A stretch of 64,000 nt of DNA, taken from assembly GCF_030408595.1 (NCBI RefSeq), contig NZ_CP047080.1:423831-487830 (forward strand), written 5' to 3'. Position 1 is the first letter of the stretch. Each line of letters starts with the position of its first letter. The DNA is from Corynebacterium canis (GTDB taxonomy: Bacteria; Actinomycetota; Actinomycetes; Mycobacteriales; Mycobacteriaceae). Positions 1 to 64,000 of this stretch are shown piece after piece. The position numbers and the translations under genes are program-made. The notes under the pieces are model-generated. The model saw only the letters and a program-made list of their open reading frames with translations. It made no database searches and was not told the DNA's origin.

Positions 1-1
1 C

Positions 2-1006
2 CAAGCGGGGCAATCCAAGATGATGCAATACACCAGGTACCTCACCGTGGGGTTGGCGTTGCTGCAATCCGCGGGCATCGTGGCGCTGGCCGACCGTGGG
101 CAGCTTCTAGGCACCGGCGTGGAAGTGCTGCGCGCAGATCGCGGCGTGTTCGACCTTGTGGTGCTCGTGCTGACCATGACGGCGGGCGCGGTGCTGGTGA
201 TGTGGATCGGCGAACTGATGACCGAAAAGGGCATCGGCAACGGTATGTCGCTGCTGATCTTCGCCGGTATTGCCACCCGGTTGCCTTCCGACGGCGCGGG
301 CATCCTCGCCAGCTCTGGGGGCGGCGTGTTCGCACTGGTGTTGGTGGCCGTAATCATCTTGGTTGTGGGCGTTGTGTTCATCGAGCAAGGCCAGCGCCGC
401 ATCCCCGTGCAATACGCCAAACGCATGGTCGGACGGCGCCAATACGGGGGTACCTCCACCTACCTGCCGCTGAAGGTGAACCAGGCGGGCGTGATCCCCG
501 TGATCTTCGCGTCCTCGCTGATCTATGTGCCGGTGTTGATCACCCAGATCGTGCAATCCGGGCAGACGCAGGTGAGCGATAACTGGTGGCAGCGGAACGT
601 GATCCAGTTCCTGCAGACCCCCTCTTCGTGGCAGTACATTTTGCTGTACTTTGTGCTGATTATCTTCTTCTCGTACTTCTACGTTTCCGTGCAGTACGAC
701 CCCACTGAGCAGGCAGATAACATGAAGAAGTACGGCGGTTTTATCCCGGGCATTCGCCCAGGGCGGCCGACGGCACAGTACCTCGGTTATGTGATGAATC
801 GCTTGTTATTTGTGGGTGCCCTGTACCTTGGAATTATCGCGGTGCTCCCGAACATTATGTTGGACTTGGGGGTAGGGACCACGAACGCTGGTTCCACCCC
901 GTTTGGTGGTACCGCGATTCTGATCCTCGTGTCTGTGGCGCTGACTACTGTGAAGCAGATCGAGAGTCAGCTCCTACAAAGTAACTATGAAGGGTTCCTC
1001 AAATGA
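2..1006 (+). CDS. secY: Protein translocase subunit SecY (5' partial)
   Basis: Central channel subunit of the SecYEG translocon, a ten-helix inner membrane protein. The reading frame is open from base 2, before the first ATG at 20, and the visible protein begins [15 protein letters not shown], an internal SecY segment, so the N-terminus lies outside the window. About 334 residues are visible, with repeated hydrophobic helices. The cytosolic loop with [11 protein letters not shown] (around residue 130) and the [29 protein letters not shown] segment, shortened here to FIPGIRPG, are SecY hallmarks. The stop overlaps the adk start (ATGA), indicating translational coupling. Identification is secure. 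Confidence 0.97.
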
Positions 1007-1548
1007 GACTCGTACTCCTTGGTCCTCCCGGTGCCGGAAAAGGCACTCAAGCCGCCATTCTTTCCGAGCGCTTGGGTGTTCCGCACATTTCCACCGGCGA
1101 CCTATTCCGCGCCAATATTGGTGAAGGTACTCCCCTCGGCATCGAGGCCAAGCAGTACATCGATGCGGGAAAGCTTGTTCCAACCGACGTGACCGCACGC
1201 ATGGTGGAATCCCGCTTGGACGAAGCTGACGCCGCGAACGGGTTCCTGCTCGACGGCTTTCCGCGCACCGTGGAACAGGCCGAATTGCTGGAAGGCATCC
1301 TTGGCAAGCACGGCCATAAGCTCGATGGTGTGATCGAATACCGGGTTTCCGAGGACGTGGTGGTGGAGCGCATGCTGTCCCGCGGACGCGCCGACGATAA
1401 CGAGGAGACGATCCGCACTCGCCTGGGCGTGTACCGGGATGAGACCGCGCCGCTAATCGGCCACTACGGGGATCAATTGATCACCATCGAGGCGGAAGGC
1501 ACCGTGGACGAGATCCTGGCCCGTACGCTCGAGGCCCTTAATGCCTAG
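1003..1548 (+). CDS. adk: Adenylate kinase
   Basis: Catalyses ATP + AMP = 2 ADP in the cytosol. The 181-residue protein begins [17 protein letters not shown], containing the P-loop GPPGAGKGT, and has the AMP-site signature FLLDGFPRT near residue 81. It is the short form: the LID segment around [18 protein letters not shown] has no zinc-binding cysteine insertion, as usual in actinobacteria. Its ATG overlaps the secY stop by ATGA. A hairpin terminator follows, so secY-adk appears to end a transcript and map has its own promoter. Confidence 0.97.
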
Positions 1549-1561
1549 CTAGAAGCTCAAT

Positions 1562-1596
1562 TCGCCCCGCTGCCGGAAGGTGGTGGGGCGTTTTTG
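1562..1596 (+). terminator. Rho-independent terminator after adk
   Basis: CGCCCC near 1563 pairs with GGGGCG near 1585 across a purine-rich loop and is followed directly by TTTTTG. It sits about 15 bases after the adk stop. Confidence 0.7.
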
Positions 1597-1608
1597 CTGT
1601 TGAAGGAT

Positions 1609-1784
1609 GGGTTGTATGCAGCCGTTGACCTGCGATCGTCCGGAATTTCTTCGTTGGGGTGGTCAATGAAGAATGGAAGGACGAGCTGCGGGGTTTTCGG
1701 CCGTGATTCGTCCGGAATTTCTTCGTTAGGCTCCCGAATGAAGAATAGAAAGACCAGCCCCAGGTCGGCGGTTGTGCGCAACCC
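1609..1784 (+). repeat. Dispersed double-hairpin element, copy 1
   Basis: About 176 bases with two tandem hairpin units. In each, TCGTCCGGAATTTCTTCGTT is followed by a short loop and then AATGAAGAAT...GAC (units 1636-1684 and 1708-1754). The element is bounded by GGTTGTATGCAGCC and the palindromic GGTTGTGCGCAACC. A second copy lies in inverted orientation at 57321-57500. Six-frame translations of this stretch are not conserved as protein; the conserved feature is the stem sequence. It looks like a REP/MITE-type element lying between adk and map. Confidence 0.8.
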
Positions 1785-1851
1785 ACCGCCAGGAACGCAA
1801 CCAAGGAGTATCCGCGTTTTGTTGCTCAGCCAAGCCGGGGTCTAGCATTGG

Positions 1852-1881
1852 TTGACACATAACACGTAGAAGATCTGTAAA
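1852..1881 (+). promoter_or_regulatory. Candidate map promoter
   Basis: A consensus -35 TTGACA (1852-1857) is followed 16-18 bases later by a weak -10 (around TGTAAA, 1876-1881), just upstream of the map ATG at 1891. The preceding terminator and repeat make an independent promoter likely. Confidence 0.45.
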
Positions 1882-1890
1882 GGTAGCACC

Positions 1891-2682
1891 ATGGGCTTCC
1901 GCTCAAAAAAGAAAATCGCCGCAAAGAGTCCAGGGGAGTTGGATGCGATGCAGGCGGCAGGGGAGATTGTCGGCAAAGCGTTGCAGGCGGTTAAGGCTGC
2001 GGCGGCACCGGGGGTCACCACCCTGGAGCTCGACGCGATCGCGGAGGAGACCATCAGGAATGCCGGCGCGATCCCCACGTTCCTGGGTTATCAGGGCTTC
2101 CCGGGTTCCATTTGCGCCTCCGTGAATGAGGTGATCGTGCATGGGATTCCGAGTGCGGATACGGTGTTGCAGGCGGGCGATCTGGTGTCCATCGATTGCG
2201 GCGCTACGTTCGAAGGCTGGGTGGGGGATTCGGCGTGGACGTTTGGCGTGGGCGAACTCGATGCGCAGGCCCAGGCGTTGAACGAGGCCACCGAGTGGGT
2301 GCTGCAGGAAGGGCTGCGGGCGATGCTCCCCGGTAATAGGCTTACCGACGTCTCGCACGCGCTGGAAGTAGCCACCCGCAAGGCCGAACAACGTTTCGGC
2401 GTGGCTCTTGGGATTGTGTCGGGCTATGGCGGGCATGGCATTGGCCGCACGATGCACGAGGACCCGTTCCTAGCCAACGAGGGGCGCGGCGGGCGTGGTC
2501 CGATTATCCAAGAGGGCAGCGTTCTGGCCATCGAACCGATGCTTACCTTAGGCACAACTGAGTCCGCGGTGTTGGAGGACGATTGGACCGTGGTTACCCT
2601 CGATGGTTCGTGGTCATCCCATTGGGAGCACACTGTTGCGGCGACCGCAAAGGGCCCCCGAATCCTCACCCCTCGTAAGTAA
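1891..2682 (+). CDS. map: Methionine aminopeptidase, type I
   Basis: Removes the initiator Met from nascent proteins; cytosolic di-metal hydrolase. The 263-residue protein carries the metal-ligand set in order: Asp in [19 protein letters not shown] (near residues 107 and 118), His in [12 protein letters not shown] (near 181), Glu in [10 protein letters not shown] and the last Glu in HWEHTVA. The catalytic His is in [10 protein letters not shown]. There is no N-terminal zinc-finger extension. AGGTAG precedes the ATG. It keeps the usual place after adk but is separated from it by a terminator and a dispersed repeat. Confidence 0.95.
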
Positions 2683-2744
2683 TTCCTGTGAAAAATCGCG
2701 CAAATACTTAACTAAATGAGTGATTTGGTATAGCATGTCTAACC

Positions 2745-3446
2745 ATGTTCTATAAACCACGTCATGCGAAACCCTCGGTAGCAAAGATCCGCACGGCAGC
2801 GTGCGCCTCCTCCGGCGTTGCCATGGTCGGGTTGATCTCCAATCCTGCGGCGGCCGCCGCGAATCCGCTGTCCGCTTCCGTGCAGGGCTCCAGCGAGGCC
2901 GTCAACCAAGGGTTGCGGCAAACGGCGTGGGATACTAGAAATGCTGTTCACCAGGGCGTTTCGGGCCTGCCGCCGCATATCGCGGACGCCGCTCGCGGGG
3001 CCGTCGATAATGCCGTGAATGGCGCATTCCCAGGTTTGATTCAGGAACGCACCGCCCCGGCCCCCGCGGCGCCGGTGGCAAATCCCGGTTTTGATACGGG
3101 TTCCTGCCCGCCCGCCGCGCGCGCTTGCATCGATCTTGCGGGCCAGCGCACGTGGCTGCAGCGCAATGGCCAGGTGACCTACGGCGCGGTGCCGATGTCC
3201 TCCGGCGCGCAGGGTTGGGAAACCCCCCGGGGCACGCATCATGTGACGCGCAAGGTGCAAAACGAGGTCAGCCGCCAGTTCAATAATGCGCCGATGCCGT
3301 ACTCCGTGTATTTCACCAACAATGGCATCGCGTTCCACGAGGGCGATGTGCGCTTGCTGTCTCATGGTTGCATTCATTTGAACCACAATGATGCCGTGAC
3401 CTATTTCCAGGACCTGCAGGTCGGTGACATGGTCTACGTGTACTGA
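2745..3446 (+). CDS. Secreted L,D-transpeptidase (YkuD fold)
   Basis: Probably cross-links or anchors peptidoglycan outside the membrane. The 233-residue protein has a basic N-terminus and a hydrophobic signal segment ending in an Ala-rich stretch around residue 38. A low-complexity helical linker follows, then a C-terminal YkuD catalytic domain from about residue 115. The active-site motif SHGCIHL is intact with Cys near residue 209, and FHEG upstream supplies the family's conserved His. A likely -10 (TATAGC, 2729-2734) ends ten bases before the ATG, suggesting a very short leader. It lacks the Ig-like domains of larger mycobacterial Ldt enzymes. The exact cross-linking reaction is not readable from sequence. 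Confidence 0.88.
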   Translation: MFYKPRHAKPSVAKIRTAACASSGVAMVGLISNPAAAAANPLSASVQGSSEAVNQGLRQTAWDTRNAVHQGVSGLPPHIADAARGAVDNAVNGAFPGLIQERTAPAPAAPVANPGFDTGSCPPAARACIDLAGQRTWLQRNGQVTYGAVPMSSGAQGWETPRGTHHVTRKVQNEVSRQFNNAPMPYSVYFTNNGIAFHEGDVRLLSHGCIHLNHNDAVTYFQDLQVGDMVYVY

Positions 3447-3453
3447 GTTGCGC

Positions 3454-3466
3454 GGCGTCGATAAGC
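3454..3466 (+). repeat. GGCGTCGATAAGC motif, intergenic copy
   Basis: Exact copy of an over-represented 13-mer (see findings), lying 7 bases after the stop of the L,D-transpeptidase gene. Confidence 0.6.
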
Positions 3467-3528
3467 TTAACCAAAGCTAAGGGTAACCCTAATTATACCG
3501 TGAGGGCTTGCTTAGATATTCTTGCGGT

Positions 3529-4332
3529 ATGGCGTTTGAACCACCGCCGAAACGTTGCTCACGCAGCCGGATCGGCACCGAAAACTGCTGCTGGGCGCTT
3601 GCCTTTGTAATCACCATTGTGACCGCGCTGGCGCCGGTGCTGGCGATGCGGCACGACGTAGTAGCCGCCCAACACGTGCAACCCTCGCTGACATTGCCGC
3701 CGCCCAGCGCCCGCACGGATATCGGCGGCGGTATTCAGCGGTCGCGCCTGGACTACGATCCGCCAGCGGTGATTACTACGGGGGAGCTGCGGCACCGCAT
3801 CGACGAGTATTTCGTGCCCGTCAACCTCATCGAGCTTTTCGGCGCCTACGATTCCTGCACGCCCTCGGAAACGCGGGCGTTGGAGCACCTTAACGTGGTG
3901 TGCGTGGGCGATTATCGCAAGGTGAACGAATATGTGGCCGCGCTCGGGTTGCCGCGGCTTGGGGTGATTGATACGGCGCGGGCTACGTTTTCTTATAGTT
4001 CCTACGAGGCGTCCGACGATACGCTTTTCAATGACGTGGAGGGGTGCGCGACGACGATTGACCGCGTCTACCGCGACACCGGCACAACGTTAATCGTTTT
4101 AGAGGAGCCTTGCGACGCCGCGGATAAGCCGTTTCCGGGCGCGTGGGAGGCCGGGCGCACGAGGTTTTCCGCGGTGCATATCATGGACTATCAGCGGGGG
4201 ATCGAGGATTCACAGGGCGTGCGATTGTATCCGACGTTGACGATCGAGGGTTTTGAAAGCCGGGACGCGATCGAGGCGTTGATGCGATATTTTGGGTTGA
4301 AGTTTAAGCCGTTGGGGCCGGTCATGGAGTAG
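3529..4332 (+). CDS. Membrane-anchored protein of unknown function
   Basis: Not recognised. From the ATG at 3529 the protein has 267 residues: a short basic cytosolic start, one transmembrane segment (ALAFVITIVTALAPVLAM, about residues 22-39), then a proline-rich linker and an extracytoplasmic domain. That domain contains four Cys (YDSCTPSET, VVCVGD, VEGCATT, EEPCDAA) that could form two disulphides. A TTG at 3508 is an alternative start, but neither start has a convincing ribosome binding site. Upstream, an AGGGTAACCCT dyad (about 3480-3490) and TATACC (3494-3499) could be an operator and -10. It lies between an L,D-transpeptidase and infA, so a cell-envelope role is possible but is only inference. 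Confidence 0.65.
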   Translation: MAFEPPPKRCSRSRIGTENCCWALAFVITIVTALAPVLAMRHDVVAAQHVQPSLTLPPPSARTDIGGGIQRSRLDYDPPAVITTGELRHRIDEYFVPVNLIELFGAYDSCTPSETRALEHLNVVCVGDYRKVNEYVAALGLPRLGVIDTARATFSYSSYEASDDTLFNDVEGCATTIDRVYRDTGTTLIVLEEPCDAADKPFPGAWEAGRTRFSAVHIMDYQRGIEDSQGVRLYPTLTIEGFESRDAIEALMRYFGLKFKPLGPVME

Positions 4333-4541
4333 CAACCTTGGCTGCGCAATCGGCTTTCCGTATCGCACAATGAAACCTAAGTGTGAGTTTCTTAGTCGGG
4401 GTGTGGCAGCTCACGCCTTGAACATTTGGGGAACGTGCAGGTGGGGTGTAGGGTTACTAGGTGGTGTGAACTGTTTACAGTTCCATCACCGTAGCACTAT
4501 GACACCCATCCGGCAGTCTGAGCCGGGGAAAAGCAGAGGAT

Positions 4542-4763
4542 ATGGCTAAAAAGGAAGGCGCAATCGAGGTAGAGGGACGCATTGTTGAACCTTTGCCAAA
4601 CGCAATGTTCCGTGTCGAGCTTGACAACGGGCACAAAGTCCTTGCTCACATCAGTGGCAAGATGCGCCAGCACTACATCCGTATCCTCCCCGAGGATCGC
4701 GTCGTTGTGGAGCTGTCTCCGTACGACTTGACCCGCGGTCGCATCGTCTACCGCTACAAGTAA
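4542..4763 (+). CDS. infA: Translation initiation factor IF-1
   Basis: Binds the 30S A-site during initiation. The 73-residue single OB-fold protein begins [20 protein letters not shown] and ends [14 protein letters not shown], both typical of IF-1; length is standard. Start ATG at 4542 follows GCAGAGG. It heads the rpsM-rpsK-rpsD-rpoA-rplQ group. In many bacteria rpmJ lies between infA and rpsM; the 180 bases here contain no rpmJ. Confidence 0.97.
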
Positions 4764-4943
4764 GTTTTTTTAAGCCTCCTTATTCCAGGCAGGCGGGGAC
4801 GTCTGCTTTCTTCACCTTCGGCATCGGTGGCTGAAGCCTCGCGTAATCTCGACCCACCGTCCGGCATCCGTCCGGGCAAAGCGTTGTCTGGCGGGGACGA
4901 ATAAGGAGAAAACCACCGTAACAACCGGAAAGGATACTGCCAC

Positions 4944-5312
4944 ATGGCACGCCTTGCTGGAGTTGACCTGCCGCGCAATAAGCGCATGGAGGTCGCTCTC
5001 ACCTACATTTACGGCATCGGCCCCGCCCGTGCCGCCAAGCTGCTGGAAGAGACCGGCATCTCTCCCGACCTGCGTACCGATAACCTGACCGACGAGCAGA
5101 TCGCTGCGCTGCGTGACGTCATCGAAGCCACCTGGAAGGTGGAGGGTGACCTGCGCCGCCAGGTTCAGGCCGATATTCGCCGCAAGATCGAAATTGGTTG
5201 CTATCAGGGGTTGCGTCACCGTCGTGGCCTGCCCGTGCGCGGTCAGCGCACCAAGACCAATGCGCGTACGCGTAAGGGTCCGAAGAAGACGATCGCCGGA
5301 AAGAAGAAGTAA
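4944..5312 (+). CDS. rpsM: 30S ribosomal protein S13
   Basis: Binds the head of the small subunit and contacts the tRNA P-site. The 122-residue protein begins [19 protein letters not shown], has the [10 protein letters not shown] motif near residue 20 and the basic tail [18 protein letters not shown] that reaches the P-site. It starts 180 bases after infA and is followed by rpsK after 3 bases. Confidence 0.97.
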
Positions 5313-5315
5313 AGA

Positions 5316-5720
5316 ATGCCTCCTAAAGCACGCTCTGGCGCGCGCCGCACTGGCCGTCGCGTCGTAAAAAAGAATGTGGCCAAAGGTGCCGCATACATCA
5401 AGTCCACCTTTAATAACACCATCGTGTCTATCACCGACCCGAACGGTGCTGTGATTTCTTGGGCGTCCTCCGGCCATGTTGGCTTCAAGGGTTCCCGCAA
5501 GTCCACCCCGTTCGCCGCGCAGATGGCCGCCGAAAATGCAGCCCGCAAGGCGATGGAGCATGGCATGACGAAGGTTGACGTCTACGTCAAGGGCCCGGGT
5601 TCGGGCCGTGAAACCGCTATCCGTTCCCTCTCGGCCGCCGGCCTTGAGGTTGGTCAGATTTACGACGTGACTCCGCAGCCCCACAATGGTTGCCGTCCGC
5701 CGAAGCGTCGTCGCGTTTAG
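5316..5720 (+). CDS. rpsK: 30S ribosomal protein S11
   Basis: Platform protein of the 30S subunit next to the mRNA exit. The 134-residue protein shows the S11 core with [10 protein letters not shown] near residue 40, [19 protein letters not shown], and the C-terminal [13 protein letters not shown]. It begins 3 bases after rpsM, consistent with one polycistronic unit. Confidence 0.97.
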
Positions 5721-5743
5721 TAGGAAAGGAAAGGTCACTTACA

Positions 5744-6349
5744 ATGGCTCGTTACACTGGCCCCGCAACCCGTAAGTCCCGCCGCCTCCGCGTCGACCTT
5801 GTCGGTGGAGACGTTGCGTTTGAGCGTCGTCCGTACCCTCCGGGACAGGCTGGCCGCGCGCGCATCAAGGAGTCCGAGTACCTGCTGCAGCTGCAAGAAA
5901 AGCAGAAGGCTCGCTTCACGTACGGCGTTATGGAAAAGCAGTTCCGCCGCTACTACGCCGAGGCTAATCGACGCCCCGGCAAGACCGGCGAAAACCTGGT
6001 GATTCTGCTGGAGTCCCGCCTGGACAACGTGGTGTACCGCGCTGGTCTGGCGCGCACCCGCCGTCAGGCCCGCCAGCTGGTTTCCCACGGTCATTTCACC
6101 GTGAATGGCAAGAAGGTCAACGTCCCTTCCTTCCAGGTTTCCCAGTACGACATCATTGATGTCCGTGAGAAGTCTCGGAAGATGCTGTGGTTCGAAGAGG
6201 CACAGGAAAACCTCGTCGACGCCATCGTCCCGGCCTGGTTGCAGGTCGTTCCATCCACCCTGCGCATCCTCGTGCACCAGCTGCCCGAGCGCGCCCAGAT
6301 CGACGTGCCGCTGCAAGAGCAGCTGATCGTCGAGTTCTACTCGAAGTAA
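5744..6349 (+). CDS. rpsD: 30S ribosomal protein S4
   Basis: Primary 16S rRNA binder that nucleates 30S assembly. The ATG at 5744 gives 201 residues beginning MARYTGPATRKSRRLRVDLV; AGGAAAGGAAAGG lies upstream. In-frame extension to 5690 would run back into rpsK and is not expected. The central S4 RNA-binding domain carries SRLDNVVYRAGLARTRRQAR near residue 88. It is the form without the zinc-binding N-terminal cysteines. Confidence 0.97.
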   Translation: MARYTGPATRKSRRLRVDLVGGDVAFERRPYPPGQAGRARIKESEYLLQLQEKQKARFTYGVMEKQFRRYYAEANRRPGKTGENLVILLESRLDNVVYRAGLARTRRQARQLVSHGHFTVNGKKVNVPSFQVSQYDIIDVREKSRKMLWFEEAQENLVDAIVPAWLQVVPSTLRILVHQLPERAQIDVPLQEQLIVEFYSK

Positions 6350-6443
6350 TTCTGGCTGCGTTGCCGCAGCTCAAGGAATCTTCATTTCAATCCGTTGCCA
6401 ATAGACGTCATATAGCGGGCGTCATTGAAGGAGAACGAATCTC

Positions 6444-7460
6444 ATGCTCATTTCCCAGCGCCCTGAAATCAATGAAGAGTTTGTGGGCCCGGCTCGTTCC
6501 CGGTTCACCATCGAGCCGCTCGAACCCGGATTTGGTTACACCCTGGGTAATTCCCTGCGTCGGACGCTGCTGTCCTCCATCCCGGGTGCGGCAGTCACCA
6601 GCGTCAAGATCGACGGTGTGCTTCACGAATTCACCACTATTAACGGTGTGAAGGAAGACGTTTCCGACATCATCCTGAACATCAAGGGCATGGTGCTTTC
6701 CTCCACTTCCGACGAGCCGGTGGTCATGTACCTCCGCAAGGAAGGGGAAGGCGTTGTCACCGCGGGCGATATCGAAGCGCCCGCCGATGTGGAAATCCAC
6801 AACCCGGATATGCACATTGCAACGCTGAATGAGCAAGGCAGCCTCAATATCGAATTGGTTGTGGAACGTGGCCGTGGCTACGTGCCCGCCACCATGTACG
6901 GCGGCTCCGGGGAGATCGGCCGCATCCCGGTCGATCAGATCTATTCTCCGGTGCTCAAGGTGAGCTACAAGGTGGAAGCTACTCGTGTTGAGCAGCGCAC
7001 CGACTTTGACAAGCTCATCATCGATGTTGAGACCAAGAATTCTATCTCCGCTCGTGACGCCATGGCATCTGCTGGCAAAACCCTCGTCGAATTGTTCGGT
7101 CTCGCCCGCGAGCTGAACGAAGCCGCTGAGGGCATCGAGATCGGCCCCTCTCCCCAAGAGACCGAACACACCGAGTCCTACAAGATCCCGATTGAGGACC
7201 TGAACTTCTCCGTTCGTTCCTACAATTGCTTGAAGCGCCAAGAGATCCACACCGTGGGCGAACTCGCGGAATGCAACGAATCCGATCTGTTGGACATCCG
7301 CAACTTCGGGCAGAAGTCCATCGATGAGGTGAAGATCAAGCTCGCCAGCTTGGGCCTCACCCTGAAGGACGCTCCCGAGGATTTCGATCCGACCACCTTG
7401 GAAGGGTACGACGCGGAAACCGGTGACTTCATCGACCTCGACGCTGAAGATTCCGAGTAG
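6444..7460 (+). CDS. rpoA: RNA polymerase alpha subunit
   Basis: Dimerising scaffold of RNA polymerase. The 338-residue protein has the N-terminal dimerisation/assembly domain ([20 protein letters not shown] near residue 30) and the C-terminal UP-element/activator domain ([15 protein letters not shown] and [20 protein letters not shown] near residues 255-305). AAGGAG lies upstream of the ATG. Length and placement between rpsD and rplQ are standard. Confidence 0.98.
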
Positions 7461-7508
7461 AAAGCACTCAGCCACCGCGCTCAAATATTCGTACACGAGG
7501 AGTACATC

Positions 7509-7943
7509 ATGCCAAAGCCCAAGAAGGGGCCCCGTCTCGGCGGTTCTGCTAGCCACCAGAAGAAGATTCTTTCGAACCTGGCGGCGCAGCTGATCGAGCA
7601 CGGCGCAATCAAGACCACGGACACCAAGGCCAAGCTGCTGCGTCCGTACGTGGAAAAGCTCATTACCAAAGCCAAGGCCGGCACTGTTGCCGACCGCCGT
7701 AATGTGCTCAAGGACGTCCCGAACAAGGAGATCGTCGCTCGCCTGTTCAACGAGCTCGCTCCCAAGTTCGAAGGTCGTGAGGGTGGCTACACCCGCATCG
7801 TCAAGCTGGAAAACCGCAAGGGCGACAACGCCCCGATGTCTCAGATCTCGCTCATCCTCGAGCCGACCGTGAGCACCGAGGCCTCCCGCGCCGCCCGCGC
7901 CGCCGCTTCCAAGCAGGTCGAGGAGACCACTGAGGAAAACTAA
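7509..7943 (+). CDS. rplQ: 50S ribosomal protein L17
   Basis: Large-subunit protein near the exit tunnel. The 144-residue protein begins [20 protein letters not shown] and contains the L17 signature [20 protein letters not shown]. It has a short acidic C-terminal extension ending [16 protein letters not shown] precedes the ATG. It closes the ribosomal operon and is followed by a strong terminator. Confidence 0.97.
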
Positions 7944-7956
7944 ACCTTTCCGCGCC

Positions 7957-7993
7957 GACCCGCAGACCCGCTTGGGCTGCGGGTCTTGTGTTT
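7957..7993 (+). terminator. Terminator of the infA/rpsM-rplQ operon
   Basis: GACCCGCAG (7957-7965) pairs perfectly with CTGCGGGTC (7977-7985) and is followed by TTGTGTTT, 13 bases after the rplQ stop. Confidence 0.85.
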
Positions 7994-8039
7994 GCAACAT
8001 TGATTGGACTCAAGCGAAAGACAAGTAGAATTGGACAGC

Positions 8040-8903
8040 GTGACTGATACTTTCCGCCTGCGCCTAGACCTTTCCTACGACGGCACGGATTTTCATGGGT
8101 GGGCTCGCCAAACGCGGCAAGGCAACGCGGATGAATTGCGCACAGTCCAGGGCACGTTGGAGGAGACGCTCTCGTTGATCCTGCGGGCCCCCGTCCAACT
8201 CACCGTCGCCGGGCGCACGGACGCCGGTGTACATGCGGCGCACCAGGTGGCGCATTGCGATGTCCCGGCGGGTTCGTTAGATCAGCGCAGCATCGACGGG
8301 GATCCCCGCCGGCTGGTTCGCCGCCTGGCCAGGATCCTCCCGGAAGACGTGCGGGTGCGCGATGTGTCCTTCGCCCCGCCCGGATTCGACGCCAGGTTTT
8401 CGGCGTTACGCAGGCATTATGTGTATCGGGTGACCACCCACGAGGCCGGCGCCCTCCCCACGCGCGCCCGGGATACCACGGTGTGGCCCAAGCCGGTGGA
8501 TATGCAGCGGATGCAGCGGGAGGCGGAATCGCTGCTCGGCCTCAATGATTTCGCGGCCTTTTGCAAGCACCGCCCGAACGCCACGACGCTTAGGGATTTG
8601 CAGGTGTTTTCCTGGCGGGATATTTCCACCGTTTGGGAGCCGGAATTATATGAAGCGCATGTTTGTGCAGATGCGTTTTGTTGGTCGATGGTGCGTTCGC
8701 TTGTCGGTGCGTGTTTGGCGGTGGGGGAGGGGCGTCGAAAAGCGGGGTTTGCTGCGGAATTATTGCAGGAGCGGGTGCGTTCTTCGGCGGTTCCGGTGGC
8801 GGCCGCGAAGGGTTTGTCCTTGGTCGGTGTGGACTATCCTGCGGACGAGTGTTTGGCGGAGCGCGCCACGGTAACGCGAAATGTGCGTACCTTGGAAGGT
8901 TGA
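8040..8903 (+). CDS. truA: tRNA pseudouridine(38-40) synthase TruA
   Basis: Isomerises uridines 38-40 of the tRNA anticodon arm. From GTG 8040 it has 287 residues. The catalytic Asp lies in GRTDAGVHA near residue 62; the protein starts [22 protein letters not shown], the usual TruA beginning. In-frame TTG codons at 8004 and 8031 are alternative starts and no ribosome binding site decides between them. The last third has unusually guanine-rich codons. It follows rplQ as in most actinobacteria and precedes the ESX-4 region. Confidence 0.93.
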
Positions 8904-8994
8904 CCACAATAAAGAGTTCTAACTAAATTTTTAGGGCGGCGGCTGAAAGCGTTTGGGCGCTGGTGTGAAACAGGTGAGGAGTTGGTAAGCCGAC

Positions 8995-11295
8995 ATGGGA
9001 ATCTACGGTGCGGCGTTGGTGGCGGTGGCGGTGTTTACCGTTCCCGGTTTCCTGCTGACGTGGGTTTCTGGGCTGCGGGCTCCATGGGCGGCGGCGGCTG
9101 CGGTCCCGGCAAGTTTTGGAGTGTTCGGGTTCGCCGCGTGGTTTTACGGAATGACGGGGTATTCGTTTACCGGCACCGCAACGTGCATAATTTTGGCGGC
9201 CGCACTCCTGTTAGCCGCCCTGTGGCGCTTCGCGTTTTTTGCTTATCGACGCCGCGCCCGGCGCAACGCCCCACCCGCCCCCGCGCCCGATCCCACGAAA
9301 CCCCAGGTGGTTGCCCCGAAACCGCGGTTCTGGGAAGCCTGGCAGCCGGGTAGTATTATCGACCCCCGCTGGGTGCTGCCCGGGCTCGGTGCCGTGGTGG
9401 GCGCGTGGCTGCTGATGAGCCGCTCGCTGAAATTGCTGGATGAGACCCGTTACGGGATGGATAACATCTACCAAGGGTGGGATGTGCACTGGCACGCCAG
9501 CGTGATCCGCTTTATTTTGGAAACGGGTGTGGCGTCGCCGACGCGCATGGGGGAGCTGCAGAATCTGGAGAGTCAGGCGCCGCTGTACTACCCGTCCGCC
9601 TGGCACGCCGGTGCCTACCTGGTTGCGGAGTACGCCGGGGTGTCGCCGATCGCCGCCACGAATATCACGGCGATCGTGCTGCCCGCGCTGGTCTTGCCCT
9701 TGTCGGTGGGGTTGCTGGCGTGGCGGATTTTGAATAATCGGGGCTTGGCGGCGCAGATCGCGGCGGGCATCGCGGCCATCGCCGTGTATGGCAGCCCGGT
9801 GTTGTTCTGGATCGGTAACTATGTGGGGGCGTGGCCGTATGTGGCGGCGGTAAGCATGGCGGGGATCGTGCTGGCGCTGTATATGTCCGTGCCGGCGGTC
9901 AAGGTGCGGGCGTTCGCGGCGGCGGTGACGTTTATCGGCATGGTGCAGACGCACCCCTCGGCGGCCACCATCGTGATCCTGGGGCTGGCCTGCTGGTGGC
10001 TGCTGTGGTTGGTGTGGGCGCCCTCGAAACGGCCCACCACGCGCAAACAGCATGTGCTGTATCGGCTTTCAGACCTCGGCATGCTGGCCGGTGCCGGCAT
10101 CGTGGCGGTGGCGGTGTTCCTGCCGCAGCTGCTGGCCGGTGCCGGGCAGAGCGAAGAAGTGAAATCCTTTACCGCCACGGAAAACGTTTCCCGCACGCAA
10201 TCCTGGTGGATGGCCATCGAAATGATGACCCGCCACACCGATGAAGCCCCCAATGCCTCCTGGGTGCTGTGGCTGGCCGGGACGGGCGCGGTGCTGGCCC
10301 TGCTGTGGCGCCGTAATCTGTGGCTGCCCGCCTGCTATGCGCTGAGCGTGTGGGTGACCGTGAACTCGCTGCGCCCCTTTGAAAAACCGTGGGGCGAATG
10401 GTTGGAAATGATCGGTGCCCTGCACTACAACACCGCGCACCGCCTGATCATGCCGGTGGCCATGATCACCTTCGCCTACGTGGGCGTATGCATCGCCGTG
10501 GTGCTGCGGCTGGTGCTGCTGGGCCCGTTCCGGCGTTTCCACCAGGTTTCCGTGGCATTGTCCGTGGTCGCGGCGCTGATCGCCGGCTGGTGCATGGCGC
10601 AGCGGGTAACCAAAGACATGGAGGAGGGTTCCGATTGGGCCATTACCTCCGCCCGCGACGGCCGCATGGTCAGCGAAACGGACCTGAAGGCGTACCGCTG
10701 GGTGGCGCGGCAACCCCACGCCTACGATGGGCTGATCCTGTCCAACCCGGCGGAAGGCTCCGGGTGGGCGTACCCGTACAACAACCTGCCCATGCTGTTC
10801 CCGCATTACCTGTGGCCGGCCACGGGGACTAGTTCCGCGACCAATATGGTGTATTGGCACCCCGACAAGCTCGGCATGGGCGCGAATGGGGATCCGGACG
10901 AGCTGAATCTCGCGGATATCGCCGCGCGGCGGCTGAATATCACGTTTATTATCGTTTCCCCGCCGAGCTTTTGGGCCTTCCAGGAGCCGCTGCTGCCCAT
11001 GGAGCAAGGGTTGTGGCACACCGCCGGCGTGACCCCGGTGTATAAAGACCGCCATGTGGTGGTGTTTGCCGTGAATGATCGCTTTACGGACGCCCAATTG
11101 AATCAGATGCGCGAGCGCGGCAATTCCCCGGAGCGGCTGCCGGATCTACCCACAAAGGGCTTGGAAGGCAAGGCGCTCACCCCCGAGGAATACGATCAGC
11201 CCTATTACCATCGCCCCATCAAGGCCCCCTCGCAACCCCCGAATATGGCTGATATCAACGATCACTGGCAGGAGCAGCCCGCCGCTTCCCATTAA
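8995..11295 (+). CDS. Large polytopic membrane protein (DUF6541-like)
   Basis: A 766-residue membrane protein. I count about twelve hydrophobic helices between residues 5 and 540, then a large extracytoplasmic C-terminal domain with a DINDHW end. The overall form (many helices then a soluble domain, acidic loop DETRYGMDNIYQGWDVHWHA) resembles the GT-C-like actinobacterial family annotated DUF6541; the function is unknown. ATG 8995 is the first possible start because TAA at 8986 closes the frame. It lies between truA and eccB and has its own terminator, so it is probably not part of ESX-4. Inference: cell-envelope glycan or lipid work. Confidence 0.7.
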   Translation: MGIYGAALVAVAVFTVPGFLLTWVSGLRAPWAAAAAVPASFGVFGFAAWFYGMTGYSFTGTATCIILAAALLLAALWRFAFFAYRRRARRNAPPAPAPDPTKPQVVAPKPRFWEAWQPGSIIDPRWVLPGLGAVVGAWLLMSRSLKLLDETRYGMDNIYQGWDVHWHASVIRFILETGVASPTRMGELQNLESQAPLYYPSAWHAGAYLVAEYAGVSPIAATNITAIVLPALVLPLSVGLLAWRILNNRGLAAQIAAGIAAIAVYGSPVLFWIGNYVGAWPYVAAVSMAGIVLALYMSVPAVKVRAFAAAVTFIGMVQTHPSAATIVILGLACWWLLWLVWAPSKRPTTRKQHVLYRLSDLGMLAGAGIVAVAVFLPQLLAGAGQSEEVKSFTATENVSRTQSWWMAIEMMTRHTDEAPNASWVLWLAGTGAVLALLWRRNLWLPACYALSVWVTVNSLRPFEKPWGEWLEMIGALHYNTAHRLIMPVAMITFAYVGVCIAVVLRLVLLGPFRRFHQVSVALSVVAALIAGWCMAQRVTKDMEEGSDWAITSARDGRMVSETDLKAYRWVARQPHAYDGLILSNPAEGSGWAYPYNNLPMLFPHYLWPATGTSSATNMVYWHPDKLGMGANGDPDELNLADIAARRLNITFIIVSPPSFWAFQEPLLPMEQGLWHTAGVTPVYKDRHVVVFAVNDRFTDAQLNQMRERGNSPERLPDLPTKGLEGKALTPEEYDQPYYHRPIKAPSQPPNMADINDHWQEQPAASH

Positions 11296-11350
11296 AAACC
11301 CCCTTGTGGAGCGGCGTCGCACGCATACACGGCTCCGGCAGGGGGTTTGT
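11296..11350 (+). terminator. Terminator after the membrane protein
   Basis: AAACCCCC (11296-11303) pairs with GGGGGTTT (11341-11348), with an inner GGAGC/GCTCC pairing, starting directly after the stop codon. Confidence 0.75.
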
Positions 11351-11767
11351 TCGGCTATCGGCGCATCACCAGCAGTCATCCCACCAGCAGGGGCCCCAGC
11401 CGAAGGAACCGAGATTCCAGGACAAGTTGTAGAACGCTGCATCGAACCAAGAAAGCATTGTGGGGACCTTTCCTCGAAGTGGTGCCAACCAGATTTGGGG
11501 AGGCTGAACCTATTGTCTCCCCCGTATTTATTAGGTTCAAGGGAGTAGAACGATTGATTATTCTTCGGTATAATCGCGTGAGCGTGCTCATGTAATCGTT
11601 TTTTATAGGGGATTTGCAGCGCCCAAAGCATCGAAAAACGGCATCGTACAACCTGAGACGCGCCCCATTTAGGGGGTGGTGTGAGCTAAAAACTGGGAGT
11701 TTTCACCGCAAATATAAGCGCCGAGTATACTTGGCCCGGCAAGGGGAATCGGATCGGGGAGATTTCA
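11351..11767. promoter_or_regulatory. Upstream region of eccB
   Basis: About 417 bases without a supported gene. Near the end TATACT (11726-11731) is a good -10 candidate for eccB, and GGGGAGA just before 11768 is its ribosome binding site. Small frames here have no conserved features and are not reported as genes. Confidence 0.4.
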
Positions 11768-13051
11768 GTGGACTATCAGCGGATCCTATCGCCAACAACA
11801 CAGGCCCAGGTCTCTGGCCATAGGTTTTTCATACGCCGCATTGAGCATGGCTTGGTGCTCGGGGATACCCGCATGATCCACGATCCCCTGGGCCGTCGCC
11901 GCCGCGCCGCGGTGTTCGGCGGTGTGGCCTGTCTGCTCCTGTGCCTGGGTGCCGGGGCGCTCGCCTTGTTCGTCCCGCGCATTGACCCCGGCGCCGCCCC
12001 CATCGTGGTCGCCGAGACCGGCGCATTGTACGTTCGCATAGACGATCGGCTGCACCCCGTGTTCAACCTTACGTCCGCACAATTGATCGTGGGCGCCCCC
12101 GAGCAACCCGCCCGCGCCGCCACCGAAGTCCTCGCCGATATGCCGCGCGGCATCCCCATCGGGCTTATCGACGCCCCCGGTGTGATCGACACCGACCCAA
12201 CCCACCGTTGGCACTGGTCGGCGTGCGCTTTGGGCGAGGGAATCCAGGTGCGCGCCGCAGATCAGGTCCCGAAGGCCATCGCCGGTGGGGAGGCCATATT
12301 TACGGAGGCCGCCGGCATCTCCTATATTGTGACCTCGCAGGGCCGTCAGGCGCTCCCGCCCGGCGACACTCCGGAGGGCCGCGTGGTGCGCCGCCGCCTA
12401 GGCATTACCGCGAAAACCCCGGTGTGGAGCACGTCCCCGGAGATGTTGAATACCATCGCGGCGCAACCCGAGGTGCGCATCCCGCCCGCCGGTGAACTTT
12501 GGGAAACCGGCGACGGCGGGTCTTTCTTTGTGCACGATCAGGCCGTGGTGCGCCTGACCGATGTGCAGCGCGATATCCTCCTTGACCTGGGTTTCCGCAG
12601 CATCCCCGTCGATCGCGCCACCCCGCACAATTTCGATGACGCTAAAGATTATGTCGAGCTCCCCAGCGCCGCACCGCGGACGTGGCTTGACCCCACCGAG
12701 CGCGCCGTGTGCGCCAGCGGTGAGGCTGGCGATATTTCGCTTATCGACGCCCCGTCGGCAGGCACCGCGCTCAGCGAAACGCTCAGCTATCACGGCCCCG
12801 GCCTTGGGCTCCCCGTGGATACCGGAAACGGTTGGATCGTGGTCAGCGATTACGGCACCCGGCACACCATTGCCGATAAGGAGGCCCTTGCGGCGCTCGG
12901 GATCGAGACGCCCGGCCCGGCCCCGTGGGCGATCATCAAGCTGTTGCCCGAGGGCATCGCATTGGACCGGGATCAGGCTCTCGCGCCCCTGGCTATCGGC
13001 GCCGACGCAACAAGAGCGCCGAAAGCGCAGCCCCAACCAGCAGCGCCATAA
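11768..13051 (+). CDS. eccB4: ESX-4 type VII secretion protein EccB
   Basis: Membrane-anchored, mainly extracytoplasmic core component of the type VII translocon. From GTG 11768 (GGGGAGATTTCA upstream) it has 427 residues: a short cytosolic segment with the family start (MDYQRILSPTTQAQVSGHRF), one transmembrane helix near residues 45-68, then repeat domains outside. The pair CALGEG near 152 and CASGEAGD near 317 gives the conserved disulphide Cys. It matches mycobacterial Rv3450c by position. Its 3' end overlaps the convergent mycP by 59 bases. The GLIDAP and SLIDAP peptides are encoded by the over-represented 13-mer. Confidence 0.92.
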   Translation: MDYQRILSPTTQAQVSGHRFFIRRIEHGLVLGDTRMIHDPLGRRRRAAVFGGVACLLLCLGAGALALFVPRIDPGAAPIVVAETGALYVRIDDRLHPVFNLTSAQLIVGAPEQPARAATEVLADMPRGIPIGLIDAPGVIDTDPTHRWHWSACALGEGIQVRAADQVPKAIAGGEAIFTEAAGISYIVTSQGRQALPPGDTPEGRVVRRRLGITAKTPVWSTSPEMLNTIAAQPEVRIPPAGELWETGDGGSFFVHDQAVVRLTDVQRDILLDLGFRSIPVDRATPHNFDDAKDYVELPSAAPRTWLDPTERAVCASGEAGDISLIDAPSAGTALSETLSYHGPGLGLPVDTGNGWIVVSDYGTRHTIADKEALAALGIETPGPAPWAIIKLLPEGIALDRDQALAPLAIGADATRAPKAQPQPAAP

Positions 13052-14147
13052 CCACCTGCAGGGCGCGGCCGGCGGCGGGGTTGGTGCGGGCGGTGGGAGG
13101 GGCGTCGATAGGCGGGGCGGCGGCGGGCCGGGTGAGTCCGGTGGGCAACCACGTTAAGGCGGCATAGGGATCAACATTGCCCGTGCCATGGGCCGCGCTA
13201 CTAGTAATGCGATCGCGAATCTCGGCGGCGCTGGCCTCCGGGAAACGCTGCTTCACCAATGCCGCAGTGCCCGTGACCACCGGGGCGGCGAAACTCGTGC
13301 CCTCGAACGGCCTCGAACCACCTTGCGGATCGACGATCCCGCCCACAAACCCCGCATCGCGCGGGCTGGCGGCCACCTTCACATGGCCGGATGCCGCCAC
13401 CTGCGGATGGTCTGCAAGCCCCGGGATGCTATACGGTGCGATATTGTGCGCGTCGCTGCTGGCGCTCACCGCCAGGACCGTCGGCGAATGCGCAGGTAGT
13501 ACCGCCGAGTCCGGTTGGCATTCCGCCGTCACATTCCCCGCGGCCGCGACCACCACCACGTTTAACTCCTCCGCGCGGGCCAAAGCGCCATCCAGCACCG
13601 TTTCCATCGGTTGGCCGCGGCCCGGGACGCAAGACACCACCGACACATTAATAATCTGCGCGCCACGATCGAGCGCCAGTTCTATCGCCTCCGCGAGGGA
13701 ATCCAAGGTTCCCGCCGAGGATTCGGACGGCGCGAAACTGGAGGTTTGGCGGATGCTCAATAGCTCGATATCCGGGGCCACGCCGTCCAACGGGCCGCGA
13801 CCGGCCAGGACTCCGGCCACCACCGTGCCGTGACCATCGCAATCCGTCAGGGCGCCCTCGCGCGCGCCATCCACAAGATCCGCGATCGGCTGCACCTGCG
13901 GCAAATACGGGTGCGGATAAATCCCCGTATCAATCACCGCCACCTTTACCCCGGCACCCGTGGCAAACTCATGCGCCCGCGCCCACGAACTCTTCGTTTC
14001 CGCAGGCAACGACTCCACCGGCAGCGCCTGCGGGCATTGCGCCTGCGGCAGCCCCTCCGCCGCCTGGGCGATCGGCGGGCGCAATAAATACACCAAGGCG
14101 CACAATACGATCAGGCCAGTCACCGCCGCCTTGCAACGAAAACTCAT
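12993..14147 (-). CDS. mycP4: ESX-4 mycosin (subtilisin-like serine protease)
   Basis: Membrane-tethered protease needed for type VII complex stability. Start taken at 14147, which overlaps the eccD stop by ATGA and begins MSFRCKAAVTGLIVLCALVY, a signal peptide; 384 residues. The catalytic triad is intact: Asp in VIDTGIYPH, His in DGHGTVVAG and Ser in GTSFAAP; the oxyanion Asn is in AAAGNVTA. A C-terminal transmembrane helix ends in RRRR. Longer frames extending to 14300 would run into eccD. Same order and orientation as Rv3449. Confidence 0.94.
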   Translation of the reverse strand: MSFRCKAAVTGLIVLCALVYLLRPPIAQAAEGLPQAQCPQALPVESLPAETKSSWARAHEFATGAGVKVAVIDTGIYPHPYLPQVQPIADLVDGAREGALTDCDGHGTVVAGVLAGRGPLDGVAPDIELLSIRQTSSFAPSESSAGTLDSLAEAIELALDRGAQIINVSVVSCVPGRGQPMETVLDGALARAEELNVVVVAAAGNVTAECQPDSAVLPAHSPTVLAVSASSDAHNIAPYSIPGLADHPQVAASGHVKVAASPRDAGFVGGIVDPQGGSRPFEGTSFAAPVVTGTAALVKQRFPEASAAEIRDRITSSAAHGTGNVDPYAALTWLPTGLTRPAAAPPIDAPPTARTNPAAGRALQVVMALLVGAALSALLLRRRR

Positions 14148-15478
14148 CCCAACCCCCGAATTGCCACAAACAACCCCGCCACGTGCGCCGCCAAAGGCAA
14201 CGCCACCGCAATGGCAAAAGCCTCCAAACGCTCGAACCAACACACCAGCGTAGGCGTAAACTCCGGGACCCGGCCAGCCCACAACACGCAACTCAAACAA
14301 CCCGCCACCAGCAAGAATCCCACCAGCGGAAGGGTGGACACGCTACACACCAAGCACATTAGGGCCCATACCCACAACGCCCAAGTGGACCACGGGGAAC
14401 GATGCCGAATGGCATGGAACCCCACCGCCGCGCTCGTCGCCGCGCACAATGCGGCCACATACGGTGCGGAACCCGGAGGACACAGCACGCACGCTGCGGC
14501 GATGCCAGCGCAACCGGAAAAGCTAAGGCCGAGCACCATGCCGTCGAGAAGCAATACAGCGAGCCGCGCACTGGTTTGGGTCTGGGCGGGCGGCGACCCC
14601 GAATCAGCAACCGTAAAATCCTCCCCGGCGGAGGGCAAACGCGGCACCGAACACCCCGCAATATGCACAGCAAGCGACGGCACCACAATCAACGACACCA
14701 AGGCAAAACCAACGCACGCGGCGGCCGGGCCAGCCAACCACAAATCATGCGGGGCCAAGCCAAACGCCGCCACCCCGCACAACAACACAAACAACACCGT
14801 GCCCCAACACGCATTAATCATCGCGGGACAATACGAAACCACCTGGACCGCGACACACGCGCACGCCATCGCCGCCACCGCCGTCAACCCCGCAACGAGC
14901 AAAGCCCCGCGACCATCATCGCCGGACGTCACATACGTCCACGCCGCGCACCCCGCCGGGATCGGAGTACCGGAGGCCAACACCCACCGAGAAACCGGCG
15001 AACTCAAGGCGAAACGCGTGGCCAGGGCCAATAACGTCACGCACGCCAATGCGCCGGAGGCAAACGCCAACCACTGGTGGTGCGGAAGCGTCCAACACCA
15101 CCACACAAAACCCACCAAACCCGCGCCCGTCGCAGCGGCGCTTAATTGCGTGGCAGGGTGCGGGAGCGGTACCGAAACCAACGCCTCCGCGGTATCAACC
15201 ACTAACGGTTCCGGAGTGTCCGCAAACGGGCGGAGCACCACGATATCGCCGTGCGTGAGGGGCAGCGCGGACAATGGGGCGGTGGCATCCAACACAGTGC
15301 CGGCCGTGGTGGTCGGCTGCCAAGGCGCGGAAATGCTAGGGGCGTGTAGTAAGTCTAAAACCTCTCCCAAGATTTCAGCGACGCTCGAATGCGCAGGCAG
15401 CGCAAGGTCCGCTTGTCTCCGGTGCGTGCCAGGCGCCTCCAATCGGACGGTCAGATGCAGGATGGTGTTCATGGTCAT
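14144..15478 (-). CDS. eccD4: ESX-4 membrane channel protein EccD
   Basis: Polytopic component of the type VII membrane complex. The start at 15478 is preceded by GAGGGGGCGTT and gives 444 residues beginning MTMNTILHLTVRLEAPGTHR. The first 90 residues form the ubiquitin-like domain (TLH-type beta strands, DIVVLRP), followed by about eleven transmembrane helices rich in Ala, Cys and Trp. It is co-transcribed with mycP and diverges from eccC across a 433-base gap, exactly as Rv3448 does. Confidence 0.92.
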   Translation of the reverse strand: MTMNTILHLTVRLEAPGTHRRQADLALPAHSSVAEILGEVLDLLHAPSISAPWQPTTTAGTVLDATAPLSALPLTHGDIVVLRPFADTPEPLVVDTAEALVSVPLPHPATQLSAAATGAGLVGFVWWCWTLPHHQWLAFASGALACVTLLALATRFALSSPVSRWVLASGTPIPAGCAAWTYVTSGDDGRGALLVAGLTAVAAMACACVAVQVVSYCPAMINACWGTVLFVLLCGVAAFGLAPHDLWLAGPAAACVGFALVSLIVVPSLAVHIAGCSVPRLPSAGEDFTVADSGSPPAQTQTSARLAVLLLDGMVLGLSFSGCAGIAAACVLCPPGSAPYVAALCAATSAAVGFHAIRHRSPWSTWALWVWALMCLVCSVSTLPLVGFLLVAGCLSCVLWAGRVPEFTPTLVCWFERLEAFAIAVALPLAAHVAGLFVAIRGLG

Positions 15479-15911
15479 AACGCCCCCTCGTGACACACGC
15501 GCGCGTGAACTCCACCGGACGTCATCGAGTTCAAAGCTGCGGCAACGGCCATAGCTCACGTTCTACACTTTGGAGTGGCGGGAGCTAGGGGCTCGGGGGT
15601 GTTACCGGCGGAAACCCGGGGAGCTACCTGGGTTTTCCCTGTCCATGGCTAGGGGGAAAACACGTGGTGGGCAATGGGTTCAGTCAAAGCTCTGGAGCCT
15701 TACGCGGCTCCAGGCGACAACGTTTCGGTATCCGACCCGTCGTATGGCAAATTTAACTCCTCGTCGGGTGAGCCGTCAATATGAAGGTTTTTGAAAATAA
15801 CCTCCTCTTCGTCTGTCCGCCACGACTCCTTAAGCTTCCGCTACACCCGCCCAGCACCCCTACTTAGGAAATGTTCTACACTGGTTTTTAATTAACACTA
15901 AGGGGAGGATC
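15479..15911. promoter_or_regulatory. Divergent eccD/eccC control region
   Basis: 433 bases between divergent ESX-4 operons. The 10-mer GTTCTACACT occurs twice in direct orientation (15560-15569 and 15873-15882); each contains TACACT, a possible -10. CTGGAGCC ... GGCTCCAG forms an 8-bp hairpin around 15688-15709 without a T-tract. A ribosome binding site AGGGGAGG lies directly before eccC. The 74-codon frame from 15570 has no supporting features. Confidence 0.4.
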
Positions 15912-18900
15912 GTGGGGAACACCGCATTTTCGCAGCGTCCGGGCGTGCGTGAACGTATCGTGCCGCAGTTAAGAATGTCCGAGCGCGATCCCGCTCCGCC
16001 CCTTCCCGCTGGCACTCTCACCCCGGATCCCGTCCCGCCAGCTGTGCGGCCTCAGCCGCAGCCGCTGCTGCGCATGCTGATGCCGTTGGTCATGGTGTCG
16101 GCGGTGGTAGGCATGGTTGCGTTAATGGTGATCACCGGCCGAGCGCACACCGGCGCAGGTTTGAATCCCGGCATGATTATGTTCCCGGTGATGATGGGTA
16201 TGGGCATGCTCGCCATGTTCTTGCCCCAATCCGCGGAAGACACCGATGAGCAGCGGCGAGTTTATATGCGCCACCTGGATGCACTCCGCGCGCAAGCAAA
16301 CGAGAATGCCCACGCGCAGCGCGCCTACGAGCTGTATCGCGCCCCGGATCCTAGGCACCTCGTTTCGCTGGTTTCCACCCGCCGGCTGTGGGAGCGTGCC
16401 GCAGAGGACCCGGACGCCTTGCAGGTCCGCATCGGCCTCGGCCCGGCGGCGTTGTGCACTCCCGTCGAGGTCCCAGATTCGGGTGCCGCCGAGGATTTAG
16501 ACCCTGTGTGTGCGGTGTCGCTTCGCCGCACGGTCCACGAGGTCGGTTCCGTTCCCATGGTTCCGGTTCTGATTCAGCTTGGGCCTTTCCGTTTCCTTGC
16601 GTTTTCCGGCCCGTCCGCCGCTGATGTTGCCCGCGCGCTGGTGGCGCAATTGGTGTTCCATCATGGCCCAGAGCTGGTTTCGGTGATGGCGTTGGGCGCG
16701 GGCTGGGAGTGGCTGAAGTGGCTCCCGCACACCCGTTCGCCGGAGGCGGCGTTGCACCGGGTGCTGGTGGTGGATTCGGCGACTGCGGACGGCGCGGAGG
16801 ATTGCCTGGACGATCCTCGTTTTACCACCATCATCGACGTCGGTTCTCGCCCCCACAGCGAGCTCGGGGCCCGCGCACAGGCGGAGGGTTTGGCGTTTCA
16901 TTGTGATGCTGACCTGCGTATTCATACAGTGGAGGGGGAGGAGGGCATAGGCGTGCCCGACTGCATGCGCGTCGCCGAGTCGCTGGTGTTGGCGCGCGCT
17001 CTCGCCGCTTGTCGACGTCCCGCCACCGCCGACCGCACCAACCTACCGCGCGATTTCCTCGGTCTGATTGGCCTGAGCCCCGCCGAGTTAGAACATTCTG
17101 ACGGGTTGTGGGAGCATTGCGCCCGGTTTGGGCATTTGACCGTTCCCATTGGCGTGGCGGAGGATTCCGGGGCCGCCGTGCTATTGGATCTAAAGGAATC
17201 CGCCTTGGGCGGCGTGGGTCCGCATGGCTTGTGTATCGGCGCTACCGGCAGCGGGAAGTCTGAGTTATTGAAAACGCTGGTGTTGGCATTGGCGGCCACC
17301 CATGATCCGGACGAATTGAATTTCGTCCTGGTGGATTTTAAGGGTGGCGCCACTTTCCTCGGCGTCGAACGTTTGCCGCACACCAGCGCCGTGATCACCA
17401 ATCTTGCGGAGGAGCAGGCCTTGGTGGATCGCATGCATGATGCCATCAGCGGGGAAATGAATCGCCGCCAGGAGGTGCTGCGGAAGGCCGGCAAGTTCGC
17501 CAATGTTACCGACTATAACGCGGCGCGCGCGGCTGGCCGCTCCGATCTTGCCCCGTTGCCGTCCCTGGTGATCGTGGTGGATGAGTTTTCGGAGCTGCTC
17601 GGCCAACACCCCGATTTCGCGGATTTGTTCGTTGCCGTGGGTCGGCTTGGGCGGTCCCTGCATATGCACCTCTTGTTGGCCAGCCAGCGCCTGGAGGAGG
17701 GCCGGCTGCGGGGTTTGGATTCGCATTTATCGTACCGCATCGGTTTGAAAACCTTTTCTGCCGCCGAGTCCCGCCAAGTGTTGGGTGTCGTGGATGCGTA
17801 TCATCTGCCGGCTCGCCCGGGCGCGGGCTATATGCGTACCGATTCGGATTCGTTGGTGCGCTTTCAGGCCGCGTACGTTTCCGGTCGGTTGCCCGCGTTG
17901 CCTGTCGCGGGCGTCGATAAGAAACTTTCGGTGCGGCGTTTCCATCAGTGGATCGTGCCGGAAGTGGAGGACGCTCCCCGTAAGCCGCAGTATCACCCGA
18001 CCGCCATGCTTCTCGACGCCGTGGTGGCCGCCGCCCAACGCTCAGCTCGCGGCAAGCACGCGCACCGGATTTGGTTGCCGCCCCTGCCCGCGGAGATCCC
18101 ATTGGCCAGTATCGTCGCGCGCGTCGGGCATCTCGGCTGCGTCCTAGGGCTGATCGACCGCCCTTTTCAGCAACGCCAGGACCCCTTTATCCTGCAGTTT
18201 TCGGGATCCGGAGGGCACGCCGCGCTGTGCGGTAGCCCACGCACGGGAAAGACCACCGCCCTGCGTTCCTTGGTGCTGTCGCTGGCGCTCACGCATGGCA
18301 CCGATCAGCTGCGTTTTTATATTTTGGATCTGGGTGGCGCCGAGGGCCTGGCCGCGCTGGCGAAGCTGCCGCACGTGGCGGGCGTCGCTGGGCGCAAGGA
18401 CCCCGAACGCGTGCGGCGCGTGGTGGATGAGGTGCTCGGTTTGGTGAGCGTGCCGGAGCCGCGCCATACCTTTTTGGTGGTCGATGGCTGGCATGTGATC
18501 GCCAACGAGTTCGATGATCTGGTGGAGTCCGTTACCCGCATCGCCGCCGATGGATTGGCCGCGCGCGTGCACTTGGTGGTGAGCACTGCGCGGTGGACCA
18601 ATATTCGGCCGGCTGTGCGAGACCTGCTGCAGCAACGCGTGGAGCTGCGGCTCGGCGAGCCGATGGATTCCTTGATTGATAGGAAGGCCCAGCTGAAGCT
18701 GCCGAATCTGCCGGGGCGCGGGCTGACCGCAGAGGGGGAGCCCATGCTGATCGCGCTCACCGGGAATCAGGACGTGCACCACGTGTGCCAGCAGCTTGCC
18801 GACCAGCCCCGGGTGCCCGCCTTGCGTATCCTGCCGCAGCACATCGCCTTGTCGGCGCTCCCGCCCACAAGCGCGCCGGGCATTCCCTTCGCGGTGGGCG

Positions 18901-19553
18901 GGCCGCGGTTGGAAACCTGGGCGTGGAACTTGGATACCAGCCCGCACGCTGTGTGTTTGGGTTCGCAAGGCGCCGGGAAATCCACCTTCCTTTCTGCGTT
19001 GATGGCGGGGATGCGTGACCCTGAGCGCTACCGGATTGTGCTTTTGGATCTGCGGCGCACGCACCTGGGGGAGGTGGGGCCGGATATGCTGGCGGCTTAT
19101 TGCCCCACCACCGAGAGCGCGGCTCGGGCGGTCTCCCAACTGGGGGTGACCATGCGGGAGCGCTTGCCGGGTCCGGATGTGACACCTGCCGAGTTGAAGC
19201 GGCGTTCCTGGTGGCGCGGGCCCGAGATCGTCCTGGTTGTGGACGATTACGATGTGCTGCCCGCGGGGTTGCTGCAACCCTTGCTGGAATTCGTGCCGCA
19301 CGCACGGGATATTGGCCTGCATGTGGTGGTGGCCCGGAAATCGGGCGGCGCGGGTCGCGCGCTGTATGATCCGCTGCTGGGGGCGGTGAAGGACCAATCG
19401 CCGGCGGTCATGCTTCTGGACGCGGATCGGGAGGAAGGACCCCTGTTTGGAGTGCGTCCGGTCACACAACCGCCGGGGCGGGGAACCTGGATCGTGCGCG
19501 GGAACGTCATAGGTGTAGGGCAGGTGGCGCAACGGCAGGAGGATGCGGCGTAG
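15912..19553 (+). CDS. eccC4: ESX-4 FtsK/SpoIIIE-type ATPase EccC
   Basis: Motor ATPase that recognises WXG100 substrates and drives type VII secretion. GTG 15912 with AGGGGAGG upstream gives 1,213 residues: two N-terminal transmembrane helices (about 55-105), then three FtsK-like ATPase domains. Domain 1 has Walker A GATGSGKSE near residue 442 and Walker B VIVVDEFSEL near 555. Domain 2 has GSPRTGKTT near 773 but a degenerate Walker B (VVDGWH). Domain 3 has GSQGAGKST near 1015 and LVVDDYD. Only domain 1 keeps the full catalytic pair, as is usual. EccCa and EccCb are fused, as in ESX-4. The stop shares one base with the next start. Confidence 0.96.
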   Translation: MGNTAFSQRPGVRERIVPQLRMSERDPAPPLPAGTLTPDPVPPAVRPQPQPLLRMLMPLVMVSAVVGMVALMVITGRAHTGAGLNPGMIMFPVMMGMGMLAMFLPQSAEDTDEQRRVYMRHLDALRAQANENAHAQRAYELYRAPDPRHLVSLVSTRRLWERAAEDPDALQVRIGLGPAALCTPVEVPDSGAAEDLDPVCAVSLRRTVHEVGSVPMVPVLIQLGPFRFLAFSGPSAADVARALVAQLVFHHGPELVSVMALGAGWEWLKWLPHTRSPEAALHRVLVVDSATADGAEDCLDDPRFTTIIDVGSRPHSELGARAQAEGLAFHCDADLRIHTVEGEEGIGVPDCMRVAESLVLARALAACRRPATADRTNLPRDFLGLIGLSPAELEHSDGLWEHCARFGHLTVPIGVAEDSGAAVLLDLKESALGGVGPHGLCIGATGSGKSELLKTLVLALAATHDPDELNFVLVDFKGGATFLGVERLPHTSAVITNLAEEQALVDRMHDAISGEMNRRQEVLRKAGKFANVTDYNAARAAGRSDLAPLPSLVIVVDEFSELLGQHPDFADLFVAVGRLGRSLHMHLLLASQRLEEGRLRGLDSHLSYRIGLKTFSAAESRQVLGVVDAYHLPARPGAGYMRTDSDSLVRFQAAYVSGRLPALPVAGVDKKLSVRRFHQWIVPEVEDAPRKPQYHPTAMLLDAVVAAAQRSARGKHAHRIWLPPLPAEIPLASIVARVGHLGCVLGLIDRPFQQRQDPFILQFSGSGGHAALCGSPRTGKTTALRSLVLSLALTHGTDQLRFYILDLGGAEGLAALAKLPHVAGVAGRKDPERVRRVVDEVLGLVSVPEPRHTFLVVDGWHVIANEFDDLVESVTRIAADGLAARVHLVVSTARWTNIRPAVRDLLQQRVELRLGEPMDSLIDRKAQLKLPNLPGRGLTAEGEPMLIALTGNQDVHHVCQQLADQPRVPALRILPQHIALSALPPTSAPGIPFAVGGPRLETWAWNLDTSPHAVCLGSQGAGKSTFLSALMAGMRDPERYRIVLLDLRRTHLGEVGPDMLAAYCPTTESAARAVSQLGVTMRERLPGPDVTPAELKRRSWWRGPEIVLVVDDYDVLPAGLLQPLLEFVPHARDIGLHVVVARKSGGAGRALYDPLLGAVKDQSPAVMLLDADREEGPLFGVRPVTQPPGRGTWIVRGNVIGVGQVAQRQEDAA

Positions 19554-20488
19554 TGAACATCGTGGTGTTGGATACGGCGACGGTCTTCGAGGCGGATGAA
19601 ACTGCGTACAGGTACGACCTCACAGCCAGCGCCGTCGCGGAAGACGGCGGGGAAGCCGCCAAGGAGATCGTGGAACAGGCCCGTGACCTGCTGCAGGAGC
19701 GATGGCCCCACGAGGAGGTGGTTATCGACGCCCCTGCAAACGTCGTCGCGGTGCTCACCGCGGCGTTTGCCGGGGTTGGGGTATTGGTGAAGGAGGATGT
19801 GGAAAAGCCACCGATGCAACCAAGCGCACCGAAACGCCTTAATATTCCCCGTCCACGTAATCCCCGCAGACCAGCGTGGTTTATGCCCGCGATCGGGGCA
19901 GTGGTGTGCTGTGTAGGTGTGGCCTGCTGGTGGGGTACGCGGCCGGAACCGCAATTGGGCGGTAGCGTGGATTCAGCCACAGCGAGGCCCTCGTCGGAGA
20001 CCGTGCAGCCCAGTGCGCAACCAGTTGCGGAGTTGCCGGGGGTGGAATTCGCTCACGGTGCGTTGCGGGTGCGGCTGCCCGAAGGGTTCCGCTTGGAGCA
20101 GCGGGAGGATGGGGCGTTGACCGCTACCGGTCCGGATTCGGAGCTGCGGATCCTATTGGCGGCGGATCCCGTGTATGGCGTGAATTCGGACGCAGTGTAT
20201 CGGGAGGTGGAGCTGATGGTCCAGCGCGACCCGACCCTGGAGGTGCGCGAGGGGCAGGGGTTTCGGGATCACGCGGTGCGCACGATTGACTATCGGGAAA
20301 CGCCTGGGGACGGCTCGACGGTGAGCTGGGTTACGTGGGTGGAGTCGGATCACCAGTTTTCCATGGGTTGCCATACGCGGGCGGAGCCGACGATTCCGCA
20401 GCTCGCGGCGTGTCGGATGGCCGCAGGCACCCTGCGGATCCACCTCGATGGGGGTGGCCCGGGGTCGGAGGGAACCCCGGGAGGTTGA
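19553..20488 (+). CDS. Type VII secretion-associated protein (Rv3446c family)
   Basis: ESX-4-specific protein of unknown mechanism. GTG 19553 overlaps the eccC TAG by one base. The 311 residues comprise a cytosolic N-terminal domain (1-95), a proline/arginine linker, one transmembrane helix near residues 104-123, and an extracytoplasmic domain containing the conserved RLPEGFRLEQ start and a Cys pair (MGCHTRAEP, LAACRMAAG). Position directly after eccC equals Rv3446c. It probably replaces EccE, which ESX-4 lacks; that role is inference. Confidence 0.85.
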   Translation: MNIVVLDTATVFEADETAYRYDLTASAVAEDGGEAAKEIVEQARDLLQERWPHEEVVIDAPANVVAVLTAAFAGVGVLVKEDVEKPPMQPSAPKRLNIPRPRNPRRPAWFMPAIGAVVCCVGVACWWGTRPEPQLGGSVDSATARPSSETVQPSAQPVAELPGVEFAHGALRVRLPEGFRLEQREDGALTATGPDSELRILLAADPVYGVNSDAVYREVELMVQRDPTLEVREGQGFRDHAVRTIDYRETPGDGSTVSWVTWVESDHQFSMGCHTRAEPTIPQLAACRMAAGTLRIHLDGGGPGSEGTPGG

Positions 20489-20552
20489 TTGCGCGTCTAA
20501 GTAGGCGAAACAGGTTGAAGGCAAGGAAGCTTGAGGAGGGTCGGACTTAACA

Positions 20553-20870
20553 ATGAACGATACGTTTCGCACAGAAGCAGATGTCATGGTGGCCACCGCC
20601 GGCCGCGTGGACGATGTGAATTTTCAGGTGCAAAGCGAGCTTGGGCGGCTGCGTGGCGTGGTGGACTCTTTACAGGGAAGCTGGCAGGGCGAGGCGCAGA
20701 TTAATTTTGATGCCCTGATGGAACGGTGGAACACTTCGGCGCGCAACCTGCAGGAAGCGTTGACAAGCATCTCGGACAATATTCGGCAGAACGCTGGGTC
20801 CTTTGAAGGCACGGAAACGGATAATGCGATGTCTTTAAAGTCGATCGGCGGCGAGGGCCTTCCCCTATAA
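20553..20870 (+). CDS. esxU: WXG100 protein, EsxU-like
   Basis: Small helical-hairpin protein, likely half of the ESX-4 secreted heterodimer. It has 105 residues, with the turn motif SWQGEAQ near residue 43 in place of WXG, and heptad-like helices on both sides. GAGGAGG precedes the ATG. The following gene encodes a second WXG100 protein 22 bases on, as for Rv3445c-Rv3444c. The C-terminal tail is longer than that of the partner. Confidence 0.88.
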   Translation: MNDTFRTEADVMVATAGRVDDVNFQVQSELGRLRGVVDSLQGSWQGEAQINFDALMERWNTSARNLQEALTSISDNIRQNAGSFEGTETDNAMSLKSIGGEGLPL

Positions 20871-20892
20871 CTAGAAGGAATGAGTTGGCGGT

Positions 20893-21183
20893 ATGTATAA
20901 CACGATTAAGTATTCGTTTGGGGAGATTCAAAATGCGGCGGCGGATATCCAAAACACCTCGCGCAGCATTGATGGCCTGCTGGGTGATCTGAAACGCCAG
21001 CTTGAGCCGATGGTAGCCACCTGGGAGGGCGAATCCGCATTTGCGTATCAGGCGGCGCAGGCCAAGTGGGACAATGCTGCGGCGGATCTGAACAATATCT
21101 TGGCCACCATCGCCACCACCGTGTTGGAGGGCAATGACCGCATGGGCGAAGTGAATAGGAAAGCGGCGGCGAGCTGGGGATAA
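20893..21183 (+). CDS. esxT: WXG100 protein, EsxT-like
   Basis: Second ESX-4 substrate, predicted to pair with the upstream WXG100 protein. The 96-residue protein has the turn motif TWEGESAFAYQ near residue 43 and a typical YxxxD/E-type C-terminal region replaced by NDRMGEVNRKAAASWG. AGAAGGAATGAGTTGGCGGT lies upstream of the ATG. It ends the ESX-4 operon. Confidence 0.9.
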   Translation: MYNTIKYSFGEIQNAAADIQNTSRSIDGLLGDLKRQLEPMVATWEGESAFAYQAAQAKWDNAAADLNNILATIATTVLEGNDRMGEVNRKAAASWG

Positions 21184-21266
21184 GGTCTTTCAATGAGGCC
21201 CGAGGTCACGCGCCCTGGGTCCCACAGGTAACCAACAGCCTAGGGCGCGGCCGGAGGAAATGAAGG

Positions 21267-21392
21267 CGCTCCGCCGCTTGCGCCCCCGCATGCGAGATGT
21301 TCGATGGAGGTATGTCAATGCCCCCAATTGGCCATACCATGGTTGTATCGATTTCCCCGCATGTGGGGCCACAGGTGGCGGAGCGTTTTTGG
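21267..21392 (+). promoter_or_regulatory. Long-range hairpin with T-tract between esxT and rplM
   Basis: CGCTCCGCC (21267-21275) is complementary to GGCGGAGCG (21377-21385), which is followed by TTTTTGGTTTT. A small CCCC-GCATGT-GGGG hairpin sits inside. It may be the ESX-4 terminator or an attenuator in a leader of rplM; the roughly 100-base loop is unusual for a simple terminator. Confidence 0.45.
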
Positions 21393-21558
21393 TTTTGTGT
21401 TTGAATCCCCGCTGGACTAGAGTTGGTTGTCTGTGTGTAGGGCCTCCATATTTGTGGGGGCAGCCAAGTTATTGCGGGTCTCCACCGGCCGCCGTAATAC
21501 ATACTTTCTACAGCACGTGATGGCTGGCAGTTCCAAGACAGACTTTAAAGGAGTCCTG

Positions 21559-22002
21559 TTGTCTACTTACCACCCGAAGAGCGGTGACATTACCCGCAAG
21601 TGGTACGTCATCGACGCTACCGACGTGGTGCTTGGTCGCCTGGCAAGCCAGGTCGCTGACCTGCTCCGCGGTAAAGGCAAGCCCCAATTCGCCCCCAACG
21701 TTGACTGCGGCGACTACGTGATCATCGTCAACGCTGACAAGGTGCACATTTCCTCCAACAAGCGGGAACGTGAGTTCCGTTACCGCCACTCCGGCTACCC
21801 GGGTGGTTTGAAGACCCTCTCCTTGGGCCGCTCCATGGAATTGCACCCAGAGCGTGTGGTTTTCGAGGCCGTGAAAGGCATGATGCCGCACAACAAGCTG
21901 ACCCGCGCGTCCGTGAAGAAGCTCCGCGTCTTCGCTGGTTCCGAACATCCGTACGCGTCTCAGAAGCCCGAAACCTACGAAATCAAGCAGGTGGCCCAGT
22001 GA
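21559..22002 (+). CDS. rplM: 50S ribosomal protein L13
   Basis: Early-assembly large-subunit protein. The start is TTG 21559, chosen because AAAGGAG lies five bases upstream and the product [19 protein letters not shown] is the usual actinobacterial L13 beginning; 147 residues. Signature segments include [18 protein letters not shown], and HSGYPGGLK near residue 82. Frames reaching back to 21427 are not needed. Its stop overlaps the rpsI GTG (GTGA). Confidence 0.96.
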
Positions 22003-22538
22003 CCGATCTGAACAACACCGAAAACCTCGCAGCCGACGCGGCCGACATCGCCGCAGCTCAGGCAGCTACCGAGGAGTTCACCAACACCATTGGTGATGCC
22101 ATCGCTACCGAGGCAGTCGAGGAAACCCCCGTCGCTGCGCCGGCCGAGCTGGACCACCCGATCCAAACCGTTGGTCGCCGCAAGCGCGCCATCGTGCGCG
22201 TGCGCATGGTCGCCGGTTCCGGCCAGTTCATCTGCAACGGCCGTTCCCTGGAAGACTACTTCCCGAACAAGCTGCACCAGCAGCTGATCAAGGCCCCGCT
22301 GGTGCTTATCGACCGCGAAGGCCAGTTTGATATCCATGCGAACCTGCGCGGCGGCGGCCCCACCGGCCAAGCTGGCGCATTCCGCCTGGCTATCGCCCGT
22401 GCGTTGAACGCCTACAACCCGGCTGATCGTCCGGCCCTGAAGAAGGCCGGATTCCTCACCCGTGACGCGCGCGCCGTGGAACGCAAGAAGGCTGGTCTGC
22501 ACAAGGCACGTCGTGCCCCGCAGTACTCCAAGCGTTAA
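21999..22538 (+). CDS. rpsI: 30S ribosomal protein S9
   Basis: Small-subunit head protein whose C-terminal tail touches P-site tRNA. GTG 21999 overlaps the rplM stop. The 179-residue product has an acidic, alanine-rich N-terminal extension of about 50 residues, common in actinobacteria, then the S9 core from [13 protein letters not shown] to the tail [15 protein letters not shown] strong terminator follows. Confidence 0.97.
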
Positions 22539-22555
22539 GATCTCACGCAAAAGTC

Positions 22556-22602
22556 AAAGCCGCCATACACAGGTTATCCCGTGTGTGGCGGCTTTCGCCT
22601 TT
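22556..22602 (+). terminator. Terminator of rplM-rpsI
   Basis: AAAGCCGCCATACAC (22556-22570) pairs with GTGTGTGGCGGCTTT (22581-22595), followed by CGCCTTTTCT. Confidence 0.92.
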
Positions 22603-22884
22603 TCTCGGGTTGCCGCGGGCTAACAAAAACTTAAGAAAGCAATGGGCTTGTTATACGATCTAGGGTCCAAAGCGAGCACAGGGGCGGAAGGGCCCTTGCC
22701 GGTGGGGCTTGCACAGCGGTGTGCACTCATGCTAAGGGGCGAGCCGGCATCCGGGTGCGGGGCGGGCAAATGGCTTGCCGCCATAGCAGCCCCGCTAAGG
22801 CGTTGAGATCCGATACCCTGTACCGAAATACCTTGGGTGGCGTTATTGCGGCTCTACTGATTGTTTGCAACCTTTTGTCCGTGG
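22603..22884. other. Gene-poor stretch with a possible gene remnant
   Basis: About 280 bases without a firm gene. A frame beginning GTG/ATG near 22719-22770 encodes a membrane-protein-like start (SDTLYRNTLGGVIAALLIV) but runs into the palindromic repeat at 22885 and ends there, so it looks like an N-terminal remnant rather than a working gene. Confidence 0.3.
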
Positions 22885-23031
22885 CGGAGTTGAACGGTGT
22901 CTACCGATATTTTTTACATCAAAATCCCGAAATCTGTGTAAAACATATCGCTGCGGCGGCCCTGGACGGCCCCGGATGATGAAAATTACACAGAACCGGG
23001 TTTCGTGTGTAAAAAACTTCATGCGTAGTGC
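22885..23031 (+). repeat. Two-hairpin palindromic repeat, copy A
   Basis: A 147-base element starting CGGAGTTGAACG. Two hairpins, each bounded by TTTTACA/TGTGTAAA-type arms around an AATCCCGA-type loop, are separated by a GC-rich centre (CTGCGGCGGCCCTGG). Copy B (23312) is about 95% identical in direct orientation; copy C (37498) is diverged and inverted. Frames through it (KFFTHETRF...) are artefacts of the repeat. Confidence 0.85.
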
Positions 23032-23311
23032 GCTACGTATTTGTTTTGCGCTTGCCGAGGGGGCAGTCATGCTCCGACGGGCTAGGTGCCGGTGCCAGAT
23101 GTGGGGGCGTGCGGGGATTGTTGGGTTGGTTCGAGGCGTTTGCGGATGGTTGGGGTGCGTTCCGATAAGCATTGTGCATCACTATTTAGTGCCCGATGAG
23201 AATATCCCCGCTGTGGCCTTCAATTCGCTCGCCCTATATGGAGTATGGGCCAATAACGTCACAGTGACGAAAAGGATTGAAGGTCAATCGAGGGCAACCT
23301 TTTTTCGGTGC

Positions 23312-23459
23312 CGGAGTTGAACGCTGTCTACCGATATTTTTTACATCAAAATCCCGAAATCCGTGTAAAACATATCGCTGCGGCAGTCCCAGACGGCCCC
23401 GGATGATGAAAATTACACAGAATCCGGGTTTCGTGTGTAAAAAACTTCATGCGTAGTGC
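23312..23459 (+). repeat. Two-hairpin palindromic repeat, copy B
   Basis: Direct repeat of the 22885 element with only a handful of differences, mostly in the central spacer and one loop. The stems (TTTTTTACA ... TGTAAAA and TTACACAG ... GTGTAAAA) are preserved. The two copies are separated by about 280 bases of unrelated sequence. Confidence 0.85.
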
Positions 23460-23819
23460 ACGACCGATCCGCGAAGGGGCTAGGCCGCTGCGGCGCGGGA
23501 GAATGGGTGGGCCGAAACAAGGGGGCATTCCGGAATTGGTACTCCTTTGGCAATATGCAATACCCCCGAAGCCCCTCACCGCGATTCGAAACCCCTCAGC
23601 GCCAACCGAAATCACATTTGTTTCCGCAAGGGCGAATTCACCCGAATGGGGAGGCCTTGAATCAAAATGCAACAGCACCGATGCGGTAATGGCTGCAACT
23701 AATGCACTAACACTAATGGGGGTAAGAAGGTGTCGGGTAAAGCATCGGCTTTTGGTGCATTGAGCCTGGCGGCGACGGGGGCGGTCGGGGCGCTTTGACG
23801 TGCGATTATTGCGGCACAA
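23346..23819 (-). pseudogene. Possible remnant of a small exported protein
   Basis: On the minus strand a frame from about 23819 encodes a basic start, a hydrophobic helix (LLTPISVSALVAAITASVLL) and a short domain with two Cys (IAYCQRS, MPPCFGP). Its final ~45 codons fall inside palindromic repeat copy B, so the original C-terminus is probably lost. No clear ribosome binding site is visible. No family is recognised; it may be a chance frame. Confidence 0.3.
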
Positions 23820-23934
23820 GGGGTCCAGTAAGGGTATACCAAAGCGAAGGTAGTTTGTGTGCTGCTGAATTTTAATACTAATTTAATTTTTCGGGCGTTT
23901 AAGGATCCCTCGCAACGTGGAAGTTTATAGCCAC

Positions 23935-23969
23935 CTACCTGCGAAGTTTTGGTGATCTATCTGCAAGTT
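23935..23969 (+). promoter_or_regulatory. Direct repeats upstream of pelG
   Basis: CTACCTGCGAAGTT (23935-23948) and CTATCTGCAAGTT (23957-23969) are near-identical and spaced 22 bases start to start, two helical turns, in an AT-rich stretch before the pelG gene. This spacing suits a regulator bound on one DNA face. The regulator is unknown. Confidence 0.4.
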
Positions 23970-24769
23970 CTGAAGCGGTGTTTAGCTGTTTCTTGGGTGT
24001 CGCGAAGTATATTGCGCTCAAAGTGCTCCGGTAAGGTACTCGATAGGGATGGTGCTACCGTCCAGTTGAGCCTGCACATAGTTGGAGAAAGGAACGGGCC
24101 TTGGCTCTTCAAGTCAACCACTTCAGGCAGGTCCCAGTTGTAGTTCTATTGTCGGTAACTTTCGTTGCCTTTGTGGGGACTGCATGCGCATGGGCCTGGC
24201 TGACGCGAGTGGACCCAAACCCCGCGCTACCCACCGCGTTGGGGATTATTTTTTGCCTTTTGGCGTTGGCTTCCGTGGTGATCCTCGGGCGCGTGTGGCA
24301 AGCATTAGTTCAGCTTTCGCCTACCGCGCTGCTCATGACGGTGTTCCCGTTCATCGTTGCTGAGATCCGCGGTGTGATCGCCATAGTGTTGATGGTTTCC
24401 GTGACGGTGCCGTGGATTTCCCACGCGGTGACGTTGCCGTTTTACCGCCCGCTGCAGGATGTGAGCCGCGCGGATGAGGGGGAGTTTAATTATCAGCTTA
24501 TGCGCCTGTTCCCAGCGATCATGGGCTACGCGGTTGTTCCTCTGGTGGGTTTCGGGGCGGTTATGGGGACGATTAATACGTGGGGTTTGTTTGAGGTGTC
24601 CATGTACCTTTTGGGCCTGCTGACCAACCTGGTGTTTGCGTTGTCGTTGATTCCGGCTCAGGAGTTGCGTAAGGCTAATTTTATTTTTGCTGGCTGGGTG
24701 TGTTACGCGTTTTTTCTGCTGCTCCGCCGCGTGCCATTGAGTTGTGAACTTCTTTGATTGTTCTTGGTT

Positions 24770-25858
24770 TTATTGTACTTGGTTTTGTGGGGTTGGTGGT
24801 GGTGTTCCGATTTTGATGCCGACGGTGGCTGGTGGTGGTTGGAACATGGATCGTGGTGGGCGTCGTTGGGGGTAGGTGTTGTAGTAGATTTCTTCCTTTG
24901 CTTTGCGGTGTTTGAGTAGTGGTTTCCATTCGCCGGTGTAGACCTGTTGTGGGGTGAATCCGGCGAGGCCGCTGTGTGGGTCGTGGTTGTTGTAGGCGTC
25001 GATGATGGAGGCCATGGTGTTGGCGGCGGCCTTGATATTGGGGTAGCTGGTTAAGGCGTAGCGGTGGTGTTTGAGTGTGCGGTGGGAGGATTCTTCGAAA
25101 GGGTTGTCGTTGGATACTCCGGGGCGGATGAGTGAGAGTTCTACGCCGTTGGCGTCGAGCATTTGGCGCATTTGGGTGGAGGTCATGACAGCACCGTTGT
25201 CGGTGTGCAGGACTCGGACCTTGGCGTGGTTGAGCTGCTCGGCGGCGATGACTTGGGCGATGAGGTCGGTGGCGATGTGTTTGTCTTGGCGCAGTTGTAC
25301 GGTGTGGCCGACGATTTTACGGGAGTGCAAGTCCAGCACGGTGTAGAGGTGAAATCCCTTGGTCATAAAGGATCCGGGGAGCCAGGTGATATCCCAGCAC
25401 AGGACTTCGCCGGGCCGTGTCGCGGTCACTATTCGTGGTGGTTGCGGCGCCCGTGGCGCGCCGTGGCGCAGCGGTGCTGGCACCGTTTTGATTTCATTGT
25501 TCACGCGGTAAAACGTCCGCAATGAGCCGAGCAAGGGCTCCTCGGAATCGACATGGCTGAAAAAGATTTTATAGACCGATAATCCCTGCTCACGACCGTC
25601 GCGAAGCAATGCGGCGATACGTTGACGCTCCGGGGCGCTAATCGTTTTCGGCGGCGCGGCCTTTGGGTGTTGTGGTGGTTTCTTCGGCCGCGGATGCCGC
25701 CGGTAATACAGGGTTGTTTTCGCAAGCCCAAGCAGCTTCAATGCCGCGTTTTGGGTATAGCCAGCCGCCGCAAGCAACTCTAAAATATGGTCTTCAAGCT
25801 TAACGAACTCATCGAAATCGGCTTGCTGCTCTGGGGAAAGTTTCCGGCCACCACGCAT
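24770..25858 (-). CDS. IS transposase OrfB (DDE integrase), copy 1
   Basis: Catalyses strand cutting and joining of the IS. It has 362 residues. An N-terminal helical region contains a helix-turn-helix-like segment (AGYTQNAALKLLGLAKTTLYY), then an rve core with the acidic residues in LCWDITWLPG (near 160), HTDNGAVM (near 222) and NPFEESSHRTLK (near 258). A Pro-rich tail follows. ATG at 25858 shares a base with the orfA stop; TTG one codon earlier is an alternative. It is identical to the copy at 36338. Confidence 0.92.
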   Translation of the reverse strand: MRGGRKLSPEQQADFDEFVKLEDHILELLAAAGYTQNAALKLLGLAKTTLYYRRHPRPKKPPQHPKAAPPKTISAPERQRIAALLRDGREQGLSVYKIFFSHVDSEEPLLGSLRTFYRVNNEIKTVPAPLRHGAPRAPQPPRIVTATRPGEVLCWDITWLPGSFMTKGFHLYTVLDLHSRKIVGHTVQLRQDKHIATDLIAQVIAAEQLNHAKVRVLHTDNGAVMTSTQMRQMLDANGVELSLIRPGVSNDNPFEESSHRTLKHHRYALTSYPNIKAAANTMASIIDAYNNHDPHSGLAGFTPQQVYTGEWKPLLKHRKAKEEIYYNTYPQRRPPRSMFQPPPATVGIKIGTPPPTPQNQVQ

Positions 25859-26358
25859 CAACGATCGGTATATTTTTGCATGGCGGCGATAGCTTTTCCC
25901 ATCGCCTCCACCGCCTTGGCATGCGCAGTGGTGGCAGCATCCTTATCCGCAACCACCTTTTCCAATTCAGCGATCCGCGCCTCCAATTTGGCGTGACGTG
26001 TTTCCCACTTCGCGCGCGCAGTCTCCCACTTCGCGCGCTCGGTCTCCAGCTTCGCACGCTCCGCCCCCAGCTCGGCGTTAAGCGCCTCCAACTCCTGATT
26101 GCGCTGTGTCAGCCGAGAAAACTCCACGATATTTTCATCACTCATAGGAATATTTTCTCGCGGTGTTAACCCGATGTCGAGCGTGCCCGCCGCAAGCTGC
26201 CGCCGCCACAAATACAACTGCCGCGGCGTCACCCCGGCCGCCCGGAGGAACTCTCCCTTCAGACCATGCTTGGTCTCCGCATGGGCCAACACGATCTCCC
26301 GGCGCTGCTCCGCAGTAAACGTCCGGTCCGGATCTACCGGAGGGATCTGTACAGACAT
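25858..26358 (-). CDS. IS OrfA (DNA-binding, coiled coil), copy 1
   Basis: 166 residues from the ATG at 26358, preceded by AAGGAAGGTTCAAG. An N-terminal helix-turn-helix (FTAEQRREIVLAHAETKHG, GVTPRQLYLWRRQLAAG) is followed by a long coiled coil with repeated AKxETERAKWE units. It probably recognises the IS ends. OrfB starts within its stop codon, so the two are coupled by reinitiation rather than by the -1 frameshift typical of classic IS3. Confidence 0.88.
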   Translation of the reverse strand: MSVQIPPVDPDRTFTAEQRREIVLAHAETKHGLKGEFLRAAGVTPRQLYLWRRQLAAGTLDIGLTPRENIPMSDENIVEFSRLTQRNQELEALNAELGAERAKLETERAKWETARAKWETRHAKLEARIAELEKVVADKDAATTAHAKAVEAMGKAIAAMQKYTDR

Positions 26359-27175
26359 CTTGAACCTTCCTTCCTCATCCCCATGACCATCACGGGGAAG
26401 CTTCCGAAAGTTCACATCTTCAATGGCAAGGTACGCTCTTCCCGCATTTTTGGTTTTTTGCCCCGGTTGCTGGCGTGGTGCCGCAATTGGCGTTGATTGG
26501 CGGCGGCTTACAGGGGCTTTTCGACGCCACGTCTCCCCGCCGTGACACCGTAGTGTGGGACCTTGGCTTGGGCTTGCTGTTTGGCAGTATTCTGTGGGCC
26601 GATAAATTCTTCCTGATCGCGTTGTATTCGAATCAGATCGACGTTGTCACCGTGTATGTGGGTTTGATCCCGGTGGTGATCGGCTTGGCCGTGTTTTTCA
26701 GCTCCCAGTACCCGTTGATCAGGCAGAATGTGGATTCGTTGATGTTGGGGATCCACCGAACGCCGCTGTCCGGGCTGCGGAAGTCCATCGATCTGACGCG
26801 CAATAATGTGGCGCGGTGTTTCGCGTTGACGCTGAGCGTGGCAGCGGTGTCTTCGCTGGGGGTGTTGCTGGTTACCGCCATGGTTGGCATGAAGCACGAT
26901 GTGTTGAGCCTGCTGCTCTTTTTGGTGCCGATCCCGCTGCTGGCGTTCCACCTTGCGGTGTTCCAGTTGACGCAGTTTTATATGCACCGCGAGGCCGCCA
27001 TCTATTCGGGTGCGTTTTGCCTGGCGGTCACGTTGGTGTTTGTGTTCGCGGGCGCGATCCCGGGCCTGGTGTTTGCCATGTTGGCGGCCGTGGTGTCGGC
27101 GGTGGTTGCGGTACGCAGCGCCTCGGATCGAATGAAGGATGCCCCGTTTGAGATGTTCTGGCAGAAAGCGGTGAA

Positions 27176-28867
27176 GTGGTGAGAAAAACCAAATATCGGT
27201 TCCCCGGCGACGATACGCCGCTGGAATTGGTCGATGTTGCCATCGTGATGGAGTCGACCTACCCGTTCCTTACGGGCGGCGTTTCCGCCGTGGTCCACGA
27301 TATTATTTCCCATAATCCGGACCTGAAGTTCGGCATTATCCATATCGCATGGGATTCCAAGGCCCCCACCAAGGACCTGTACGGCGTGCCGGAGAATGTG
27401 GCGTGGGTGGATGTGCTTTACCTTTCCTTGGAGGAGCACCGGGCGGGGTTCCAAGCCGCGGTTAATGATACTGCGGGGGAGCCCAATACGGCCGCGCTGA
27501 TACAGGCGTTGCGCGCCGGCATGCAGGGTAATCCGGAATTATTACGCCGCTTGTATGTGAATGCGGTGAATCCGCAGACTCGCTCGTGGCGCCTGTGGTC
27601 GGTGCTGCCGCGGCGCGACCTGATGGCGGCCGTCCTTGACGCCGCGGGCCAGGCCGACGATATCCGCCTTGATGAATTGTTTTGGATGATCCGGGATTTC
27701 TTCTCCCTGATGTACGCCCTGCTTGATCGCGTGCACCCGCCGGCCCGTGTGTACCACGCCCATACCACCGGCTATGCGAGCTTGGTGTCCGCCGCCGCCA
27801 GCCTGCAAAACAACGGCAGGTTCCTGCTTACCGAGCACAACCTGTACGTTCAGGACACGGTGAATACGCTGTTGGATCGCAGCATGAACCTGCCCATAAC
27901 GCTCGATTCGCCCCGGGAGCTGTGTAGCACCACGTTCGAATGGTTTTGGACCAATTGGTGGATCCGCCTCGGCGCCTTGTTGTACCCGATGACGGATCAC
28001 ATCACCTACCTGTATCCGCGCGCCATCGAGGAGGCCAAGGACTTAGGCGGCGACCCCGAAAAATCGGAGATCCTGCCCAATGGCATCGTGTGGGATGATT
28101 TCGCCTACACCCGCTTCCGGCGCCAGGAGGTGATAGATAACCTGCCCGAAAAGAAGGTGTGGCGGCTGGTCAGCATCGCCCGCGTGGTGCCCATTAAGGG
28201 CATCCTTGAGCTCATCGATACGGTGGACGAATTGTGCAAACGCGGCGTGGACAATGTGGTGGTGGATGTCCTCGGCCCTACGAACCACCTGCCGGAGTAT
28301 TACGAAAAGTGTCTCGAACATATTGAAAACCTGGGGCTGCAGGACAAGGTGGTGCTGCGGGGTTCCATGCGCGTCCGCGACGTCCTGCACGATTATGATG
28401 CCCTGATCCTGGCCAGCTTTAATGAGGGCCAGCCGGTGGTGGTGCTGGAGGCCATGGTCGGCGGCCTGCCGGTGATAGGCACCCGCGTTGGCGGCATGGA
28501 GCAAATGGTGCTGGACCCGCTCCTAGACCAGGAGCAACGCGTGGTGGGCCCGTGCGGCGACCTTGCGGAGCCGGGCGATGTGACGGGCCTTGCGGATATT
28601 GTGCAGCGCATCGCCTTTGATAAGGATTTGTACCTGCGCTGGCACCGCAACGCACTGTCCCGCCCGCACACCATTTTCCTGATGGAGCAGGTGATGGTGC
28701 GCTACAACGCCATTTATCGACGCCTCGGGGCTGGCACCAACGTGTCCCGCACCGCTGACCTGGGCCGCGGCGAACAGGACATTGTGATCGGGGGTTGGGA
28801 ACGCCTGCCCAAGCAAGGGAAACTCCGGATGGTCGGAGGGGGTGTGCGCCGTTTCTTTGCACGCTAA
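27176..28867 (+). CDS. pelF: PelF-like glycosyltransferase (GT4)
   Basis: Cytosolic glycosyltransferase that in Pel systems polymerises the exopolysaccharide from UDP-sugar. The 563-residue protein starts VDVAIVMESTYPFLTGGVSA, near residue 17, the characteristic PelF N-terminal (DUF3492) opening. The C-terminal GT4 half has SIARVVPIKGILELID, NEGQPVVVLEAMVGGLPVIGTRVGG shown here as FNEGQPVVVLEAM (E-x7-E type), near residue 425. GTG 27176 overlaps the end of pelG, indicating one operon. Downstream polarity from the IS in pelG is possible. Confidence 0.9.
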   Translation: MVRKTKYRFPGDDTPLELVDVAIVMESTYPFLTGGVSAVVHDIISHNPDLKFGIIHIAWDSKAPTKDLYGVPENVAWVDVLYLSLEEHRAGFQAAVNDTAGEPNTAALIQALRAGMQGNPELLRRLYVNAVNPQTRSWRLWSVLPRRDLMAAVLDAAGQADDIRLDELFWMIRDFFSLMYALLDRVHPPARVYHAHTTGYASLVSAAASLQNNGRFLLTEHNLYVQDTVNTLLDRSMNLPITLDSPRELCSTTFEWFWTNWWIRLGALLYPMTDHITYLYPRAIEEAKDLGGDPEKSEILPNGIVWDDFAYTRFRRQEVIDNLPEKKVWRLVSIARVVPIKGILELIDTVDELCKRGVDNVVVDVLGPTNHLPEYYEKCLEHIENLGLQDKVVLRGSMRVRDVLHDYDALILASFNEGQPVVVLEAMVGGLPVIGTRVGGMEQMVLDPLLDQEQRVVGPCGDLAEPGDVTGLADIVQRIAFDKDLYLRWHRNALSRPHTIFLMEQVMVRYNAIYRRLGAGTNVSRTADLGRGEQDIVIGGWERLPKQGKLRMVGGGVRRFFAR

Positions 28868-29903
28868 TCCAAAGCCCCGCCCCCGCCTTGGGTGGATCCG
28901 TTACGCCGGCCCGCTCACCGAAGAGGAAATAGCACAGGCGGCCGGAAGGTTCCGCGTGGTGATCCTGCAACCCTGGGAAAACCAGCACGCGCACCGCTTC
29001 CGTGAGGCGGACCCAGATATAACAGTATTGGCGTACAAGTGTTTGTCTTCCGTGCGGGTGTACGAGACGGGGCCGGTGTTTTCCTCCGGCATCGCCCCGG
29101 CGCAGGCCGCGCAGCTTGATTCGAACGTAGCGGTGCCCGAATGGGAGGGCTACCCCGGCCATATCCAACAAAAAGTGTGGGACCCCAAGTATCGCCGCGC
29201 CTGGGTGGACACCGTCACCGCGGAACTCGTCGCCTCCGATTTCGACGGCGTCATGGCGGACAATGACGTGTTCGATGATTATTACGGTCACGGCCTGGAC
29301 ATGGAGCGGGTGCGCGCTGGGCTGGACGCATTGGTTGCGGAAGCCGGGGCGTCGATAAGCAAACACGGTTTGCTGCTGGTGCCGAATATCGCCGAATCAC
29401 GCGTGGAGCCGGGGCGCTGGGCGCGACACGCACGCTACGGCGGCGGCTACGAGGAATGCTGGCTCGGCTGGGGCACGGCGGGTGACGGCTGGCTGAGTGT
29501 GGCGGATTGCCTTGCGCAGGTGGCGGAGATGGACCAGGAAGGGCTGATCATCGCGCGCGTACCCGGCACCGGCGCGCCCGCAGACCCCTACCTCGAGTTT
29601 GCGCTGGCGGCGGCGTGGGTGTTTCTGCCGGAGCGGGATATCGCGGTTACGGCCACCGCGCACGATGGCTACCACGATATGCCCCTGCGCCCCGACATTG
29701 ACCTCGGCAAGCCGCTTAGCGACGTCGCGTCCTTCCCCGCCGCCGGGCTATTCTCACGGCGGCTGCAGCACGGGCTCGCGGTGGTGAATCTGGGGGAGCG
29801 GGAGGCGACGTTTGGCTATCAGGGTGAGCTTGTGACACTCCCAGCACACAGCGGGCGGATTTTCCATACGCCGCCAGCTTCCGGTGAGGAATCGCTTGTG
29901 TAA
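28842..29903 (+). CDS. Putative TIM-barrel glycoside hydrolase (GHL15-like)
   Basis: 353 residues from GTG 28842, overlapping the pelF end by 26 bases. No signal peptide is visible. The barrel-like pattern LGWIRYAGPLTEE, ITVLAYKCLSS, WDPKYRRAWVDTVTAEL and FDGVMADNDVFDDYYG is typical of hypothetical glycosyl hydrolases related to endo-polygalactosaminidase folds; the Asp residues of MADND are likely catalytic. PelA, the Pel hydrolase, acts outside the cytoplasm, so lack of a signal is odd. GGAGG lies only two bases from the start, so a later TTG (28857) is possible. Substrate is inferred from context only. Confidence 0.65.
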   Translation: MCAVSLHANPKPRPRLGWIRYAGPLTEEEIAQAAGRFRVVILQPWENQHAHRFREADPDITVLAYKCLSSVRVYETGPVFSSGIAPAQAAQLDSNVAVPEWEGYPGHIQQKVWDPKYRRAWVDTVTAELVASDFDGVMADNDVFDDYYGHGLDMERVRAGLDALVAEAGASISKHGLLLVPNIAESRVEPGRWARHARYGGGYEECWLGWGTAGDGWLSVADCLAQVAEMDQEGLIIARVPGTGAPADPYLEFALAAAWVFLPERDIAVTATAHDGYHDMPLRPDIDLGKPLSDVASFPAAGLFSRRLQHGLAVVNLGEREATFGYQGELVTLPAHSGRIFHTPPASGEESLV

Positions 29904-30258
29904 ATCGCATAAAAAACGCAGCACACGGGGGCTCGTGCGATGGCGAAACGTGCGGCGGAAATGCGTTGTGCGATGGGGGTGGCGCGTGGGTATTTTCGCA
30001 GGTTGAGGGTAGATAATAAGCTATATGATTGGTGGGGAGCAATGGGTTACGTTGGGTTTCAAAAGAGCGCCTGTAGGTGGGCATGAAACGGGCGTGTAGT
30101 TGTGTCAACCACACTTTAGAATTCCTTCAGGATTGCAGTGTAAAGTTCCACGGGCATATGTGCTCGCTGTGGAACACGATTCAGCACAGGGGGTTCACAG
30201 GTAGCGTCTCGCCCGCCGCGGCGAGCCTGAATAAAGAAAGGGCAGAGGTAGGACACGA
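29904..30258. other. Intergenic stretch before the acyltransferase
   Basis: 355 bases with no supported gene. An AT-rich patch around 30005-30030 and a ribosome binding site (GGTAGGACACGA) just before 30259 are the only features seen; no confident terminator follows the glycoside hydrolase gene. Confidence 0.4.
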
Positions 30259-32649
30259 GTGGCCAAGAAACGGTCTCCTAGGCAAAAAACGCGAGTTCAA
30301 CCCAAGCCGCGGGTTCGCAAGAATAACCTCGTAGAGGCTCGGGCGCGTCGACTATCACGAATCCGCCATCAGACGGCGGCGTTGCACAAAACAGAGCACT
30401 ATGAGGACCTGGTAGAAGAATCCGATATCCCTGAGCTGGAGCTTGCGGAGGTTCCCGCCGCGCCGGCGCCCTCCGAGGCGCCCACGGTGAGCTTCCCCGC
30501 GCCGGAAGCGCCCACGGAAAGCTTCCCCGCCGCCGCCTCGGACAAACCTGACGGCACCACGCGCAAGGCGCGCGCCGCGGCGGTGGAGGCCTCCACGGAA
30601 CCCGCCCCGGGGAAATCCACATCCGCGGCGGCGCTGGATACGCCATCGGGCGCGCCCACGCGGCAATTCGCGGCCGCCAGCGCTGAAGTCGGTTTGAGTG
30701 CGGGTGGGACGGCGGTGGCCACGTTGGAGCCGCCCTCGGTTGCCCCGACGGTGGACGCCCCGCCTCCGGCACGCAAGCCGCAAGGCAAGAAACCCCGCAT
30801 CCGAATTCGTCGCGTCACGGGCATTGACGGCCTGCGCGGGCTCGCCGTCCTCGTGGTGGTGATCTACCACTTCTTTGGCGATGCGATGCCGGGCGGGTTC
30901 CTGGGCGTGGACATGTTCTTTGTGCTGTCCGGGTTCCTGATTACCTCGCTGCTTGTGCGGGAGCGGGCCGTCACCGGCAGGATTGACCTGAAAGATTTTT
31001 GGCGACGCCGCGTCAGGCGCATCCTCCCAGCCGCCGTCACCGTCCTGGTCATGGTGACGGCGCTGGCCGGCATGGTTGGGGGCGATCCCGCCGTCGGCTT
31101 GGTCGCCCAGTTCTTTGGCACGCTGGCCTTTGTAAACAACTGGGTGCAGGTCGCGGAATCCGCGAGCTACTTTGCGGACTCCGGGGTGCAGATCTTTGCG
31201 CACTATTGGTCGCTGGCGGTCGAGGAGCAATTCTATGTGATCTGGCCGCTGCTCTTTGTGGCGCTGACCGCGAACCGGTTCGTGCGAAAACACATCCGGT
31301 GGTTTATCGCGGCGATGATCCTGGGAAGTTTCTGCTGGATGTTGTACCTGTACGATCCCGCTCAGGACCCCACCCGCGTCTACTACGGCACGGACACGCA
31401 CTCCTTTGGCCTGCTGCTTGGCGTGATGCTCGCGCTGACCGCCACCACCACGGTGGGCAACCCCGATGGGGATAGCTGGCCGCGGGAACGCGTGCCGCTG
31501 CGCCGCACCGCCAGCTGGGTGGGCGTGATCGCCCTGATCGGCCTGATCGCCATGGTCATGCTGGTGCACGATACGCACCCATTCACCTATCGCGGCGGGC
31601 TGCTGCTGGCCTCCGTGCTTACCGCCATCGTGCTGACCACCGTGGTGCACGAGGCCGGGCCGGTGAACAAGATCATGAACCTGCGCTTTATGCGCTGGTT
31701 AGGCGAGCGCTCCTTCAGCCTGTACCTGTGGCACTGGCCCGTGATTATCCTGCTGGAGCAGCTGATCCATAACCTGGCGCTCACCGTGCCCGCGTGGCTT
31801 ATCGGGCTGATCTCATTTGGTATCAGCATGCCGATCTGCCACTGGTCGTATCAGTGGATTGAAACCCCGATCCGGCGGCGCGGCTACAAAGCCATCCTGT
31901 GGGACAGCTGGAAAGCCCAGCCGATCATGCTGCGCGGCCTCACCGGTGCCGTCAGCGCGGCGATCCTGGTGGTGGCGGGCCTGGCGGTGGCCAGCTCCCC
32001 GAACGAAACCGAGCTGGAACGCGACCTGGTTACGCTCGCAGAGCAGCAGGAGGCGGCGTCGAAAGCCGCTTCCTCGTTGGTGCCTGCGGCGGAAGCGGCG
32101 GACGTGACCAAGCCAATCACCGGCCCGCAACTAATTCCTACCGGCGACCGCATTACCGCCGTCGGCGACTCCGTGATGCTGGCCAGCCTGCCCGCGCTGG
32201 AAGAACAATTCCCCGGCATCCACGTTGACGCGGCGGTATCCCGAACCATTCGCGCCGCCCCGGAAATAGTCACCGAACTGAAAAACGCCGGGGCCCTCGA
32301 CCCGTTCCTTGTGCTCGGCTTTGGTACTAATGCGCACCTTAGCCAAGACCACCTGAAACAAGTCATGGAAATCGCCGGTCCAGAGCGCGTGGTGGTGCTG
32401 GTCATGCCGTACGGCGATCGCTCCTGGATCCCGAACTCGCACGAGGAAGTGAAAATCGGCGAGGAAACCTACCCGAACCTCTACGTTGCCGACTGGTGCC
32501 AGCGTGCCCGCGCCGATCACGCCCTGCTGCGCAGCGACCTGATCCACCCCTCCGATGAAGGCACCTACGCCTACGTGGACGCAATCAAATACGCGCTAGA
32601 CCAGTGGGCGAACCACCGGAAGATCCCCATCGGGGAGTGCGGCGTGTAA
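30259..32649 (+). CDS. AT3-SGNH acyltransferase (OatA-like)
   Basis: Likely O-acetylates an extracytoplasmic glycan or lipid. GTG 30259 gives 796 residues. The N-terminal 180 residues are basic then disordered, with two imperfect repeats (APTVSFPAPEAPTESFPAA). An acyltransferase-3 membrane domain follows from GIDGLRGLAVLVVVIYHFF (near 188) to about 560, with roughly ten helices. A C-terminal SGNH domain has GDSVM near 635, GFGTNAH near 685 and DLIHPSDEG near 760. Being next to an exopolysaccharide locus, it may modify that polymer; equally it may act on peptidoglycan or mycolates. Confidence 0.85.
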   Translation: MAKKRSPRQKTRVQPKPRVRKNNLVEARARRLSRIRHQTAALHKTEHYEDLVEESDIPELELAEVPAAPAPSEAPTVSFPAPEAPTESFPAAASDKPDGTTRKARAAAVEASTEPAPGKSTSAAALDTPSGAPTRQFAAASAEVGLSAGGTAVATLEPPSVAPTVDAPPPARKPQGKKPRIRIRRVTGIDGLRGLAVLVVVIYHFFGDAMPGGFLGVDMFFVLSGFLITSLLVRERAVTGRIDLKDFWRRRVRRILPAAVTVLVMVTALAGMVGGDPAVGLVAQFFGTLAFVNNWVQVAESASYFADSGVQIFAHYWSLAVEEQFYVIWPLLFVALTANRFVRKHIRWFIAAMILGSFCWMLYLYDPAQDPTRVYYGTDTHSFGLLLGVMLALTATTTVGNPDGDSWPRERVPLRRTASWVGVIALIGLIAMVMLVHDTHPFTYRGGLLLASVLTAIVLTTVVHEAGPVNKIMNLRFMRWLGERSFSLYLWHWPVIILLEQLIHNLALTVPAWLIGLISFGISMPICHWSYQWIETPIRRRGYKAILWDSWKAQPIMLRGLTGAVSAAILVVAGLAVASSPNETELERDLVTLAEQQEAASKAASSLVPAAEAADVTKPITGPQLIPTGDRITAVGDSVMLASLPALEEQFPGIHVDAAVSRTIRAAPEIVTELKNAGALDPFLVLGFGTNAHLSQDHLKQVMEIAGPERVVVLVMPYGDRSWIPNSHEEVKIGEETYPNLYVADWCQRARADHALLRSDLIHPSDEGTYAYVDAIKYALDQWANHRKIPIGECGV

Positions 32650-32654
32650 CTTCG

Positions 32655-32687
32655 GGGCTGGCCGTTTCAAGCGGCTGGCCCTTTTGT
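32655..32687 (+). terminator. Terminator after the acyltransferase
   Basis: GGGCTGGCCG (32655-32664) and CGGCTGGCCC (32672-32681) form a stem with one internal mismatch pair, followed by TTTTG. Confidence 0.65.
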
Positions 32688-32724
32688 GCGTCTAGGTTCT
32701 AGGTTGGTGGGGAGAGCGGGGACC

Positions 32725-33108
32725 TTATTGCTGCGGCGGAGGCGTTAAGGACCAACCGTGGGGGATCTGCCACAAGCGATCTGCGGGACTGGTATCCAGG
32801 CAGTCCTCGGAACATGCCTTGATAAAATCTTCCCCGACCGTGCATTCGTCGCGGTGGATGACTGTCCTTGGGGGATTGTCGGCGTGAAATCTTCGGAAGC
32901 TGCAGCCCTTAAAATAGAAAAATAGTGGCGAATAATATGCGTTGAACTCTGCAAACACCCTGACGGCGGTACGTCAGCATAACTCAGCCACACATAATGG
33001 AACTTTTGGTGGCAGATTACATTATCGCCGGGCGAGGCAGATCGTACATGGGCGTTAGGTGCGGACCCCGCCGCTGCAGGACTTAAACCCGGCTATCCGC
33101 GCTAAGGC
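32725..33108 (-). pseudogene. Frameshifted remnant of an unknown protein
   Basis: Two minus-strand frames look like consecutive parts of one protein. The upstream frame, open from a TAG near 33105, reads GDNVICHQKFHYVWLSYADV. The downstream frame reads VFAEFNAYYSPLFFYFKGCS and continues with Cys residues in DECTV, KACSEDC to the stop at 32725. A one-base shift near 32960 would join them. There is no start codon or ribosome binding site for the upstream part, so it looks like a decayed exported-protein gene. Family unknown. Confidence 0.4.
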
Positions 33109-33412
33109 GGCGTCGGCAGCCGCCTCTCAGTAATACGGAAACTCTCGCGGGGGTGTTGAATTGAACACTAAAACCAATCGAAGCCGAGTTGTGACCTGCG
33201 ATTTTTCCTAAAAATATATGCAGTAGCTTCCCGCTTGATTGGTGTGTGGGTGTGGTCGCGCTGGTGCGACTCTTGGAAAACCCTTAAACTCTCAATGTAA
33301 AAACTTATGGCTAGCCCTGGTTTGTAGCTTTTCCCTCGGAAAAGCTCGAGCGCACATCGGTTTTCCGTATGGAAGAAAACCTTAGGGCAAGTTAAAACGA
33401 AAAGGAAGCACA
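33109..33412. other. Intergenic stretch before the surface protein
   Basis: About 300 bases without a supported gene; AAAAGGAAGCACA immediately precedes the TTG start at 33413. A candidate leader or promoter must lie here but no clear -35/-10 pair stands out. Confidence 0.35.
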
Positions 33413-35668
33413 TTGAGAACAGATCTTCGCGCCGAAGCACCGTTTGGCGTGGCTCATCTACTGCGCTACCTCATAGCGTTCGCGGCGGCACTCGCGCTGG
33501 TCGCGGGACTATTCACCGTGCCGCCAGCGCACGCGCAGGAAGCACCAGACGCAGAGAAGACCACCGCCGCAACTACCGCCGAGCCCACTGAAGAATCCAC
33601 CGCAGAACCCACTAAGGAAAAGCCGGCCGATAAGAAGCCGCTGGGGGATGCTGCGGAGGATGCGCTCCCAGCGGAGGACGCAGCTCCCATCCAGCCCGCG
33701 GAACGGGCCGTTGTGGAGGCCGCTAGCCCCGTAGTTATCTCCGACATCCAGGTGATCAATGATCGCCGGGAGCACAGCCAGGACGAGACGCTGATTCAAT
33801 GGCAGCACACCACCGTGAAGTGGAAGTGGGAGGCCACCGGCCCGATCGTTGAGGGCCAGACGTTTGAGCTGGAGTTTCCAACGCAGCTCCGCCTTTACCA
33901 CGATGAGACGTTCACCTTGACCGCGCTCGACGATCCTCCGGGGATGCCGAACAAGGACAATGGCACCTGTGTGGCCACCGCCGCTTCGCCGAGCAAGGTT
34001 GTGTGCACCTTTGGCAAGAGGTTTGTGAATAAGGATGACGTCAAGGGTGAAGCGTCGCTCGCGGCCCAAGCCTATGAAGCGTGGGATCAAGAGGGCGTGG
34101 ATTTCCGGGTGAACGGGTCCGAGGTGAAGCGTGTGCGGCTGCCCGGCCCGAAGGGCACCATTATTGGGCAGCTCGACGAGGCCCCCAAGTATCCCGTGAA
34201 GTGGGGCTGGTACAACGATGATCAGAAGACTATTAGCTGGCGTATCCACGTCCCGGGCACCGAAGCCGCCAAACTCGGCGACAAGCCCATGGTCATTGAC
34301 GACGCCCTGACTGGCCACGCCCACAAGTACATTGAGGGTACGCTGGTGGCCGGCGAATACGGCATTATCGGCACCATTGATAATGACACTGACCTGCGCA
34401 CTCGTGAGCCCGAGGTTGTATTGGACTCCAAGGTAGAGGTCAATGGGGCTCAGGCTAAGGTCACCATCACCGCCCCGGCGGGTGGTTGGAAGGCCGAAAA
34501 GTACTATGTGATCAATTACAAGACCGTTACCGCCGACGGCCAACCTGCGCCTTTCGAAGCCGAGACCAAGAACAAGGCGGATATCGGTGGCATTAAGCTG
34601 CTCGAGCGCGGGGTGAAGCGCTCCCAGTCCGGCAAGGGCACCATCGAGGGCGTGGATCGTCGCTCCGTGGAGGTGCACAAGAAGCTCGCCGCCGATTCCG
34701 CGCCGGTTCCCGCAGGCACCGTCTTTTCCGTCTTGGCCGAATACAAGGTCAATGGCAAGGACACCAAGGAATACCTCGAGGTTCCGCTGGACGGCAGCGC
34801 GAAGGGCAAGCAGGAGCTTCCCAAGGGCACCAAGGTTGTGCTGAGCGAGCCTAGCTTCCCAACCGTGGCTGGCTTGACCTTTGAAAAGCCGGTGTTCGCC
34901 CCGCTGAACCCGAACGACCCGAACGTAAAGATCCTTGACGACGGCGCAAAGGCCGAGGTCAACGTGGTCAATAGCGAGAACGTTCAGGTTGTGGTGACCA
35001 ACAAGGCCGTGACCGATAAGGCATCCTTCTCCGTGGCCAAGAACATCGCCGGCTTGACCGACGAACTGGCCGATCACGCGCGCACCAAGCAATACACCTT
35101 CGACTACAAGTGCGGCACCGAAGAAGATGGCGTTGGGACCATTACCGTCAAGGGCGATGGGGCACCGGTCGCCGTGGGCAAATCCTTCCCCGTGGGCACC
35201 GAGTGCACCATCACCGAGGATGTGGAAACCGCGAAGATTGACGGCGTTGACCTCAACACCGAAAAGAGCACGCTGAAGCAAACCCTGAAGCTCGGCCCCG
35301 ATGCCGGCGCGGTGGTGCAATTTACCTTCACCAACGCCTACGAGGATGGCGGGATCTCGCCGCGTCCCCGCGATGTGCCGTGGTGGTTGCTGCTCGTGCC
35401 GTTCGCACTCGGTAGCCTCGGCGCAGGTTCTTCCAATACCGGTTCCTCGCAATCCGGCGGCACCAACAACAAGCCCGCCGATAATGCGACCAATCAGACC
35501 GCTCAGGGAGGCGACCAGGGCAAGACCACCCCTGCCGCTTCCGACGCAAAGCAGCAGAACCGCACGCTGGCTAATACCGGTGCGTCCGTGCTGGGCATCG
35601 CCATCATCGCCTTGCTGGCAGTGGCGGCTGGCGTGTTCCTGATTCGCCGCGGACGCAAGCAGAGCTAA
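33413..35668 (+). CDS. Sortase-anchored surface protein with Ig-like repeats
   Basis: Likely wall-attached adhesin. TTG 33413 (AAAGGAAG upstream) gives 751 residues: signal peptide ending near AHAQE (residue 43), a Thr/Glu/Ala-rich stalk to about 105, an adhesin-like Ig domain (VISDIQVINDRREHSQDETL onward), and two DUF5979-type domains starting near 420 (SVEVHKKLAADSAPVPAG) and 540 (KASFSVAKNIAGLTD). A hydrophobic stretch VPWWLLLVPFALGSLGAGSS lies near 660. A Gln/Asn-rich linker leads to the sorting signal LANTG near 719, a membrane helix and RRGRKQS. The extra hydrophobic stretch before the sorting signal is unusual. No sortase gene is in the window, so a housekeeping sortase elsewhere is presumed. 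Confidence 0.88.
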   Translation: MRTDLRAEAPFGVAHLLRYLIAFAAALALVAGLFTVPPAHAQEAPDAEKTTAATTAEPTEESTAEPTKEKPADKKPLGDAAEDALPAEDAAPIQPAERAVVEAASPVVISDIQVINDRREHSQDETLIQWQHTTVKWKWEATGPIVEGQTFELEFPTQLRLYHDETFTLTALDDPPGMPNKDNGTCVATAASPSKVVCTFGKRFVNKDDVKGEASLAAQAYEAWDQEGVDFRVNGSEVKRVRLPGPKGTIIGQLDEAPKYPVKWGWYNDDQKTISWRIHVPGTEAAKLGDKPMVIDDALTGHAHKYIEGTLVAGEYGIIGTIDNDTDLRTREPEVVLDSKVEVNGAQAKVTITAPAGGWKAEKYYVINYKTVTADGQPAPFEAETKNKADIGGIKLLERGVKRSQSGKGTIEGVDRRSVEVHKKLAADSAPVPAGTVFSVLAEYKVNGKDTKEYLEVPLDGSAKGKQELPKGTKVVLSEPSFPTVAGLTFEKPVFAPLNPNDPNVKILDDGAKAEVNVVNSENVQVVVTNKAVTDKASFSVAKNIAGLTDELADHARTKQYTFDYKCGTEEDGVGTITVKGDGAPVAVGKSFPVGTECTITEDVETAKIDGVDLNTEKSTLKQTLKLGPDAGAVVQFTFTNAYEDGGISPRPRDVPWWLLLVPFALGSLGAGSSNTGSSQSGGTNNKPADNATNQTAQGGDQGKTTPAASDAKQQNRTLANTGASVLGIAIIALLAVAAGVFLIRRGRKQS

Positions 35669-35739
35669 CCGCTCTCACGGCTCGCAACCTCCAGATCATC
35701 ACCATGCGCGGGGGTTGCGGGCAACGTCGGGGGTGTCGC

Positions 35740-35752
35740 GGCGTCGATAAGC
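35740..35752 (+). repeat. GGCGTCGATAAGC motif, intergenic copy
   Basis: Exact copy of the over-represented 13-mer, 10 bases before the left end of IS copy 2. A GCAACC/GGTTGC hairpin lies just upstream (about 35686-35720) and may end the surface-protein transcript. Confidence 0.6.
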
Positions 35753-35837
35753 AGCATGCACGTACCTTGCCATTGAAGATGTGAACTTTCGGAAGCTTCC
35801 CCGTGATGGTCATGGGGATGAGGAAGGAAGGTTCAAG

Positions 35838-36338
35838 ATGTCTGTACAGATCCCTCCGGTAGATCCGGACCGGACGTTTACTGCGGAGCAGCGCCGGGAG
35901 ATCGTGTTGGCCCATGCGGAGACCAAGCATGGTCTGAAGGGAGAGTTCCTCCGGGCGGCCGGGGTGACGCCGAGGCAGTTGTATTTGTGGCGGCGGCAGC
36001 TTGCGGCGGGCACGCTCGACATCGGGTTAACACCGCGAGAAAATATTCCTATGAGTGATGAAAATATCGTGGAGTTTTCTCGGCTGACACAGCGCAATCA
36101 GGAGTTGGAGGCGCTTAACGCCGAGCTGGGGGCGGAGCGTGCGAAGCTGGAGACCGAGCGCGCGAAGTGGGAGACTGCGCGCGCGAAGTGGGAAACACGT
36201 CACGCCAAATTGGAGGCGCGGATCGCTGAATTGGAAAAGGTGGTTGCGGATAAGGATGCTGCCACCACTGCGCATGCCAAGGCGGTGGAGGCGATGGGAA
36301 AAGCTATCGCCGCCATGCAAAAATATACCGATCGTTGA
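35838..36338 (+). CDS. IS OrfA (DNA-binding, coiled coil), copy 2
   Basis: Identical in sequence to the OrfA of copy 1: helix-turn-helix near residues 12-55 and a coiled coil with AKWET repeats. ATG 35838 follows AAGGAAGGTTCAAG. Stop TGA at 36336-36338 overlaps the OrfB ATG. Confidence 0.88.
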   Translation: MSVQIPPVDPDRTFTAEQRREIVLAHAETKHGLKGEFLRAAGVTPRQLYLWRRQLAAGTLDIGLTPRENIPMSDENIVEFSRLTQRNQELEALNAELGAERAKLETERAKWETARAKWETRHAKLEARIAELEKVVADKDAATTAHAKAVEAMGKAIAAMQKYTDR

Positions 36339-37426
36339 TGCGTGGTGGCCGGAAACTTTCCCCAGAGCAGCAAGCCGATTTCGATGAGTTCGTTAAGCTT
36401 GAAGACCATATTTTAGAGTTGCTTGCGGCGGCTGGCTATACCCAAAACGCGGCATTGAAGCTGCTTGGGCTTGCGAAAACAACCCTGTATTACCGGCGGC
36501 ATCCGCGGCCGAAGAAACCACCACAACACCCAAAGGCCGCGCCGCCGAAAACGATTAGCGCCCCGGAGCGTCAACGTATCGCCGCATTGCTTCGCGACGG
36601 TCGTGAGCAGGGATTATCGGTCTATAAAATCTTTTTCAGCCATGTCGATTCCGAGGAGCCCTTGCTCGGCTCATTGCGGACGTTTTACCGCGTGAACAAT
36701 GAAATCAAAACGGTGCCAGCACCGCTGCGCCACGGCGCGCCACGGGCGCCGCAACCACCACGAATAGTGACCGCGACACGGCCCGGCGAAGTCCTGTGCT
36801 GGGATATCACCTGGCTCCCCGGATCCTTTATGACCAAGGGATTTCACCTCTACACCGTGCTGGACTTGCACTCCCGTAAAATCGTCGGCCACACCGTACA
36901 ACTGCGCCAAGACAAACACATCGCCACCGACCTCATCGCCCAAGTCATCGCCGCCGAGCAGCTCAACCACGCCAAGGTCCGAGTCCTGCACACCGACAAC
37001 GGTGCTGTCATGACCTCCACCCAAATGCGCCAAATGCTCGACGCCAACGGCGTAGAACTCTCACTCATCCGCCCCGGAGTATCCAACGACAACCCTTTCG
37101 AAGAATCCTCCCACCGCACACTCAAACACCACCGCTACGCCTTAACCAGCTACCCCAATATCAAGGCCGCCGCCAACACCATGGCCTCCATCATCGACGC
37201 CTACAACAACCACGACCCACACAGCGGCCTCGCCGGATTCACCCCACAACAGGTCTACACCGGCGAATGGAAACCACTACTCAAACACCGCAAAGCAAAG
37301 GAAGAAATCTACTACAACACCTACCCCCAACGACGCCCACCACGATCCATGTTCCAACCACCACCAGCCACCGTCGGCATCAAAATCGGAACACCACCAC
37401 CAACCCCACAAAACCAAGTACAATAA
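36338..37426 (+). CDS. IS transposase OrfB (DDE integrase), copy 2
   Basis: Identical to OrfB of copy 1, with the three acidic positions in CWDITW, HTDNG and FEESSHRTLK intact, so this copy should be able to mobilise both elements. The start overlaps the OrfA stop as TGATG. Confidence 0.92.
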   Translation: MRGGRKLSPEQQADFDEFVKLEDHILELLAAAGYTQNAALKLLGLAKTTLYYRRHPRPKKPPQHPKAAPPKTISAPERQRIAALLRDGREQGLSVYKIFFSHVDSEEPLLGSLRTFYRVNNEIKTVPAPLRHGAPRAPQPPRIVTATRPGEVLCWDITWLPGSFMTKGFHLYTVLDLHSRKIVGHTVQLRQDKHIATDLIAQVIAAEQLNHAKVRVLHTDNGAVMTSTQMRQMLDANGVELSLIRPGVSNDNPFEESSHRTLKHHRYALTSYPNIKAAANTMASIIDAYNNHDPHSGLAGFTPQQVYTGEWKPLLKHRKAKEEIYYNTYPQRRPPRSMFQPPPATVGIKIGTPPPTPQNQVQ

Positions 37427-37497
37427 AACCAAGAACAATCAAAGAAGTTCACAACTCAATGGCACGCGGCGGCAACCTATATCGGTTGTGTGCTGTT

Positions 37498-37633
37498 GAT
37501 GTTTTTTACACAAAAATTGGGATTCCGGTGTAAAAAATATCGCGGCGGGCTCGCTGGGCGGCTCGAAACGATGAAAATTACACAGAAATCGCGATTCGTG
37601 TGTAAAAAATATCAGTAGACAACGTTCAACTGT
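37498..37633 (-). repeat. Two-hairpin palindromic repeat, copy C
   Basis: Diverged, inverted relative to copies A and B. It keeps the terminal GTTGAACGTTGTCTACTGAT (read on the minus strand, right end) and both TTTTTTACAC/GTGTAAAA hairpins with AATTGGGATT- and AATCGCGATT-type loops. It starts about 25 bases from the right end of IS copy 2. Confidence 0.8.
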
Positions 37634-37911
37634 GCGCAATCTTCTGACCCTCGGGGTGCGGATCTAGCTCGGGCGACGTTAAGTCACGTATTCCGGCCAT
37701 GTCCCAATATGGGTAAGCGAATTCAACGCCTCAGCGGGGCTCCTACGGCGCCTCCAAAAACCTCGGCCCGCTAGCCGCACCAATGCCCGCGGCCCCGCAG
37801 CACCCTTTATCGCAACATACCTATAGGTTTTTCGCGCCCGCTTATGCGTTTATTGCTCACACTTGGGGGCGGCGCCTCGTGCGCGTGCGGGCGGTAGGCA
37901 TAATAGACGGC

Positions 37912-39255
37912 ATGACTCGACTTTTTGGAACTGATGGTGTGCGCGGATTGGCTAATAAAAGGCTGACCGCTCCGTTGGCCTTGCGGTTGGGTGCTGCGGC
38001 AGCTCACGTGCTTACAAGCGAAAACCGAACCTCTAAGCGGCGGCCCGTTGCGATCGTTGGCCGCGATCCTCGCGTGTCCGGTGAGATGCTTGCCGCAGCC
38101 CTAGCCGCTGGCATGGCGAGCCAGGGTGTTGACGTCCTTCGGGTCGGCGTCCTGCCCACCCCCGCCGTCGCGTTCCTCACCGATGATTATGGTGCGGATA
38201 TGGGCGTGATGATTTCCGCCAGCCATAACCCGATGCCCGATAATGGCATTAAGTTCTTTGCGGCGGGCGGGCACAAACTCGCCGATGAAGTTGAGGATGA
38301 GATTGAGGCGGCGATGGATCAGCTGCCGGAGGAGGGCCCGACCGGCCACGGCATTGGCCGCGTGTTGGAGGAATCCACGGACGCCACGGAGCGCTACCTG
38401 CAGCACCTTTCGAAGTCGATTCCCCACACGCTCCACGGCATTAAGGTGGTTGTGGACTGTGCAAATGGCGCAGCCTCGGAGGTCGCCCCGCTGGCGTACG
38501 GTGCCGCCGGGGCCGAGGTGATCCCGATCCATAACAGCCCGAATTCCTATAACATCAACGATCATTGCGGGTCCACGCATATTGAGCAGGTGCAAAAGGC
38601 CGTGGTGAAGCACGGCGCCGATATCGGTCTTGCCCACGATGGTGACGCGGACCGTTGCTTGGCTGTGGACGCCGACGGCAATATCGTCGACGGCGACCAG
38701 ATCATGGCGATCCTTGCCCTAGCGATGAAGGAAAACGGTGAGCTGCGCAAAAATACGCTGGTGGCCACCGTGATGTCCAACCTGGGCCTGAAGCTGGCGA
38801 TGGAGGGGGCCGGGATTACCCTGCGTACCACCGCTGTCGGTGACCGTTATGTGCTCGCCGATTTGAACGCCGGCGGGTTTAGCCTTGGCGGCGAGCAGTC
38901 CGGGCATATCGTGCTGCCGGATTACGGCACTACCGGCGATGGTGTGCTTACCGGGTTGGCGTTGATGGCGCGCATGGCCGAGTCCCGGCAGAGCTTGAAG
39001 GAGCTGGCCACCGTGATGACGGTACTGCCGCAGGTGCTTATCAACGTCCCGGTGGCGAACAAGGCTGTTATAGTCAATCACCCCAATGTGCGCGGCGCCA
39101 TCGAGTCGGCGGAGGCGGAACTTGGCGATACCGGCCGTATTCTGCTGCGCGCATCCGGAACGGAGGAGCTGTTCCGCGTGATGGTGGAAGCCCCCACGGA
39201 GGAAACCGCCCGCCGGGTCGCAGGCCGTCTCGCGGCCGTGGTTGCCGAGGTGTAG
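37912..39255 (+). CDS. glmM: Phosphoglucosamine mutase
   Basis: Converts glucosamine-6-P to glucosamine-1-P for UDP-GlcNAc and the cell wall. ATG 37912 gives 447 residues beginning [20 protein letters not shown]. The phosphoserine loop [16 protein letters not shown] is near residue 103, the Mg site DGDADRC near 242, and the sugar loop GEQSGH near 328. A CATAAT -10 candidate (37899-37904) ends seven bases before the ATG, so the mRNA may be leaderless; no ribosome binding site is seen. In mycobacteria glmM also follows rpsI; here about 15 kb of accessory DNA intervenes. Confidence 0.97.
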
Positions 39256-39357
39256 CCAGGCCCGATCGGGGGTAGTGGGCGGCGTGGGTTGGGAACCTGT
39301 GGGGTGGTCCGCAACGTCTAAGGGGAAACGACTTGATTGCGGAACAAGGGGTTTGCG

Positions 39358-39657
39358 GTGGCAGGTTTCTCATTTGACGCAGACGCGGCGGGCACGCAGC
39401 TAGACCGCCTGATCGGAGAGTATGAGGATCGCCAGCGCGCCTACCAATCCACTTCGCCGAGCTTTCCGCAGCGCGCCACCGGCCAGGGCTTTGGCGGGCA
39501 TGGGCAGCGCATCGCGGAAATGTTGCAATCCGTCCACGAGGCGGGCCGGGAGCGCGCCGGGGCGCTCGCGGAGGGCTGCAGGTTCGCCCGCCAGGTGGTC
39601 GCTGAGCTGCAGGAAACGGATATTGATTTTGGCACGAGCCTTAAGGGGCTGCGGTGA
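39358..39657 (+). CDS. Small helical protein, possibly ESX-related
   Basis: Not recognised with certainty. From GTG 39358 (AAGGGG upstream) it has 99 residues, mostly helical, beginning MAGFSFDADAAGTQLDRLIG and ending DIDFGTSLKGLR. A TTG at 39337 is an alternative start. The size, lack of signal peptide and helix-turn-helix layout with a Gly-rich turn (QGFGGHGQR) resemble ESX substrates of the EspC/WXG type, but no WXG is present. Its stop overlaps the next start (GTGA). Confidence 0.55.
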   Translation: MAGFSFDADAAGTQLDRLIGEYEDRQRAYQSTSPSFPQRATGQGFGGHGQRIAEMLQSVHEAGRERAGALAEGCRFARQVVAELQETDIDFGTSLKGLR

Positions 39658-40562
39658 CGGCCATGGCGAACACTGCCGAATTGATCGGGGGCTATTCCGC
39701 GGCCGTTGATGATCTGCATGCTGCGGCCCGGGGCTTTTGGGCCGGTCCCGCGCTGAGTCCTACCGTATTGGCCAGCGCTGCCGCCACCGTCGATGGTGCG
39801 GATCCGGAAGCGTTGATAGCGCATGCTCAGCTCGCCGCCGGAGACCAACTGGCAATGGATGATTCCGATGGTGCGTTCGAAGAGCTGGGGGATGTCGCCG
39901 ACGGTGTGCTCCGTGAGGCATTGCAAATCCTGTCCTGTGACCTGCAGGAGTACCACCAGGCAAGCAAGAACGTGGAGCGGCAGGCCACCGAATGCGCCGC
40001 CGCCATCCACACCATTGCGGAGGATTCCGGGCAAACCTTGCTTGCCATGTGCGAGGAATTGCAACGCCTGATCGCGGTCCTCTGCGCTCAGCTGCACACC
40101 CTGGACCCCCAAGATCACGCCGCCGCGTTTCGCGCTTGCATCGATGCCGCCGCCGATCTGATCGATCGTTCCGGCACCCTGATCCTTGGGGTGTGCCAAG
40201 ACCGCGATGAGGCCCTGGGGCAGTGCTACGACACCCTCCTTGGAATCGGGAGCGAAGTGACAAACCAGCCCCCGCCCACCCTGCCGTTTTCACTCGCGCA
40301 ACCGCTGATGGGAGTGATGAATATCGGAGTGGCGCTAGCGGGCATCGCCCAAGCAATCCAGGAGGGCGCGCTCGCTACCGAACCCGAACCGGAACCGGAG
40401 CCGCAAATTGTTTCGGAACCAGCACCACAACCGCCGGAACCAGCACCAGAACCAGAACCAGAACCAGCGCCGCCCGCACAGACGGTGCCCGCGGCTGAGG
40501 TGGAGTCTGGGGGAGGCGGGGCGTCGACAAGCGGGGGAGCCAGGAAAGCAGGTGCGTGGTGA
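39654..40562 (+). CDS. Helical protein with Pro/Glu-rich tail, unknown
   Basis: 302 residues from GTG 39654, which overlaps the preceding stop. Residues 1-225 are long amphipathic helices (ANTAELIGGYSAAVDDLHAA; TECAAAIHTIAEDSGQTLLA). A hydrophobic stretch lies near residues 220-240, then an EPEPEPxPEP-type repeat region and a Gly/Ser tail. No enzyme motif is seen. Together with its neighbours it forms a tightly packed three-gene unit; the form resembles secretion substrates of type VII systems, which is inference. Confidence 0.6.
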   Translation: MTAMANTAELIGGYSAAVDDLHAAARGFWAGPALSPTVLASAAATVDGADPEALIAHAQLAAGDQLAMDDSDGAFEELGDVADGVLREALQILSCDLQEYHQASKNVERQATECAAAIHTIAEDSGQTLLAMCEELQRLIAVLCAQLHTLDPQDHAAAFRACIDAAADLIDRSGTLILGVCQDRDEALGQCYDTLLGIGSEVTNQPPPTLPFSLAQPLMGVMNIGVALAGIAQAIQEGALATEPEPEPEPQIVSEPAPQPPEPAPEPEPEPAPPAQTVPAAEVESGGGGASTSGGARKAGAW

Positions 40563-40765
40563 GTGGCAGCCCGGAATTCGCCGAATTTATAGAACAATTC
40601 CGCGCACGCGCGGCGCGACGCCTCATGGAATTCGAGGCCGAAATGGAAAAAACCCGCGCCACAACGACGCGGGCCATGCAACCCCCGCGGCAAGAACCCG
40701 TGGCCCAAGGGGCGCCGCTGCGCACCGGCCCCGTGCAGAGCGTGCTGCGCAGAAGGCGGCTATAA
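40556..40765 (+). CDS. Small basic protein, unknown
   Basis: 69 residues from GTG 40556 (GTG 40559 also possible), overlapping the preceding stop. One charged amphipathic helix (FAEFIEQFRARAARRLMEFE) is followed by a Pro/Gln-rich segment and a basic end VLRRRRL. No family recognised. Tight coupling to the two upstream genes supports expression. Confidence 0.5.
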   Translation: MVSGSPEFAEFIEQFRARAARRLMEFEAEMEKTRATTTRAMQPPRQEPVAQGAPLRTGPVQSVLRRRRL

Positions 40766-40767
40766 AA

Positions 40768-41601
40768 CTATGCGGAAAGGAAACCCGCAAGCGGGGAGGC
40801 CGAAGACACCTCCGCCATATTTGTCACGTGCTTCGCGTGCACCTCCAATGCGGAGAACGGCGCGTACTTCTTATCGCCCGCCAGGCGGTGCAGCAAGAAC
40901 CCGGTGATCAAGCCGCGCGCCGTTTCCTGGGCCGAGAACTCCGGCCAGCCGAGGCCCGCCACCGCCTTGAGCAGCACAGCCTCCGAAAATCCGTGCTGAG
41001 AACCGTTTGTGATGCTGCGGTACACCACCGGGCCCTTCCAGGCTTTGGCGAGGGCGATGGCATTGCCGCTGGTAAATACTGATTCCTTGCCGGAATCGAT
41101 AATCAGCCCCGGGATATCCACATTGTGGGCCGCGGACTCCGAAGACGGGCTCGTCATCGCCGGGTACAGCGCGACCACTGCGCGCGTTTTTGGACGCCCC
41201 GCCGCCGCCAACACCGCGCAACCCGCGCCCATGCCGTGCCCGACGAAACCCAATTTGCCGGGGGAAACGGTGATCTTCCCATTGCCTAATTTCACGCCGG
41301 CGGCGATCTGCAATGCCGACTCTAAATCCGCCGAAAAGCCGCGATGGTTCGGGGCGATACCCTGCTCCGTATTCGGCGCGGCAACGACAAAACCCCAGCT
41401 AGCAAGGTGTTTTAGGGTATTGTGATAACGGGAAACATCCGTCATCCAATCATGCCCAAACGCCACGGCTGGCAACCCCGAACCCTCGGCGGGTGTGTAC
41501 ACTTTGCCTGGCAGGCCGGCGAATTCAAGGTCACCAACCAGGACACGATGGGGACCACGCTTACTTAGCTTAGGAAGTTGCTTCTTTAGATTCTCAGCCA
41601 C
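40768..41601 (-). CDS. Alpha/beta-hydrolase fold protein lacking the nucleophile
   Basis: 277 residues with the dienelactone-hydrolase/PET-hydrolase-like order: oxyanion region AVAFGHDWMTD near 47, nucleophile elbow FVGHGMGAGCA near 120, acid strand IPGLIIDSGKES near 165, and a His in NGSQHGFSE near 202. The elbow reads G-H-G-M-G where active members have G-H-S-M-G, so the nucleophile Ser is Gly. There is no signal peptide. It may bind rather than hydrolyse. It is convergent with the small gene at 40556. Confidence 0.75.
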   Translation of the reverse strand: MAENLKKQLPKLSKRGPHRVLVGDLEFAGLPGKVYTPAEGSGLPAVAFGHDWMTDVSRYHNTLKHLASWGFVVAAPNTEQGIAPNHRGFSADLESALQIAAGVKLGNGKITVSPGKLGFVGHGMGAGCAVLAAAGRPKTRAVVALYPAMTSPSSESAAHNVDIPGLIIDSGKESVFTSGNAIALAKAWKGPVVYRSITNGSQHGFSEAVLLKAVAGLGWPEFSAQETARGLITGFLLHRLAGDKKYAPFSALEVHAKHVTNMAEVSSASPLAGFLSA

Positions 41602-41751
41602 ATGCCTAAGAATAGTTCAACTGCGGCCCCCGCGGGAGACGTACGCAAACCCGTGACCAGCTTGTTAAACAATGCGGGGAGGGCGGGGGCTAATCCGGAA
41701 AGAAACGCAGGATAACGGCGGTCAATGTTGTGTGCAACGTGGGCTGGCGGG

Positions 41752-41764
41752 GGCGTCGATAAGC
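41752..41764 (+). repeat. GGCGTCGATAAGC motif, intergenic copy
   Basis: Exact 13-mer copy in the roughly 258-base gap between the hydrolase gene and glmS; a GTTGTGTGCAAC palindrome lies about 15 bases upstream. Confidence 0.6.
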
Positions 41765-41859
41765 ATCTTTCGGCGGCGAACCCCGGCTACTCAGCAACAA
41801 TAAGGGGTAACGATGAGCAATTCCTTGAATCTTAGCTGCTTTGCATTATTCTGTGGGCC

Positions 41860-43725
41860 ATGTGTGGAATCGTTGGATACGTTGGTGGCCGCAACGGCCT
41901 ACAAATCGGACTGGACGCGCTACGCCGCATGGAATACCGCGGATATGACTCCGCAGGCATCGCGGTCGCGGACGGCGCAGGCCACCTCAACGTAGTGAAA
42001 CGCGCCGGGAAACTCGCCAACCTTGAGGACCGCATCGCGGAAATCGGCGCGGACACATTGCAAGGCCACACCGCGATCGGGCACACCCGGTGGGCGACGC
42101 ACGGGCGACCCACCGACTCAAACGCCCACCCCCATCTGTCCTTCGATGGCAAGGTGAGCGTGGTGCACAACGGCATTATTGAGAATTTCGCGCCGCTGCG
42201 GGAACGCCTCACGCGCGCCGGGGTAGAACTGCAGAGCGAAACGGACTCCGAGGTGGCGGCGCACCTGGTGGCCTTGGCGTATGCGGAAGGGGACAGCGCC
42301 GGGGACTTCCAGGCCAGCGTGTTGGCCGTGCTGAACCAGCTAGAAGGCGCCTTTACGCTGCTGTTCCTGCACGCCGATCACCCCGATAAAATCATCGCCG
42401 CGCGGCGCTCCACCCCCCTGATGGTGGGCGTGGGGGAGGGGGAAATGTTCCTCGGTTCCGACGTCGCGGCCTTTATCGAATACACCCGGGACGCCGTTGA
42501 GCTGGACCAGGACAACGTGGTGATCATCACGGCGGATGGCTACCAGCTATTGGATTTCCAGGGCAATGCGGCGGAAGGCAAGCCGTTTGTGATCGATTGG
42601 GACCTCGCCGCCGCGGAGAAGGCCGGGTATGACTCCTTTATGATGAAGGAGATCCACGAGCAGCCCGCCGCCGTACGCGATACGCTCGCCGGGCACCTGG
42701 TGAATGGTCGAATCGTGCTGGACGAGCAAAACCTTTCGAACGCGGATTTGAAGGCCGTGAACAAGATCTTTGTGGTGGCGTGCGGATCCGCGTACCACTC
42801 CGGGTTGCTGGCGAAGTACGCCATCGAACACTGGGTGCGCATTCCCGTGGAAATCGAGGTGGCCTCCGAGTTCCGCTACCGCGACCCGGTGTTGGACTCC
42901 CGCACGCTGGTGGTGGCAGTTTCCCAGTCCGGGGAGACTGCCGACACCCTCGAGGCCGTGCGCCACGCCAAGCTGCAGGGTGCGAAAGTGCTTGCGGTAT
43001 GCAATACGAACGGTTCCCAGATTCCCCGGGAGTCCGACGCCGTGCTGTACACCCACGCCGGGCCCGAAATCGGCGTGGCTTCCACGAAGGCCTTCCTCGC
43101 ACAGGTGGCCGCGAACTACATCGTGGGCCTGGCATTGGCGCAGGCGAAGGGCACGAAATACCCGGATGAGATCGCCGATATTTGGGCGGACCTGGAGGCT
43201 ATCCCCGCCAAGATCGACGCCCTGCTGAGCTGCGAGGAGCAGGCCCGGCAGATCGCCGAAACCCTCGGCCCGATACCAACAATGCTATTCTTGGGGCGCG
43301 GTGTTGGCTATCCCGTAGCGTTGGAGGGTGCGTTGAAGCTCAAAGAGTTGGCGTATATCCACGCCGAGGGTTTCCCGGCCGGCGAGCTGAAACACGGCCC
43401 GATCGCCTTGATTGAGGACGATCTTCCGGTGGTCGTTGTGGTGCCTAGCCCGCGTGGCGTTAAGGTGCTGCACTCCAAGATTGTGTCCAACATTCAGGAG
43501 ATTCGGGCGCGCGGGGCGAAAACCATCGTGATCGCGGAGGAAGGCGATACCGCCGTTGAGCCTTACGCGAACTGGCTGATTCGCATTCCGGAATCCTCGT
43601 CGATTATGCAGCCGCTGCTCGCTACCGTGCCATTGCAGTTCCTTGCTGCGTTTATTGCGCGCGAATGCGGCAACGACGATATTGACAAACCACGTAACCT
43701 TGCGAAGTCAGTTACAGTGGAGTAA
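41860..43725 (+). CDS. glmS: Glutamine-fructose-6-phosphate aminotransferase
   Basis: Makes glucosamine-6-P from fructose-6-P and glutamine, feeding GlmM. ATG 41860 gives 621 residues beginning MCGIVGYVGG, with catalytic Cys2 after Met removal. The N-terminal glutaminase domain has GHTRWATHG near 72. Two SIS isomerase domains follow (VACGSAYHSG near 306; PTMLFLGRGVGYPVALEGAL region near 476), and the C-terminus ends DKPRNLAKSVTVE. CATTAT about a dozen bases before the ATG is a possible -10, so the mRNA leader may be very short. Confidence 0.97.
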   Translation: MCGIVGYVGGRNGLQIGLDALRRMEYRGYDSAGIAVADGAGHLNVVKRAGKLANLEDRIAEIGADTLQGHTAIGHTRWATHGRPTDSNAHPHLSFDGKVSVVHNGIIENFAPLRERLTRAGVELQSETDSEVAAHLVALAYAEGDSAGDFQASVLAVLNQLEGAFTLLFLHADHPDKIIAARRSTPLMVGVGEGEMFLGSDVAAFIEYTRDAVELDQDNVVIITADGYQLLDFQGNAAEGKPFVIDWDLAAAEKAGYDSFMMKEIHEQPAAVRDTLAGHLVNGRIVLDEQNLSNADLKAVNKIFVVACGSAYHSGLLAKYAIEHWVRIPVEIEVASEFRYRDPVLDSRTLVVAVSQSGETADTLEAVRHAKLQGAKVLAVCNTNGSQIPRESDAVLYTHAGPEIGVASTKAFLAQVAANYIVGLALAQAKGTKYPDEIADIWADLEAIPAKIDALLSCEEQARQIAETLGPIPTMLFLGRGVGYPVALEGALKLKELAYIHAEGFPAGELKHGPIALIEDDLPVVVVVPSPRGVKVLHSKIVSNIQEIRARGAKTIVIAEEGDTAVEPYANWLIRIPESSSIMQPLLATVPLQFLAAFIARECGNDDIDKPRNLAKSVTVE

Positions 43726-43742
43726 CGCTTTTCGACGCCCAG

Positions 43743-43770
43743 CCCCCTGCACCCCGGTGCGGGGGGTTTC
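43743..43770 (+). terminator. Terminator after glmS
   Basis: CCCCC-T-GCACC (43743-43753) pairs with GGTGCGGGGG (43756-43765), followed by TTT. A one-mismatch copy of the 13-mer (GCTTTTCGACGCC) lies just after the glmS stop at 43727. Confidence 0.75.
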
Positions 43771-43874
43771 GCGTTTGCGGGGGTAAAGCCAATATCGTGA
43801 GTGCATCGTTAGTGCGCCAAATTTGATAAGGGTGGTGGGGTACGAAAACTCGCCTACGCGGAAGGAAAACTCTA

Positions 43875-44651
43875 GTGGCTGTGGTCATGGCAATGCTGCT
43901 CCAACACGAAGCTGACCTGGGGGTTAACGAGGAAGAACTGAAAATCCAACTGGCTGAGGACTGGCCGGATTTTGACGTCTCCCAGCTGACCCGCACCGAA
44001 TCCGAAACCGGCGTGCTCGCGTTCACCTATGGCACCTACGTGATCATGGTGAGTTCGGTGCAGCGCCCCATGCAGGAACTCAATCACATCAGCGAACTCT
44101 GCGCCGCGAGCCGCCTCTGGCCGGACGAAGTTGCGTTCGATACCGACTATCAGGCGCACACCCTAGTCAGCGTCGCAGGGGTGGGGGAAGGCAACGAGAT
44201 GGAAGCATCCGCCATTCTCACCCGCGTCATCGCATCGCTTATCGCGATCGCCCCGCACGGTTTCGCAGTGTTCTGGGAAGGCGCCCAACACCTCGCATAC
44301 CCCGGCTTTGTCCGCGAAATCGCCCTGCAGGAACTTCCGCGGCCGTTGCCCGCCATCTGGGTCTCCTACAACATTGGCCCCGGGCCTAACGGCAAGATCG
44401 CCGCCCTGACCGTGGGCCTGGAACGGCTTGGGTTGATGGATGTGGAGCTGCCCGAAGTCAACGAACCCGGCCGCGAAACCCTGGAAACGCTGATCCGGAT
44501 GGCGGGCTACTTGATGGAAAACGGCCTGGTGATCAAGGATGGTGATTCCATCGGTGGCTTCGGGCCGGACAGTATCACCGCTGTGTACGGGCCGTCGATG
44601 ATTTCGGCGGATAAGACCGTGATCCAATTGCATAGGCAGCCGACCGCGTAG
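43875..44651 (+). CDS. DUF4261-like protein
   Basis: 258 residues from GTG 43875 (GAAGGAAAA eight bases upstream). Soluble, no membrane segment. The C-terminal half carries GYLMENGLVIKDGDSIGGFG and ITAVYGPSM, which match my recollection of the DUF4261 family. Function unknown; such proteins are scattered and often next to other DUF genes of toxin-immunity type. It is a single-gene unit after the glmS terminator. Confidence 0.65.
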   Translation: MAVVMAMLLQHEADLGVNEEELKIQLAEDWPDFDVSQLTRTESETGVLAFTYGTYVIMVSSVQRPMQELNHISELCAASRLWPDEVAFDTDYQAHTLVSVAGVGEGNEMEASAILTRVIASLIAIAPHGFAVFWEGAQHLAYPGFVREIALQELPRPLPAIWVSYNIGPGPNGKIAALTVGLERLGLMDVELPEVNEPGRETLETLIRMAGYLMENGLVIKDGDSIGGFGPDSITAVYGPSMISADKTVIQLHRQPTA

Positions 44652-44729
44652 CGTCCGTGCACGGCGGGCGACGTAAACCCCAGCCAACGAGGGATAACGC
44701 CGATCGCAGATGTTAGGCTTGCTACAACT

Positions 44730-45404
44730 ATGAGCTCTGAATCGGAATACCAGCCTCCCGTCCTCACCGTTGACCTTGTCGCCTTCCGTGTCTACGACGC
44801 GCATCTGGAGGTCCTGCTGCTCAAACGTGCGGCCGAACCCTTCAAAGGCGAATGGGCGTTGCCCGGCGGCTACAACGCTAAGGGTGAGACCACCATTGAG
44901 GCTCTTACGCGCGTCGCCCAGCAAAAGGTCGGTCTTGATCTGGACTCGGACCTCGGTTTTCTGGAGCAGCTATACACATTCGACACCGTGGCCCGCGACC
45001 CGCGCGGCCACGCCGTGTCCGTGGTCTACCTCGGCTGCGGATACGAATTCAACCTTCAAGACGGGGACAACGTCCATCAATTCTGGCGCGTTGATGAACT
45101 CCCGAGCTTGGCGTTCGACCACGCCGACATTATCCGCTATGCGCGCGACCGGCTGAACTCCAAAATGTCCTATAGCAATGCCGTCGCCGGCCTACTACCT
45201 GAATCGTTTACGCTGTCCCATTTGCAAACCGCCTACGAGGCCGTGCGCGCCCGCCGGCTGGATAAACGCAATTTCCGGAAGAAATTCCTAAGCCTTAACG
45301 TTATCCACGAAACCGGCGGGGTCTGGCGCGAGGGAGCGCACCGCCCGGCGAAGCTTTACGCCTTTAATTCCAAAAAGCTCCAGAACTTCAACGTGCCGTT
45401 TTAG
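44730..45404 (+). CDS. NrtR-like Nudix-domain transcription regulator
   Basis: 224 residues: a Nudix domain (about 10-145) and a C-terminal winged-helix domain (about 160-224; SLNVIHETGG, RPAKLYAFN). The Nudix box reads GYNAKGETTIEALTRVAQQK, so the catalytic REUXEE glutamates are replaced (R-V-A-Q-Q-K); hydrolysis is unlikely. This is the NrtR pattern, in which ADP-ribose or NAD metabolites are sensed to control NAD genes. No NAD biosynthetic gene is adjacent, so targets are unknown; the degenerate NAD(P)HX-repair-like gene at 46423 is the nearest NAD-linked candidate. Confidence 0.82.
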   Translation: MSSESEYQPPVLTVDLVAFRVYDAHLEVLLLKRAAEPFKGEWALPGGYNAKGETTIEALTRVAQQKVGLDLDSDLGFLEQLYTFDTVARDPRGHAVSVVYLGCGYEFNLQDGDNVHQFWRVDELPSLAFDHADIIRYARDRLNSKMSYSNAVAGLLPESFTLSHLQTAYEAVRARRLDKRNFRKKFLSLNVIHETGGVWREGAHRPAKLYAFNSKKLQNFNVPF

Positions 45405-45415
45405 CGCAAGCCGGG

Positions 45416-46000
45416 CTAACTGCGGTCCGGCTGCAGGGAATCGGCGATTCCCCAGAGCTCGCCGCCGGCCTCCACCTCGGTGAATTCGAATTCCTTTGGC
45501 AGGGAGTGCAGGAATTCGCCCCTGTGCGCCTTGGCATCGAGCTGGGTGAGAAACCGCGCGAGGTCATTGTTTACGATCTCGCCCGGTGCGTGGGCGGGGT
45601 GGCCGTAGGAATCGGCGAAATATTGCGGGTTGGATAACCAAAAGAGCATGCGGGCGGTGCGGATATCGCAAAACGGGCTGTTGATGATCTGCTCGAGCGC
45701 CCAAAACCCGTCGTCGAAGTTGTAGTCCTTGGCTAAGTAGTGCAATTCCTCCGGATTGGTGATCGCCGCGAGTTCGGCCTTGATTTCCTCCTGGTATTCG
45801 TCGAACCCGAGCTGCCGCTGGCGCAAATGCGCCGCAAAGAGAACCCGGCAGGATGGTTCCTCGCTGTTTTCGCTGATATCGCAGTCTTCGAGTTCCTCAT
45901 GAAAGTCCTCGTCGTCGAGGTCTACGTAGTAGGCGTCCCCGGCGAGGCAGGCGCGCATGTGCAGTAGGTCCAGTTCATAACTACGAGTCTCTGTGATCAT
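45416..46000 (-). CDS. DUF4274-like protein
   Basis: 194 residues, acidic, no signal or membrane segment. The segment NFDDGFWALEQIINSPFCDI followed by RTARMLFWLSNPQYF (about residues 93-128) matches the DUF4274 pattern. The first 60 residues are very acidic (DLDDEDFHEELEDCD). It is convergent with the NrtR-like gene, 11 bases apart. Function unknown; DUF4274 proteins are often single-gene cytoplasmic proteins near immunity-type genes. Confidence 0.65.
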   Translation of the reverse strand: MITETRSYELDLLHMRACLAGDAYYVDLDDEDFHEELEDCDISENSEEPSCRVLFAAHLRQRQLGFDEYQEEIKAELAAITNPEELHYLAKDYNFDDGFWALEQIINSPFCDIRTARMLFWLSNPQYFADSYGHPAHAPGEIVNNDLARFLTQLDAKAHRGEFLHSLPKEFEFTEVEAGGELWGIADSLQPDRS

Positions 46001-46422
46001 CGTTATCCCTTGATCGACATGGGCGTTGGTGTGGCGTCAGTGACCTCATTGTAGGTGGTGTGTTCTGGCGTGAGATGAACCCGAAATTATATTGTCCGAC
46101 GCCCATCGCGGCACTTCGCGGTGCATTAAGCAATGGCCATGAATTGACTTTTGCTGAAGCCCGCATAGAAACAATGAAAGAGGGGATTTATAAGCCCCTA
46201 AAATTACATTGAACTATGCCGAGATAGTTTGCCCACATGCCGCCCCATTGGTGTGTGATCTTCCCCAAAGCACGCCCTTTACCAGCGCGTTTCTCCATGT
46301 GAAAATAAGTTCAGTGTACGCCGAGTTCCGCGTATATGCCGCCTCAACATTGCGCAAATTTGGCACGCCGAAGACCTAAATGATCGCCTACTTTGTGCCC
46401 TTGGAAACTATGATGCATTGCT
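46001..46422. other. Intergenic stretch
   Basis: 422 bases without a supported gene. It is more AT-rich than its surroundings and contains the hairpin AGGGG-ATTTATAAG-CCCCT (about 46181-46200). The promoters of the divergent genes at 46000 (-) and 46423 (+) must lie here, but no clear -35/-10 pair was assigned. Confidence 0.4.
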
Positions 46423-47667
46423 ATGGAGCCGTTGTTTCCCGCAGAACTGGTAGACCCGCTTTTAAAGGAAAGCTTTGCCCAAAATGGGGTTGGGGTTCTG
46501 GATCGCGGCAAAAAGGTCACCGGGCAACTCATCCCCATTGAGCGCAGAATTGCCGATGTCGTAGTGGCCGCAATGAGCGGCGGCAGACACGTGCTCTATC
46601 CCCGCCGCGTGCTCCTCGTGGCGGGCTCCGGCTGGCGCGGCAGCGTCGGCTTGATCAGCGCCGTGGAGCTCTTGGGCCGCGGCGTTGCCGTCGAGGTGTT
46701 TTTCGCGGCGGGCGCTTCAAGGCAATTACGCAGCCGGGAATTTCAGCGCTACATTGACGCTGGCGGCAAGGTGTTTAACTGGCTGGAGGCCTTTGACACC
46801 GACTTTATCGGCGCCGAATTCGACCTCGCCGTGAACGCGCTGGACCTCGGCGATGAGTTCGAATACCACACGGTGTTGTCGCTCCCCACCGTGGCCATCG
46901 GGGTGCCTACCGCGCAGTGGAAGGCGGAGTGCTCGGTGGCCATCGGATGGGCCACCGTGGAGCACATGCAATTCGGCGGCCGCGTGTTTATCGCTCAAGT
47001 ACCCGTGGAAAGCCCGGGCCGTTCGGAGACGTACGGGGTGCGCGTGGCCCGCCGCGATGCCGCGTATTTGGGCATTGAAGGGGTCAAGGAGCTGCGGGAA
47101 CCCCGCCTGCAATTCATTTCGCGCAATCGTGTTTCGGTGTTTCCGTCCCGCATTGGGATCGTCGGCGGGACGCCGCATCGCTCGGCCGCGCATGTGCTTC
47201 CGGCGTTGGCGGCGCAGCGCTTCGCGGGCGCGGAGGTAAGCATTGTGGGCCATGTAAAGGAGTCGCCGACCGGGATTCCGGAGGCGCAGGTTGTCGGCAC
47301 ATTAGAACAGATTCGCGGCTCCGGCCCCGATTGTTGGGTGATTGTCGACGGCGCGAGCCCCGCCCAAGTCGCGGAAGTGAAACGTAGCGGGGCGTCCTGG
47401 TGGGACGGGCGTGGCGACCGCATAATCAGCCCAGACTTCCAGGTATTTCCCGGCGCCATCACCACCATTCGCAGCGCGGACCAAACCATCGTGGTGGATA
47501 CCGAATTGCAGCGGGTGCTCGGCCCAGGGGCACAGGATGTCCTGCTGGGGCTGCTCGCCGTGAACGACAATCCGGTGTTGGCGGTCCAGGCATGGGCGGA
47601 GGCCGTTGCTGCGGTGGGTGAGCCTTGGCGCTTTGTCTCCGGGAGCCGCGTCGTCGATAAGCTATAG
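46423..47667 (+). CDS. Degenerate NAD(P)HX epimerase/dehydratase-like protein
   Basis: 414 residues. The N-terminal half follows the NnrE (YjeF_N) layout: VLLVAGSGWRGSVGLISAVE near 64 corresponds to ILVLAGSGGNGGDALYAATE in the true nnr gene at 54142. The epimerase Asp region and the PSGVDADTG motif are absent. The C-terminal half resembles NnrD: RIGIVGGTPHRSAAHVLPAL near 246 and LGPGAQDVLLGLLAVND near 366, which keeps the catalytic-type Asp of GSGD. It is probably a non-catalytic or altered paralogue. It overlaps the convergent merR gene by 6 bases. Confidence 0.55.
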   Translation: MEPLFPAELVDPLLKESFAQNGVGVLDRGKKVTGQLIPIERRIADVVVAAMSGGRHVLYPRRVLLVAGSGWRGSVGLISAVELLGRGVAVEVFFAAGASRQLRSREFQRYIDAGGKVFNWLEAFDTDFIGAEFDLAVNALDLGDEFEYHTVLSLPTVAIGVPTAQWKAECSVAIGWATVEHMQFGGRVFIAQVPVESPGRSETYGVRVARRDAAYLGIEGVKELREPRLQFISRNRVSVFPSRIGIVGGTPHRSAAHVLPALAAQRFAGAEVSIVGHVKESPTGIPEAQVVGTLEQIRGSGPDCWVIVDGASPAQVAEVKRSGASWWDGRGDRIISPDFQVFPGAITTIRSADQTIVVDTELQRVLGPGAQDVLLGLLAVNDNPVLAVQAWAEAVAAVGEPWRFVSGSRVVDKL

Positions 47668-48438
47668 GTGCGTTTGCAGGCGATCGAAGGCCATGTTGAT
47701 AAAGCGGCGGTGCCCGGCGGAAGGGGCGGCGGACAGGCACAGCAGGCGAACCGCGCGATTATTGGCAAGGCGGCGGGCGTTTTCCAGCGTCGACTGCGGC
47801 GGATCGCCATAACTTTCGAGGATGGCAAATAGCCTGTCCACGAGCTTCTCGCACACCTGTTCGGTGAGGATGCCGCCGGTGGGGTCCGCGAACTCCACGT
47901 AAAAATCCGCGATCTCCTGGTGGTCGACGCGGGAAATGTAATAGGAAAAATCATCGTCGATAAACCCGCGCTGGGCGGCGAGCTCCACCAGCATCCGCTC
48001 CCGGTTAAACAATTGCAGCGCCTTTGTGGAACCGGAAGCGCGAATGCGGGCCACGATCTCGTCATAGCTCGCGGCCAGCGGATCCGGCAAAAACGACTGC
48101 TTGCCCGCCGCCACCTGCTCCCGGAGCGCCAACAACCGCTGGCGCTGCGCCTCCAGGGAACTGATATGGCTGTTTAAGGAGTCAATCGCATCATCCAACG
48201 CGCCGACATCGTCGGCTGGGATCTCCCGCGGGGCCTCCTGCAAATGGCGCGGAACCTGCGCGAGCGGGATGCCCGCCGTGGTCAATGTGCGGATGCGCAC
48301 CAGCAGCGCGACATCCTCAAAGCTGTAACTCCGCCACGCGCCGCGCTGCGGCGGTATCGGCAGCAGGCCGATCTGATGATAATGGCGGATCGTGCGCACC
48401 GATACGCCCGCGATCTCCGCCACGGTAGAAACCCTCAT
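47662..48438 (-). CDS. MerR-family regulator 1
   Basis: 258 residues. Winged helix-turn-helix at the N-terminus (MRVSTVAEIAGVSVRTIRHYHQIGLLP shown in part: VSTVAEIAGVSVRTIRHYH), then a coiled coil (DSLNSHISSLEAQRQRLLAL) near 86-110, then a large C-terminal effector-like domain. It lacks conserved metal Cys, so it is TipA/Mta-type rather than a metal sensor. ATG 48438 lies six bases after a -10 of a MerR-type promoter whose dyad recurs before the ABC genes, implying autoregulation and control of the exporter. It is paralogous to the regulator at 50762. Confidence 0.9.
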   Translation of the reverse strand: MRVSTVAEIAGVSVRTIRHYHQIGLLPIPPQRGAWRSYSFEDVALLVRIRTLTTAGIPLAQVPRHLQEAPREIPADDVGALDDAIDSLNSHISSLEAQRQRLLALREQVAAGKQSFLPDPLAASYDEIVARIRASGSTKALQLFNRERMLVELAAQRGFIDDDFSYYISRVDHQEIADFYVEFADPTGGILTEQVCEKLVDRLFAILESYGDPPQSTLENARRLANNRAVRLLCLSAAPSAGHRRFINMAFDRLQTHL

Positions 48439-48444
48439 GCCACC

Positions 48445-48475
48445 ATTGTGGGGTGTGACGCAGGGTCACAGTCAA
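48445..48475 (-). promoter_or_regulatory. MerR-type promoter of merR1
   Basis: Minus strand: -35 TTGACT (48475-48470), 19-bp spacer GTGACCCTGCGTCACACCC containing the dyad GTGAC-N5-GTCAC, -10 CACAAT (48450-48445), then six bases and the ATG. Over-long 19-bp spacers with a central dyad are the hallmark of MerR-activated promoters. Confidence 0.85.
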
Positions 48476-48705
48476 GGGTTACAGTTTTAGGGTTTAGGGG
48501 CGGTGTGTTGTCGCCCGGCCAATCGGCGGTGAGGGCCGTAATGTTACTGAGCGATTGGCCTCAGTCCCGCACCTTTGGCGCTTGTGTCACAATGCGTGAA
48601 GGCTGTACAAAAACGGTGTAGCATCTGAGAAGCGCGCTTTCAATACTCACTCATAACGGGAAGGGGAACGAGATTAAAGCTTGGTATAAAGCATCACGAT
48701 CTTGC

Positions 48706-49146
48706 ATGGTCGAATGCGAAAAGATCAGCAACAAGGAGCTGATCACAGCCATTGCCTCCGGCAAAGTGACTGAGCTTATCCCGCCAGAGCAGTTTAATGT
48801 TCTGGAGCGGAAGAAACAGTGCAGCAGAATCGTCAATTTTCTTATGGCAGCCCTCTACGCGGTAGTTTTTGAGGGCTTGCTGGTCCTAGTTATTGGAACC
48901 CCATTGTATTTCTTGTGGGGAGTCGAGCGCCCCGAATTCTGGGTGCTCGGATATTTCGCCCTTGTGTTCGTTTTGTACCTGTCAAACCAGTGGGGCGGCA
49001 CTTCGCAATACAATAAGAATGTTCGGTTGTATGCGAAGTTCTATGAGCGGTTCCGTAATGCCGCCCGCGCCGCCAGCCAGCCCGCCAATGTTGGCGAGGC
49101 CGTCCAGGCCGATGTTCCGGTTCGCAATACCGACCGCGCGGCGTAG
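48706..49146 (+). CDS. Small two-helix membrane protein, unknown
   Basis: 146 residues from ATG 48706, which has no good ribosome binding site. An in-frame ATT at 48674 is preceded by GGGAAGGGG at good spacing and could be the true start, adding about 11 residues. Two transmembrane helices (FLMAALYAVVFEGLLVLVIG; FWVLGYFALVFVLYL) lie near residues 47 and 80, and the C-terminal 40 residues are cytosolic-like. No family recognised. It stands between merR1 and the permease and ends at a shared terminator. Confidence 0.6.
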   Translation: MVECEKISNKELITAIASGKVTELIPPEQFNVLERKKQCSRIVNFLMAALYAVVFEGLLVLVIGTPLYFLWGVERPEFWVLGYFALVFVLYLSNQWGGTSQYNKNVRLYAKFYERFRNAARAASQPANVGEAVQADVPVRNTDRAA

Positions 49147-49165
49147 CCCAAGCTTGTAACCGAAG

Positions 49166-49198
49166 ACCCCAGTGAGCGCATGCCGCCGCTGGGGTTTT
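49166..49198. terminator. Bidirectional terminator
   Basis: ACCCCAG (49166-49172) pairs with CTGGGGT (49189-49195), followed by TTTT on the plus strand; on the minus strand it directly follows the permease stop. It can serve both convergent genes. Confidence 0.75.
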
Positions 49199-50728
49199 TC
49201 ATGAGCAGTGCAGGTCGCGGCGTCGATAAGCGATGGCGCCTACGAGCGCGCAGCCGAAGCCGATGCACACAAGCGTCACCGCCGCAAACGTATGTTCGTG
49301 CGCTGGCCAGGCGAACAGGGAGGCGTCTAGGAGCCAGGAGGGGAAATCCATAAGCTCGCCGAAAAAGGTAATAAAGCCGGACGCCGCAACCGGTACCCAC
49401 GCTAGTGCTGACCAGCGCAAAGAGCAGCCCGTACACAGCGTGGCAAACCCGGCGGCCGCGACGGCTGGGGGCGATTGGTCGAGGATTGCTTGCCATGCGG
49501 CTTCGAACACCTCTGCGTCGGTGGAGGCGTCGGCAACAATGGCGGAAAGGGGAGCGATAATGGCGACGATGCACAGTGTGACCGCCACCGCCGTGCCGAA
49601 ATCGCTAAGCAGCGGGCGATGGCGCGGATTCCCATTAACCACCTCTTGCGTGACGACGCCGCTCCGCTCATCGCGCGCCGTAGCCAACGCGAGCTGCACC
49701 GCGGCGCAGGCAATCAGGATGCCCACGGGTGTGGCGATAAAGCGCAAATAGCTCGCCTCGGTCTCGGCATCGCCGGTGATGGATTGCATAAGTGCGGCGG
49801 TATTTGGGGACCCTTCAAGCAGGGAATTCATCTCGCCGGTGAGTGCGAATAGCGCGAGGGTGATGGCGGCGACGGCTACGAACCAATTTGCGATGACGCT
49901 GCGCTGGTTTCGCACGCGGAACAGGTACGGGGTGCGGAGCGTCCAGGTGGCATGGAGATCGCGCGGAACCAACAGCGGCGCGTAGCAGACCAGCGTAATC
50001 CCGAGCGCGGCGGCGAGCGGCCAGGCGTCGTTAAGTTCGAACGGTTTGACTAGGTCGCGCCAAGCGAGCGGGGAGCCCCAGCGCAGGCGGGGGAAATCCC
50101 ACACGTCCGCAATCACGCGGAGGAAAAACGCCGCAGCCAGGGCAATCAACGCCGCGCTGCGCGCCTGGCGGGCGGTCTGGGACCATTGCGCGCACAGCAT
50201 GCCGATGCCGCCGAAACACCCCGTGGCCAGCGTCACCGTCTTGCCGAGCAGCAGGCAACCATAGAAATCGAAACCCTCCAGGTGAAGGTTCTGCGCATAC
50301 AACGCGCACGTGCTGGCCGCGCCCAAGAGGCAACACGTGAGCAATACCGTGGCCGCCGCCGCCAGGTTCGGGGTCGCCCGGCCCATGCCCGTCACGCGCA
50401 CCAACTCGAGGATCCCGTCTTCTTCGGCGGCGCGCGTGAGGCGGATGGCAAGGAGCAGGGACATGATGCAGCCCAGGAGGATCACCCACATCCCGGTCTC
50501 CCACATGGTGAAACTGGGGATGGTGAGCGGGTCCGGGACCACGCCGTACAGCACCCGCAGGCCGAGCTGGCCGCGCATCGGATCGGCGAGGCGTTTCAGC
50601 TCCTCGGCGTTCGGGTACGTGTCGTGGTACGCGTGCGGAACCACCGCAATCAGGGCGGTCAGCGGTACAATCCACGCGGCGAGGAACCAGCGGGTGGAAC
50701 GGAAATTACAGCGGATAAGCTCGAACAT
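49199..50728 (-). CDS. ABC-2 type exporter permease 1
   Basis: 509 residues from ATG 50728, the codon six bases after the MerR-type -10; longer frames would include the promoter. About twelve hydrophobic helices; N-terminal MFELIRCNFRSTRWFLAAWI and the loop RLTRAAEEDGILELVRVTGM near 88 match permease 2. It has no ATPase gene of its own and probably uses the one at 53152. It is transcribed separately, its promoter overlapping the 3' end of merR2. Substrate unknown; this exporter type commonly handles antibiotics or lipids. Confidence 0.85.
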   Translation of the reverse strand: MFELIRCNFRSTRWFLAAWIVPLTALIAVVPHAYHDTYPNAEELKRLADPMRGQLGLRVLYGVVPDPLTIPSFTMWETGMWVILLGCIMSLLLAIRLTRAAEEDGILELVRVTGMGRATPNLAAAATVLLTCCLLGAASTCALYAQNLHLEGFDFYGCLLLGKTVTLATGCFGGIGMLCAQWSQTARQARSAALIALAAAFFLRVIADVWDFPRLRWGSPLAWRDLVKPFELNDAWPLAAALGITLVCYAPLLVPRDLHATWTLRTPYLFRVRNQRSVIANWFVAVAAITLALFALTGEMNSLLEGSPNTAALMQSITGDAETEASYLRFIATPVGILIACAAVQLALATARDERSGVVTQEVVNGNPRHRPLLSDFGTAVAVTLCIVAIIAPLSAIVADASTDAEVFEAAWQAILDQSPPAVAAAGFATLCTGCSLRWSALAWVPVAASGFITFFGELMDFPSWLLDASLFAWPAHEHTFAAVTLVCIGFGCALVGAIAYRRRDLHCS

Positions 50729-50734
50729 AATGCG

Positions 50735-50765
50735 ATTATCTGGTGTGACGTAGCGTCGCAATCAA
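50735..50765 (-). promoter_or_regulatory. MerR-type promoter of permease 1
   Basis: Minus strand: -35 TTGATT (50765-50760), 19-bp spacer GCGACGCTACGTCACACCA, -10 GATAAT (50740-50735), six bases, ATG. Same layout as the merR1 and ATPase promoters; dyad GACG-N3-CGTC. Confidence 0.85.
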
Positions 50766-51532
50766 GGGTTGGTGGCGCAGCGATCGAGATATTCCTGCAC
50801 GCGGGGTAGGGCCAGCTGAATGTAGCGCTGATGCCCGGCGGCGGGGTAGGCGACGCGGGCGAGGAGCAGTGTGCTTTTGCTCCGTGCAAGGCGGCGGGTG
50901 GGGCCGATCAGCTGCCGGGGCAGGGGGCCGTTGCGCTCGAGAATTTCGAACGTATAGTCAATGAGTTCGTGGCATTGTTGGTCGGTCCAATGCGGGCCGC
51001 TGAGCGCGAGAAAACGGCGGTAAAACCCGATGATGTCCGCCTCGTCTATCTGATCAAAAAACGTGTAATAATTCGAATTGAAAAGGCCGAGGCGGATGGC
51101 GAGCCGATCGAGCTGGCGCTTACGCCGCAGGAACGGCAATGCCCGCTCGTAGCCTTCGGTGCTCAGCAACTCTTCCGCGCGATCGAAAAGGCTATCGATG
51201 TTGGGAGGGAGTATGGTTTCGCCGGAAGCGTCCGTATTTTCGCATAATGCTTGGAGCCGTTGCCGCTGCTTCTGCAGCTTGGCAATCTGGGAATCGATGC
51301 GCGAAATCGCGGCCGTGCAGGTGCGGTGATAGTCCGTGCTGGGGTCGATCTCTTGCAGCGGAACGCCGGCCTCCGCGAGCGCGCGGATATACAACAAACG
51401 TTCAAGGTCTTGGATGCTGTAATCGCGCCACGGACCCTGCCGCTCGGGGACCGGCAGCAGCCCTACGCTATGATAATGGCGGATCGTTCGCACGGAAACG
51501 CCCGCAATCTTAGCCATCTCCGAAATGCGCAT
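50762..51532 (-). CDS. MerR-family regulator 2
   Basis: 256 residues: N-terminal helix-turn-helix (MRISEMAKIAGVSVRTIRHY), coiled coil (ISRIDSQIAKLQKQRQRLQA) near 76-96, C-terminal effector-like domain ending RYIQLALPRVQEYLDRCATN. Clearly paralogous to regulator 1 across its length. It starts 9 bases after permease 2 with AGGGTGAACAT upstream, so it is the third gene of the ATPase operon and likely controls it. No metal-binding Cys pattern. Confidence 0.9.
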   Translation of the reverse strand: MRISEMAKIAGVSVRTIRHYHSVGLLPVPERQGPWRDYSIQDLERLLYIRALAEAGVPLQEIDPSTDYHRTCTAAISRIDSQIAKLQKQRQRLQALCENTDASGETILPPNIDSLFDRAEELLSTEGYERALPFLRRKRQLDRLAIRLGLFNSNYYTFFDQIDEADIIGFYRRFLALSGPHWTDQQCHELIDYTFEILERNGPLPRQLIGPTRRLARSKSTLLLARVAYPAAGHQRYIQLALPRVQEYLDRCATNP

Positions 51533-51541
51533 ATGTTCACC

Positions 51542-53155
51542 CTACGTGCACACGAGGTCGCGGCGGCTCCGCAACAACGTGCCGGCCGCGGCGGTGACGA
51601 CGCCGATACCCACGAGCGTGAGCGCGCCGGTCCACTGTGTGGCGCTTTCCTGATGCGCGGCCCAGGCGAACACGGATGCGTTGAGCAGCCAGTCGGGGAA
51701 TTGGAATAGTTCGCCGAAATAGGTGATCACGCCGGAAATGCCAAGCACGGTCCATGCTAAGGGGGCGAGCCGGGTAGATAGGCCAACACACAAAATTGCG
51801 AATCCGGCGAGGGCGATCACCGGCGGCAATTGGTCCAGCACCGCCCAAAACGCTGCGCGTGCGATCTCGCTGGTGTTGGTTGCATCGCCATACGTTGAAC
51901 GCATGCTCCAATCGGTGACAAGTGCCGCAAGTGGCGCTGCCGCGAGTGCAGTTGCGGCACCGGCGAGCACTGCGGTGGCCCAATCGACCACCAAGGGGCG
52001 GTAGCGTGGACCGCCCGAGGTGACCTCTAGGCTGAGCGTGCCGGTGGTTTCATCACGCAGCGTTGCCAGCGCCGTTTGGATCGCCGCGCAACTGAGCAGG
52101 ATCCCCAGCAGCGTGCCCATCATGCGCACAAATATGCTGCTGAGTTCCGTATCGCCGAGAAGCTGCGCCATGGAGTCCATCATTTCGGTGCCCGTGGTGG
52201 CAAGCGAATCCATTTCGCCTATGAGTGCAAATAGGCAGATCGCGATGGCGATAGTGCTGAGCGCCCACCACAGGACTATGGCTCGGTTCAGCCGCCAATG
52301 CAGCGATACCGGATTGAATGCATGTTCGCTTACGCGGGTGGTTTGAGGGCGAAACGCGCGGGCTCCCCAGAACGCGCCAAGATCGCGGGTGAACGCCAGC
52401 GTTGGGGCGTACAGGCATGCGATAGCCAGTACGAATACGGCGAGCGGCCAGACGTTGTTATCCAGGTAGGGGTCCAGGATATGCCGCCAGCCCAGCGGCG
52501 ACAGCCACCGCAACCAGGCGAAATCGTACACATCGGCGATTACCCGGAAGGCGTAGGTAATGGCCAGCGCGCTCAGCCCGGTGGCGCGTGCGGCACGTGC
52601 CGTTGGGGTGAGCTGTGCGGCGAGCAGCCCGATACCGCCGTAAACCGCAAGCATTGCTGCGATGCCGATCCCGCTCAGTACGCTTGGGGCCAGCTCAAAC
52701 TCCTCGATTTTGAACATTTGTGCGTACAGGATGAGTGCGCACAAGAATCCGAATAAACCGCTGGCCAAGAGCACCGTGAGCGCCGCGGCAACGACTGGTG
52801 TGCGATTGCTGATCCCCGTGACGCGGATCAATTCAACGATTCCGTCTTCCTCCATCGCGCGCGTGAGCCGCACGGCCAGCAGGATGATCATGACGCCGCC
52901 GAGTAATCCCAGCCAGATCCATAATTCCCACAGGATCCACGTCGCGTACCCGAGCGGCTCCGGCGCGTGGCCGTACATGACCAACGTGCCCAGGTTTGCG
53001 CTGATCGCCCGCCCGAGCGCGGCCACCTCAGCCGAACTGGGATTCGCCGCATACAAGGCGCTTGGCGACGCCGCGAGCAGCACCATCAGCGGCACGATCC
53101 ACCCAAGCAGAAACCCAAGGTTTGTCCGGAAAAACACCCTGATCAGCGTGTTCAT
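51542..53155 (-). CDS. ABC-2 type exporter permease 2
   Basis: 537 residues from the ATG at 53155, which overlaps the ATPase stop (ATGA). About twelve transmembrane helices; MNTLIRVFFRTNLGFLLGWI at the start and RLTRAMEEDGIVELIRVTGI near 92 are shared with permease 1. Coupled to the ATPase gene, it is that protein's obvious partner. Permeases 1 and 2 look like duplicates that have diverged. Confidence 0.87.
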   Translation of the reverse strand: MNTLIRVFFRTNLGFLLGWIVPLMVLLAASPSALYAANPSSAEVAALGRAISANLGTLVMYGHAPEPLGYATWILWELWIWLGLLGGVMIILLAVRLTRAMEEDGIVELIRVTGISNRTPVVAAALTVLLASGLFGFLCALILYAQMFKIEEFELAPSVLSGIGIAAMLAVYGGIGLLAAQLTPTARAARATGLSALAITYAFRVIADVYDFAWLRWLSPLGWRHILDPYLDNNVWPLAVFVLAIACLYAPTLAFTRDLGAFWGARAFRPQTTRVSEHAFNPVSLHWRLNRAIVLWWALSTIAIAICLFALIGEMDSLATTGTEMMDSMAQLLGDTELSSIFVRMMGTLLGILLSCAAIQTALATLRDETTGTLSLEVTSGGPRYRPLVVDWATAVLAGAATALAAAPLAALVTDWSMRSTYGDATNTSEIARAAFWAVLDQLPPVIALAGFAILCVGLSTRLAPLAWTVLGISGVITYFGELFQFPDWLLNASVFAWAAHQESATQWTGALTLVGIGVVTAAAGTLLRSRRDLVCT

Positions 53156-54006
53156 GATGCCTGTTCCTTGTAATGGTCTAGGAAGATATCGTCCAAACCG
53201 GCGCTGGTGCACGTGATTCCGGTGGCCGAGGCATTCAAAAGCTTTTGCAATTGGTTCGGGACCTCGGCGGCGGGGTAGAGGTGGTCGTGCACGCTGCCAT
53301 CGGGGAGCGTGGCCACGATTCTTGAGCCCCGCAGGTGGGTCAGGTCTTCCAACCGTCCCGATTCTACGAGCTTTCCGGCGCGGATAATGCTGATGTCATC
53401 GGCCAGTTCCTGGACCTCCGAAAGGATGTGGCTGGACAATAATACCGACGCGCCTTCGTTCACCCGTTCCCGCAAGCATGCACCGAACTCGCGTTCCATG
53501 AGCGGGTCGAGCCCGGAGGTGGGTTCGTCAAAGACCAAGACATCGGCGTCCGCGGCCAGCGCGGCGATCAGCATTACCTTTTGCCGGTTTCCCTTTGAGT
53601 ACGCCCGGATCCGCTTGGACGGGTCGAATTGGAAACGCTCGATCAATTCGGCGCGCCGGGCCGGGTTGTCCCCGTGATGCCGATCCCGCAGCCGCGCCAG
53701 CGTCGCCAGCGCTTCCGCGCCGGTCAGGTGTGGCCACAGCGCGACATCACCCGGCACGTATGCAACCCTTCGCGTAGCCGCCGCCGGGTGTGCCGTGGGG
53801 TCGTGCCCCAGGAGGCGCAGCGTTCCGGCATCCGGGCGGATCAGCCCCAGCAGGGAGCGGATTGTCGTGGACTTTCCGGAACCGTTCGGTCCAAGGAATC
53901 CGTGTACGGTGCCCGTTCGGACCCGCAGGTCTAAATGGTCAACGGCCGGCACGCCGCCGTATTTTTTCACCAAACCAGTAATTTCAATGGGGAAGGAATC
54001 AGTCAT
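53152..54006 (-). CDS. ABC exporter ATP-binding protein
   Basis: 284 residues. Walker A GPNGSGKSTT near 39, Q-loop region near 86, signature YSKGNRQKV near 137 in place of LSGGQ, Walker B DVLVFDEPTSGLDP near 160, and switch His in LLSSHILSE near 193. A C-terminal domain of about 70 residues follows, as in antibiotic exporters of the DrrA/CcmA group. ATG 54006 is six bases after a MerR-type -10. First gene of an ATPase-permease-regulator operon; may also energise permease 1. Confidence 0.93.
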   Translation of the reverse strand: MTDSFPIEITGLVKKYGGVPAVDHLDLRVRTGTVHGFLGPNGSGKSTTIRSLLGLIRPDAGTLRLLGHDPTAHPAAATRRVAYVPGDVALWPHLTGAEALATLARLRDRHHGDNPARRAELIERFQFDPSKRIRAYSKGNRQKVMLIAALAADADVLVFDEPTSGLDPLMEREFGACLRERVNEGASVLLSSHILSEVQELADDISIIRAGKLVESGRLEDLTHLRGSRIVATLPDGSVHDHLYPAAEVPNQLQKLLNASATGITCTSAGLDDIFLDHYKEQAS

Positions 54007-54012
54007 GCCACC

Positions 54013-54043
54013 ATTCTCAGGTGTGACGCTGCGTCGTAGTCAA
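54013..54043 (-). promoter_or_regulatory. MerR-type promoter of the ABC operon
   Basis: Minus strand: -35 TTGACT (54043-54038), 19-bp spacer ACGACGCAGCGTCACACCT, -10 GAGAAT (54018-54013), six bases, ATG. The dyad GACGC-A-GCGTC is nearly perfect. Confidence 0.87.
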
Positions 54044-54141
54044 CCCCCGTCCGCAGCAATATCTCACCCCAAAACAAATTGCGCACAACAAAAATAGCAA
54101 ATCTCATTCCGTTCGTCATTCTGTGCGCCTAACCTAGGAGT

Positions 54142-55557
54142 ATGCGCCCCCTTTACACAGTTGAACAGGTCCGTGCCGCGGAGGCGCCTCTCCTCGCGGC
54201 GCAGCAACGCCCAGACGAACTCATGCGCAAGGCCGCGCACCAGGTCGCCCGCGCCGCCCAAGACATGCTCGATAGTAAGTATGGTCGAATCCTGGTGCTC
54301 GCGGGTTCGGGCGGAAACGGCGGAGACGCGCTCTATGCGGCCACCGAACTTAAAGCCGCCTCGCTCGAAGCGGTCCTGATGGGCGGCCGCGTCCACCAGC
54401 CCGCGTTAGCTGCGTTCGAGGCTGCGGGAGGGACGGTCGTCGAAAAGCCGCTAGGTGAATACGCGCTGGTTATCGACGGTATTACCGGTATCGGTGGTAC
54501 GGGAGCGCTGCGCGATTGGGCGGCGGGGATAGTCGCAAGCATTGATGCGCCGGTGCTTTCCGTGGATATCCCCTCGGGCGTGGATGCGGATACCGGTGCC
54601 ACGCATGGGGCGCACGTCAAGGCTCGCCGCACCATTACCTTCAGCGGACTGAGATACGCACATGCGTTTGCCTCGGCGTGCGGCGAGGTGACCGTGGCCG
54701 ACATCGGACTGGAGTTCGAACCCGCCGACGCCTTTTTGTGGAACGCCCTCACGGATAACCTCCCGCTAAAGCTTGAACCCGGCGAATCCGACGATAAATA
54801 CACCGGCGGCGTCGTGGGCATTTGCGCTGGCAGCACGCAATACCCCGGCGCCGGGATCATGTGTTCGATCGCTGCGGTGCGGGCCACCCCCAGCATGGTG
54901 CGCTATATCGGCGATATCTGCCCGCTCCCCGAAATCGTCCCGCACCCCAGCATCGCCGAAGCCGCCCGCGTGCAAGCCTGGGTTTACGGCCCTGGGCGGG
55001 GCGAACGCGACGAACTCGCCGAATTGCTCGCCCGCCCGGAAGCGTTGCTTATCGACGCCTCCGGGCTTACCGTACTCGCCCGCGACGCCGCACTCCGCGA
55101 GCAGCTGATCGAACGCAAATTCCCCACGGTGCTGACGCCGCACGTCGGTGAGTTCGTACAACTGGTCGAGGGGTTCCGCTTGCCCGTAAACCTCGAGGAT
55201 TGGGTCGGTTCGGCCCGCGCGCTCGCCGTGCACACCGGCACCACCGTCCTGCTCAAGGGCCGACGCACGGTGATCACCGACGGCGTGAATCCCACGAACA
55301 TTGTGGACCTCGGCACCTCCTGGGCCGCTACCCCCGGATCCGGGGATGTGCTTTCCGGCCTCGCCGGCGCCTGGCTGGCCACCCCGCTGCTGGACAAATG
55401 GGGTGCCGTCAAGGTGATGACCCTCGCCGCGCTTATCCACGGGCAGGCCGCGGAAATCGCCGCCCGCACCGAATACGGCCACGCGCCGACCTCAGCCTCG
55501 CTGATCATCGACGCGATCCGCCCCGCTACTGCTCGAGTATGTGGTCCCGCTGGGTAA
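54142..55557 (+). CDS. nnr: Bifunctional NAD(P)HX epimerase / ADP-dependent dehydratase
   Basis: Repairs hydrated NADH and NADPH. 471 residues: NnrE domain (1-215) with ILVLAGSGGNGGDALYAA near 51, catalytic-type Asp in LVIDGITGIGGTG near 110 and DIPSGVDADTG near 143; NnrD domain (220-471) with GVVGICAGSTQYPGA near 223 and the ATP/ADP-site TPGSGDVLSG near 396. TAGGAGT precedes the ATG. Its 3' end is overlapped by a small gene on the other strand. LLIDASG near 303 is encoded by the over-represented 13-mer. Confidence 0.95.
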   Translation: MRPLYTVEQVRAAEAPLLAAQQRPDELMRKAAHQVARAAQDMLDSKYGRILVLAGSGGNGGDALYAATELKAASLEAVLMGGRVHQPALAAFEAAGGTVVEKPLGEYALVIDGITGIGGTGALRDWAAGIVASIDAPVLSVDIPSGVDADTGATHGAHVKARRTITFSGLRYAHAFASACGEVTVADIGLEFEPADAFLWNALTDNLPLKLEPGESDDKYTGGVVGICAGSTQYPGAGIMCSIAAVRATPSMVRYIGDICPLPEIVPHPSIAEAARVQAWVYGPGRGERDELAELLARPEALLIDASGLTVLARDAALREQLIERKFPTVLTPHVGEFVQLVEGFRLPVNLEDWVGSARALAVHTGTTVLLKGRRTVITDGVNPTNIVDLGTSWAATPGSGDVLSGLAGAWLATPLLDKWGAVKVMTLAALIHGQAAEIAARTEYGHAPTSASLIIDAIRPATARVCGPAG

Positions 55558-55642
55558 ACGCAAATACCGCAACGCCAAGAAACGTTAGGAAAAATAGCAC
55601 CTGCGCAAAAGCGAGCAGTTCTGGGACTCCGATTTTTGCCAT
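55526..55642 (-). CDS. 38-residue single-span membrane protein
   Basis: MAKIGVPELLAFAQVLFFLT is followed by FLGVAVFAFTQRDHILEQ: one transmembrane helix with a short charged tail. AAGGAG lies eight bases before the ATG at 55642, an ideal ribosome binding site, and TATAT (about 55670) upstream could be a -10. The last 32 bases overlap the end of nnr on the opposite strand. Small size hides it from most gene callers. Function unknown; the form is that of small membrane-complex subunits or stress peptides. Confidence 0.7.
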   Translation of the reverse strand: MAKIGVPELLAFAQVLFFLTFLGVAVFAFTQRDHILEQ

Positions 55643-55720
55643 TGCTCTCACTCCTTGCTGTGGTGGGATATACCTAAAGCATATTGGATGACGTATGCAC
55701 GAGTGGCACAATGAGCAATC

Positions 55721-56836
55721 ATGAACTTGCTCACCATCACCATTGATTTAGACGCCATCGCGCACAACACCCGCCTGCTCAAACAAAAGGCTGCGGGGGC
55801 GCAATTAATGTGCGTGGTCAAGGCTGATGGATATAATCATGGTGCGGCGCGGGTGGCAGCAACGATGGCCGCCCACGGGGCCGACCAGTTCGGCGTGGCC
55901 ACGTTGGCGGAGGCGTTGGCGCTGCGGGAAGCGGGAATTACACAGCCGATCCTTGCGTGGATTTGGACGCCCGATCAGGACGTCGTAGCTGCTCTTGATG
56001 CTGGCATCGAGCTGGGTGTTCCGAGCCTTGCCCACGCCGCGCACTTGGTGTCCCTGCGCCGCCCCGCCCGCGTGAGCGTGAAATTGGATACGGCGATGAA
56101 CCGGTCAGGCATTGACGTTGCGGAATGGGATACCGCGTTCCGCATGCTTATCGACGCCCCGCACCTCACCGTCACCGGACTCTTCTCCCATCTAGCATGC
56201 GCGGACGAGCCGGAAAACCCCCTCAATGATCAGCAGGTTGCGCTGTTCCGCAAGGCAATCGACCAAGCGCGCGGTGCGGGCCTGGATGTGCCCGTGAATC
56301 ACCTGGTCAACTCCCCGGGGTTGCTGACCCGGCCGGACGCCTACTTTGATATGGTCCGCCCGGGTATCGCGCTCTACGGGTACAGCCCGATCCCGGGTTT
56401 GAGTGCGGCTGCGGAAGGGCTGCGCCCCGCCATGACCTGGGAGTCCCGGATTACCGTGGTGAAAGAGATCCACGCTGGTGAAGGCGTGAGCTATGGGCAA
56501 ACCTGGCGCGCGCCAAGCGATGGATACACCGCCGTGGTCGCCTGCGGTTACGCCGACGGCCTGCCCCGAGCCCTGCAAGGATCGCTCGAAGTTTCGATCA
56601 ATGGCCGCCGCTACCCGCAGGTTGGCCGCGTCTGCATGGACCAAATCGTCCTGTGGCTAGGCGCTGGTGGGGAAGAGGCTCCGCCTGTCCAGCCCGGCGA
56701 CCGCGCCATTCTGTTCGGCCCCGCCGAGACCGGCGCCCTGACCGCCGATGATTTCGCCGCCGCCCTGGGCACCATAAACTATGAAGTGATCTGCAGCCCA
56801 CACGGCCGCACCACCCGCGCCTACCTGGGAGGATAA
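55721..56836 (+). CDS. alr: Alanine racemase
   Basis: PLP enzyme making D-alanine for peptidoglycan. 371 residues. The PLP Lys is in VVKADGYNHGA near 35 (most family members have KADAYGHG), the second catalytic Tyr in GVSYGQTW near 262, and the RxxxR/H-type segment MVRPGIALYG near 209. It starts at ATG 55721 without a clear ribosome binding site. tsaE follows after one base. The MLIDAPH peptide near 146 is encoded by the over-represented 13-mer. Confidence 0.95.
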   Translation: MNLLTITIDLDAIAHNTRLLKQKAAGAQLMCVVKADGYNHGAARVAATMAAHGADQFGVATLAEALALREAGITQPILAWIWTPDQDVVAALDAGIELGVPSLAHAAHLVSLRRPARVSVKLDTAMNRSGIDVAEWDTAFRMLIDAPHLTVTGLFSHLACADEPENPLNDQQVALFRKAIDQARGAGLDVPVNHLVNSPGLLTRPDAYFDMVRPGIALYGYSPIPGLSAAAEGLRPAMTWESRITVVKEIHAGEGVSYGQTWRAPSDGYTAVVACGYADGLPRALQGSLEVSINGRRYPQVGRVCMDQIVLWLGAGGEEAPPVQPGDRAILFGPAETGALTADDFAAALGTINYEVICSPHGRTTRAYLGG

Positions 56837-56837
56837 G

Positions 56838-57296
56838 ATGAAACGCCGCTTGGAAACCGCCGCAGATACCCAAGCCCTCGGCGAGGAAATAGGCCGCACC
56901 CTGCGCGCCGGAGATGTGGTAATTCTGGACGGCCCGCTCGGTGCCGGAAAGACCACCTTTACCCAGGGCCTTGCTCGGGGCTTGCAGGTCAAAGGCAAGA
57001 TCACCTCGCCCACGTTTGTTATCGCCCGGGAACACCGATCCTTGGTCGGCGGCCCGCCCTTGATCCACATTGATGCCTACCGGCTTCTCGACCAAGAAGG
57101 CGATCCCTTTGGCGCCTTGGATTCCCTGGACCTCGATTCCGAAATCGACGACGCCGTCCTCGTCGCCGAATGGGGTGGCGGCCTAGTGGAAAGAATCGCC
57201 GACCGGCACCTTCACGTCACCTTCGACCGCGAAACCGCAGTCCAGGAAGACCCCACCTCCGAGGCGCGCTATATCACCTGGGAATGGGTCGACTAA
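56838..57296 (+). CDS. tsaE: tRNA t6A biosynthesis ATPase TsaE
   Basis: P-loop ATPase partner of TsaB and TsaD in making threonylcarbamoyl-adenosine 37 of tRNA. 152 residues; Walker A LDGPLGAGKTTFTQG near 31, SPTFVIAREH near 58, and the HIDAYRL motif near 76 followed by EWGGGL near 111. AGGATAAG overlaps the alr stop region. tsaB and tsaD lie about 1.4 kb downstream, with a repeat and a cutinase-like gene between. Confidence 0.95.
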   Translation: MKRRLETAADTQALGEEIGRTLRAGDVVILDGPLGAGKTTFTQGLARGLQVKGKITSPTFVIAREHRSLVGGPPLIHIDAYRLLDQEGDPFGALDSLDLDSEIDDAVLVAEWGGGLVERIADRHLHVTFDRETAVQEDPTSEARYITWEWVD

Positions 57297-57320
57297 ACCC
57301 GCCCTGCCCCGTCCGCCGAT

Positions 57321-57500
57321 GGGTTGTGTGCAACCGTCGACCTGGGGCTGGTCTTTCTATTCTTCATTGGGGCCCCTAACGAAGAAATTCCGGACGAATC
57401 TGGCCCGAAAAGGCCGAAAAGGCCGCAGCTCGTCTTTCCATTCTTCGTTGACCACCCCAATGAAGAAATTCCGGACGATCGCAGGTCAGGGGTTGTGCCA
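57321..57500 (-). repeat. Dispersed double-hairpin element, copy 2
   Basis: Inverted copy of the 1609-1784 element: palindrome GGGTTGTGTGCAACC at its left edge, then on the minus strand two units of TCGTCCGGAATTTCTTC...GAAGAAT...AGAC. The inter-unit spacer differs and holds GGCCTTTTC repeats. Both copies lie between genes next to core genes (adk/map and tsaE). The remaining roughly 235 bases to 57736 hold no supported gene. Confidence 0.8.
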
Positions 57501-57736
57501 AATCCATCTGCCGTAGCCCCGACCAGCCTTAAACCCGCCCGCTCAGCCGATCACGGCCCGCACCCCTAGCCACGCAAGCTCAGTTTTCCCCCGTATGAGG
57601 GGTAGATAGCGCCATAAGCTTTCTGTATGGATCTAACAATGCGGTGTTCAGGGGGCACACGATACAGTCGCTGAGATTTGCGATCAATTTGTTACCAATT
57701 CCTGCCCCTGATCCCCGCGCGACCAGCAATAAGCTC

Positions 57737-58654
57737 ATGCACATGGGTACGCAAATTCTTCTCAGGCGACGCGTCGCCGCAGTTGGCGCGATGATTCTTG
57801 CGGCGACGGCGCTGGCCCAAGCCGAAACCCAGCCGGCGCTTGCAACGGCCGAGTCTATGTTCCAAGAATCTGAGACGCCCACGCCATGCCCGGCGGTGGT
57901 GGTGCTTGCGGCCCGCGGAAGCAGCGAGACGCGGTGGTTGGACGAGACGCTCCCCCCAGAGCCCTGGACGTTTACCCAGCCGGACCGCCAAGGCTGGGAG
58001 GGCAAGGCGCTGCACTTCATGTACCGGCACATCGATTCGTACGCACGTTCCACCTACGATATCGACCCGTTCGCCCAGGTGAGCTTCCTGCCGCTCGATG
58101 AGGGCTACCCGGCGGTGCCCGTCCTCGGCTCGGACGCGGGCTACGGCAGCATCCCTTTCGATCGCATGCACAAGAGTTCGCAGCTGGGTAGCGATAACGC
58201 CCTCCACACCATCGATGATTACGAGGCGGCCTCGGCCTGCCACCCAAAGTACCTGCTCACCGGCTATTCCCAGGGCGCCCTGGCGCTCCAACCCATCGAG
58301 GTGGAGCTCGAACAGCGCGGCCAATTCGCGGGTGTGATCTACCTCGGCAGCCCGGTAAAGGTGCATGCAGATCCGCGTAGCCATTTCATCGGCACGGATC
58401 TCCGCGACGGCGTGATGGTGCTCGACCCAGATTTGCTGGCCCCCGCAGCCCAGATCGCCCAGGCTCATCGCACCGAGTATTGCATCGAAACTGATTTCGT
58501 TTGCAATTTCGATCAGCACAATTCCGAGAATTTCGTCCTAGGTTTCGGCGGCGACCATAAGGACTATTTCAAGGGCCCGGCCTCCACCCAGGAGCAGCGC
58601 GATGCGGTGGCGGAGGATTTCCTCGAGTACGTGGCGGCGGCTACTGGCGGCTAG
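57737..58654 (+). CDS. Secreted cutinase-family serine esterase
   Basis: Exported alpha/beta-hydrolase. From ATG 57737 (ATG 57743 also possible) it has 305 residues, with a signal peptide (LLRRRVAAVGAMILAATALA) and cleavage near ALATA, then the cutinase fold. CPAVVVLAARGSSET near 54 carries the first Cys, LLTGYSQGALALQ near 172 the nucleophile Ser, and YCIETDFVCNFD near 253 the Cys pair and Asp. The His is in FGGDHKDYF near 274. Mycobacterial ESX-4 is also flanked by cutinase genes, but this one is far from ESX-4. Upstream start GTG 57644 is less likely because it puts a non-signal extension first. Confidence 0.85.
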   Translation: MHMGTQILLRRRVAAVGAMILAATALAQAETQPALATAESMFQESETPTPCPAVVVLAARGSSETRWLDETLPPEPWTFTQPDRQGWEGKALHFMYRHIDSYARSTYDIDPFAQVSFLPLDEGYPAVPVLGSDAGYGSIPFDRMHKSSQLGSDNALHTIDDYEAASACHPKYLLTGYSQGALALQPIEVELEQRGQFAGVIYLGSPVKVHADPRSHFIGTDLRDGVMVLDPDLLAPAAQIAQAHRTEYCIETDFVCNFDQHNSENFVLGFGGDHKDYFKGPASTQEQRDAVAEDFLEYVAAATGG

Positions 58655-58664
58655 GCTGTTAGCC

Positions 58665-59312
58665 GTGCTCGTTCTTGCGATTGATACCTCTACGCCGACC
58701 GTGGTGTCGGGTTTGGTGCGCGATGGCCACACGATTGCGCAGCGTATTCTTCCGGATTGCCGCCATCACAATGAGTCCTTGGTGCCCGCGATTCAGCAGT
58801 GTCTCGCGGAGGCCGCGGCGGGGTTCGCCGAGCTTGATGCCGTGGTTGTGGGTTGCGGTCCCGGCCCGTTTACGGGGCTGCGCGTGGGCATGGTGACCGG
58901 TGCGGCGTTGGCGGATGCCCTGCAGATTCCGGTGTACGGGGTTTGTTCCCTCGACGCGATCGCACAGCGTATCGACGCCGCGACGCTGCTGGTGGCCACG
59001 GATGCGCGGCGTCGAGAAGTATATTGGGCGAGGTATATAAACGGGGAGCGGGTCGTGGGCCCTGAGGTTGCCGCCCCGCAGAGTTTGGTGGAGCCCGCGG
59101 AGGTGGTGAATGTGCCTGCGCGCTATGCGGATGCGATCCCAGCGGCGGGCCGACGCGTGGACATGCACCCCACCCCGGAATCGTTGGTTTCCGTTGCTGT
59201 GTTCGACGGCTCGCCTGCGCCGTTGACGCCGCTTTATTTACGACGCCCCGACGCGAAAGAACCGAAGCCGAAGCCCAAGAGCCCTGCCGTCCCCGACGTG
59301 GTGATCGACTAG
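58665..59312 (+). CDS. tsaB: tRNA t6A biosynthesis protein TsaB
   Basis: Scaffold/protease-like partner of TsaD. GTG 58665 gives 215 residues beginning MLVLAIDTSTPTVVSGL, the ASKHA nucleotide-binding opening. GCGPGPFTGLRVGM is near residue 64. The C-terminal tail is Pro/Lys-rich (KEPKPKPKSPAV). The stop shares one base with the next start. In-frame codons back to 58602 overlap the preceding gene and are not used. Confidence 0.93.
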   Translation: MLVLAIDTSTPTVVSGLVRDGHTIAQRILPDCRHHNESLVPAIQQCLAEAAAGFAELDAVVVGCGPGPFTGLRVGMVTGAALADALQIPVYGVCSLDAIAQRIDAATLLVATDARRREVYWARYINGERVVGPEVAAPQSLVEPAEVVNVPARYADAIPAAGRRVDMHPTPESLVSVAVFDGSPAPLTPLYLRRPDAKEPKPKPKSPAVPDVVID

Positions 59313-59764
59313 TGCATATTCGTCGCTTGACCGTGGAGGATGCGCCCGCCTGCGCCGCTTGGGAGCGGATCCTTTTCCCCGGGGATGATCCGTGGCCTGC
59401 GGCGGCGTTTCGGGCGGAAATCCGCAGTCCGTTTAACTTTTATATCGGGTTATTTGATCCCGAACTGATTGGCTATGCGGGCCTGGCTATGTTGGGGCCT
59501 TCGAGCAGTCCGGAATTTGAGGTGCACACGATCGGGGTGGCCCCGGAGCGGCAGGGCGAGGGGTTGGGCAGGCAATTGATGGATCAGCTGATCGCCGCAG
59601 CGGATGAGTATGGCGGGCCGGTGTTTTTGGAGGTGCGTACGGATAATCTTGCGGCCATTGGATTGTATGAATCGTACGGGTTTACCATCACCGGGACGCG
59701 GAAAAACTACTATCACCCCTCGGGTGCGGATGCATACACGATGATGCGCGAAGGACGGAAATGA
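59312..59764 (+). CDS. rimI: Ribosomal protein S18-alanine N-acetyltransferase family (GNAT)
   Basis: 150-residue GNAT acetyltransferase. The acetyl-CoA motif [19 protein letters not shown] is near residue 76; the N-terminal half has [17 protein letters not shown] and the C-terminus [18 protein letters not shown], typical of RimI. GTG 59312 overlaps the tsaB stop; its own stop overlaps tsaD (ATGA), so tsaB-rimI-tsaD is one coupled operon. Substrate S18 is assumed from family and context. Confidence 0.9.
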
Positions 59765-60801
59765 ATAGCACAATAGTTCTCGGTGTGGAATCTTCTTGCG
59801 ATGAAACCGGGGTGGGCATTGTGCGCGTCACGTGGGGTGACGGCGCGCCCCAATACGAGGTGCTTGCCGATGTCGTGGCTAGCTCCATGGAACAGCATGC
59901 GCGCTTCGGTGGCGTGGTTCCGGAGATCGCATCCCGGGCGCACCTAGAATCCATCGTGCCGGTGATGCGGGCCGCATTGGCCGAGGCGGGAATCGAACGT
60001 CCGGACGTGGTTGCCGCTACCATCGGCCCCGGTCTGGCAGGCGCGCTGCTGGTGGGTGCCAGCGCCGCCAAGGCTTATGCCGCCGCCTGGGGCGTGCCCT
60101 TCTACGGGGTGAATCACCTCGGCGGGCACGTGGCCGTCGCGGGTCTGGAGGGCGACGCCCTGGAGCACGCGGTGGCGCTATTGGTGTCCGGCGGGCACAC
60201 CCAATTGCTGGAGGTGCGTGGTCCGGAGCTGCGGGAACTCGGCTCCACCCTGGACGATGCCGCGGGCGAAGCCTATGACAAGGTGGCCCGCTTGCTGCGG
60301 TTGGGGTACCCGGGCGGGCCGGTGGTGGATAAGTTGGCGCGGCGGGGCGCGGTGACCATCGACTTCCCGCGCGGGCTGATGAAAAAGTCCGATTCGCGCT
60401 ATGACTTTTCCTTTTCCGGTTTAAAAACCGCCGTGGCGCGCTATGTGGAAGCGGCCGAACGCGCGGGCGAGGTGGTTTCGGTAGAGGACGTGTGCGCTTC
60501 CTTCCAGGAGGCGGTGTGCGACGTGCTTACCAAAAAGGCCATCTGGGCGTGCCAGGATGTGGGCGCCGAGGTGCTCTTGCTGGGCGGCGGGGTGGCCGCG
60601 AATTCCCGGTTGCGGGAGCTGGCCGCCGAACGCTGCCGCTCCGCGGGGGTGCGATTGCGTGTTCCATCCTTCAAACTCTGCACCGACAATGGGGTGATGA
60701 TCGCCACCTACGCCGCCCAACGCGTCGCCGCCGGTGCCGCGCCCTCCTCCCTGGCGGTGGGTTGCGATCCCGCCTTGGAGGTGGAGGTCGGCCAGCTGTA
60801 G
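59761..60801 (+). CDS. tsaD: tRNA threonylcarbamoyladenosine transferase TsaD
   Basis: Transfers the threonylcarbamoyl group to A37 of tRNA; metal-containing ASKHA protein. 346 residues: [15 protein letters not shown] near 6, metal-binding His pair in [12 protein letters not shown] near 120, [12 protein letters not shown] near 140, and [12 protein letters not shown] near 279. ATG 59761 overlaps the rimI stop. Confidence 0.96.
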
Positions 60802-60809
60802 CCCCGGAG

Positions 60810-61640
60810 TTAGCAGCAGTCCCAGGTATACAGCACGTTATCGAAGTTCAGGGCGGCCAGATCGGAAGGCTTGATAAAGAAATTCGCTATTCCGGAATCG
60901 CCGAACATAATGGTCACTTGGGAATCCGCCGAATCCTCGGTATCCACCTGAAGCAGCAATTCGTACTTTTCTTCGCCCGCCGCGGCGGCCTCTTCGCTGA
61001 GGTCGGTGCGCGGATCCCCTTGGGTGAAATAAGCCCAGCCGCCGCCGAAAATGGTATTGGTCGGGTTGAGGCCGAGCACGTCATACAGCGCGTCTTCGGT
61101 TTCTTCCGTGGCGAGCTCGGCGGGCAGCGTAAGATCCTCCACCTCGTAATCCTCCGAGGTGGGGAATTGGTCGAACAATTGCCCGTGCACCTCGAAGTAG
61201 CCGCCCCACAGCGCATCGGTCTGGTTCTTGAGCGTGCCTTCGAGGTGCCCGGCCGCCAATTCCGCCGCCGGGATATAGCGGACATGGTGCCCGGATTCGA
61301 AGCCATAGCAATCATCATCGCCGTGGAAGAATTGCAGCATGCCATCCGTAGGGTACCCGGGGCGCGCGGGGAGTTCCGCCAGGTTGAGCTGGGCAAGCAG
61401 CATCATCTTCTTGCCCTGCTTATCGGTTGGCCAGGGATGGTTCTTCGTAATCAGCGCGGGGCCGCCGATACGGGACCCGGTCAGGCTCGCGGTTGCGGTG
61501 AGCGTATCCACGCTCGTATCCTCCACGGCCACTCCCGTCAGGCGCAGCATGGTGGTGCGCCGACAATTGGACGTTAAGAAATCGCGGTAGCGCTCGAACT
61601 CTGCGGGGATTTCAGGGCGAAAAACTTCAGCGGATGTCAT
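60810..61640 (-). CDS. DUF1963 (YwqG-like) protein A
   Basis: 276 residues from ATG 61640 (AAGG eight bases upstream). DUF1963 pattern: GSRIGGPALITKNHPWP near 58, LLAQLNLAELP near 82, MLQFFHGDDDCYGF near 103, FGGGWAYFTQGDPR near 200 and the final IMFGDSGIANFFIKPSDL with LYTWDCC end. Soluble, no catalytic motif known. It is paralogous to the next gene on the same strand and convergent with tsaD. Such proteins often occur as tandem copies; role unknown. Confidence 0.8.
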   Translation of the reverse strand: MTSAEVFRPEIPAEFERYRDFLTSNCRRTTMLRLTGVAVEDTSVDTLTATASLTGSRIGGPALITKNHPWPTDKQGKKMMLLAQLNLAELPARPGYPTDGMLQFFHGDDDCYGFESGHHVRYIPAAELAAGHLEGTLKNQTDALWGGYFEVHGQLFDQFPTSEDYEVEDLTLPAELATEETEDALYDVLGLNPTNTIFGGGWAYFTQGDPRTDLSEEAAAAGEEKYELLLQVDTEDSADSQVTIMFGDSGIANFFIKPSDLAALNFDNVLYTWDCC

Positions 61641-61688
61641 GGTTGAAAACCTTACATAACGCCCATGACACCCCGCGCTCATGTTCGA

Positions 61689-62525
61689 TCAGTAGCAGTC
61701 CCAGTAATAGGCCACCTCGCTGAAGTCCCACCGCTCAAGGTCTTCGGGGCGGATAAAAAAGGTGGCAAACCCGCAATCGCCCCATTGGATGCGGGGCTTA
61801 TTGCGCGGCCCGTGATTCGAACGGATCTGCAGCAGGGGCCGGTGGCTATGGCAGAAGCCTACGGGATCTCGCTGCGCAAACGCGGCCCAACCGCCACCAA
61901 AAACGGCGGGTGGGCCGATGTGGGGCAGTTCAGACGTGGCGTCGATAAGCCCGTTGCTGACGCTGGGGTCGGACCACACCATGTTTACAAAGGTGCTGTC
62001 GTGCCGGCTGGGGTATTGGTCGAAAGGCTTGGCGGACAGCTCGAAAAAGCCGTTTTCAATCGTGTTGGTTTGGGTTTTAATCCCGCCCAGCAGCTGGCCG
62101 TTTAAGTATTCCTTGACGGGGATATAACGGACGCAGGAGTTGTGCGGGTTCGCGTAATTGTGCGTATCAAAGTCTGCGTTGTCGATGCCGAAGTAGCCGT
62201 GATCGCCGATAAAAAACTGCAGCAGGCCCTCGGAGCGGAAACCCTCCAGCGGCGGCATATCCGCCAAATTTATCTGGGCCACAAAGAGCATGCGCCGCCC
62301 GAGCCGGTCGCGCGGCCAGGGGTGTTCCTTGGTAATAAAGGCGGCGCCGCCGAGGCGGGACCCCGTCGGGTTGGCCACGATTCGCTTGGGTATGTGGTTT
62401 TCATTTTGCACGGTCATGCCGTGGGGAAATAGCGCCGCCACGCGCCGCGCGTGGGATTGCAGGTAGGGCCGGTAGGGCTCGAGGTTTGCCGGTAGTTTCA
62501 CCTGGAATGCTTCATCAGTGCTCAT
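61689..62525 (-). CDS. DUF1963 (YwqG-like) protein B
   Basis: 278 residues from ATG 62525 (GTG 62534 possible). Same landmarks as protein [18 protein letters not shown] near 55, [12 protein letters not shown] near 81, [13 protein letters not shown] near 101, [13 protein letters not shown] near 210, [18 protein letters not shown] and YYWDCY at the end. The two genes are a tandem duplication, now well diverged. GLIDAT near 193 is encoded by the over-represented 13-mer (61938-61950). Confidence 0.8.
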
Positions 62526-62613
62526 GGTGCCCACGGTACTGCGATTGCGCGGTGGGCATGCCGGGATTCACCCCCGCTACCGTCCGCACCCTGCGAGGAT
62601 CCTTAAGCGCGCC

Positions 62614-62646
62614 TTGAAGGCTGGCACTCGCAAGGGTAGAGTGCCA
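62614..62646 (+). promoter_or_regulatory. CIRCE operator and groES promoter
   Basis: TGGCACTC-N9-GAGTGCCA (62622-62646) is a perfect CIRCE dyad, the HrcA repressor site. It overlaps a promoter with -35 TTGAAG (62614-62619) and -10 TAGAGT (62637-62642) 17 bases apart. It implies heat-shock control of groES-groEL by HrcA. Confidence 0.93.
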
Positions 62647-62748
62647 ATAGGTTGTTTGACACACACAGTTGTTCACCCGCGACGACGGCTGTGCTGGGAA
62701 GTTGCAACCGGCACGTATTCAACTGCTTTCACAATGGAGGAATTCATC

Positions 62749-64000
<1,252 letters not shown>

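Follow-up and report, generated by a model that had tools for sequence, protein, structure and literature searches.

A word repeated throughout most Corynebacterium chromosomes as a putative DNA uptake sequence

The 64-kb window, meaning the whole stretch of Corynebacterium canis DNA that was analysed, carries an over-represented 13-mer whose copies lie between genes and within genes, including two sites in an EccB-like gene and others in genes for alanine racemase and an NAD(P)H-hydrate dehydratase/YjeF protein. Eleven exact copies are present, six on the plus strand and five on the minus strand, as a reading made from the sequence alone had counted; 100 dinucleotide shuffles of the window yielded none, which bears out the accompanying claim that chance is an improbable source. 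Matches with at most two mismatches number 38, against 1.97 expected. Ten of the eleven exact coordinates in that earlier reading were right, and the copy placed at 56156 begins at 56146; its seven one-mismatch copies all exist, although the one placed at 19730 lies at 19720 and the window holds 11 of them rather than seven, those at 5963, 18008, 47650 and 58967 having been absent from its list. By the gene calls of this analysis, three exact copies are intergenic (3454, 35740 and 41752), and the coding copies are read in differing frames as LIDA, AYRRR or ASIS, both as previously proposed. The exact copies, and the other copies of a shorter core described below, are as follows.

3454..3466, plus strand: exact 13-mer, intergenic (window scan and gene calls)
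8731..8743, plus strand: core CGTCGANAAGC with leading GG, A at the free position
9241..9253, minus strand: exact 13-mer, antisense, AYRRR, in gene 8995-11295 (DUF6541)
12163..12175, minus strand: exact 13-mer, antisense, LIDA, in the EccB-like gene
12739..12751, minus strand: exact 13-mer, antisense, LIDA, in the EccB-like gene
14542..14552, plus strand: core CGTCGANAAGC
17007..17017, minus strand: core CGTCGANAAGC
18008..18020, minus strand: core CGTCGANAAGC with leading GG
26516..26528, minus strand: core CGTCGANAAGC with leading GG
29348..29360, plus strand: exact 13-mer, sense, ASIS, in a GHL15-like gene
35740..35752, plus strand: exact 13-mer, intergenic
40520..40532, plus strand: core CGTCGANAAGC with leading GG
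41752..41764, plus strand: exact 13-mer, intergenic
43727..43739, minus strand: core CGTCGANAAGC with leading GG, outside called genes
47652..47662, plus strand: core CGTCGANAAGC
49219..49231, plus strand: exact 13-mer, antisense, AYRRR, in gene 49199-50728 (no Pfam match), near its 3' end
54438..54448, plus strand: core CGTCGANAAGC
55047..55059, minus strand: exact 13-mer, antisense, LIDA, in the gene for NAD(P)H-hydrate dehydratase/YjeF
56146..56158, minus strand: exact 13-mer, antisense, LIDA, in the alanine racemase gene
61938..61950, plus strand: exact 13-mer, antisense, LIDA, in a DUF1963 gene
63894..63904, plus strand: core CGTCGANAAGC

Across the 3.05-Mb C. canis chromosome (G000) the 13-mer occurs 198 times, and the reversed pattern used as a control not once, so the genome-wide count that the sequence-only reading had proposed as a check exceeds the background; the orientation is as balanced as it had appeared in the window (103 forward, 95 reverse). 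The 13-mer is not the best unit, however. The 11-mer core CGTCGANAAGC, whose upstream extension varies between genomes, serves better, with 592 copies (305:287 by orientation) against 20 for its control, and the word may be described as 10 fixed bases with a flank preference, the upstream flank being G-rich. Coding sequence tolerates it: of 82 C. canis cores examined, 69 fall in called genes and span five of the six frame classes. When synonymous codons were shuffled 200 times within the 363 kb of called genes of a 444-kb sample, 0.245 coding 13-mers were expected (largest of 200: 2) where 26 are observed. For the core, synonymous shuffles gave 2.2 coding copies (largest of 200: 7) where 69 are observed. 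Neither of the two outcomes that the sequence-only reading had named as refuting it was seen.

Members of the genus Corynebacterium inhabit human skin, soil and food. At least 100 cores CGTCGANAAGC are found in 103 of 151 Corynebacterium genomes, whereas the reversed control gives 3-36 per genome; a second dialect, GCATCGANAAGC, predominates in nine genomes, six show a weak signal and 33 show neither. The richest genomes hold 1351 (G136), 1242 (G026) and 1188 (G075) cores, the last also having the highest 13-mer count of all; the genomes recognised by their plasmids as C. efficiens (G145) and C. deserti (G117) hold 885 and 982. Other genera of the family contain two exact 13-mers at most each, and some other genera show a modest core excess (e.g., 145 vs 24 in G250). 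In a tree of 60 genomes, read without support values, the dialects partition by clade, mixed genomes occur, and whole clades lack the motif. Conservation at an orthologous position was followed at a single site in lepA, where the peptide LVDA is kept in 42 of 60 loci: the dialect-1 word is present in 21 of 29 dialect-1 genomes and in one of eight other motif-poor genomes, and the dialect-2 word in all three dialect-2 genomes, in the mixed genome G005 and in G084, which has a weak dialect-2 signal. The word at this site thus matches the local dialect, and together with the coding excess over synonymous shuffles this upholds the earlier suggestion that the constraint acts on the DNA. A third dialect is likely in G048, in which G or T replaces the A before the free position in 43 of the 90 one-mismatch matches listed, a count biased by the one-mismatch screen. 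No further dialect was seen by eye in k-mer scans of 75-95 kb each from G120, G132, G082, G084, G039 and G107; AGTTATCCACA, which had seemed enriched in the G082 and G084 samples and was considered as a far dialect, proved to be a low-copy word found in all 17 genomes tested (3 to 40 copies; 22 in C. canis).

Along the C. canis chromosome, an even spread of 192 of the 198 13-mer sites is not rejected and clustering at ori or ter is not seen (KS p = 0.12), with a mild leading-strand excess of 113 to 79 (59%, p = 0.017). Pairs less than 300 bp apart number 6 in all against 3.6 expected, and two inverted pairs form perfect 13-bp hairpins, which may correspond to the terminator-like inverted pairs of uptake sequences. 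Small contigs, from which up to 20 kb each was taken (17 contigs, 13 motif-bearing genomes), contain 3 cores where 77 are expected; all eight of those looked up are named Corynebacterium plasmids, and the chromosomal word is close to absent from the plasmid contigs examined. A binding site for a protein that organises or segregates the chromosome, comparable to parS, matS, Noc sites or KOPS, would account for this chromosomal confinement, for the occurrence in most of the genus and for a constraint at the DNA level. This role, raised among others by the sequence-only reading, is nevertheless weakened by the even spread and slight strand bias, as well as by copy numbers of hundreds to more than a thousand (mainly within genes in C. 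canis), by the dispensability of the motif in whole clades, and by the parallel change in an essential protein that each dialect switch would need; we regard it as unlikely, if the strongest of the alternatives.

A little less probable still is a signal read during recombination in the manner of Chi, or a self mark that shields the chromosome from a nuclease or plasmid defence. Both the density of the word, which resembles that of Chi, and its scarcity on plasmid contigs are compatible with an intracellular mark. Chi sites, however, are short words with a strong bias in orientation relative to replication, while the word described here is longer, and 59% of its 192 C. canis sites lie on the leading strand; the same likeness (dense, confined to the chromosome) and the same differences, together with its loss from whole clades, apply when it is set against other architecture-imparting words. 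Hairpin pairs and dialects are, moreover, described for uptake sequences in two papers (PMC3630211; PMC12616744).

A replication control or titration site akin to the DnaA box is very improbable. The DnaA box is TTNTCCACA, which the reverse complement of the core, TTNTCGACG, resembles, but resemblance is all that recommends this reading: the conserved stretch exceeds nine bases, and separate DnaA-box-like words, the AGTTATCCACA mentioned above, are present in 17 of 17 genomes whether or not these carry the motif. Least probable of all, and refuted as a general account, are two further readings, an artefact of codon or peptide usage and a mobile-repeat core: LIDA is the reading of 18 of the 26 coding 13-mers in the 444-kb sample and, among the first 30 forward copies, three carry the same duplicated segment, but codon preference as a cause is ruled out by the synonymous shuffles, the intergenic copies and the other reading frames, and the mobile repeat is contradicted by the unrelated flanks of the other 27 copies and by core-poor plasmid contigs (34 copies remained in a listing from which identical 63-base flanks were removed, L007 having fallen out because its flanks are those of L006).

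Gonococci and Haemophilus choose DNA for uptake by means of self-recognition tags. Of the four roles guessed at from the window, an uptake-like sequence fits best with the enrichment, both orientations, even spread, dialects and plasmid scarcity, and the motif is probably a DNA uptake sequence (a self tag of the DUS/USS type) of the genus Corynebacterium. Such sequences are known from two proteobacterial families alone, Neisseriaceae and Pasteurellaceae, according to a 2025 paper (PMC12616744). In Neisseriaceae the DUS, which the minor pilin ComP recognises, has many copies (thousands), clade-following dialects and both coding and intergenic sites, all like the Corynebacterium word, as well as inverted or dyad pairs, to which the two C. 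canis hairpin pairs may correspond (PMC3630211; PMC12616744); the Corynebacterium word differs in its sequence, its Gram-positive actinobacterial host, its Tad-type pilus locus and the putative status of its uptake role. The USS of Pasteurellaceae is likewise enriched, with a short invariant core, a flank preference and two dialects, but differs in sequence and host group, and its extended flank is AT-rich whereas the upstream flank here is G-rich (PMC12616744). Also comparable is the natural transformation of Micrococcus luteus, an actinobacterium of a different family, whose competence involves TadA ATPases and ComEA; the text of that study does not contain the phrase "specific sequence", which does not exclude sequence specificity (PMC6667448).

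Genes for such a pathway are widespread. The ComEC domain is present in 151 of 151 genomes, the pilus ATPase domain T2SSE is near universal (148 of 151 at E <= 0.001; 145 above the curated cut-off), and a ComEA-like gene adjoins ComEC in 60 of 60 loci. Their presence does not track that of the motif, as the 33 motif-free genomes all have ComEC and all except G024 have the pilus ATPase domain. Five of the six genomes that lack T2SSE or show it only below the cut-off bear the motif (G021, G075, G092, G113 and G119); this may reflect assembly gaps, all six being drafts of 30-380 contigs. The sole association found is with ComEC frame length, 96 short and 15 long in motif genomes against 6 and 27 in genomes with none (p = 4e-13, ignoring kinship, with few events in the tree behind it); lengths are those of open frames, some overstated (e.g., 727 for a 556-aa ORF in G144), and G001, for which no length was available, was left out. 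When one long and two short ComEC proteins were compared with Pfam, the start of the competence domain in the long protein was shifted by about 115 residues towards the C-terminus, and none of the three showed the nuclease domain that the long frames had at first been supposed to carry. Candidate surface proteins at the loci comprise TadE/TadF-like proteins and ComEA, none of which stands out as the receptor: tandem ComEA is present in C. canis alone among 60 loci, and inspection by eye found TadE- and TadF-like proteins in loci both with and without the motif. None of the literature matches listed (15 of 127 in one search) described natural transformation of a Corynebacterium.

For an uptake sequence in this setting, we infer that the cells would be competent, that uptake would depend on the motif, and that the reader would be the surface DNA-binding part of a Tad/Flp-type pilus or ComEA, favouring DNA with the core CGTCGANAAGC. 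Pilus retraction and ComEA would then import the bound DNA, ComEC would let one strand through, and the resident allele would be swapped out by homologous recombination; through such replacement by preferred imported DNA, copies of the word would accumulate in the chromosome wherever coding permits. On balance, although with somewhat less assurance than the uptake role itself, the word appears to represent a third, independently evolved self-recognition system for transformation and the first in Gram-positives, with a receptor linked to the Tad pilus or ComEA, dialects that act as mating-type-like barriers, and one large clade that has lost the preference.

If true, uptake words would have originated independently in Actinobacteria, many corynebacteria would be predicted to be naturally transformable, and the word, added to DNA, would offer a simple genetic handle in an industrial genus. 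The question of why uptake words exist would also become testable in a new lineage, loss of the trait included.

Within the window, the word GGCGTCGATAAGC is present in 11 exact copies, as the sequence-only reading had counted, and is absent from 100 dinucleotide shuffles; with up to two mismatches allowed, 38 matches are found against 1.97 expected, two of the coordinates given in that reading being slightly off and some one-mismatch copies having been overlooked. Across the single chromosome of Corynebacterium canis (3,045,310 bases; window at 423831-487830), 198 exact copies were counted, as compared with none for the reversed 13-mer used as a control, and their division into 103 forward and 95 reverse upholds the balanced orientation proposed for the window. 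The gene content of the window looked Corynebacterium-like, with type VII secretion genes at positions 11768-19553 (EccB confirmed by Pfam; a subtilisin-like mycosin and an EccC-like ATPase recognized by inspection).

A sample of 444 kb from this genome (the window and 19 of 20 further stretches, the twentieth overlapping the window; genes called with a simple codon model) contains 31 exact 13-mers, of which 26 are genic, four are intergenic, and one lies at an edge. The 26 coding copies are read as LIDA (18), ASIS (four), AYRRR (three), and GVDK (one). A codon effect as the source of the word is ruled out by synonymous-codon shuffling of the called genes, which yields 0.245 expected coding copies (maximum two in 200 shuffles) versus 26 counted; the earlier suggestion that constraint acts on the DNA, rather than through LIDA codon preference, is thus borne out. 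Among 72 one-mismatch variants, 47 change position 8 (T to any base, 31/72) or position 10 (chiefly A to C, 16/72), numbered from 0. Upstream of 34 distinct exact copies CGS is favoured, and the downstream preference is slight. When 60 genomes are compared, the leading GG varies by species and the part held in common is CGTCGANAAGC; this core, rather than the 13-mer, is the natural unit. The sample holds 82 cores, 80 with a G two bases upstream and 69 within called genes (2.2 expected under synonymous shuffles), and the window holds 21, or about one per 3 kb.

Readings of the motif as a segregation, Chi, or DnaA site or as a mobile repeat each lack some expected feature; a modification or defence mark would be a further candidate. 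For 192 of the 198 sites, with the chromosome start placed at dnaA by inspection and the terminus by GC skew, the spread along the chromosome is even (KS p = 0.12), 113 copies are leading versus 79 lagging (p = 0.017), and six pairs lie less than 300 bases apart versus 3.6 expected, which makes pairing no more than a possible tendency; two inverted pairs, spaced 19 and 26 bases, form perfect 13-bp hairpins. The flanks of the first 30 forward copies are unrelated in 27, the others (in stretches L006, L007, and L021) sharing a duplicated segment in which the upstream 40 bases are identical and L006 and L007 agree on both sides. Other repeats were also observed: in the sample (L161-L180 and the window), a separate family of hairpin-like words of the type ATCTGCCTCAGGCAGAT (one 14-mer in 20 copies, another in 12) and 23 copies of the AT-rich TGTAAAAAATATCG, which may be a CRISPR repeat; and, in genomes G053, G084, and G006, the DnaA-box-like AGTTATCCACA, frequently in close pairs at chromosomal sites beyond the origin.

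The exact 13-mer is present in 125 of 151 Corynebacterium genomes (0-328 copies each), and in a family-wide scan of 301 genomes (30 Corynebacterium, 271 from 30 other genera) the other genera never exceeded two copies. The core reaches at least 100 copies in 103 of the 151 (maximum 1351; reversed controls 3-36). Core counts for 140 genomes from outside the genus lie between 4 (G166) and 147 (G185, control 48), and because a few of these, larger ones, exceed the control several-fold (145 vs 24 in G250), a weak background exists outside Corynebacterium. A second dialect, GCATCGANAAGC, attains at least 40 copies in nine genomes whose dialect-1 cores number below 100, and at least 20 copies of it are also carried by 14 genomes of dialect 1; six of the 151 are weak (50-99 cores), 33 have neither dialect, and G048 appears to employ yet another form, in which the free position is preceded by G or T. 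Exact matches to CGNGGCGTCGATAAGC in named genomes number at least 120 stretches; among the 80 matches listed, 34 are titled Corynebacterium (C. glaucum, C. pollutisoli, C. hylobatis, C. riegelii, C. tuberculostearicum, and others) and the remainder are scattered across many taxa.

In a midpoint-rooted tree of 60 genomes based on five proteins, read irrespective of support values, ten motif-free genomes fall in one clade, the remaining motif-poor genomes (G039, G041, G120, G132, G082, and G084) are dispersed, and the dialect-2 genomes G073, G094, G144, and G150 cluster with the mixed G005 and G012. The tree gives the impression of an ancient trait that has since been lost in places and whose dialect was switched within a single clade, possibly with reversion. 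A lepA site encoding LVDA, present in 42 of 60 loci, reads CTTGTCGACGC in 21 of 29 dialect-1 genomes (not in eight) and CTTGTCGATGC in dialect-2 G073, G094, and G150, mixed G005, and G084, which is classed as "none" with 21 dialect-2 copies; among eight other motif-poor genomes (G010, G017, G041, G066, G072, G107, G120, and G132), the dialect-1 word occurs in G072 only and the dialect-2 word in none. The peptide is constant here while the DNA word tracks the dialect of the genome, and proA sites are likewise recurrent.

Small contigs, at least eight of them plasmids, are poor in the motif: in the opening stretch (at most 20 kb) of each of 17 such contigs, drawn from 13 motif-bearing genomes, three cores were found versus 77 expected from genome-average density with rounded genome sizes. 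All eight of the 17 contigs looked up are identical, over the stretch compared, to named plasmids of equal length (C. mustelae, C. occultum, C. efficiens, C. atrinae, C. deserti, C. aurimucosum, C. atypicum, and C. maris). The C. atypicum plasmid (NZ_CP008945.1), with no core in the 20 kb scanned, carries phage capsid, portal, and tail genes and is therefore probably a phage-plasmid.

Candidate uptake machinery is widespread: the ComEC domain occurs in 151 of 151 Corynebacterium genomes, the pilus ATPase domain T2SSE in 148 at E <= 0.001 and in 145 above the curated cut-off (the other six, G021, G024, G075, G092, G113, and G119, are all drafts, five of them motif-bearing), and a ComEA-like gene adjoins ComEC in 60 of 60 loci. 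C. canis has tandem comEA-like genes (227 and 169 aa; L201:8389-9720) preceding comEC, an arrangement seen in none of the 59 other loci. The pilus locus of C. atrinae (G029) encodes a Flp-like pilin matching DUF4244, a TadE-like protein recognized by inspection without a Pfam match, and a protein scoring just below a Tad family cut-off. Motif-free genomes possess ComEC, ComEA-like, and pilus genes too; the ComEC frame is short in 96 and long in 15 motif-bearing genomes versus six and 27 motif-free ones (p = 4e-13, kinship of genomes ignored).

The 13-mer was found in neither orientation in the literature searched (few subscription papers, no preprints), and no such word is reported among the matches listed for Corynebacterium with uptake sequences, natural transformation, or competence. 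According to PMC12616744, uptake words are known from Neisseriaceae and Pasteurellaceae only. Dialects and dyad pairs are among the features of uptake sequences described in PMC3630211, and transformation in Micrococcus luteus has been linked to tadA and comEA (PMC6667448). The testable genomic hallmarks of an uptake sequence are here either present or undecided, and the preferred reading of the motif, a probable one on the genomic patterns, is that of a putative DNA uptake sequence.
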